A DNA stretch of 64,000 bases from Diadema setosum (lineage: Eukaryota > Echinodermata > Echinoidea > Diadematoida > Diadematidae): NCBI RefSeq assembly GCF_964275005.1, contig NC_092693.1, positions 27,457,173 to 27,521,172 on the forward strand. The letters are read 5' to 3'. Both the position numbers and the translations under genes were made by a program. Positions 1-64,000 of this stretch are shown here, piece after piece (the first letter of the stretch is position 1; every line of letters starts with the position of its first letter). The notes below the pieces were generated by a model. It was not told the DNA's origin. It saw only the letters and a program-made list of their open reading frames with translations, and ran no database searches.

Positions 1-121
1 GCTGGCAGGCATCTTTGCGCTCCTCAACAATGTCATTGAGGTGCGGAGTGATGCCTTCAAGCTCAGCCGTGTGTGCCAGCGACCCTTTGGACAAGCTGTT
101 GCCGACATTGGCACTTGGCAG
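1..121 (+). CDS. ANO10: ANO10 exon a (partial at left edge)
   Basis: Reading frame starts at base 2. It encodes the TM8 calcium-site helix and ends TGGCAG before a GCAAGT donor (GC-AG intron), phase 0. Confidence 0.85.
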
Positions 122-3100
122 GCAAGTGCCATCTTGTAACTTTAGGGACTACAGTCAGTAATGGAGGTTTGAGAGTATTTTCCCCAGAGGGCCCCAGAAC
201 TCTGAAATCAAGGAATAGCAAAAAAAAGAAATAATAAAAAATCTTTTTCTCTAGAACCAGAAGTGATAACTATGGTAGTAGGTACATTTAAAAAGAAAGA
301 AAGAAAGAAAGAAATAGTCTGCAGAAATATGTGGAAGTTGAATTATCTGTGGGATCATTCCGAAACCGACTAACGGTTGATCACAGTGGCTAGTTATTTT
401 CTTCAAATTTTCTATGTGCTTGTAAATATCTGTAAATAAACTGTATTATAATGTAAATAGCACAGTCTGCAAGAATATTCAGCCTATTGAAGGAGGCAGA
501 CTTAATCAGAAGAAGAAGAAGAAGAATTTGCAATACTATGATGAGCCATAAACCCACTGTGTCTCTTGTTATGCCTCCGCCACGAAGTGGTGCCGGAGGC
601 ATTATGTTTTCGGGTTGTCCGTCCGTCCGTCCTTCCGTCCGTCCTTCCGTCCGTCCGTCCGTCCGTCCGTCCGTCCTTCCGTCCGTCCTTAATGAATTTT
701 GTGGACAAGGTAACTATCGAAACCTGTTGAGGTATCCTAATGAAACTTGGCATGTATGTGTATTAGGGGGTGAAGTTGTGCCTATCAACTTTTGGGTGCA
801 CATGCTCAAGGTCAAAGGTCAAAAGGTCAAGGTCAAATATATAAAATTTCACTATTTCCACCATATCTAGTGAATGCCTGAAGATATTTTCTTGAAACTT
901 AGTGTATACATGTATTACCCAATTGAGATTCTCTGGTGAAAGTTTGGGTCATGAGCTCAAAGGTCAAAGGTCAAAAGGTCAGGGTCAAATACATAAAATT
1001 TCACTATTTCCACCATATCTATTGAATGCCTGAAGAGATTTTCTTGAAACTTAGTGTATACATGTATTACCCAATTAAGATTCTCTGGTGAAAGTTTGGG
1101 TCATGAGGTCAAAGGTCAAAAGGTCAGGGTCAAATACATAAAATTTCACTGTTTCCACCATATCTATTGAATGCCTGAAGAGATTTTCTTGAAACTTAGT
1201 GTATACATGTATTACCCAATTAAGATTCTCTGGTGACAGTTTGAGTCATGAGGTCAAAGGTCAAAGGTCAAAAGGTAAAGTAAAAATATTAAAACTTCTT
1301 TTTTTTCTCCGTACCTTTGAAAATTGTTCAAGGTATCTTCATGGAACATAGTATATACATGTACTGACTGGAAGTGATTATCTAGAGAATGTAGGGTTCA
1401 TGGGGTCAAAGGTCAGGGGTCAAAGGTCAAGTGCAAGACTTCAAAATTTTACTATTACCCTCATATTTATGCAATGCCAGCAGGGTTATTTTTTTACACT
1501 TGGTGTATGCGTGTGTAACCTAATAGAAATTCTCTGGAAAGTTTTTTTTTTTTTCTCTTTTTGCCTCAAAGGTCAAAAGGTCAAAGATCAAGTGAAAGTG
1601 CTGAACTAACTTTTTCCTCCATATCTCGGAAGTGGCTCAAGTTACCTTGAATCTTAGTACATATTATGCATGTTCTACCTGAAAGTAATTATCTTATGAA
1701 TTTTAGGGTCAAGGGCCAGATGAAAATGGTAACAATTTACTATTCAATTCAGAAATTGCACTTTTTCTCCACACCTGTACCTTGAAAATTACTCAATGCC
1801 TAAATGTATGAATGGGTCAAAGTCAAGTTAGTCCTTAAATCCCTAGATACATGCTCTCCTATTCATCCAATTAAATCTACGTCAAGGAAGGTGAACATTC
1901 AACACATTTGTAACAAACTTGTCATTCCAATATTTTACCAATTTTGTGAAAATGTAATCACACAGTGTCCACATGTACTATCTAGACCTATTGGGAAAAT
2001 CATGCATTATGGCGGAGGCATACCAGTCGCCAAAGCGACATTTCTAGTTTAGTGTTGTTATGTGTTTATTGAATATTGGCGATGTCACTGACTGTATGAT
2101 TGTGTTGAGGCATGCAGTATACTGCAGCTTTATGTTTAGCAGTTCCTAATTTGTCAATTTTAGTATGTATATGGAAAACTGCAGTGCAATTTTTATCATG
2201 GATTACTCTGTCATCAAATGCATAAATAATCTATTTGAAAATAAGTATCAAGAAAAAATGTTTACCAAACATGTTTCATATGTCATGGCCAAACATGGTA
2301 GTGATTTTATTCAAAATATGACATTGTCATAGACTGTTCTGAAGTGAACAATGTAAGTCTGAAAAGGCATTGAGGAAAATCACAGGGCTGTCAAAACCTG
2401 ATTTTTGCATAGTGGGGAAAATATTTATGTGAGTTGCGGTATTTCTGTAATGGCTTTCTATTTCCAATTCTGCTCTGCTTATTCAGATCACATTTGAGAT
2501 TATGAGCATCATTGCTGTGCTAACCAATGTGGCACTGATGGCTCTGTCACCTGAGATCCAGTCCCTCTTCCCAGAGATGTCCACCACCAAGTACATCCTT
2601 CTCTTTGTGATAGTTGAGGTAAGGCATCCTTGTGAGAAAAACTAGCAAAGAAAATTAAAACTTTTTGTGGGCAATTTTGCAAAGGAGGAGGGCATGACTT
2701 CTTATAGGCACCATTGTCATTATATCCTTTAATGTCTAAAAGAGACTTTGATGACAGTAGCAATAACGATCAATGAGGACATCTGTAGTAAGAGTAATAA
2801 ATCCTTGTATGTGAAACTGTAACATCAATGTAATCATAACAATAAATCTTCATTTTGGTGGTTTGTGTAAATGAGACCATAATGAGGATGATTACTATGA
2901 TAGCATACAGTAATGTAACTAATCCATGGTGCTTGAGACAAAATTTTGTCTATGTAGATTTGTAGTATCAGTAATTAGCTTTGGTTTTTTTTTGATACTT
3001 GCCTTTTTATCTTTAGTAATTATAATGTTTTTATAAATCACCTGGAACTAGCTTGTCATAATGGTAATAACATTTAGCAGAAATGGAAGTATTTGATAGT

Positions 3101-4437
3101 AATTTCTTTTTCCCCCTCTGTTGTTCAGCACATCTTCCTTGCCTTCAAGGCAGCCATTGCCATCCTCATCCCAGATTTGCCCAAGTGGATGGAGGTTGAG
3201 CTTGCCAAGGAGGAGTTTGAATCTAGAAAGGCTCTGGCAGACAGGGTGAGTTTCTCTTCCTACCATTCCCCATTACCACCCAGCCCCTCCTCTTCCAGGA
3301 GCAGATGATCATGATTTTCTACGTCGGTTACTTCCCCTGCTGGAACCTCCATTTTGTGCCCTGTCTGAGGGATAACATGTTTTCGGCTCTTTATAGAGGA
3401 GCCAACACGATTGCACACAACATCGCTTAGCCAGACTCAGTAGGATAAACTTAAAACTTAAAGGGATTGTATAGTTTTGGTTGAGACCTAACTTCAGGTT
3501 TCTAGCATGTTTGGTGAGATAATGAGAAACCTCGTATGAAATGTGGAAGAACCTGTAATTCCAATAGGAATTCAACATTAATTTGATGAAAATTGGTTTT
3601 TAAATGGCTGAGATATCCAAAACGGAGCGAGCTAATAAAATGTGGGACCCACCTTTTATTACCTGTATGATTGCTTTGTTTTACTTTGTTTTTGGATGTC
3701 TCAGCCATTCCAAAACCGATTTTCATCAAAATAAATGCTGAATTCCTCTTAGAATGGTATGCTCGGCACTATTTCATAATTGGTTTCCTGGTATCTCACG
3801 AAAAATTAAAAGCCCTTTCCTCATCTCCACCAGTACTATATTATCCCTTTAATCCATTTGAATCCAAGGCAGATGTGCTGCTGACTGAGCCCCATCTCTG
3901 CCTCACGTTTTCCCGAGATGAGTACTGAAATAAAAATGAGGCCATTTGATGGATATTTTGAGCCTAGGGGATGCTACAGCTCTACCCAACCTTGTTCAAA
4001 CCTGTGTAAAATATCCATCATTGTTGCTCTTATTCTCAGGTACCCAAACCTCCTATGTATTCTGTACCCAATTGGCAATAAATAGATTTCTTGCTTGTGT
4101 AAGATCTAGTCAATATGATACCATGATAGGGTTTTTCATTGTAATATCTTACTTTTATCTTTTGCACTCCCTGCACTGCTATATTTTATTTTGAGAATGT
4201 GAAGGATGATCTCAGCAGAATGTATCCTAGCAACCACTGAATCACATCTATTAATCTCATACCTGGGGTCTCTCATCACCTGTTGCATCTTAATCCCTCT
4301 TGTTGAAACAGAAAGCTGCTGAGTTAACCCGTGAGCTGTCATTCAGCAATGACAAAGAGAAGACAGCCAGTATGGCCGAAGCCCGTATGGCCATACTTGC
4401 ATCCGAGGCAACGGATATCTACAGTCAGCCCCACTGA
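1..4437 (+). CDS. ANO10: Anoctamin-10 (TMEM16K) orthologue, C-terminal part, four exons
   Basis: Last four coding exons (1-121, 2487-2618, 3129-3245, 4312-4437); the 5' part is off the left edge. ANO10 is an ER-resident TMEM16 protein with calcium-regulated lipid scramblase activity. Exon 1 carries the TM8 signature NNVIEVRSDAFK, in which the E (codon 38-40) and D (50-52), four residues apart, match calcium-coordinating residues of TMEM16 proteins, followed by RPFG. Exon 2 has TFEIMSIIAVLTN and SPEIQSLFPE, close to human ANO10. Exon 3 encodes the last membrane helix and IPDLPKWMEVELAKEEFES. Exon 4 is a short hydrophilic tail ending in TGA. The short tail argues against ANO8, whose C terminus is very long. 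All junctions from exon 2 on are phase 0. The first intron uses a GC donor. Similarity was judged from memory of the family, not by search. Confidence 0.88.
610..690. repeat. GTCC microsatellite
   Basis: Repeated GTCC and TTCC units inside family A copy 1. The frames reading PSVRPSVR or its complement arise from it. Confidence 0.9.
808..1270 (+). promoter_or_regulatory. Cluster of DR1 motifs (AGGTCA spaced by one base) in family A
   Basis: AGGTCAAAGGTCA occurs at 809-821 and 961-973 and again near 1252-1270, with many single AGGTCA half-sites between. DR1 is the binding site type of RXR heterodimers, HNF4 and COUP-TF. Motif is seen; receptor use is inference. Confidence 0.5.
2487..2618 (+). 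CDS. ANO10: ANO10 exon b
   Basis: Forty-four codons between TTCAG and GTAAGG. Encodes a membrane helix with TFEIMSIIAVLTN, the loop SPEIQSLFPE, and the start of the next helix. Confidence 0.9.
3129..3245 (+). CDS. ANO10: ANO10 exon c
   Basis: Thirty-nine codons between TTCAG and GTGAGT. Encodes the end of the last helix and the cytosolic IPDLPKWMEVELAKEEFES segment. Confidence 0.9.
3458..3852. mobile_element. TTAA-flanked foldback MITE in the last ANO10 intron
   Basis: TTAA then AGGGATTGTATAG at the left and CTATATTATCCCT then TTAA at the right; arms of about 150 bases pair imperfectly (AACCGATTTTCATCAAA versus its complement). A partial copy lies at 34121-34342. Confidence 0.65.
4312..4437 (+). 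CDS. ANO10: ANO10 terminal exon
   Basis: After the AACAG acceptor, 41 codons of charged and Ala-rich tail and a TGA at 4435-4437. The frame continues exactly from exon c. Confidence 0.85.
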   Translation, partial: KAAELTRELSFSNDKEKTASMAEARMAILASEATDIYSQPH

Positions 4438-4816
4438 CCACCGACAAGGCTGTTAAGAGTGTTCAGGTCACTGCATCGTGTGGATGGCGGTACCACTGAG
4501 GGCAAAGCAAGCTGATTAAGGAATCTCATTGCAGTAGGGCTATATGTGCCTCCTGTGCAGTGTGAAGTCTGTGTCACTGTCATGTCAGTTTGAGTGTGCA
4601 CCCACATCGCAGCCTTGTGTGTGTGTTTTTTCTGTTTATTCATTATATGCACATATATTTATGTTTTTATACACTACAAATTTAGTTTATCGTACTGATT
4701 TATTGATAAAATATATCCTCTAAAAATATATACATGAATTGTTATATTTAGGTAGATATTAGATTTTAACCGGACTTAATTTCAATATATTGTAGATTCT
4801 GAATAGATGTAAATCT

Positions 4817-4822
4817 AATAAA
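4817..4822 (+). terminator. Candidate polyadenylation signal of ANO10
   Basis: AATAAA lies 380 bases after the ANO10 stop in AT-rich sequence, giving a plausible short 3' UTR. No cDNA evidence; other AATAAA motifs occur by chance in such DNA. Confidence 0.45.
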
Positions 4823-6084
4823 AATCAAGTAAAGGTAGGATGAAGAATTTTGGTTGTGTTTGATTTATTACACCTGTTTTCATTCTCAACCAAACATACT
4901 TGCATTGATGGTTATCTCAGCATGCTGCTCATTAGTGTGCTTACAGTAAAGTGGAAGACAATCCCAATAAAAATGAATGTAGTCCCCATTAAAGTATAGT
5001 GAGTAAGCCGTCAATATGACACAAAGGATGTATTTTCATACGCATGTATCAGTGATTCACAAGGTAATTGGCTTTGACCAACAATATTCCAGGATGCTTC
5101 CAGACGGAAATCAGCCATGGAGATGATGAATCTTACAGTAAGAAATTGAGATGATGACATGCCATCTTAGAAGCCAATTCAATGACTCGTTGTGATACGT
5201 GTACACTCATTGTAAGAGCACTATATAAGTACCCATATTGTATTGTATTGATTATAATCCCCAAGAGACAATTGCAATGTCAAAAGTATTACTGCCAGTT
5301 CAAGTAAAATGTTTTCAGACTACATTCATTACCAATTTTTGCAGCTGAGGGTCTGTACATAGTCTTGGTTCAGTCTAGGAAACAAATCTGTCTGACCATT
5401 AAAACATTCAGGCCTGTGTGCATTTGCTTGTTTGTTTTGTATTGTTTTTTTTTTTTTGGGGGGGGGGAGAGGGGAGTTGCTACATCGATCGTTTTGGATT
5501 GCAAGATTTTCAGCCCTGGTATATCATTAGCCTAAAATATCTGAAAGTGTGTGATAACATAAAACATGATAAAAGTAATCATTTTGTTTTCTTGCCACAC
5601 AGAGGACTTGGCTATGCATAAATAGCAATATATCCTCATGTATGACATGACTGCTATGATTAATTCAGAGACAGTGATAGGAAAGCCTGGGTAGAAGGAA
5701 ACAGATTCATGTAAAACTTATATTTACAACTCAAAACAATGCATAGCTGCTCAATCGATAGCGGTGACCATAGCATAAGCAATCATGACAAACTTCGTGG
5801 GCAGGTTAGTCCCTTGTCTGTGACCCAACCAGAGAGATATCTTTCATGTAAAGCAGGCAAGTTATATTCCACTCAGAGAGAATGAGATGCAGAATAGAAA
5901 ATAGGATTGCCATGGCAACCAGGACATATGGTCCAAGGAAAACTAGTAGCGAAGCTGTGTGATGAGAGTGTTCCATTTCACACGAAAAGGGAGTTTGATT
6001 ACATTGCACAGATGGTTCATTCATACGAGTGTATGGCACAATGTGACTAGTTGATATCATTTGGTGACTATTTGCTAGTTACCT

Positions 6085-6290
6085 GGGGCAAACCACGAGG
6101 AGTCGGCATCTTTCACCCGTTTTCGTGTGTAGGTGGGTAGGGGAACACTTCACCAGGTTAGCACCCTGCTCTTTGTGATACAAGTGGGATCTTTTACGTG
6201 TGTGAGTCATGGCTTTAAACTCACACACTGTACGGGGATGAGGAGACATCTGCGTTTTGAACCAAGTGGACTTTTCCGAGTTAGTTTGTT
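6085..6290 (-). mobile_element. Diverged SINE body fragment, same family as 45.7 kb
   Basis: On the - strand: GTAAAAGATCCCACTTGTATC followed by ACAAAGAGCAGGGTG, matching the SINE body at 45.9 kb. No tRNA head remains. Confidence 0.6.
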
Positions 6291-9200
6291 CATTCCCCAC
6301 AGAAGTTTGCTTTTCAACCTTGGAAGACAAACCTTACTAATAAAATGATTTGTAATATTCTACCAATCCCCCCCCCCCCCCCAATACAATCATTCCCCCA
6401 AACAATACTTCAGCATGGTGTGAAGAGGGTATTACGTTGTGTGTGAAATGTGATAAGCATGGTTGGGGTTATGTCTTGCTGTAAATGAAACAGATAAATA
6501 AATGGTTACAATGTAAGCACAGCAAGATTTGAAATACGGCAGTCATACCAGTAATTTGTTTTACTCACAGTTTTACACATTGTACTTACATTTTCACATT
6601 TATCTTCGTACGTATAGATACACACCTTTTTGTCTTTTATACATGGATGAAACTGAAAGCTTTAATATGAAATACATGTCCTTGATAATCATCCTTGATA
6701 TAAGTTGTCATGTTCTGCATTGACCTCTCATGTTTCCATTTTGTAGGTATCTCAGGGCAAACATATTAAGTACACTTACCAATTTTTATATCAAAAGAGG
6801 CTACATAAATTAACTTCTTTGAATACCAAATTTCGAACATCAATCAGTGATAGTAATACTATGAAGTTGTGAATAACTTGGGTAAGATTGCACCATGACA
6901 GGTCAAGCCTGTTAAGAGCATGTCTGTATTTTACACATCACTACATACATACCTGTTGGTGCACCAGATTGTCTGTTCATGCAAAGCTATTTTGATCCAT
7001 GCCGTAAGTTCACAGATATGGTCAGTGTAGCATTACACATGCCCCTTCTTATGAATTTTTTAATGTTTAGTGACTGTGACTTAACAGCATTACTGACAAC
7101 TTAATGATGGAGCTCACCGTGTCTCCATTGTACAGTTTGTGCTTTCCCAGAACTTGCCATTGTCTTTCACAGAGCAGCATTGAACCAGTGTAGTGGTGAC
7201 ATACAACATGTCAAGAAGGAATATGCATGTTGTTGTCATTTCATCACAACTCTATATACAACTGTACATCCTGACTTTCTCATAGGCTACGAAATCTCTT
7301 AAATGTTGGTACACATGGCTTGCTGTCTTCATACTCATTAACCCTGTTATGTGTTGATGTAATGAAGTGATGTTCATAGCTCACTTTCTGTCATTATTCT
7401 ATTAGTGTGCTAGTGGCAAAAGCATTTTTCTTGCTTTCAGCTATAAGAGTGTGCTAGCTGTTGTACCAAGTCTGGAGCCAGAAGACCTTTGATCATATTT
7501 ATTGGTACTCCCCAACTTCGCTTTTAAAAGTTGGACTTCTCAGATTTCTTCAACAGCCATGATAGATCACAGAGTTTCAGCACAAAGTTCATTAACAGCA
7601 TGCATGTTATGCAATTGTCTTTCACTTACCCAGTTCTGTACATGGATCTGTCTTATGAATATTATAGTTTATTGGTACAAGTTTTACTTGTTTCCTCTCT
7701 TGTAGAGAACAGTGTCAGAGTGGTATATTTGTGTTCAACATATGCAAACATGTTTTTATAATGTTATAATTATTGTTGTTTTTGTTTTATTTTTTTGATT
7801 AATTTGTTTCTATTTCTTCATATATTTATTTACTCATTTATTATCACACCATCAGCAGCAGCATCATCATATTCATATTCTTTGTTGCATCTCTTCATAT
7901 TCTTTACTTGCTTGCCATATCTGATGTGCCTTTATTTTCATATTGCATGTGACTGACTCTTACTGTTGCCCAACAGGCAAACTTAGGCTCATAAACCCCA
8001 ACATTCCTGCTCTCACATTGCTCATATATTGTGCTTCTCTGAGAGTTGGTCAATAGGACTTGTTTAGCTGTTTCACAAGTTTCATTGGATTTAAGGTAGC
8101 ACAGAGTAAGCCAATCTTCACCAAGTTTCCTTGATGTAAACTCAACATACATTTATCCTTTCCATCAAACTGTTCTAGTCGTTATTACTGAGCAACAGTG
8201 GTTGTTAGGAGCAGGAGATTGCAGTTGCAACTCAAAACTTGATTTCAATAACATTTTTGTGTACACACTAGTTGGGGAGTTGTACAATGATGACATCATG
8301 ATATCTGCCATTGCATTATAACTGTATTCTGTGAAAATATGAGAAAATGTAAACTTTCATTCCGTTCTGTATTTCTGATATTTTCTCTACTTATTGAGTC
8401 AAATTGACCATGATGTGAAACTGCAATTGAAGTGTGGAATGTAAGCATGCAAGTCAGAGACTCCAACCTCAAGTTTCTCTATAAAACTGCAAAGTCTCCT
8501 GCCTGGGGACCCCCTAGCAAACTTGAGACTCTGGTGGCACAAATGTGTGTAAAATATCATGTGCATATAGCACACATTACAAGCACAAAGCATGGCGTCC
8601 CTTGTGGCTGGGGTCCAGCTCTATGGTTCTAGATGCTCTCTGATGCTAATTGTAGCCTCATTTTTAAACATATATATGACAAAACTAAATGAGGTATCAT
8701 CCAAACACAATCAGGAGAATATGAAATTGGCCTCAAGTGGAAGATCTCCCACAGAAATGTTAAGAGTCTCTGATACAAGCTTATATCATCTGTTAAAAAC
8801 CCAGGGCCTGATCTAAGAAGAGGTTTGCAATTTTTGTAAATGACATGGATAGCTGATACCAAAGCACGGAACAAATTTCTTACAGTTGATTTTATTGTTA
8901 CAGTTGTTGCCATAGTGATGGTAATTGTTGCATTTGTCGAAAATGACATCATGAAACATAGCCCTTTGTTGTCTTGGTTGCAATACAATGTCCATATAAG
9001 GTTACAGACTTTCTGGCCCTCTAAACATTTAACAAAACTTGATACAGATGCAGTTGAAGATACAAATGCTGTTAATATTTGATACAGATGCAGTTTCAGT
9101 TGTCTTTATGGAGGAATTTTAGGCGCTGAGAAATATGTCCTTTTCACTCTTACTTTTGTTATGCAAATGAATTGTTCTTGACTCTTGAATCTCAATCTGA

Positions 9201-10610
9201 GCAAGCTTAAGGAAAGTCATTCATTTTTGGGTTTTTTTTCTTAGTGGAAAGAGTGCCTTAATTTACTGTATGATTAACACTAATCACAACTTTGATGTGA
9301 AAATGGGCATATGTAGACAGTGTTTTACTTTCTGTGCAACTTACTTGTCCATTATCAGGGATACATGTTTGTTTTGTTTTTTTGTTTTTTTTTTTTTGTA
9401 CAGTGAGTGTTGTAGACTTCTAAGACTAACTTTTGAGTAGCTGTCAAATTACCTCGTTTCATTTATGATGTAATGAAATATGATCAGTCAGTGTAGGTAC
9501 AGATGTACATGCTTTTTTTGTGGTATGGTACCATGTAGTTATTAATCGCATACAAGGTCATTTCATTTACTTGAATAATAACCAGGGTAGATAAAACAGT
9601 GTTCTTGTCTTGTGAAAAATTGGATGGTTGTTACTACTGGAAATTGATGAAAATCCAGCAGAATTCTTTATTTGATGAAATTAGCTGGTATGATCTAATA
9701 TAATGATGCATCACCATTGGGGTAAAGACCAGCTCAGTATAGATTTAGAAGACAAATTCTGTACAATTTGAGTGCATCAAAAGAATTGACAAAGTTGCAA
9801 CTCAATTTTGGAAATACTGTTTTGTAGCATGAAGGAAGTGGTGGTGAATAGTCTAGTGTTTTGTGTTTTCAGGAGACGGTATAGGTCTGCAGTAATCAAA
9901 TATTCCACTCTGTGTTATTAATGTCATCAACTCAGCAGGATTCATATTGTTGGTCAGTTTATTTTTACAAGATACTTATTAAGGTTGGGATATCAGCATT
10001 AAAGAAGACTAGTCTCTCAACACACTACCATTGTGCCCTGAAGTCTTTCATTCTCACAAGAAGATGACACTGTTAAAAATTGTGGTGGCTTAATATTGCA
10101 GAAAAAAATCCACTCCCAACATGTGAAAGTTTTGGAGAATTATAGGGCTTACCATTACTATGAAACAATATATCAATGAAATATCACCTTGCTAACAAAC
10201 TATCTACTGATTGGTTTATTTGAACATGACTGTCCATGGGAAATATCAAATATGATAAACTGACAATTTTTGACATTGTTTTAAAGCTTTGTATTTGTAA
10301 TACATCAGATAATCTGGTAGCTATGCAAGACCAAGCAGGGGCTCCAATCTACCAAACTGGAAATCCTTTTTGATACCAATACTACAAAAATGTTATGATG
10401 ATAATTGCCAGTACAGTAGTAATGGAAGTAATGGAATGAGAATGTTGTTGGTTCTTTCATTTAATGTTGTTGGTGTCATAGTGCTTGCTGCTGCTCCTTC
10501 AAATGAGGTAACTTGAAGTATATACTAGTTAAAAGAGGATAAAAGTGGTTTAAATTAATTATCCCCTCTGTTGTGTTCTGTTCACAATGAAATCTGATGT
10601 GGGGCACCTT

Positions 10611-10613
10611 ATC

Positions 10614-10650
<37 letters not shown>
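10611..10650. repeat. GT microsatellite
   Basis: About 16 GT units with one interruption. Confidence 0.95.
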
Positions 10651-13167
10651 TGTGTGGTCTCTTGAACAGCTTCAGTCTGGAATATTGTAGTGTTTCACTC
10701 CAGGCAAGTGGGGATACATTTCACACTGGGCACATGCCAATTTGTTCATATTTAAAATAAATGAAAAAGCACCCTCTTAAGGCTCTAGGGGTACCTTTGG
10801 GGTGAAGAATGCACCTGCCCATTCAGCACATTTCGGACCTGTATGTAGGCAAATAGTTTTCACATTATTAAAATAGGGAAATTTTAAATTATTTACACGT
10901 TTCCTCGATTGTTGTGTATGCACCTTTACACTACATGAAGCCTGATTTTTTACTTGCTAAACTGAATTTTTTTGTGGTATTCAATTTCAATTGGTTTATC
11001 GGATTTTTTTTTTTTTTCCAGCAACAAATAATGGAATATGCCTAGTTATCTTGAGCAATCTATCATATCCCCGGTTGAAGCATCTTACAAGAATGTATGT
11101 ATGTGTGTGTGTCTGTGTGTAAGTACGTATGTAAGTACACTTTATTTGTATTTGGTATGTATACAACCATGCTAATTGATGCTGGTTGAAATCCACTGAA
11201 CACCAGCATGTTAGTTGTGGTTACAGGAACACAACTGATTTTACTCAAACATGACTGTCAAGATATGATACAGCTGTATATCGATTTGAAAGACTGTTCC
11301 AAAAGCACAGCTTCTTCACATCGTATGAAACTAAGAAATAACACAAACCTTTCATTCGATCAGCATCTCTATGAAATTTTATTTAGTATATTACACAAAT
11401 ATACAGAATGATATTGCTTACAAGCTATACATATCTAAGAATGTGTGCCTTAAAGGCAGGAGCTCCCTTCTTCAATTTACTTTACTTGAACCCCCCCTTT
11501 TTTTTTTATTGTTTTGACTCTGGCCTCATACACACTGGAATACTCGGACACGACACTGCATGTCTTAATATGTGGATGTACTTTCTAGGTCCTTCCAATT
11601 CTGTGTTCCACACTCATAACCTGGTTACTATGTTACAAAGTTCCATCAAATGCATCAATTTAACCGTGGATCTTTGACCTCTACACCTGCAAGCAGCCTC
11701 ATATCACTATTTTCCTTTCTTTTCTGTCACATCACTGTACATGATTTGATTTCTTTCACTACAACTTGAGTAACTAACTTTACAGACACATTTTTGACAC
11801 AATATAACCTAGGCCTTTGACCCCTTGACATCAAATGAAGCAAGATCCAGGTGTCTTCAATTAACTGTTCAGGAATCATGATGTGTATACATGCTAGTAG
11901 TCTCTCTTCCAACCATCCTGTTAGTAATTCTCACCTGGTTTTGAAAAGAGAGCTCATACCGTCACACTTGCAGTAGTCTCATTGCCAACATGGTAAACCT
12001 TCTCATGTCATACATATCATTGATACAACTAACCTTACAGGCATAAATAGAATTTGAACAAACTGGAAGTTAGGTCAAGGTTTAAAGGTTAACCATTGCC
12101 TGTGTCAGCCATCACAAGCTTGAGACAAAGTCCTCAACTCAAACATCCAAAATTACTTTAGTGATGACCAACAAGCAAAATATCGACTATTATTCAATTG
12201 TACAGCAGGGAGTCCCAAAACAAAGGTTACACTAAATATTTGTTGCCTTGTCTGAAACTCTAAATGTGCCAACACATGAGATGTTAGCACACCAATGAAA
12301 GAAAGAAATGAAGCAAACCAAATATAAAACTGAACAAAATTGTATCATCTTACAAAACAGATTGGTGTCAAAGCTGGATAAAGCCATCACAGTTTCAGAC
12401 GACCATCTGATAGCGTACTGATAACGCATACAAAATACATCTGACAAGTGCAAATAAAACCCACTTTGTAACAAACTTGGGCATGGTGACAAAATTATCA
12501 ATATCGGTCAAGCTAAATACACTGTATTTCAGATAGGTGGCTCATACTTTCAACCATACCCTTTGGCCAAGCAACACACATACAGTAAATACTTCAGATG
12601 CAACTCATACTGTAGAAAGTCTCACCCCATTTCCAAGGTCAGCAACACTAGTGATGGCACCCACTCAGCAGTCAATTTTGGCTGAAGTGATATTTCATGG
12701 TTTCTCAGGTGACATCAACAATACATAGTCAAAGATGCAAACAGCACTGCACCTGGATTGATGTCTAAGATGAATCACTAAATGCCAAAGTTTTGAGACT
12801 CCTACCTATTTCAGAGCTGGCAAGTCTCCATGATTCTGCAGGAGGCTCTCTAAAAGCACAGATATTTCCTCATTTTCTGAGAATAGAAATGTGTCCCTGG
12901 TTTGGAAATCTATCTGCCCATAGTAATGTAGAAAACCCACTGGTGTCTCCCTGAGTGTTCACTGGCACCTCCCTGATTCAGATGTAGGAATGTTGGCAGC
13001 TCTGCTACTTAAGTACAGCAGGCAGTATGAAGTGTACCAACAGGAAAAGGCTACTAGATTCAATGACCTGTATGCCTAGAAACTGTGTGCTACTGAGAGA
13101 ATCAAGCCTAGGGATCTCCCTCAGGGCTATCCCTGAATTCAAGAAATTGATTAACCTCTGCAGTCAA

Positions 13168-14290
13168 CTAGAAATATCACGGAAGGCGACTAATACCATG
13201 CCTTATGCTTCTTCACTGGTAAACTGCCTAGAATGATAAAAGTAACTTACACAGCATACTTTCAGCGACCCTTGAAGAATATCTTGCACAACTTCACATC
13301 ACAATCACCATATGCCAAGTTTCTTCTGAATTACTTACACAGTGGAGAAGAATTTACCACAGACTATCAATCATAAGGTCCCTGGGTCAAGTATCAGCAG
13401 TCGTGCTCCTAGGCAAGGATTTTATCTTCATTGCCTGGTCCTTTGGAGGAGAATTAAAGCCAATTGTCCCATGAGAGCATACTCACAAGCACACTACTTT
13501 CTGCATGGCCCGTCAAGTAGAATCCAAAAACACACTCTTGATATTAGAGACATTCACACAATTCAGTGTGTTTGAATTCATCTATCTCTCAAAGATAAAG
13601 GAAAGGACTGTAAACCTAATTCCACCAGTGACTGAATGTAGGCTAAAATAATGAAAATAATAATAATAGTCTTGAAATATCACCAACGCTGATTAATACC
13701 CAAGCAGAACTCTTCTGTACTGATAGACTGCTGAAGATTTAAAATGCTTTTACCATGCTAACCATTGGTAGAGATTGAAAAATTCTGTGACATACATGTG
13801 ACTACACATCATCATAATCACATGTGCCAAATTTCAACTCATTGCTCAGTAACTTAGAGACCAGTTTGATGCACCACAGTTTTTCATTATTTTTATAAAA
13901 AATGCTGCTGAAATGGCAATACAAGTCTTGGATGATAGTCATAACATGTCCAAAATTCCAACTCAAATGCTCATCAACTGAGACTAGTTTGATCCACAAA
14001 ATTTCTTTAATTTCTTCAAAAATGCTGCCATGGCAGCACATTTCTCACCACTCACAAAAACAAAAACAAAAGGTGTCTTGCACAACTACACATTACATTG
14101 ATCGCACGCGCTGACTTTTACCTGAACTGTCATTAAATTGAGAATAGCTGGACCGCAACATTCTGGTATGATTTTTATGAAAATTTGCCATTACCGTGGC
14201 AATGAATTAATTGATACTGACAACAAAGGTGTCTTGCACATTTACCCATAATGGTAGTCACATGTGCCAAATTCTAGGTTATTTGTTAAA
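13168..14290. repeat. Diverged repeat array, possibly related to family A
   Basis: Starts with ACTAGAAATATCACGGAAGG, close to the family A terminus. Followed by loosely repeated paragraphs with CTTGCACAACT, CACATGTGCCAAATT and AATGCTGCCATGGCA-type phrases. No matching terminal palindrome found, so it is probably truncated. It ends just before the last COG4 exon. Confidence 0.45.
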
Positions 14291-14445
14291 AAAATCAGGG
14301 GGGGGGGGAAGTAATTCTATCCACAAATTTTGCAATGGAGGGACTGACTACCTTGCAACCTGACCTCAGAGTGATTCCTACATACACCCTTACACACTCT
14401 GTGAGGGTCGTGGGATATGATTATGAGGAAGACCAGCACTCCAGA

Positions 14446-36834
<22,389 letters not shown>

Positions 36835-37275
36835 CTTGTTTACTAGTTTACGCGCACACACGCACACACACGTACGTATTGATTACGTACAATCAAAGAG
36901 ATTGTACATTACATGTACCCGTCTCTTTCCGTACAATAAAAGCGTAGCACACGCAATTCACTCTGTACCCCCCCCCCCTTTTTTTTCCTCGGGCGAAACC
37001 ACGCCCCTCTCGTTTCTGTTTTTGTTTTATTGCGGTCTTTTTTTTCTCTCTAGGCCTACTACATGACCTGCCCAATAATCATATACATGTAATGAATTAT
37101 TGATTGCAGACAATTTGCAAAATGGGTTGTTTAGTGAAGGAAGTCGTGATAGTCAAAATTTATATAATAATCAACTATAACACACATAATTATGTTTGTA
37201 TATAAGTTCCAGGGGAGACACCACGGAAAATAATTAAAGAGAGTAGATCAGTGGACACTATTAGAGGTGTCTTAC

Positions 37276-37369
37276 CTGTTTGCCAGTGGTGGAAAATTCT
37301 GCGCGTTTTCGTCCTTGATTCTTTGATATTGTCTCCATCTTCCTCCCCCACCAAGATCGGGTGACATTG
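37276..37369 (-). other. Exon-like segment upstream of COG4, possible 5' UTR exon
   Basis: A 94-base stretch with TTTTCAG before it and CAG/GTAAGA after it on the - strand, 440 bases upstream of the COG4 start codon. It holds an ATG with an open frame (MSPDLGGGGRWRQY), but that frame does not join the COG4 frame at the plausible acceptor just before its ATG. It could be a non-coding first exon, an alternative start or chance. Confidence 0.3.
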
Positions 37370-37430
37370 CTGAAAATTGGTGGAATTGTAAAGAAATGCC
37401 AACCAGAGAATCCATCCATCCATCCATCAA

Positions 37431-37540
37431 TCAGCTAATCAATCAATCAATCAGTCAATCAAGCAAGTAAGCAAGCAAGTAAGTAAGCAAGCAAGCAAGC
37501 AAGCAAGAAAACAAGCAATCAAGCAATAAATCAATCATCA
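37431..37540. repeat. AATC/AAGC tetranucleotide tract
   Basis: Runs of CAATCAAT passing into AAGCAAGC and AAGTAAGC. Confidence 0.9.
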
Positions 37541-37636
37541 ACAATCGTGTTAAAACATCTCTTTATTCTTTTTTTTTTTTTTGGACATGAAGTAAAATAA
37601 TATCAAAGTGCTGGAAGCTTCATTTATCATATGACT

Positions 37637-37637
37637 T

Positions 37638-37672
<35 letters not shown>
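37637..37672. repeat. TTG microsatellite
   Basis: About twelve TTG units. Confidence 0.95.
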
Positions 37673-38277
37673 CAAATGATTTAGCGACAATGACTTTGAT
37701 ACAGATGACTGCACAGATTTACAAATATCTACGCAACGCACACGCAACTTCGGATAATCAATGACCCGGCAAAATTGCACATATATTTGTGAACAATATG
37801 TCTATATCTTGGCTGTGAAAGTCAAAATACCTGCAATACATTTTGTGCCCACATGCAATTAAACTCACTGTCATCAACTTCATATCAACTCGAACACTTT
37901 CGAACGTGTGAAAATTGCACTTCGAGCCATAATAAAGTATATAAATACTAATAGTACGCGTGACCTCCATCATGATGACAAATAAATCTCTCAGGCCTAA
38001 CAAAATCTATAGGACTTGAACAAAGTGATGACATACCGATATAGTATTTTGTGTTCACAGACTTAGTTTGAGCTGGAATGTAAAACTTTAAAAGTACTCT
38101 AATCATCAGTCATTATCAAAAGTATAATCATTCCTTCCAAATAAATTCCATGAGATCGTTGCTAGTTTCTGTCAGAACTCTGCCCGAACCTCTAAAACAT
38201 GATACGCCTCTTCACTCGTCATCCAAATTTAAGAGCACTCGGCCCGTCTTCGGTATAAACCCTGTGTCAATAGTACG

Positions 38278-39998
38278 AAGTGGCGTATCTAGGGGGGAGG
38301 GGCAAGAGGGGCACGTGCCCCGGGCGCCACTCCTTGGGGGCGCAAAAAAACGCAAAAAAAAAACGAAGAAGAAGAAGAAAAAAAAAAGGAAAAAGAAAAG
38401 AAGAAGAAGAAGAGGAAAAAAAAAAAAAAAAAACTCGCCCGGAAGGGGGGAGGGAGAATGGTGGGGGGGGGGGGGGGGGCAGAAAACCAAATCAAACAAG
38501 ATAAAAACTAAACATGATGATGACGCGGACAAAATGACAATGTTTATTGTGTTCACACAAAAATTCCATGTTCTGTGAGCTGAAATACAAAAATTTTCGG
38601 CTCGCTCGCTGCGCTCGCTTGCCAAAATTTATATAAAAAAGAAGGTAAGAACAAAACGTGATGATGACAAAATGACAGTGTCTATTGTGTTTACACATGT
38701 AATTTTATATTTAGCAGGCAAAATGTTTCACGGAGCAGCGGCTGCAATTTCTTTCATTCTGAAGCGATCGCCATTTGGATCAAAAGAAGGCGCCAACGGT
38801 TTCGAACATACGGGGGGGGGGGGGGGCGCAAAAAAAACCCCGAATCAAACAAGATAATAACAAATAAAACGTAATGATGACGCGGAAATATACAAATTTC
38901 GGCTCACTCGCTCGTACTAATTTAGATTATTTTTTCAAGTCCTCGGTTTATTGGTATAAATCGTTATCTATAAGGCCGTCACTATTATCTTGATTAGAAT
39001 TGTAAGATTTAATAAGCAAAAAATGACAAGAGTTTCATGATTTGTAAGCTGAAATACAAAAATTTTCGGCTCGCTCGCTGCGCTCGCTCGCCAAAATTTG
39101 TATAAAAAAAGAGAAGAAGATAAGAACAAAACGTGACGACGACGCGGACAAAATGACAATATTGTGTTCACTCATGTCATTTTATATTTAGCAGGAAAAA
39201 TGTTACACGGAGCAGCGTCTGCAATTCCATTCGTTCTGGAGCGATCGCCGATTTTATCAAAAGAGGAGGACAACGGTTTCGAACATATACGGGGGAGGGG
39301 GGCGCAAAAAAAAATCAAAGAAGATAAGAAAAAAAAAACCACGTAATGATGACGCAGAAATATACAAATTTCGGCTCACTCGCTCGTACTAATTTAGAGT
39401 ATTTTTTCAAGTCCTCACTTTGTTGGTATAAATCGTTATCTATAAGGTTGTCACTATAAAGTGAGATTTAATAAGCAAAAAATGACAAGAATTCCATGTT
39501 TTGTAAGCTGAAATACAAATATTTTCGGCTCGCTCGCTGCGCTCGCTCGCCAAAATTTATATTAAAAAAGATAAGAACAATACGTGATGATGACGAGGAC
39601 ATATACAAATTTCAGCTCACTCGCGCGTACTAATGTAGAGTATTTTTTAAAGTCCTCAGTTTTTGGGTATAAATCGTTATCTACATTGTATAAGGCCGTC
39701 ACTATATCTTGTTTAGAATTGTAATATTTGGTAAGCAAAAAATGACGAGAATTCCATGTTTTGTAAGCTGAAATACAAAAATTTTCGGCTCGCTCGCTGC
39801 GCTCGCTCACCAAAATCTATCAAAATTCATTACATTTAAATCACCCTCAAAAGATCCCTTTTAAGTGCTTGGAAAAAGTATCATGTGGACCTTGTTTAAA
39901 GTCCCTACCGGGATGGGGTTGGGGTTGAACACTTTCAGAAATTAGGGGCGCAATTTTCGTGCTTGCCCCGGGCGCCGTTTTCCCTAGATACGCCACTG
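38278..39998. mobile_element. hAT-like non-autonomous element with 8-bp duplication
   Basis: The 8-base sequence ATAGTACG flanks both sides (38270-38277 and 39999-40006). Inverted ends (A/C)AGTGGCGTATCTAGGG. The interior holds several copies of AAAATTTTCGGCTCGCTCGC with GCGCTCGCT (near 38590, 39058, 39520, 39778) and long A/G runs. The Lys- and Phe-rich frames here are low complexity. Confidence 0.8.
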
Positions 39999-41624
39999 AT
40001 AGTACGCATGAGATTTTGAGATGACACACAGCCGCAGCGTCATTAATTATCATCATATAACCATAAACGTGACGATTTCGTGCGCATTGCAGGTCACTCC
40101 CTCGAGTAAGTTTAAGACCGCTTTTATAATGTCAGGCAGTGTCGATGTCAATCGCAATCTTTTTGCAGTCATTCAAATGGGACCAGCACAATAGGTGTAC
40201 AGACTTATGTCGAAGGTGTATTGCTATTCAGTATTCTCTTTTGTGTTTACTCTGTACTCGACGTCAACAAGACTGGAGCGTACATGGAGGGAGTGGATCA
40301 AGTTTTCAGGACTAGTGCGCGGTGTTTGTATATGGGTGAACAAAATATACTGAAGTCTTTTACGGCGGACTGGTGTCATTTTCAACGATCGAGTTAGTGT
40401 ACGTTCTGATTCCCACAAGGGTATCGCTTGATCGGATAGAAACTTTCAACTTTGATTGTTGCTGTTGTTGGTGGTGATTACCCATTTCTCGAATTGTTAC
40501 GGTTTGCAGCAAAGGCATAAAGGGAAGTTGGATGATACCGCAACCTCGGTGTTTCCTATTGCATTGTTGCAGTTTTTGATTAAACGTTGAATGTGACGTT
40601 GAATGGTAACGCATTCAGATACTATTGTGTGTACAATCGTAATCATTGGGACTGATGACTTAGAGCATCGTGGTAATGATACACCTGTTCTGGTTCCATC
40701 TCGGAGCACAAGCCTTGATACGTAAGTAATCCGTCGCCATAGATCATGCGACTGAGCCAAACACGCTGTTCAAATAGTTTCCCTAATTTTATGAGCCTTC
40801 GAGCAAAGTGTAGAGTCGCACTGTAGACTACACACAAAAAAGAAAGATAAAGACGCACGTAAAATAACCATAATGTTTCGAGCCTATAATAGTATCTATC
40901 GCTATATGAAAATCATATTATGCAATTAAGGAAGATAATTTACAAAGAATATGTTGGATGGATTGTATCACTCTGTCACTCTTAAGAAACTATTTTGACA
41001 TTGCATGCTAACATAGTGTGTTACTGTATTGTATACAATATCTATGTAAATAATAGATGTGCAATACATATAATATACATGATATTATACAATATGGCAG
41101 CAGGGAGCTCGAACTCATAAACATGAATGGCGGTGGTGGTGGCTTAACTTAAAAAATGTATAATATTGAAAAGAGAAGGACACCAGTGGGATGGACGTAC
41201 AACCCAGCTAGGTCTATAGCTGTATAGCCTATAGCTACATAAAGACCCTTCTGAAAACTTTCGGGCCTTGGTCACAATTAAATGACAACGACAAAAAAAA
41301 AAAAAGTTAATAGGTGATTTTGCACTTCAGAGGTATAGGTTTATATCCAGGTTGCATGAAAGTTTACGGGTATAGCACACACATACACTACAAACTTAAA
41401 CAAAGTCTTAAACAGCATGATAAGACTACAAATTAGAATTAATGTGCACAACCAACTTATACGTGTTCGGTAGTATAGACACGTATTATAATGTATAGAC
41501 ACGGATACAAGAAATTATTATCATAATCATCATTACTATTATCATGGTAAATATTTTACTACTGTAGGTTGCCATTGCATGAGTTCCATATAGGCCTACA
41601 ACACTGAAACCGAAGAGGGACAAA

Positions 41625-41670
41625 ATGGAGAATGCTACAACTATCCTCGTAACTGAAGTTATGACGACAG
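41625..41670 (+). CDS. Small membrane protein gene, exon 1
   Basis: Fifteen codons plus one base (MENATTILVTEVMTT), then the GTGAGT donor. Thr-rich extracellular start. Confidence 0.65.
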
Positions 41671-42672
41671 GTGAGTTGGATATTGGGGTGGGTCCTGAAG
41701 TTAACAGATGAAGGAATGTGTAGGGCCAATACAATGCGTATATAAAAAAAGGTAATCCAACTTTGGAGGGCTACTATTCAATAACTGTTAGCTATGGAGA
41801 GCGCGATGTTGGTTGTGAGGAAAGGGGAACTCTTCTTCTTTCCAATGATACCTAATTGTTTTGACAAACGTCATGCATAATTAACAGAGCACATGAACTT
41901 TAGAGACAACAATAACAAAGTGCGCGTTTTCCACTTGCGTGTTGTTGTGAAGGGACAATGCATGTCTCACTGCATGGATGAGATCTGTCAATGAAAGTGG
42001 CCAAATCTTTAGGCCAGCCTGCATGACTGCATGTTCGTATTAAGGGGTTTTTTCTAACCTTTTATGCTTCATAACCTTCAACATGGACATGTTGTCGATA
42101 ACTTGGTCCTTCCCATAAAGGCTAAACCAGTATCCATTTTCTCTCCTCATATTCAAGACATGGTTTGTCGCTGCCATCGCAGCTATGTGTTAAGATAAAC
42201 AGAGAAAATGTACTGTGTGAGTTGACCTCTGTGGGAGTGACCAAGTTGTCGAACAAGTGGCCATGTTCGTTGTTCAAGGTTATGAACCATAAAATAATAA
42301 GAGAAACCCTAAACACAAGCCTAAACACAAACCTGCATTCGTACAGGCTGGCCTATTTGGCCACTTTCATTGACATATCTCATCCATGTAGTGAGACATG
42401 CATTGTTCCTTCACAATAACACACAAACTTGGAAAAAGTGGAATTTGTCATTGTTGTCTTTAAAGTTCATGTACTCAACCATACATGACATTAAAATTGT
42501 CAACATAATTAGGTACCAATGGAAAGAGGAAGAGCTCATCTTTCCTAATAAGCAACATTGTGCTCTTCACAGCTGACAATGATGAAATACAATCATGACC
42601 TCGTAGTATATAGCCCTCCAAAGTTTTGATTCGCAGTGTATATTGTGTGTGTGTGTGTGTGTGTGTGTTGTG

Positions 42673-42717
<45 letters not shown>

Positions 42718-43624
42718 CATTGGGGTCAGTATGAAGCCGGCCATATCAAGGCCTATAGAAACGCACTACCGTATAGTCTCGGGAGTAGATTGAGTGTAAA
42801 GAATGTTAAGACATCAAGTAGGGCCTAATTCACATCATCTATAGATAAATCATGGACACCGTATAATCAAAATGACAAGGGCATTATTCATGTCACATTA
42901 AAAATAAAACCATAATGCCTGCAATTTCTTTTCCGGGGTATCATGAAAATGAAAATGGAGCCATCGGAAGCATTTATGTTTTGTGTGAGTTTGTTGTTGT
43001 TGTTGTTGCTGATGATGATGATCTGGAGACAGGAGTAAATAGCAAAACTCCAGATTGTGTCGACCTGTCACGCTGATTCTATTGATCAAAGTACAAATCT
43101 TCAGGAGACTGATAGGGGATCGTTAGACAGTAGCTATGTCAAATATCCCATGATCAATATCATAATCTCATTGCTCATAGCAATCTGACTTACTGGCACA
43201 GTTTATTAAATAAATTATGATCTGATCACAACCTGCAGTGAGCACTACTGTAGGTGCAACAGCGCCTTTTAACACCACCCCAGTGTTCATCTCTATTGGC
43301 GTACTCGGCGGGTTCGTTCTCGGTCTTGTTGTATACGGCATCGCCATCAATTTCTTGGGAAAGCTCTCGATGCCCGTCGCAGAAGACAAGGAGCCCCTAG
43401 CGGACGGCAACGGGAACGCACCGACGTCCTCTGCCGAGCCTCAGGCTACCACAAGTTCGAGCATGATGGACAAGAACATGGACACGAACAAGACATCAGG
43501 TCCTTCTACCATCATAACTGAACAAACGAATGGGAAAGAGAGCATCACTCCTGGTCAAGACACGACGATTGAGGTGTACGAGCAAAATGTGGATGTGTCC
43601 GATGAAAATACTCACAAAATCTAA
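41625..43624 (+). CDS. Unrecognised small single-pass membrane protein, two exons, 143 residues
   Basis: Exons 41625-41670 and 43239-43624. The first ends at a GTGAGT donor with one spare base; the second starts after CTGCAG with the two bases completing Val16. The start ATG has a strong context (AAAATGG). No N-terminal signal peptide. Residues 1-30 are Thr-rich with possible N-glycosylation sites at Asn3 (NAT) and Asn27 (NTT). A single hydrophobic helix at about 31-55 contains GVLGGFVLG, a small-residue packing motif, and is followed by Lys57. The 85-residue tail is acidic, Ser/Thr-rich and hydrophilic. This predicts an outside-N, inside-C (type III) plasma-membrane protein. I do not recognise the family and assign no function. 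Extra 5' non-coding exons are possible. Divergent from COG4. Confidence 0.68.
41804..42561. repeat. About 760-bp inverted repeat in the intron of the small membrane protein gene
   Basis: Two arms of about 375 bases pair around a centre near 42182. Matching blocks: TACCTAATT (41850/42510), ACATGAACTTTA (41891/42465), AATGCATGTCTCACTGCATG (41956/42390), GTCAATGAAAGTGGCCAAAT (41987/42358), CATAACCTTCAACA (42070/42280), ATTTTCTCT near the centre. Arms differ by substitutions and small gaps, so it is not recent. Confidence 0.75.
42643..42715. repeat. TG microsatellite in the small membrane gene intron
   Basis: Long TG run with rare interruptions. Confidence 0.95.
43239..43624 (+). CDS. Small membrane protein gene, exon 2
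   Basis: Two bases plus 127 codons and TAA. Encodes the transmembrane helix (PVFISIGVLGGFVLGLVVYG) and the acidic cytoplasmic tail. GC- and CpG-richer than the flanks, as expected for a coding exon. Confidence 0.72.
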
Positions 43625-44228
43625 CAGGAATCAATCAAACCGGCCTAGTAGGCCTATTAATCATTTTCAGGGCTTAGTTTAGCATAAGTGTATGAACTAT
43701 GCATCTTTATACTGCGGTTGTTTAAGAAAGTACAGTAAACCAATATTGGTGCTGCCTTGTCAAAAAAAGGTCCAATATGAAAGCGGGATCGATGAAGGTG
43801 GACATTGTGGTCTCCGGACGAAAGTTTGTTTTTCACGCTGTCTTCCTTATTCCGACAAGAGAAGAGTATTAGAAGACGGTACATGTACCTTTCTTGTCCC
43901 TGCGAGACATCCATTTATATGACATTTCCTCACCTTCATTCACCTGTCCTTGTGATGATATCACGTTATCAATTTAAACTGAAAAAGAAACCCATAACGT
44001 TATTCATTCACAAGACGTCATGACTCTCTTTACTTTTTGCAAACTAATGTTGCATAATACATTGTAATGTCGATCTGTATGCATTATATTTTCCGAGTTT
44101 AAAACATCGATTATAAATATTTCTATATCATCCGGCATCACAATATCTTCTACAATCTTGTGTGAACAATCATTTAGCGTTCTTGGATGAGTCATGCAAT
44201 ATACATGTACTACTGGATACCGGAGGGT

Positions 44229-44234
44229 AATAAA
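44229..44234 (+). terminator. Candidate polyadenylation signal of the small membrane protein gene
   Basis: AATAAA 605 bases after the stop codon, on the coding strand. Confidence 0.4.
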
Positions 44235-44407
44235 CAACGTAACACGTTCTTCCTTGGCTGTCAGTCCAAGACTGTCAGAAACTAGAAATCAATTGGTAAA
44301 ATTCAGTGACCATTTTGTATCAGAATATATAAGCATATTAAGTATTTGGAATTGTGTCTGGATAATACTATGATTCGAAGCTGAAAAGACGGTTTCATCT
44401 GTAAACA

Positions 44408-44636
44408 GAGACTCCAACTCTCCCGCTTTCGACGAGAGATCTCCCGCCGAAAATCCATTTTTGCAGAATCTCCCGTTCTCCCGCTTGAGATTTAATTTCT
44501 CCCGCTTGAAATGATTTCTTACTTAATTTCATTGTATATTGAAAAATAGGCCTTAAATAGCGCGAGACAGCATCTAGAACCCTAGACCACAAGGCCGGCT
44601 TTGCGCTCGTGATGTATGCGCAAGTTGGAGTCTCCC
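44408..44636. mobile_element. Possible MITE with GAGACTCCAACT ends
   Basis: GAGACTCCAACT at the left and AGTTGGAGTCTC at the right, with repeated CTCCCGC inside and beyond the right end. Short ends only; boundaries uncertain. Confidence 0.35.
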
Positions 44637-45732
44637 GTTTGCTAGGGGTTTCAGGCGGGAGAATCTCCAGATCAGAAGGTGCTTGGGGTTGCAGACTCGG
44701 TGTCAATAGCTCTGGAGAAGTCTTACATACTTCAATGCAATGCGTAAATTGTTGTAATAGATTTCGTATATTATCTACATTTTATAGGAGTCATTTCTAT
44801 GTTGTTGTACACCTCACCTACAACGGGGTGGATCCAGGAATTCCGTAAACGGGGAGGGGGCATCTTTACAAAATTAAAGGGGGCGCACGCACGCGCCTCC
44901 TCCATTTTTTCCCTTTTACTTCTTGTGTTTAAAAAACAATAAAAGGAGAGGGGCGCCCCCCCCCCCTCCGATCAGCCACTGTAAAAGGTGCGGCATGTTT
45001 AGGGCTATTAAATGTTGTTAAACACTCGATATCTGTACATCTTATATTCAATCCATCTATCTTTATGCAAACTTGCATAGGTCTACATAGACAAACAGTA
45101 TGACTGAATATAAACACATACATCATGTTGACCCTATCAGTTTGTTTCAGACATTATCCATTTTAGCGTTATAAGGAGATCGCATTTTCAATTGCAAATT
45201 CTAATAATTATATTTTATAGAAGTCATGAAATACGATATTGGCGATGTTTTTTGTAATAATGTGCTCGACGGTGTATGTGCTGAAAGGCGTGCTTGAGGA
45301 CATTCTTCTTTGTATATATTCATAAGACATTCGAAAATCAAGAACTAAACAAAATGCAGTAGTACTTGAGGAAAGGGGTTTATCATCCTTCGTGAATCGA
45401 GATTTTCGTTTTTCTGCACACTTCTGGAAGAAAGTGACTCACAATTAAGAATAGAAGTTATTCTAGATTATGCTCAATAACTTCATGTTCGATGTTTGAA
45501 ATTGCGTAATCGTTTGAATATTTTTTTAAATCTCTCCTGAGGGCTTTTGTAGGACTTATACAGATATACTTGAGAAATTCCAAACTTTTTTGAATTTCGG
45601 TATACTTGGAGAATTTCGCATTAACTTGTTAAATCTTGATCTCGAGGTCTGAATTAATGATTTTTTAATCGCGTAAGTAAAGCGTCTTTTACAACTACAG
45701 GTGCACAATACATACAATAAGGTACATTAGGG

Positions 45733-46170
45733 CGGTGAGTTAGCTCAGTCGGTAGAGGTGCGTCTGTCTCCGACCCAAGCGACCCGGGTTCGATATCCGA
45801 GTCTGGACTGAGCAATGTTGTGTGTAATCATACCTCTAGCAAGAGGCAAAACACTCTGTCCCTCGGATAGGACATAAAATGGAGGTCCCATGTATGAGAG
45901 AGCCACAACTCATGAAAGTAAAAGATCCCGCTTCATTCATTCATCACAAAGAGCAGGGTGTTAAACCCGATGAAGTGGTCCCGCCTCACGTCCAACTGGA
46001 CTCAATGGAAAACCAGCTTAGTGTAGCTGAATATGGGCTATCCAGCCATCTTCTCAGATGGAAAATGACCACACGGACAAACAATGTCGCATTCTCTCCC
46101 CCAATCCCCTTTCCCCACCAGAAGAGGAAGATAACATCATTCGGACAAACATCTTCTGAAGGATGCATTT
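45733..46170 (+). mobile_element. tRNA-derived SINE
   Basis: A tRNA-like head with box A TTAGCTCAGTCGG (45740-45752) and box B GGTTCGATATC (45787-45797), then a body with CTCTGTCCCTCGGATAGGAC and AAAGATCCCGCTTCATTC. Part of the body recurs in inverse orientation near 6.2 kb. Confidence 0.7.
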
Positions 46171-46834
46171 AAAGTCCATTCAGGAAATTCCGGTCTAGTT
46201 ACAAGTTAGTCTAATATGAAAGAATTTTCAAGCAAAACAGTGAAATTTTGATCACAATCGGATGTACATTCGGGAAACTATGAAATTGTGAATTGATTTT
46301 ATATATTGTTAACAGTTCTGGAACAGTCAATGTGAATTTTCAAATGAGTGAGTTGATGTCGTTGCCTTACAACCTGCTATATACTTTGTGCACAAAGTCT
46401 TAAATAATTTTGAGGTACATGTAGGCTCTACTTTTGTTCAGGTGCAATCATGCTCCTGTGACTGATCGTTCGTCAGTCGGGAAGAACATTATGTTTTGCA
46501 CTTTCATTGCAGGTAAATTGACGTTTCTTCGCTAAGGAATCATTGTTTGTACACGATGAGTGGAAAATCGAGGTAATGACATCATCAGCTCACTCACTAG
46601 CATATTCATATCAACTGTTTTGCATAAATTTGCACAACTTCACAATTTTATTACTTCCCTAATATTCATCCAATTCTGATCAAATTTTAAATATTTTGCC
46701 TATGAAATTTTACTTTCTTTTCTAACTTTTACCTTGTGTGGAAATCTCCTTTAACTTTTATCAGTGACAAGTGGTAAAAGCATATTTGTCAATGTTTGCA
46801 GTACTGTTTAATTATGTCTTTGCAACGTCACATC

Positions 46835-46879
<45 letters not shown>

Positions 46880-48431
46880 ATACACATGCACACACACACA
46901 CACACTCACACATACACATGCACACACAGACACATATTTATGTACATAATACATGTACAATTTATATGTAATTACATACATGCAAGCATATACGGAGAAA
47001 CACAAATTACAAGATACACGTAAAGTACAGCAAAAATAAGTATCTTCAACACCCGAAATAACTTACCACACCAAATAGTACCAGATTCAAAGGGTGAACT
47101 TTATTTAATCTGAACAAATGTCCCTGCATTGCTGATTTCTCGTACTTGTCTCAGTACAATTCATCTCTTTTTCAGTTGCAAGATTCTTGAATCATTACCA
47201 CAACAGAGCGAATCATTGTGCAAAGTCTTGATTTCTTCACATATATGGTGTGGAGAGTAGATGTACATGTAGAGTACATCCAAATGAGTTGTACATTTGT
47301 TACTGAAATTTGTCATCAAGAAAGTCCACGTACATGAAAGGTGGTAAATTTCCTCTTTTTTAAGAGCATGCACATTCAAAATGAATGAAATAGTCTTTGT
47401 AAAGGCAAATCACATGTGAAGTGTGAAAACTTTCCAAACTCTTTTTTTTTTTGGGGGGGGGGTGGGGTGGGGTGGGGGTGGTGGTATATCTTCAGTTGCA
47501 TTCACTTGCAGGATTTATCAGTTTTTACATTGCAATACAAAAATCAATTTTATTTGCCACTGTTCTAGCCTCTAGCAAGGCAAAAAATAATAATACTGTA
47601 ACAATATCAATAACTCAGTTGCAAATGAAGTGCTTTGAATTTCCAGACTGTGCCTGCCTAAACAATGACTAGAGGGTGATCCTATAAGGTGCCGAAATGT
47701 GCACACCTAGTGTGGCAAGTTGCATTATGGAATCATAAAATTTAGTTTCTTTGCACACGCCATGCTGGGGAAATTATCAGGATTAAGAGAAAATTCAACC
47801 TGGGCAAGATTTTTGTATCACAATGTGCATTGCAAGAGTTAACAATTCCAAGTGTATGTCCACACAATAATTAACAGTTTTCTCATCCTGTTGAAAATAT
47901 TTATTGTAATTTTTTTTTTTAATTGCTGGTGTGTCAGTGTGTGAATGGAACTGCTGACAAGAGCTCTATCTAGAAACAGTTTGCTATAGTACATTTTAGA
48001 AAGACTAGACTTGTAATTGGGACCTCATAAATAAACAAAGTAACTCATTTGAAATTAAACATTCATTTCTTAATCATTTGGGAGTTCCAAAGTGAAGTGA
48101 TTGGTATGATCCTGTGAGAAACAGAGTGGGAAAGGCATTAACTTCACAGAATGGTTACACGTTGCTTGTCTGCCGACATTCACAACTCAAAACCAGGGAG
48201 ATATCACGAGCAATCACACAGATACTAGTGTGATACATGCATCACAATGGGTGAAGACATATCCTATAGGTACACTTGCATTATGGAGGCTATCATATTC
48301 TTTTGTCAGAAGAATAAATATCTAACTTATCAGGGCAGCTCCTGAAAAATCAGGTAGACTTGGCAGCTCTGATACTGCCAGTAAGTGTAATGGAGTGTTT
48401 GCTGAAAGACAAAGTACAGCAACCAACTATA
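46171..48431. other. Intergenic, no gene seen
   Basis: AT-rich sequence with the CA tract and a T/G homopolymer stretch (47445-47485). No coding or structured feature supported. Confidence 0.5.
46840..46930. repeat. CA microsatellite
   Basis: CA run with CATACACATG interruptions. Thr/His-rich frames here are not genes. Confidence 0.95.
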
Positions 48432-50810
48432 ACTAGAGATTGTAATTTGTCATCACTGACAAATTAAGGTGATCCGATTTTTTTTTAAATCAATGATTCA
48501 AGTCCTGATCGAAATAGGCATGACCATGCAGGTTTCATCTGTGTTCAGAGACATAACATTGGCCGTGTGATGTTTGGATTCTCATTTAGAAAAGGGAGTC
48601 ATATCTGCCATCTTTGGTACCAAATCTGTATACACTATAACGAAGATACAGCAACAAGTACATATGACCTTTGACCCCACTTTGCACAACCTAGATGGCA
48701 TCTGAGCCAAAAGTGGTTATTTTGTGAAATGATTCTTGTAACATGATCTTTGCGTGTGCAAAATATGGGAAAGATAAGACATGTATTCACCAAGATACAG
48801 GATGAAACATTTGTGACCTTTGACCCTAATTTACATACCCAAGATGTTGTCCGATCAAGTAGTTGTTATTTTATGAAATAATGTACGTGACATTAACTAA
48901 ACATGTGCAAAATATGGGGGTGATAGGGGCTGTTTTTCTTGAGTTATTGCAAAGGAAGTTGCAGAAACATAGAAATATCTCAATACAACTGTACATCGAA
49001 GATAAGCTTTAATTTCAACCAAGTATTTTAACATGATCCCGACATCAAATGAAAAAACAAAGGGCGCGTAACAAAAGCACAAAGTCCCAGTTACAACATA
49101 TTAAAATCTGAGAAAAAATCATCCAAGGGTAAGTGAGCTAGTGCTCGATAAAGACAATCATGTCAATTTTCACATCTAGAAAAATTCCCTCCCTAGAGAT
49201 AATACGTCATAACGAAGAAACAGAAAGAAGTACATATGACCTTTTGACCCCACTTTGCACAGACAAGATGGCATCTGAGCAATTAGTTGTTATTTTGTGA
49301 AATGATCCTTGTAACATGGTCTTTACGTGTGCAAAATATTGGAAAGAAAAGACATGTATTTACCAAGATACAAAATGAAACACTTATGACTTTGACCCTA
49401 ATTTACATACCCAAGATGGCGTCTGATCAAATAGTTGTTATTTTATGAAATAATGTTCGTGACATGAACTAATCATGTGCAAAATTTGGTGGTGATAGGG
49501 TATGTTTTTCTTGAGTTATTGCACAGAAAGTTGCAGAAAAAAAGAAATATTTCAATACATCGAAGATAAGCTTTAATTTCAAGCAAGTTTTTTGACGTAA
49601 TCCCGACATCGTTTGAAAAAACGACGGGCACTCTCACGATAGCCCAAAGTATCAGCTACTACATATTAAAATCTTGGAGAAATTCACCGAAGCATAAGTG
49701 AGCTAGTGCTCGATAAAGATAGTCATGTCAATTTTCATTTCCATAAAAATTGCACTCCCATAGAGATTACACGTAAACTGGCCAAATTTGACAAGGTTAC
49801 CTTCAATCCATTTTTACGAGGTGATGCCGTCATTCAATCAAAATTGTGTTATTGTATGAATGAAAGATGATTAAATAAGCTACAACATACTGAAATTTGG
49901 GTGAAAATTAGCAAAGGATAAGTGAGATACGCTCGAGTGAATTTGAAATTTGATGACGTCATTTTGAAAATTTACTTTTTTTACTTTATTAAGAAATTTG
50001 ATATCTTTAAATCATTTTGTCAGCATAACAAACCTATGAAATGACATGTAAAACTCATCAGCTTTCAGAATTTGCCAAGAAAAAGGGGGGTCACCGTTCA
50101 TCCTGACGAGTAAAATCCGATTTAAAATTGACGGTTTTTTGGCATAGTTGCACTGTGTATCCCCATTGACGCACGCGCGGAATTTTGAGTTTGACGGGCC
50201 CGTATGACGTCATATTGAGTCGGATTGGCTTGAAACTTGCGAGAAATATTCCTTGACATTTTGGAGATCCGATCCGTGTGAAAAAACTAAAAATTTCTAT
50301 TGCATACTAGCTGTGCGTGCGAATATGTGCGCGCGCGTACGCGTCCGTCCAATTTTTTCAATTTTTCAAAAAATGCTCCAAATGATCTGAAACGTGTGCA
50401 AAAAATTTTTGAGCTCGATTTGAGCATACAAATATTTCAACGCGCGCGTACGCGCGCGTTGTAAGATAAATATGATTTTTTTAGAATATGAGTAGAACCC
50501 GCTTGACTTGAAATATATGTGACGTAAATTTCATTGAAAAATTCCATTCCATTAATAAGATATGCATGAAAATGTGTTTTCATATAATGACGTCATAGTG
50601 ACGTCACGGTCGACTGATCACTGTAATTTTACTTGCGCTGTCGTCTTTGCGACATGATACATATATGGTATAAGTTTGACATTAATAGGCAATGCACTCT
50701 CTGAGCTAACTCTTGCACAACTTTTGCGGAGAAATAAAGAAATAAAGAAAGAAGAATAAAGAATCAGTACAGATACAGAAGGTGATCCGAGAGGATACTC
50801 GGATCACCTA
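48432..50810 (+). mobile_element. Repeat family B, 2.4 kb, same architecture as family A
   Basis: Begins ACTAGAGAT (48432-48440), hairpin AATTTGTC/GACAAATT (48444-48465), arm AGGTGATCCGA (48467-48477). The interior has two similar paragraphs (about 48600-49130 and 49190-49730) with TGACCTTTGACCC motifs, then purine-rich simple sequence (50725-50765). Ends in a palindrome AGGTGATCCGAG / CTCGGATCACCT (50780-50809). No coding frame. Confidence 0.7.
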
Positions 50811-52998
50811 ATTATTCTTCTTGCAACTGGGACAACAGCATTTGATGTGGTGTGGATGATGAAAATACATTGTACAATTATCTCACAACAGTTTTTTCTT
50901 CTGCTCTAAATCGATGCATTAAAGATGGGCCATCCCTTTTGCATTCCTTCCAAAATAGCACAAAAAATGATATATACCACCAGAATGACAAGACTTTTGT
51001 AAAGCTATAACATTTCTGTGATATCTGAAGGTTTTGCTGTTAGAATTCAAATAATGCACCAACTTAATACTCACCGAGAATAGCGCTGGCTCAATGGGTC
51101 AGCGAACACAAGCTGGGATAAAAAATCACCTGACCCAAAATGGCTGTCCGAGCCACGAGAGCTTCCGATCAGTGCCGAATGGACGCACACTCACAGCGCG
51201 CATGCGCATGAAGAGAAGCCAAAAGAGCCACGCGTCTTCTGGCCTCTCTCCTCCAATCACCGCAGCTCGCGGTACAATGTTTGTGTATGATGCATACACA
51301 CACATACACACACACACACACACACGTGTCTCAGTGGCAACACTGTCCCACACGTCTATGGATAGCACTGCAGTCTGGCATTGCGCAATTGCATGCACAA
51401 ATTCCATTCGTTCGGAAGAGTTACGCAATAACGTACCATTAGGGGTGACGATCGTCCGACTTTAACTACACAAGTGCATCACACAGGTCTGTAAAACTAG
51501 ACTAGTAGTTTAGATTTGTAATTTTTTTCGTAGTACCAAACAATTATTCAAATCTTAATGGTCAATTTAACTCAACAAATAAAGACCCTCTTGACTTCAG
51601 AATTTACAGGAGATTTCCAAATAGTGTTCTCTTCAATACCCAAGTGTTCTCACCAAATTTTCACAAATTTGCATGCAAAAGGGATGACCTATCTTTAAAA
51701 GCACAAATGAACTCCAGAGCAGTAGCTTTCAGTTGTAAGCTGTAAAGTGCATGGCATGTAATGCTGTGACACACAACTTCTTTATTAAAAAACAAACAAA
51801 AGAAACAAACAAAAAACATTAGTCTTCCTTTAAAGACCTGGTAGCATAGGGATACCATGGAGTGGGAAGGCTGGCCTGACTTGGATATGCATGTATTTGA
51901 GAATCCTCGTAATGAATGGTGCACAGCTCTGTCACTGATCTCTATATAAACACATGTACACACTAAGTCATAGAATCTCAGCTGGAGTTGACCATTACCA
52001 CTGAATGAACACTATGAAGCACATATTCACTGATGGGTGCTATTTGCTTTGTTTGGTGTTTTTTTTTTTCGAATGTTCCCTGGGGAGCAACGAATGTAGA
52101 TAATTAAATTGGGCCACCCATGAATCCCCATGCCACCAATAAAACAGCCAGAGATGACCCTCCTGAGCTTCCTAAGGGATCACAATAACATGTTGAAGCT
52201 GACCAAATTTTCATCAGTCTGGTGGAATATAAAATGTTGTAAGCATCCTGTCCAGCATACAACCACACTGCCTACAGTACTGCCAACACAGTGGCTCCAA
52301 TTGATATTTCAGTGTGAGTTTTCAACCTTTAATTAACCATGTTCCATTCACAACCATTATAACTACCTTGGTCATCATCCTTGACCATACATCTGACTCA
52401 AGCACTCAAGCACTAGACCTAAGTCAATAATGTCTGCAAGTTCCATGGTTCATCAACTCCATATCAACCTGTTGTCTTGCTTAGGGAGAGTCATGCACTG
52501 TCAAATATACCTGTAGGTGACAAGATTTAGACAGAAAAATACAGTAGAATGGACAAAGATACAGGGCAGGGAGAGTGTTTTGAGCATCTTGGGTGTATAC
52601 GGCATGGTAACACCAAGGTTCTGAACATTTTAACATTTTCCCCTTTCCCTTTACCTGGTCTCATGTAGAAAGGTCTCAGATAATTAGATACTTTCTGAAA
52701 TGGCTGGATTTCATACTCTGCATGCTGCTAGTCTTACATAAATCCTCACTTATACACAGACTCTGGCATAGGCAAAGTGCACACAAAAAACACCCCAAAA
52801 TAAGTGTCCAGTGTCTGAGGGAGGTGAGGGGACTTTCTCCCTGAATCCATCATCATGAGAACGAAGGCACAAATTTATGTAGTTTTCAGAATCAAGCCAT
52901 GTCTTAAAACTTGACAGAAGTCCTGCGGCTTGCGAAAACCCACTGATCTTGCACAGAGCCATCTAGCTTCTCGGAGCTGCCGGCATATGTGAGTGAGC
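50811..52998. other. Intergenic flank, includes presumed RPRD1 3' UTR
   Basis: Downstream of RPRD1 on its strand. A candidate AATAAA on the - strand lies at 51786-51781, which would imply a 1.2-kb 3' UTR; not proven. Also holds the CpG patch near 51.2 kb. Confidence 0.4.
51130..51290. promoter_or_regulatory. CpG-rich promoter-like patch without a recognised gene
   Basis: Contains GCGCATGCGC (51198-51207, an NRF1-type palindrome), CCAATCA (51253-51259) and AAAATGGCTG (about 51137, YY1-like) in a short CpG-rich island in AT-rich DNA. No coding exon recognised on either side within 1.5 kb. Confidence 0.35.
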
Positions 52999-53151
52999 TC
53001 AGCTGTCGATGGAGAAGAGATCCCCTGCAGAGGGGAGTGGTGCCAGCCCTCCCGTGACGTCTGGCAAGAGGGACAAGTCTGGCAGGTTCTGTATGTGGGA
53101 GGTGAGTTCCTTCCTCACTGTGGTCACCCTAGTTAGGCGGTCCTTGTATTC
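52999..53151 (-). CDS. RPRD1: RPRD1 exon 7 (terminal)
   Basis: Fifty codons and TGA at 53001-52999. Contains RVTTVRKELTSHIQNLPDLS and GGLAPLPSAGDLFS, highly conserved; acceptor CCAG. Confidence 0.95.
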   Translation of the reverse strand, partial: EYKDRLTRVTTVRKELTSHIQNLPDLSLLPDVTGGLAPLPSAGDLFSIDS

Positions 53152-56100
53152 CTGGCATGACAGAAAAATACATGCATACAAATGTTAGACCAGTTTCTCC
53201 TTAGGCAGACTGCAGCTTTTAGAGTGTTACCTGTTGACAAGTTACACTATTTTGGTATTTGGGAGAGTTTCTGCTTTTACATAGTATAATATATAACAGC
53301 GTATCACTAGACTGCATTCTCATGTCAGTACAAATAGGATTCTTGTTAATTTTGTCAAAGACCAGACATATAGGACAGAAATTTTTGCTGCGAATGAAAC
53401 TAGAAAATTACCAACCATTCATGTTATATTACATTTCATTCATTTCTGTTTTAATGGGGCTTAGCTCTCACACTGCACCTTAATGGAAGACAAATTTCTT
53501 GTTCTGAATTTTAAGTATTGTCAACATATATCACAATTAACACTCACAGGCAAATCTCTATGGAATATTTGTCAGGCAAAATGTTATAATATAGCCATGA
53601 TTTCAATGCTGTAATATGATTACCACAAAGGTTTAAGCTGATCTACATCTACAGAAAGCTGTCTTTAGCTGGGGCAACCACAGTCATACGAGTTCAGCGC
53701 ACTCCCGTTATAACGAACACAATTATAATGAAATTCTGCTGACAACGAAATAAAAATTCATGCTGCAACATTATCTGTTCTATGTTCTTCCTTGTTTATT
53801 TGTTCGGTTATAGCAAAATTTCGATATAACGAAAGAAGACTACCCATCCTGATGACTTTGTTATAACAGGAGTCCACTGTATGGGAAAATGGGAGGCACT
53901 GGATTGGATTGATCCTCCTCCTCACCTCCAGTTTTTGCAGGGATGTTTTCAGGTGCATCTGCTGTCCAAGCCGGTAGTTCTTCAGCATCTTCATCACTGC
54001 CTCTCTCTGAATCATCTCAGCCGACAACCTGCTATTATACTCTGACAGCATGGATACCGCTTCATTGACAACGGAGGACAACTCTTCAGCAGCTTCCTTA
54101 TCTGTGTGGATGACAATGACAAATATTCCTGTTATATGTATAGACAAAAATCCCTTCCTTGATCAAATTAATCATGTACTGTACACTCCATATATTTAGC
54201 AAGTCAATTTTTTTTTCTCTAATTGAGGCTTCCCAACAATTTCACTCGTGGTAAAATTAGCAGCGATCATGAAGTACAGTAATGAATGGAAAATGAAAGC
54301 ATGCATGTCGCATTCATGTTGGGATCAGGGTTATTATTTTTATGTGTTGTAAAATTCATGAATGGCACCTGGCTACCAAAATTCACAAAAATCGAAAAAC
54401 ATGGCGTAAACAGTTCATGACCTGCCATAGGCACTAGAAATGTCATGAATGCATCCTAGCATTCACTCTGAATGCATCCTAGCATTCACTCTGATAAAGT
54501 GCTCCCTGACTCAAAATAGTCAGCAAAAAAGAGGTACTCTGAAAGATAACTTTAAACAACCCTGAAACCCATATATCCATTTATCATCACAAGCAATACT
54601 GTATGTATACATTCAAATGCAAGTTGCAACATGCCTTTGAAACATTCATTATAACACGTCATCATCATTATTGTAATGCCATCAAAATCACTAACATGAT
54701 TTCTATCTTAGTATGTGATGCATCATTATCAGTACAGGCATTAGCTTTTTATTGTAATTTTTTTTTTTTTTTTAATCAGTCTTTAAAATCTTCAACATAT
54801 TATAAAATAGGCAAAAAACAAGCAAAGAGAAAAGGGAATGTAATGCCCATTTCAGATACGAGAGTGTTTAAATGCCCAAACCGATGAGCAAGGTAATACC
54901 TTTGATTTTTTCTAGTAAGCTGATGTCCTGTACTTCAGGTGGAAGCTTGGCAATCTTCTCTCTCACAGCTGCATCACTGGATGCTGAATTCTCCAGTTCC
55001 CTCAAGGCCTGTGCTAGCTCCTCTGGCTACAAGTAAAGTAGTCATGATAGGTTTGTTTACACATGTTGTGATTACTATGATCATGGGATTATTGAGGTAG
55101 TCACTCTAGATATGGAGGTTCCTACACAACACAGTATTTATGCCATTTTAAAAATGTCAACTCAAAACAAAAACACAAAGAAAAACAACAAATTATGAAC
55201 TTTGGTTGACTGAAAGACAATATGGTATAGACACAAAGTCATTGCAAATATGAGTGACATTTTGATATGTAGTTTTATGTATTTGACTCTTCTATACCAT
55301 TCCCATGGCACTTGGAATTGCTTATAATTAAAGGGGTGAATGAGTACTGATGTGGGGAAACACCAGCCCTGATGTCAAAAAGTGAATTGGTGTCTCTTTA
55401 CCTCTGGTATATCATCAATCTCTACCAGCTGGTCATCTTCTTCCTCCAGAATGCGCTGCATGTCCTCCACCTCCATCTTGGGTTTCTTTGAAGGGACTAC
55501 ATCTTCCTTCTCTGTTTCAGAGTTATTAGGTCGCTGGGGTGGGGTTGTGGAGGCATCTTCTGCCACGTCCTGCTCTGGGACATCTTCATCGTTTTCTGAG
55601 AAAAGACCAAGAAACACCAATATTTTGAATATACACAATGGGTTAGAATACTAATTTCAAAGCCAAAAATAGCATCAACACTAATAGAGGCAATAGCAAT
55701 AAATATCAAGAACAGATAATACCCTGCATAATTACAAGTGATTACAAGACTTGTCCATAGCACTTTGTTGAGTATAAATGAGACTAAAGTGTAAGACCCT
55801 ATAATCTAAGTGCACTAGTTTAAAAGGCTTCAGTGAGCAAAGTCTTTCATTCTCACAAGTCATTGACTTATGCCTCATTTTCTGAATGCTGCAAGACATT
55901 TTTTAATCATTTTTGTTAACTAGAAACATAGCAAACTTGGGGGGGGGGGGTGGGGGCATAGTGAAAATTTGATGCAAAAAGTCTGCATATGCTCCACGAT
56001 TGACTTTGTACAATGCATGATCGCATCTCAGGTGAGCAAAAAATGGACCTTGATGCATATTGTAGTCATTTCACCTAGCAATTGCAGACTACCAATTTTT

Positions 56101-59100
56101 GCCTTTGCTTAATGTATATAACAAACTTTGTTTTCATGAAAACATGGCAATTAAAGGGGATGGCTTCCTGATCAGTGGGAATCAGTGGGAATGCTGGGGG
56201 ATGATTGTTCCAATTCTTGTGGATTCATTTAAGAGTACATTATATATCTATTGTGTGAAAATAATTTGCTTCACAACGGTCTCATATTCAAGTAATGTGC
56301 AGTTTAGTGCCCCGTCACTGTACAGGCATGCTAACCTGGAAACATTAAACTGCACATCTTGAATATGAGACCATTCTCAATCAAATAATTTTCACACAAC
56401 AAAAGATATATAATGTACTCTTAAATTAATCCCACAGGGATTGGAACAATCATCCCCCAGCATTCCCACTGATTCCCACTGATCAGTTACTAGCCATCCC
56501 CTTTAAGGTATATTGGGTGTGTCACACGATTGATATGTGAACACATTTTGTACAAACAAATAATACAGATAACAGCACAGAATTGGTTGTGATAGATAAT
56601 TCTCAATTTCTCAACGAATGGTCAAGTGCTTTCTAAAGGATAATATCATGGCGGAGCCAATTACTGCAATTACATATAAATTTTGTTTACTGAATGGAGT
56701 TCACAGAAATTACAGAATCATCAAATCATTTCATAATATTTATTCAGCACACAGATGAGGCCAGATGCAAAAAGTGCCATGAATGTCGACAAGTTTTTCC
56801 ATACGAGCTGTTGGGATTATACGTATTACACATGATAAATACATAACAAAATGAACTTCCTGGTTAGAATCCTTGTAAAAAATGCCCAAAATAATTATCT
56901 TGTATCCAACTAATAAATTGTCATACAAGCAGTAACTTCTCTTGAAGGACATTCAAACAGCCAGTAATTCCTCATTTGCATGGCAAAAAAGCATCTGGAA
57001 AGGAACATATTTTTACCCTTTGGTAATCTAAAACAAGGAAAAGTAGAAATTACGTGGTGTGTAATATATGTCCCCGCCGGAAGTAGCATTTTGTAGCAAA
57101 ATGTACAATATAGGTCAAAAATCAAGGTCAAAGGTCAAAGAAGTCAAAGGTCAAAATTTTGTGTAGAAGTTTTGAAGCCCTCACCTAGTGCCATCACATA
57201 AAGCAAACGGAATCGAAATCGGGTTAGAAATGGCGAAGGAATAGCATTTTGTAGCCAATGTACATAATAGGTCAAAAATCAAGGTCAAAGGTCAAAGAAG
57301 TCAAAGGTCAAAATTCTGTGTAGAAGTTTTGAAGCCCTCACCTAGTGCCATCACTTAAAGCAAACGGAATCGAAATCAGGTTAGAAATGGCGAAGGAGTA
57401 GCATTTTGTAGCAAAATGTACAATATAGGTAAAAAGTCAAGGTCAAAGGTCAAAGAAGTCAAAGGTCAAAATTCTGTGTACAAGTTTTGAAGCCCTCACC
57501 TAGTGCTATCACTTAAAGCAAGCGGAATCAAAATCGGGTTAGAAATGGCGAAGGGGTAGCATTTTGTAGCCAAGATACAATATAGGTCAAAAATCAAGGT
57601 CAAAGGTCAAAGAACTCAGTGGTCAAAATTCTGTGTAGAAGTTTTGAAGCCCTCACCTAGTGCCATCACATAAAGCAAACGGAATCGGAATCGGGTTAGA
57701 AATGGCGAAGGAGTAGCATTTTGTAGCAAAATGTACAATATAGGTCAAAAATCAAGGTCAAAGGTCAAAGAAGTCAAAGGTCAAAATTCTGTGTAGAAGT
57801 TTTGAAGCCCTCACCTAGTGCCATCACATAAAGCAAACGGAATCGAAATCGGGTTAGAAATGGCGAAGGAGTAGCATTTTGAAGCAAAATGTACAATATA
57901 GGTCAAAGGTCAAGGTCAAAGGTCACAACTGAAATTCTGTGTACAATTTTCAAAGCTCCCATGAAGTGCTATCATATAAAGCAAACAGAATCAAAATTGG
58001 CTCTTTAATAACAGAGAAGTAGCAAATTGAACATTTTGATCACACACGGACGCACACACACACGTACGGAGCCCGTTTCATAGTCCCCTGCCCGAACTCG
58101 TTCGGCGGGGACAAAAATCCATGGCATCATCCTTGGCAATATCCAACATACCTGTATTTTCTGACTCGATTTTCTTCAGGACCTCCTTATCAAACACACT
58201 CCTGTCTTTCCAGACCTTTAAGACCTTTTGCAATGCAGCATACGTCTTTTCGTCAGTTGTGGTACTATGATTATCAATAACAAAAGGCCAAAGTATCAAT
58301 GGTAATCATTATTTTTGATGAATTCAAAGGTACATACATTTTCTTGATAAATGAAAGCAAATCAAATTATGCAATAAATTCACTAAATTTAATATTTACA
58401 CTCAACAAAGATGTTGGTCTCTGACTGTTTTGACAGTACATTCCAGTATTAGACTTACAAGTGTGATTATCACTTGTGTAAAAGGCTCAAATGATCTATC
58501 ACACATAAATAAGTACCTTATAAAATCAAGAATACAGTTACAATTTAGTACAAAAGTAAATAAGTGTCTTGATGTGAGTGCATACAACACACCAGCAGGC
58601 AATTTTGTTGTGATTTTAAAACAAAGAAAGAAAAAAATATTCATGTATAAACACATACATTTCTTAAAGAAACATGTGAGCCCCCCAAAACATTGTAAAC
58701 AGATGATTGTTTTTACAAAGTGTAAGTAAAGGCAAAAGTAAATATAACAAAACAATTAGAAAATGAGTGAAAGATCATTTCTACAGCTTTATGTTTTACA
58801 TTGGTATGGCTTTTCATGGGACGAAGCTTACTCATAAATGTGTCCAAACGATGCTGGCATGACCACAGCAAACTCTCGGTTGAACTCTGGTCCTTTCTTC
58901 TTGCTGTTCTGCACGACATCATTGGCCAGGTAAACAAATCCCAGCTTTCGTGAAGGCTTTGCTGGGAAAGAGACAAAAGATAAGGCAAAATCATGACCTT
59001 TGTTGAAAAATTAATTCTGAATGAATCTCATTCAATAAATTGTAACTTTTAAAGAGCAAGTTGAAAAGAATTAAACCACAAATGTACACATTATTAGAGA

Positions 59101-61533
59101 GGACACAAAGATACTTGAATGTCAGAAAATCATCAAGCAAGACATAATGACATACATTGTCTGTTAAAACAGACTACTGCAAAACTTTGCTGTCTTTGCT
59201 TTGTGCAAACATACCTAAAAAGATAGGAGTTTCTTGAAATGTCATAGAATATACTTGCTTCAGAATTGTTGAATAAGTGATCAGATCACTGTGCTCTCAC
59301 ACAATTTTAGACAATCATGGAAGATCCCTCCTTTTTATTGGGGGGGGGGGGGATAGGGGTGGAAATGTGATTTCAATGGCCAATAAAGACTTCTAGATAA
59401 GCATGACAAGTCAGTTGTAGTTTCAATAGATTTTGCCCAATCTTGAACTGTTGCACTACTTGCTTGTATTTTCTCTTCTATTGACAAGACTTCATCTAAT
59501 GGGTACATTTATGTGTTGCTAGCCTGACACATCAAATATAACGGCTCTAGCAAGATATGATAACACAATCAGTAAAGTTTTTATGGCATCACTAAAGCAT
59601 TTTGTACATAGCCTAGGCTATCAGGTAATCATCAAACTTCTGATAGTATTAAAGCAGGAAGGTTTGAAACGTGACAGAATTATGAAGTAACCCCTACAGT
59701 AGTCTGAATGCTCCACCTAACCATACGTGAAGGTGCACTATCACAGATACTTCCTATACAATTTTAAGCTGTACACATGTAATGTGTATTGTGGAATTGG
59801 TACAGAAAATTCTGCAATCTCCTTGGTTAAGAGCTACAATTTTCAAGAAGGTGAGCAGTATGACCCTTCCAACTACAGACTCATATCTCTCACCAGTGTC
59901 TGCTGCAAGGTGCTGGAGCACATCCTGACCAGCACTATTATGGACCATCTGAAACACAATAATATCCTATGTCCTGAACAGCACGGATTCAGAAGAAAGA
60001 GGTCATGTGCGACTCAACTCCTCAAATTTACCCACAAGCAATTCTTCAACATGGGTGGGGGGAAAGCAGACAGACATCCTGATATTGGATTTTGTATTAA
60101 AGGCTTTTGATCGCGTCAACCACTCTCTCCTTGTCCACAAGCTCAACTTCTATGTAATCCAGGGTGTTTTGAATCAATGGATCTCACATACTTCCTGGAT
60201 GGCAGATGGCAGGCTGTAGTGATCAATGGAGCAAGATCCAAGTTCATTTCTGTTCAATCAGGAGTTGATGATCATAAGTACCCACAACATAATCTGGACA
60301 AACTTGCTGAGTGGGAGAAAAGACGGGATATGCTCTTCTTCCATCTCAAAAAATGTGTCATCCTTCCAGTCACCTATGAAGGAATAAAGTTCTCCAGCGC
60401 AAATATAAATTACATGGAGATACACTGGAGCTTGTCAAGAGTGTGACATATTTAGGAGTAACACGATGCTCAGACCTCAACTGGATAGAGCACATCACCA
60501 GCATAGCTAACAAGACCCTGGGCTTTGTGAGACGCAACCTCAAGATTTCTTCCAGGAAGATTAAAGAAACAGCATACTACAAGACTTACAGTATGTCAGA
60601 CCAGTAATGGAGTATGCCACCACCATCTTCTGGGACCCCAACAACCAGCAGGCCATCAACATATTGGAGGTGGTCCAATGATATGCAGTCCACTTTACCA
60701 TGAGACTATACCGTAACACCTCCAGTGTATCGCCTATGACTAACGAACTGCAGTGGCCATCACTTGAGAAACGGCACTGTATTACCTGCCTCACCATGCT
60801 GTACAAGATCCATCACGGTCTTGCCTGCATGGGGAATATCAAAGAAGGACCCCATCCACTTCCATCAACAAAAAGAAGGGGCCACAATGGACAACTTGTC
60901 ATCCCACGTCAATGCCGCACACATTACCATCGGAATTCAATCCTGCCATGCACCATCAAGCAGTGGAACGGACCCTCTCAGGAAGTCGATGATTCTAATT
61001 CCATCTACACTTTTGTCTCAAGGGCCTCACAGAGCTACCAAGTCTCACGCATTCTGCGTGAGACATAAGCATTTAGGGTCCGTCTCATGATCTCACGCAT
61101 GATCTCACCAGATCGCACCATTAAGAGCTAAAAATTTAAAAAGCTCCCTACTGTGGGAGGGGGGACACCCCCCTCCTCCCGCTTGGTCATTTTACTCCCT
61201 TGCTCGCGCACATGCACGTGCGCCGAGATGCAGAGTCATGAAAGTCTCGCTCATAAAAGTTGTGTGAACTTGACATCTCTGGCCTCAGGATGAGAGTAGC
61301 TGATCATCTGCAAGCCACTTACTGATTTAGGCCCTATAAACATGATTACAAATAATTAATTCATTTCTGCTTGGTTAGAGAGGCCCAAGGGTCATAGTGA
61401 TTTTGATTGCTTTTTTTCAACCCGTTTCCTTCCGGAAGCTCAACAGGGAAAGCCCGACACTTTGTTTTCATGTGTTTTGTTTGTTTGTTCTGTTTCTCTG
61501 TTATCACTTGTATTGTTTTGCAAATGCCGAATA

Positions 61534-61577
<44 letters not shown>

Positions 61578-61587
61578 TAATGATAAC

Positions 61588-61623
<36 letters not shown>

Positions 61624-63175
61624 TATTTTATATAGAGTCTGCTTTGTTACCGTTTTCCCCAAATTGGCGCTAGTGTACTTTCGCACCTGTTTGTCAAACG
61701 ACCTCCAAACAACCACAAACTCACCCTGGTTTTTCAGTAACCTAAAATACTTCCATCCGAGTCTCCAAAGTCCACTTTTAGTGTTTACAAGTGTCGGAAA
61801 ATCGTTGGAAAATCTTGATCGCTATAGTGGAATTGCTGCTCAGTGCACAAGCACAATCATGAATTGGTCTAAATGTAGCGACACAGCGGCTTTTTCTATG
61901 GTGTCGTTGAAAAGCTAAAATTTGTTTTTTCCTTGTAATTGGCCAAGGTGGAAATGGCATTTTCTTTTTAAAGACACCATAGAAGAACTTGCCGTGGTCA
62001 CTATGAGATAGCTACAATTCAGATCAATTGCGGTGCTCGCTGCTGTGTTTTGTACATCATGCTGCGCTGTCTGCTCCTGTGCAACGCAGTTATCGCTGAG
62101 CGAGTAGCTGCGATCCAGATTATTCCGAGAAGTAGATAAATGACAAAATGGTGAAAATTCCATTTCTACTGGACTTGAATCTCGCTCAGATGCAAGTATT
62201 TAGGTTACTGAATAACTAAGGTGAGTTTGTGCATGTTTGGAGGTCATTTGACAAATAGGTGCGAAAGTACACTAGTCCCTAGGGGCCTTATAATTCAACT
62301 CATTTGCAATTAGAACCTATCATATCAACTATCATCAAAGTTAATTTTTTTTTTCCATATCTGTACTTAAAAATCCTGCAAAGTTCACTGCCGACCTCTC
62401 TAAAAAGTGACACTGACAGAATAATCAACTTGTGGTCGCTAACCTGAAAGAAGAAGATAGTTCTAATGCTTAACGTTAGTCGTTAGTAGTAGATCTAATT
62501 AATTGCCAGAGAGAAAGGCATAAACAGTCGTGAGTTGTAGGGACCTACTCTGTGTCTCTAGTACAGCCACAGGCGTAACTTGATCGACCAGTTGTTCACC
62601 GACCCGGCAAATGTCAGTTTTATACTCAATGAGAAGTTTTTCGCCTTAGACATAGATTCTACTTGTCGGTCAAAAAGGCGTAACACCTGAACACTGAACA
62701 CTTCTGGAAAAGTACGGTAAAAACAGCTGTAACTTGTACTTCTCAACGCGACGGACACACTAAGATTGCGGGTACATGTATTTTATATTGGCCTTTTATA
62801 TTTGAGGCGCTTATTATTAGCTTCGTGGCTGTAGTAGTCCTACTGCAATACTAGGCCTGACCCTGATACTATAGTCTAGTAACACCACGTCATGGATGGG
62901 CCATGCGATGGCTACCGACGGCTACGACTTCCCCATAGCCATCCCAGGGCTCAGGTCGTTCCGCGCACTGTTTGATGGTTACTGCAAGATTCACGGCGCG
63001 GCAACTGCTATCAATTTTACCTACCTTTCACGAGCAACGTGTACCACACGGTTACGATTTTCTTTGCGTGTTTCCGATGATGGATCAGCCATAGAGACAT
63101 CGTTTGAATACTCTGTTGAGTATTAGTAAGTGAATTTAGCTTCTCGGTCAGTGCCTTTTCTGTGAATGAACTCAT
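52999..63175 (-). CDS. RPRD1: RPRD1A/RPRD1B orthologue (pre-mRNA regulation domain protein), complete, 7 exons
   Basis: Nuclear protein that binds the phosphorylated C-terminal domain of RNA polymerase II and helps recruit CTD phosphatases. Seven exons join in phase to 1044 bases, 347 residues (human RPRD1A 312, RPRD1B 326). The N-terminal CID spans about 1-135: SFTEKALTEKLNSL, QTMSLWLIHHRKHA (26-37 core), VYLANDVVQNSKKKGPEF (exon 2) and LKVWKDRSVF (exon 3). Exon 4 is an acidic, Pro/Thr-rich linker with a basic patch (PSKKPK), a possible nuclear localisation signal. Residues about 197-310 form the coiled coil (ELAQALRELENSASSD, EVQDISLLEKI, AVSMLSEYNSRL). The C terminus HIQNLPDLSLLPDVTGGLAP is almost identical to vertebrates. 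One gene stands for both vertebrate paralogues. Confidence 0.95.
53695..53879. mobile_element. Short pogo/Tigger-like MITE, RPRD1 intron 6
   Basis: Ends CAGCGCACTCCCGTTATAAC and the complement of CAGTGGACTCCTGTTATAAC; TA follows the right end. 185 bases, 46 bases from the donor of exon 6. Confidence 0.6.
53926..54101 (-). CDS. RPRD1: RPRD1 exon 6
   Basis: Two bases plus 58 codons. Coiled coil with KEAAEELSSVVNEAVSMLSE and YNSRLSAEM; acceptor CACAG, donor GTGAGG. Confidence 0.93.
54900..55026 (-). CDS. RPRD1: RPRD1 exon 5
   Basis: Forty-two codons plus one base. Contains LAQALRELENSASSDAAVRE and LPPEVQDISLLEKI; acceptor TGTAG, donor GTATTA. Confidence 0.93.
55402..55595 (-). CDS. RPRD1: RPRD1 exon 4 (linker)
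   Basis: Two bases plus 64 codons. Acidic linker with TTPPQRP, PSKKPKME and LEEEDDQLVEIDD; acceptor TCAG, donor GTAAAG. Confidence 0.92.
56151..56506. mobile_element. TTAA-flanked foldback MITE, RPRD1 intron 3
   Basis: TTAA AGGGGATGGC at the left and GCCATCCCCT TTAA at the right. Arms of about 150 bases pair along their length (TGATCAGTGGGAATCAGTGG, GAATGCTGGGGGATGATTG, GTCTCATATTCAAG). Confidence 0.8.
57042..58112 (+). mobile_element. Repeat family C with 157-bp tandem array, same architecture
   Basis: In RPRD1 intron 3. Begins AGTAGAAAT (57042), hairpin ATTAC/GTAAT (57049-57065), arm GTCCCCGCCG (57070-57079), a tandem array, an AC-rich tract (58043-58065), and a terminal palindrome GTCCCC...GGGGAC (58083-58112). 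It ends 40 bases from the donor of RPRD1 exon 3. Confidence 0.72.
57080..58020. repeat. Tandem array, 157-158 bp unit, about six copies
   Basis: The landmark GAAGCCCTCACCTAGTG recurs at 57174, 57331, 57489, 57646 and 57804; a sixth, diverged copy follows from about 57900. Each unit carries AAGGTCAAAGGTCAAAG. Copies are very similar, so the array is young or homogenised. Confidence 0.9.
58152..58264 (-). CDS. RPRD1: RPRD1 exon 3
   Basis: One base, 37 codons, one base. Contains LQKVLKVWKDRSVFDKEVL, the last CID helices; acceptor CATAG, donor GTATGT. A repeat element ends 40 bases past its donor. Confidence 0.93.
58832..58961 (-). CDS. RPRD1: RPRD1 exon 2
   Basis: Two bases, 42 codons, two bases. 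Contains RKLGFVYLANDVVQNSKKKG and PEFNREF of the CID; acceptor CCCAG, donor GTAAGC. Confidence 0.94.
59847..61620 (+). pseudogene. Decayed non-LTR retrotransposon (CR1/Jockey-like), 3' part
   Basis: Broken reverse-transcriptase reading frame in at least three frames inside RPRD1 intron 1, antisense to RPRD1. Recognisable pieces in order: NYRLISLTSVCCKVLEHI and EQHGFRRKRSC (about 59865-60020), AFDRVNHSLLVHKL (about 60100), ARSKFISVQSGV (about 60230-60265), WEKRRDML and LLPVT-type thumb segments (about 60310-60380), and a C-terminal ELQWPSLEKRHCI...IKQWNG block (60740-60975). The stretch between the QSGV motif and the LDKLAEWEKR motif that should hold the FADD catalytic motif is deleted. An ATA microsatellite at 61529-61620 looks like the 3' tail. 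No complete endonuclease or 5' region is seen. Inactive. Confidence 0.8.
61529..61622. repeat. ATA microsatellite
   Basis: About 30 AATA/ATA units, abutting the decayed retrotransposon and probably derived from its tail. Confidence 0.9.
61670..62275. mobile_element. MITE with about 100-bp inverted ends, RPRD1 intron 1
   Basis: Ends CTAGTGTACTTTCGCACCT (61670) and its complement (to 62275). The inverted ends also share TTTGTCAAA, GACCTCCAAACA, CACAAACTCACC and TTCAGTAACCTAAA. No coding frame. Confidence 0.75.
62600..62672. repeat. Diverged single arm of the 34.9-kb hairpin, RPRD1 intron 1
   Basis: Shares GACCC(A/G)GCAAATGTCA, AATGAGAAGTTTTT, GCCTTAGACATA and ACTTGTCGGTCAAA in order with 34999-35063. 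Confidence 0.7.
63025..63175 (-). CDS. RPRD1: RPRD1 exon 1 (start codon 63175-63173)
   Basis: Fifty codons plus one base, from MSSFTEKALTEKL to VWYTLLVK; donor GTAGGT. MSSF matches the human start. The + strand frame over the same bases is a shadow. Confidence 0.93.
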
Positions 63176-64000
63176 TATTCGAGTCGCAGGAGTAACCGTA
63201 CGGAGCGTGGGATAATTTCAAGTTTACCTTTTTGTACGAACATTAGATACTGGTACGAGGTAGGCGCGGTAGCAAATAGAATACTCTTGGTAGCTCTAGC
63301 TAGCTGTACAGTAGTCTGGGCCGGCTCCGTCCCCTTTTCCTTGGTGCGATAAACCAAGAGAGGGCGCAAATTTTCTGATTGCGATAATCGAGAGACTGCG
63401 CGCCCAACGTCTCGGGTATCGCAGTTCTCGGCGTATCGCAATCCTCGGTTGTCACGCCCTCATACGGCTTGTCGCGTACAATCACGGCTACGAGTAAAAA
63501 GAGTCCAGAAGCTAGACTAGCTGTACAGCTGTGGACGTCGACACCGCGCGCACACACCAGTCACGTTTGCTGTAAACGAAGGACCATAGCAAATACTTTA
63601 ATAAAACGACTGCATGTATTATGAAGCTGGTTAACTGTAGCTGGCGCTAGTCAAAAACTAGTACAGAGCCTGGGTTGTTGGTATTGTATCTCGGTTTGTT
63701 TGTTTGTTTGTTTTTTTTTTTTCAATTCAGTTCAGTTCAATTAAAATTTCATTTCATTTTCCGAAAAAAGTAGACATTTCACTTGTTTCTTTTATAACAG
63801 AAAATTAAGCAAAACAAAGTAAACTGAGAAGAGGATACAACAATATTATTGTGGAACCTTATAGGGCCTAGTGATTATAAGTTGTTATGAAAACTGAAGT
63901 GGGGAATATGAAATGACCATACGCAAACTTCGAAAAATGGAGAGACCCACAACCTGATGTGGGCCCCTCGGGTACAGAATGTCGATAGAAAGCAAAGTTA
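63176..64000 (-). promoter_or_regulatory. Upstream flank and likely promoter of RPRD1
   Basis: CpG-rich from about 63190 to 63560 (many TCGC, CGCG and ACGT sites) just upstream of the RPRD1 start codon, then AT-rich. No TATA box is evident; a broad CpG promoter is likely. The far end contains a GTTT/TTTG run (63695-63720). Confidence 0.45.

Follow-up and report, generated by a model that had tools for sequence, protein, structure and literature searches.

Three sequence-unrelated families of probable non-autonomous Helentron elements in Diadema setosum, one of them with a very likely coding partner

Elements in the window and their terminal plan

The window (the whole stretch of DNA analysed, 64,000 nucleotides from the sea urchin Diadema setosum) contains two copies of a family A repeat (A1 and A2) and one copy each of families B and C, whose coordinates and parts are collected in Table 1. 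The limits that an earlier note had given for A1, A2 and B agree with those in the table, whereas the limits of family C have to be widened to 57034-58112. The two family A copies match in 1025 of 1106 ungapped columns (92.7% identity), and the similarity falls off in the flanks. As had been claimed, the three families differ in sequence, and nothing is common to A, B and C beyond GGTCA repeats: the similarity of the A-B and B-C interiors is not above that of shuffled sequences, and that of the A-C interiors exceeds it solely through the GGTCA arrays. An A-C similarity obtained after masking of GGTCA was rejected as an artefact of aligning N to N.

Table 1. Coordinates and parts of the probable HINEs in the window
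Feature	Position	Strand	Remarks
HINE family A copy 1 (A1)	570..2047	+	Flanks TTGT before and TT after; boundary fixed by 30 further genomic loci
A1 5' hairpin: arm TATGCCTCCGCC and complement	570..602	+	-12.1 kcal/mol, 0/200 shuffles equally stable
A1 microsatellite GTCC	617..688	+	
A1 central repeats, 145/152 bp, bearing clusters of GGTCAAAGGTCA (DR1)	804..1363	+	
A1 3' end: arm GGCGGAGGCATA, hairpin GTCGC(CAAA)GCGAC, terminal ATTTCTAG	2011..2047	+	
HINE family A copy 2 (A2)	28719..29841	- (element sense)	Flanks TTTT before and TT after
HINE family B	48433..50810	- (element sense)	Genome-wide 3' 21-mers and 5' hairpins
B 5' hairpin: arm AGGTGATCCGA and complement	50780..50810	-	-13.1 kcal/mol
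B 3' end: arm TCGGATCACCT, hairpin TAATTTGTCA..TGACAAATTA, terminal ATCTCTAG	48433..48477	-	
HINE family C	57034..58112	- (element sense)	Corrected 3' terminus ...TTTTCCTTG followed by TT, from 19 other copies
C central repeats, 158 bp x 5.4; DR1 on element's antisense strand	57082..57925	-	
C 5' hairpin: arm GTCCCCGCCG and imperfect complement	58083..58112	-	-10.4 kcal/mol, 1/200 shuffles equally stable

Despite their unrelated sequences, the elements follow one plan from 5' to 3', namely a hairpin formed by an arm and its complement, a simple tract, central tandem repeats, a 3' arm, a second hairpin and a terminal CTAG or CTTG. The earlier note had read this plan in reverse; the end with the arm palindrome is the 5' end, and ACTAGAAAT marks the 3' end (...ATTTCTAG followed by T). 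The 5' subTIR with its adjacent complementary repeat is present in A and B, in imperfect form in C, and also in a further, new family (D). The 3' subTIR is set back from the 3' end by 25 bp in A, 34 bp in B and 36 bp in C. The 3' hairpin has energies of -5.5 (A), -7.7 (B) and a weak -0.8 kcal/mol (C); it stops 8 bases short of the terminus in A, 10 in B and 13 in D. Central tandem repeats and a microsatellite were detected by a repeat finder in A and C; the repeats of B, too diverged for the program, were recognised by eye. Family C departs from the plan in its weak 3' hairpin and in its end, which is CTTG instead of CTAG.

The arms, the paired arm, the second distal arm and the small hairpin were all found where they had first been described, and full rows of this kind arise at 0.03 per simulated window. 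An exact scan of the window for arm, arm complement and distal arm returned 14 rows, five of which also have the hairpin and CTAG and correspond to A1, A2 and B (three overlapping rows), the other nine being without hairpin or CTAG; the figure of 0.03 refers to rows with hairpin and CTAG in 60 simulated windows. A looser scan of the window plus 200 kb gave seven rows, comprising A1, A2, B, family D and three that were not accepted (in two of them the hairpin is one already counted for B or D, and the row at 33271-34906 was left out of the accepted set), and its simulation gave none in 6 x 264 kb. Neither scan detected family C, owing to its imperfect 5' stem. The A(C/G)TAGA(A/G)AT terminus proposed for all three families holds at A1, A2 and B; the terminus of C lies 8 bp beyond it, at CTTG followed by TT. 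The 9-mer ASTAGARAT has eight matches in the window, the expectation being 2.7 +/- 1.8, with one of 100 shuffles reaching eight, and four of the eight matches sit at A1, A2, B and C; as stand-alone evidence it is weak and was rejected. The stretches around the matches at 13167 and 54433 contain no recognisable element, the former having a marginal likeness to the A2 3' end (score 28 versus a shuffle maximum of 26), and the matches at 44281 and 62170 were viewed as 60-base lines only. Neither an Rfam scan nor a tRNA scan of the window gave a match.

Genomic copies, boundaries and target sites

In the genome, the exact 3' 21-mer of family A, which spans arm and hairpin, has 2,592 copies, family B has 1,460 exact 3' 21-mers and 3,615 5' hairpins, and family C has 20 exact 3' 21-mers, the reversed controls giving 0 in every case. 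The zero returned by a 63-base family A query of the genome was rejected because that search skips very common words while the 21-mer has 2,592 copies. The family A 21-mer had no match in viral_contigs.

Copies collected to define the boundaries have ends that coincide with the plan in A and B, the end of C being displaced to CTTG. In the first 30 family A loci, which were used as the sample and four of which (L023-L026) form one array, the 3' end is CTAG in 29 (one is without it) and is then followed by TT in 28. The 5' end could be located in 20 of the 30 and is preceded by TTTT in all 20; A1 of the window itself follows TTGT. Outside the T runs, target duplication amounts to 0-1 bp in 19 of 19 copies with both flanks printed. 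Family B ends in CTCTAG in 19 of 20 stretches (one is without CTAG), followed by T in 19 and by TT in 17. A B element nested in another B provides an empty site, the two halves of the host aligning gaplessly to three uninterrupted copies (the window, L061 and L064), with one T/A mismatch beside the junction and a variation of 4 bp in the adjoining pyrimidine tract; no duplication of the TIR type, which the earlier note had named as evidence to the contrary, is seen there. In family C, for which the 5' boundary was taken from the window copy, similarity extends to CTTG in 17 of 19 other copies, and CTTG is followed by TT in 16 of the 19. Insertion between T and T without duplication is therefore observed on both sides in A, through the nested copy in B and on the 3' side in C.

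Some copies of B are also joined head to tail, the 3' end to the 5' end. Of eight stretches selected within B clusters, four (L061, L062, L063 and L067) contain the junction CTCTAG-TTAGGTGATCCG; it is in none of the 12 remaining stretches, and a diverged form of it adjoins coding elements at L096 and L097. A single cluster at C1:14.79-14.88 Mb holds 16 B copies.

These observations bear on two other classes of mobile element. MITEs of the TIR type, moved by a cut-and-paste transposase, likewise have arms that are inverted repeats, and elements like those described here were formerly filed as MITEs (PMC4067079, in the part available); however, the absence of target duplication in the copies tested, the asymmetric positions of the arms, the restriction of hairpin and CTAG to one end and the 3'-to-5' junctions make this identity extremely improbable. 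Canonical Helitron1 elements would account for the CTAG ends of A, B and D, which fit CTRR-3', and for a hairpin 8, 10 and 13 bases before the end, but among the Helitron1 features (5'-TC, CTRR-3' and insertion between A and T) CTRR is the only one that fits, in those three families. With no 5'-TC, a 5' hairpin present, insertion between T and T, and two OTU domains in the frame of the coding partner described below, an assignment to Helitron1 is very improbable.

A coding partner for family B

The search for a Rep-helicase element suggested in the earlier note led to coding loci with family B ends. A Rep search of the genome gave 49 rows, 28 of which lie outside a set of 21 long open frames of 3,276-3,517 aa. 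All 21 frames hold OTU-OTU-Rep-PIF1 domains, so that Rep and a PIF1-type helicase occur within one frame in every case, and relatives of the Rep piece with a named source occur, among others, in a sea cucumber, a crinoid, mussels and a fish. At the four coding loci checked, B-type sequence is present at one or both ends and the coding frame is antisense to the sense of the element (4/4 each); the distance between the ends, measured at two loci, is 28 kb for C1:153146-180970 and 33 kb for C1:14816913-14849737. On C1, every one of the three full-length Rep loci is preceded upstream by a B 5' end on a consistent strand, at distances of 14.1, 14.6 and 19.4 kb; the one at 19.4 kb, that of C1:14829700, falls within a dense cluster of B copies and may therefore belong to a neighbour. 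B 3' ends occur 11.9 and 12.7 kb downstream of C2:5691403 and C1:14829700, respectively, and the element at C1:167206 is closed by a diverged B 3' end; near C1:16950895 there is none among the exact B 3' ends listed. The listed B 5' ends do not reach C2, hence none was scored for C2:5691403. Both the B arm sequence and some 545 bp of the B 3' end are present in the partner, and in two loci a non-B segment joins these last ~545 bp at an identical point. This segment has three exact matches in the genome, one being its locus of origin, and each has a Rep match at a distance of 10.6-30.3 kb, the relative orientation being the same in all three. Since the four checked Rep loci carry B-type end sequence, it is very likely that a coding partner exists whose arms match those of B. 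This coding element may be either a Helentron proper, a class defined by an endonuclease domain, or a Helitron2.

Considering the anatomy, the insertion between T and T without duplication, the sharp boundaries, the empty site, the head-to-tail junctions and the Rep loci with B ends, we conclude with a probability of about 95% that all three families consist of non-autonomous Helentron/Helitron2 elements (HINEs) inserted in T-rich DNA, which probably spread by rolling-circle replication, the enzyme for B very likely coming from the coding element. The resemblance to HINE/DINE elements suggested earlier is thus supported. The likely source of this enzyme is an element of ~28-33 kb with a 3,400-aa OTU-OTU-Rep-PIF1 frame opposite to the element sense. 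A Rep-PIF1 protein would nick at the T-rich 5' boundary, and one strand would be displaced and then copied as a rolling circle. In Fusarium, relatives of Helitron2 are reported to form circles with joined ends (PMC5148889, in part). The 3' hairpin and the following CTAG may end the circle, and, as the round finishes, the 3' arm would pair with the 5' arm and open the 5' hairpin, as in the model of Bao and Jurka. The B concatemers may result from run-through of the element end; unequal crossing-over could be an alternative origin.

The earlier note had further proposed that one machinery moves A, B and C by reading structure (hairpins, spacing and CTAG before T) and not arm sequence. Families with unrelated arms do have a common plan and the T-T target, and each of the three full-length C1 Rep loci has a B 5' end, with none of the listed A 3' ends coming within 30 kb of it (by exact 21-mer, in a list of the first 100 of 2,592 places that is complete to C1:24.7 Mb). 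For family C, none of the 20 exact 3' 21-mers lies within 300 kb of any of the 21 long Rep frames; for both A and C, such exact searches, which brought no coding partner to light, would miss diverged ends. However, the partner that was found has B's arms and 3' end, as expected if arms are read, and B-type ends on a coding partner are therefore evidence against recognition of structure only. In addition, the 28 of 49 Rep rows outside the long frames considered leave room for other partners, and subTIRs are common to partner and HINE in published cases (PMC4067079, as far as available). The proposal is thus unsupported and appears unlikely, and A and C might still be cross-mobilised by the machinery of another family.

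With regard to known systems, the elements follow the published Helitron2/Helentron (HINE) plan. According to the available parts of the reports, Cg_HINE elements of Crassostrea gigas likewise have a 5' subTIR of 11-12 bp with a complementary IR 1-12 bp later, a GTCY/GTCC microsatellite, satellite-like central repeats of 140-180 bp, a 3' subTIR, a 3' palindrome and an oligo-T target without TSD, in several sequence-unrelated families in one genome, whereas the oyster study could not connect them with any coding element (PMC7492417). HINE-Mo/DINE-1 and Helentrons share subTIRs, a 3' palindrome and T-T insertion without TSD, and some Helentrons contain OTU domains, with the Rep frame occasionally antisense; the frame found here is distinguished by its ~3,400 aa, its two OTU domains and its antisense position in 4/4 loci (PMC4067079). 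Helitron2 elements also have a 5' ATIR forming a 5' hairpin, a 3' ATIR directly upstream of the 3' hairpin and T at the 5' end, but three Chlamydomonas elements have TSDs of 7-19 bp, of which none was seen here (PMC3627910, PMC5148889).

A DR1-type motif in the interiors and its implications

In their interiors, the three families share only one sequence, a DR1-type repeat similar to hormone-receptor binding sites. The genome contains 42,065 copies of AGGTCAAAGGTCA versus 40 of the reversed control (an about thousandfold excess), and 86 of the 100 sites listed from these 42,065 are in arrays of HINE-like period. The DR1-type repeat goes unmentioned in the available part of the oyster account (PMC7492417). 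In the literature as far as it was accessible, nothing was found that links Helitrons to the AGGTCAAAGGTCA/AGGTCA nuclear receptor motif, wider searches giving work on human Alu. There, HNF4-type sites are similarly spread by a mobile element, which is a SINE and not a rolling-circle element, whereas here the site lies in the central repeats of three families (PMC3252374, in part).

It is conceivable, at somewhat less than even odds, that GGTCAAAGGTCA is common to the three families by descent of an interior piece and not by recruitment of receptor sites. A and C align across 34 bp of GGTCA array, and swapping of central repeats between related flanks has been proposed for oyster HINEs (PMC7492417, in part), but the best A-B and B-C matches are just 15 and 18 bp and contain the motif, with nothing else in common, and the motif has the opposite orientation in C. 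More tentatively, several Helentron families whose ends and interiors are unrelated may carry AGGTCAAAGGTCA in their tandem central repeats and have spread most of its ~42,000 exact sites. The motif would perhaps be kept because it is bound by a predicted host nuclear receptor of the HNF4/RXR/COUP-TF class to the benefit of the elements, which the receptor might, for instance, open in germ cells.

HINEs are often known without an enzyme source, the oyster case included (PMC7492417, in part). Here, long Rep-helicase frames adjoin the ends of the abundant HINE family B, and recognition of the arms by the partner is therefore directly testable. With its thousandfold DR1 excess, the genome is also a test case for transposons carrying nuclear receptor sites; if the tentative proposal above is true, a large set of this animal's receptor sites would be transposon-borne.

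Architecture and boundaries of the insertions

The window contains four insertions belonging to three repeat families: A (copies A1 and A2), B and C. In element sense, the 5′ end of each family carries a 10-12 bp arm (subTIR) that pairs with its complement located a few bases further in (DNA folding of this hairpin: A -12.1, B -13.1 and C -10.4 kcal/mol), followed by a simple tract and repeated paragraphs. Towards the 3′ end the arm's complement occurs once more, ahead of a small hairpin and a short tail. The earlier note had described three families with differing sequences and a common order of parts, which is correct, and had read the elements in the reverse direction, as the arm with its own complement is their start. 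A1 and A2 show 92.7% identity over ungapped columns and have dissimilar flanks.

Coordinates of the insertions, of family D and of Pfam matches in the window (of the three COG4 matches, one exceeds the Pfam cut-off)
Feature	Location	Strand	Type or evidence
Family A, copy A1	window 570-2047	+	insertion
Family A, copy A2	window 28719-29841	-	insertion
Family B	window 48433-50810	-	insertion
Family C	window 57034-58112	-	insertion
HINE family D	C2:10039913-10041189 (L039-L040)		looser scan; 3′ end TTCTTCTAGT
COG4, probable exons	window 19520-30720	-	Pfam matches
CREPT-domain gene, probable exons	window 53758-54162	-	Pfam match
Reverse transcriptase fragment	window 59721-60110	+	Pfam match

Within the window, a scan requiring this plan together with hairpin and CTAG recovered A1, A2 and B (simulated windows gave 0.03 rows each) and missed C because its 5′ stem is imperfect. 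When a looser scan was applied to the window and 200 kb taken from four other places of the same genome (912.7 Mb, 102 contigs; window at C9:27457173), seven rows were obtained, namely A1, A2, B, a fourth family, D, and three that were not accepted. A2 sits between COG4 matches and is therefore probably intronic.

The likeness to Helentron-type non-autonomous elements (HINEs) previously proposed is borne out, the architecture of A, B and C matching that described for HINEs (PMC4067079, PMC7492417) and for Helitron2 (PMC3627910). The families are new; their kind is already known.

The 3′ 21-mer of A has 2,592 exact genomic copies (control, 0). Among the first 30 loci listed (L023-L026, one array, are counted within them), CTAG is the element end in 29, followed by TT in 28; the 5′ end was located in 20, all preceded by TTTT, and the window's A1 is preceded by TTGT. 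In the 19 copies printed with both flanks, flank sharing beyond the T runs is only 0-1 bp. The corresponding 21-mer of B has 1,460 genomic copies, and 19 of 20 stretches end in CTCTAG, with T next in 19/19 and TT in 17/19. The terminus given in the earlier note therefore coincides with the boundary in A and B, and roughly in D (one copy), but not in C: its 21-mer has 20 genomic copies, and in 17 of the 19 lying elsewhere in the genome similarity extends beyond that terminus to CTTG, with TT next in 16. The 5′ end of C is known from the window copy only. The CTAG end fits the CTRR end of Helitrons as given in PMC3627910 and PMC5148889. As for empty sites, the host halves around a B copy nested in another B (L069, L070) are gap-free at the junction when compared with three uninterrupted copies, with a single T/A mismatch at that position; the adjacent pyrimidine tract varies by 4 bp among copies.

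A probable coding partner of family B

A genome search for a Rep-helicase element yielded 49 matches to the Helitron_like_N profile. Of these, 21 lie in open frames of at least 3,276 aa, each of which also encodes a PIF1 helicase and a pair of OTU domains (order OTU-OTU-Rep-PIF1); B ends adjoin those Rep frames that could be compared. At the three full-length Rep loci on C1, a B 5′ end lies upstream at 14.1, 14.6 and 19.4 kb, with consistent strand. Downstream B 3′ ends are present 12.7 kb from C1:14829700 and 11.9 kb from C2:5691403. The B 3′ end at C1:167206, which is diverged (TTCTAG) and keeps the arm and the hairpin stem, directly abuts the next B 5′ end; the matches listed include no exact B 3′ end at C1:16950895. 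In each of the four loci checked, the Rep frame runs on the strand opposite to element sense. Two unlinked loci have the 3′-terminal ~545 bp of B continuing, from one and the same point, into sequence missing from the window's B; a 28-base piece of this continuation has three exact genomic hits (one being the locus of origin), whose distances to Rep matches are 10.6, 10.7 and 30.3 kb, with relative orientation conserved. These findings make it very likely that B has a coding partner bearing its own arms, of ~28-33 kb, the upper figure coming from a dense B cluster and possibly including nested insertions. In the PDB, a 197-aa piece of Rep hits Helraiser (E 3.8e-6); it also matches proteins of a sea cucumber, a crinoid, mussels and a fish. 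A single machinery reading structure rather than sequence, as the earlier note suggested, is not supported, because the sole partner found matches B in sequence.

B copies are clustered on a single strand (16 in C1:14789764-14879181 and 10 in C1:25316626-25364015), and a 3′-to-5′ junction, CTCTAG|TTAGGTGATCCG, occurs in four of eight stretches chosen in B clusters, a fifth (L064) having a shortened junction. Such head-to-tail junctions are expected from rolling-circle run-through and also from later unequal crossing-over; they therefore favour a rolling-circle mechanism without proving it. B 5′ ends also occur in doublets or triplets with spacings of 48-74 bp (e.g., C1:14861313, 14861371 and 14861430; also L064, L069 and L095), a pattern that might arise if elements inserted one after another into the T-rich tract immediately interior to the 5′ hairpin, or if copying restarted at this tract. 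In L023-L026 (C1:4749059-4750576), a two-ended A copy is followed by three further A 3′ ends in steps of exactly 499 bp, whose 3′ parts begin within an internal T run; this is perhaps a HINE becoming a small satellite.

Family D and other repeats

The 3′ 18-mer of D has 83 exact genomic copies, and a GTCY-like microsatellite is present; the phrase AAACTTGGCA is common to the repeats of D and A. Elsewhere in the window, a tandem array (71 bp x 18; 22710-24490) has the palindrome TTGGTGGCC..GGCCACCAA at both flanks; it may be a HINE whose subTIRs are palindromic, or else some other DNA transposon. An element of ~810 bp (16737-17549) has inverted ends TTAACCCTAAAAAGACT / AGTCTTTTTAGGGTTAA adjoining long G and C runs, with a related start at 24888, and inverted ends AGTGGCGTATCTAGGG / CCCTAGATACGCCACT enclosing a 472-bp tandem repeat (38278-40000) probably mark a DNA transposon.

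A 12-mer common to the three families

Apart from GGTCA repeats, the interiors of A, B and C show no similarity above shuffles. Their best matches (A-B 15 bp, B-C 18 bp) both contain the 12-mer GGTCAAAGGTCA, of which the four elements together hold 20 copies (A1 7, A2 4, B 2, C 7) and the remaining 57,947 bases of the window none; the 84 GGTCA words in 57,378 window bases outside the elements show no 7-bp spacing. This word is the DR1 consensus for nuclear receptors of the HNF4/RXR type, and its copies here are putative receptor sites. The main alternative is that A, B and C inherited a short stretch of interior sequence from a common ancestor. The 200-kb sample holds only two copies of the 12-mer, one beside an A 5′ end and the other in no recognised element, and the single sampled copy of D lacks this word. 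Genome-wide, the 13-mer AGGTCAAAGGTCA occurs 42,065 times (reversed control, 40). Among the first 100 sites listed, all on the + strand at one end of one contig, 86 are in clusters with a spacing of 140-162 bp (or double), array location alone being no proof of membership in A, B or C, and 30 are followed within 2.5 kb, in the same strand, by an exact A 3′ end. Both the partner of B and this DR1 load go beyond what a specialist would expect from the window alone.
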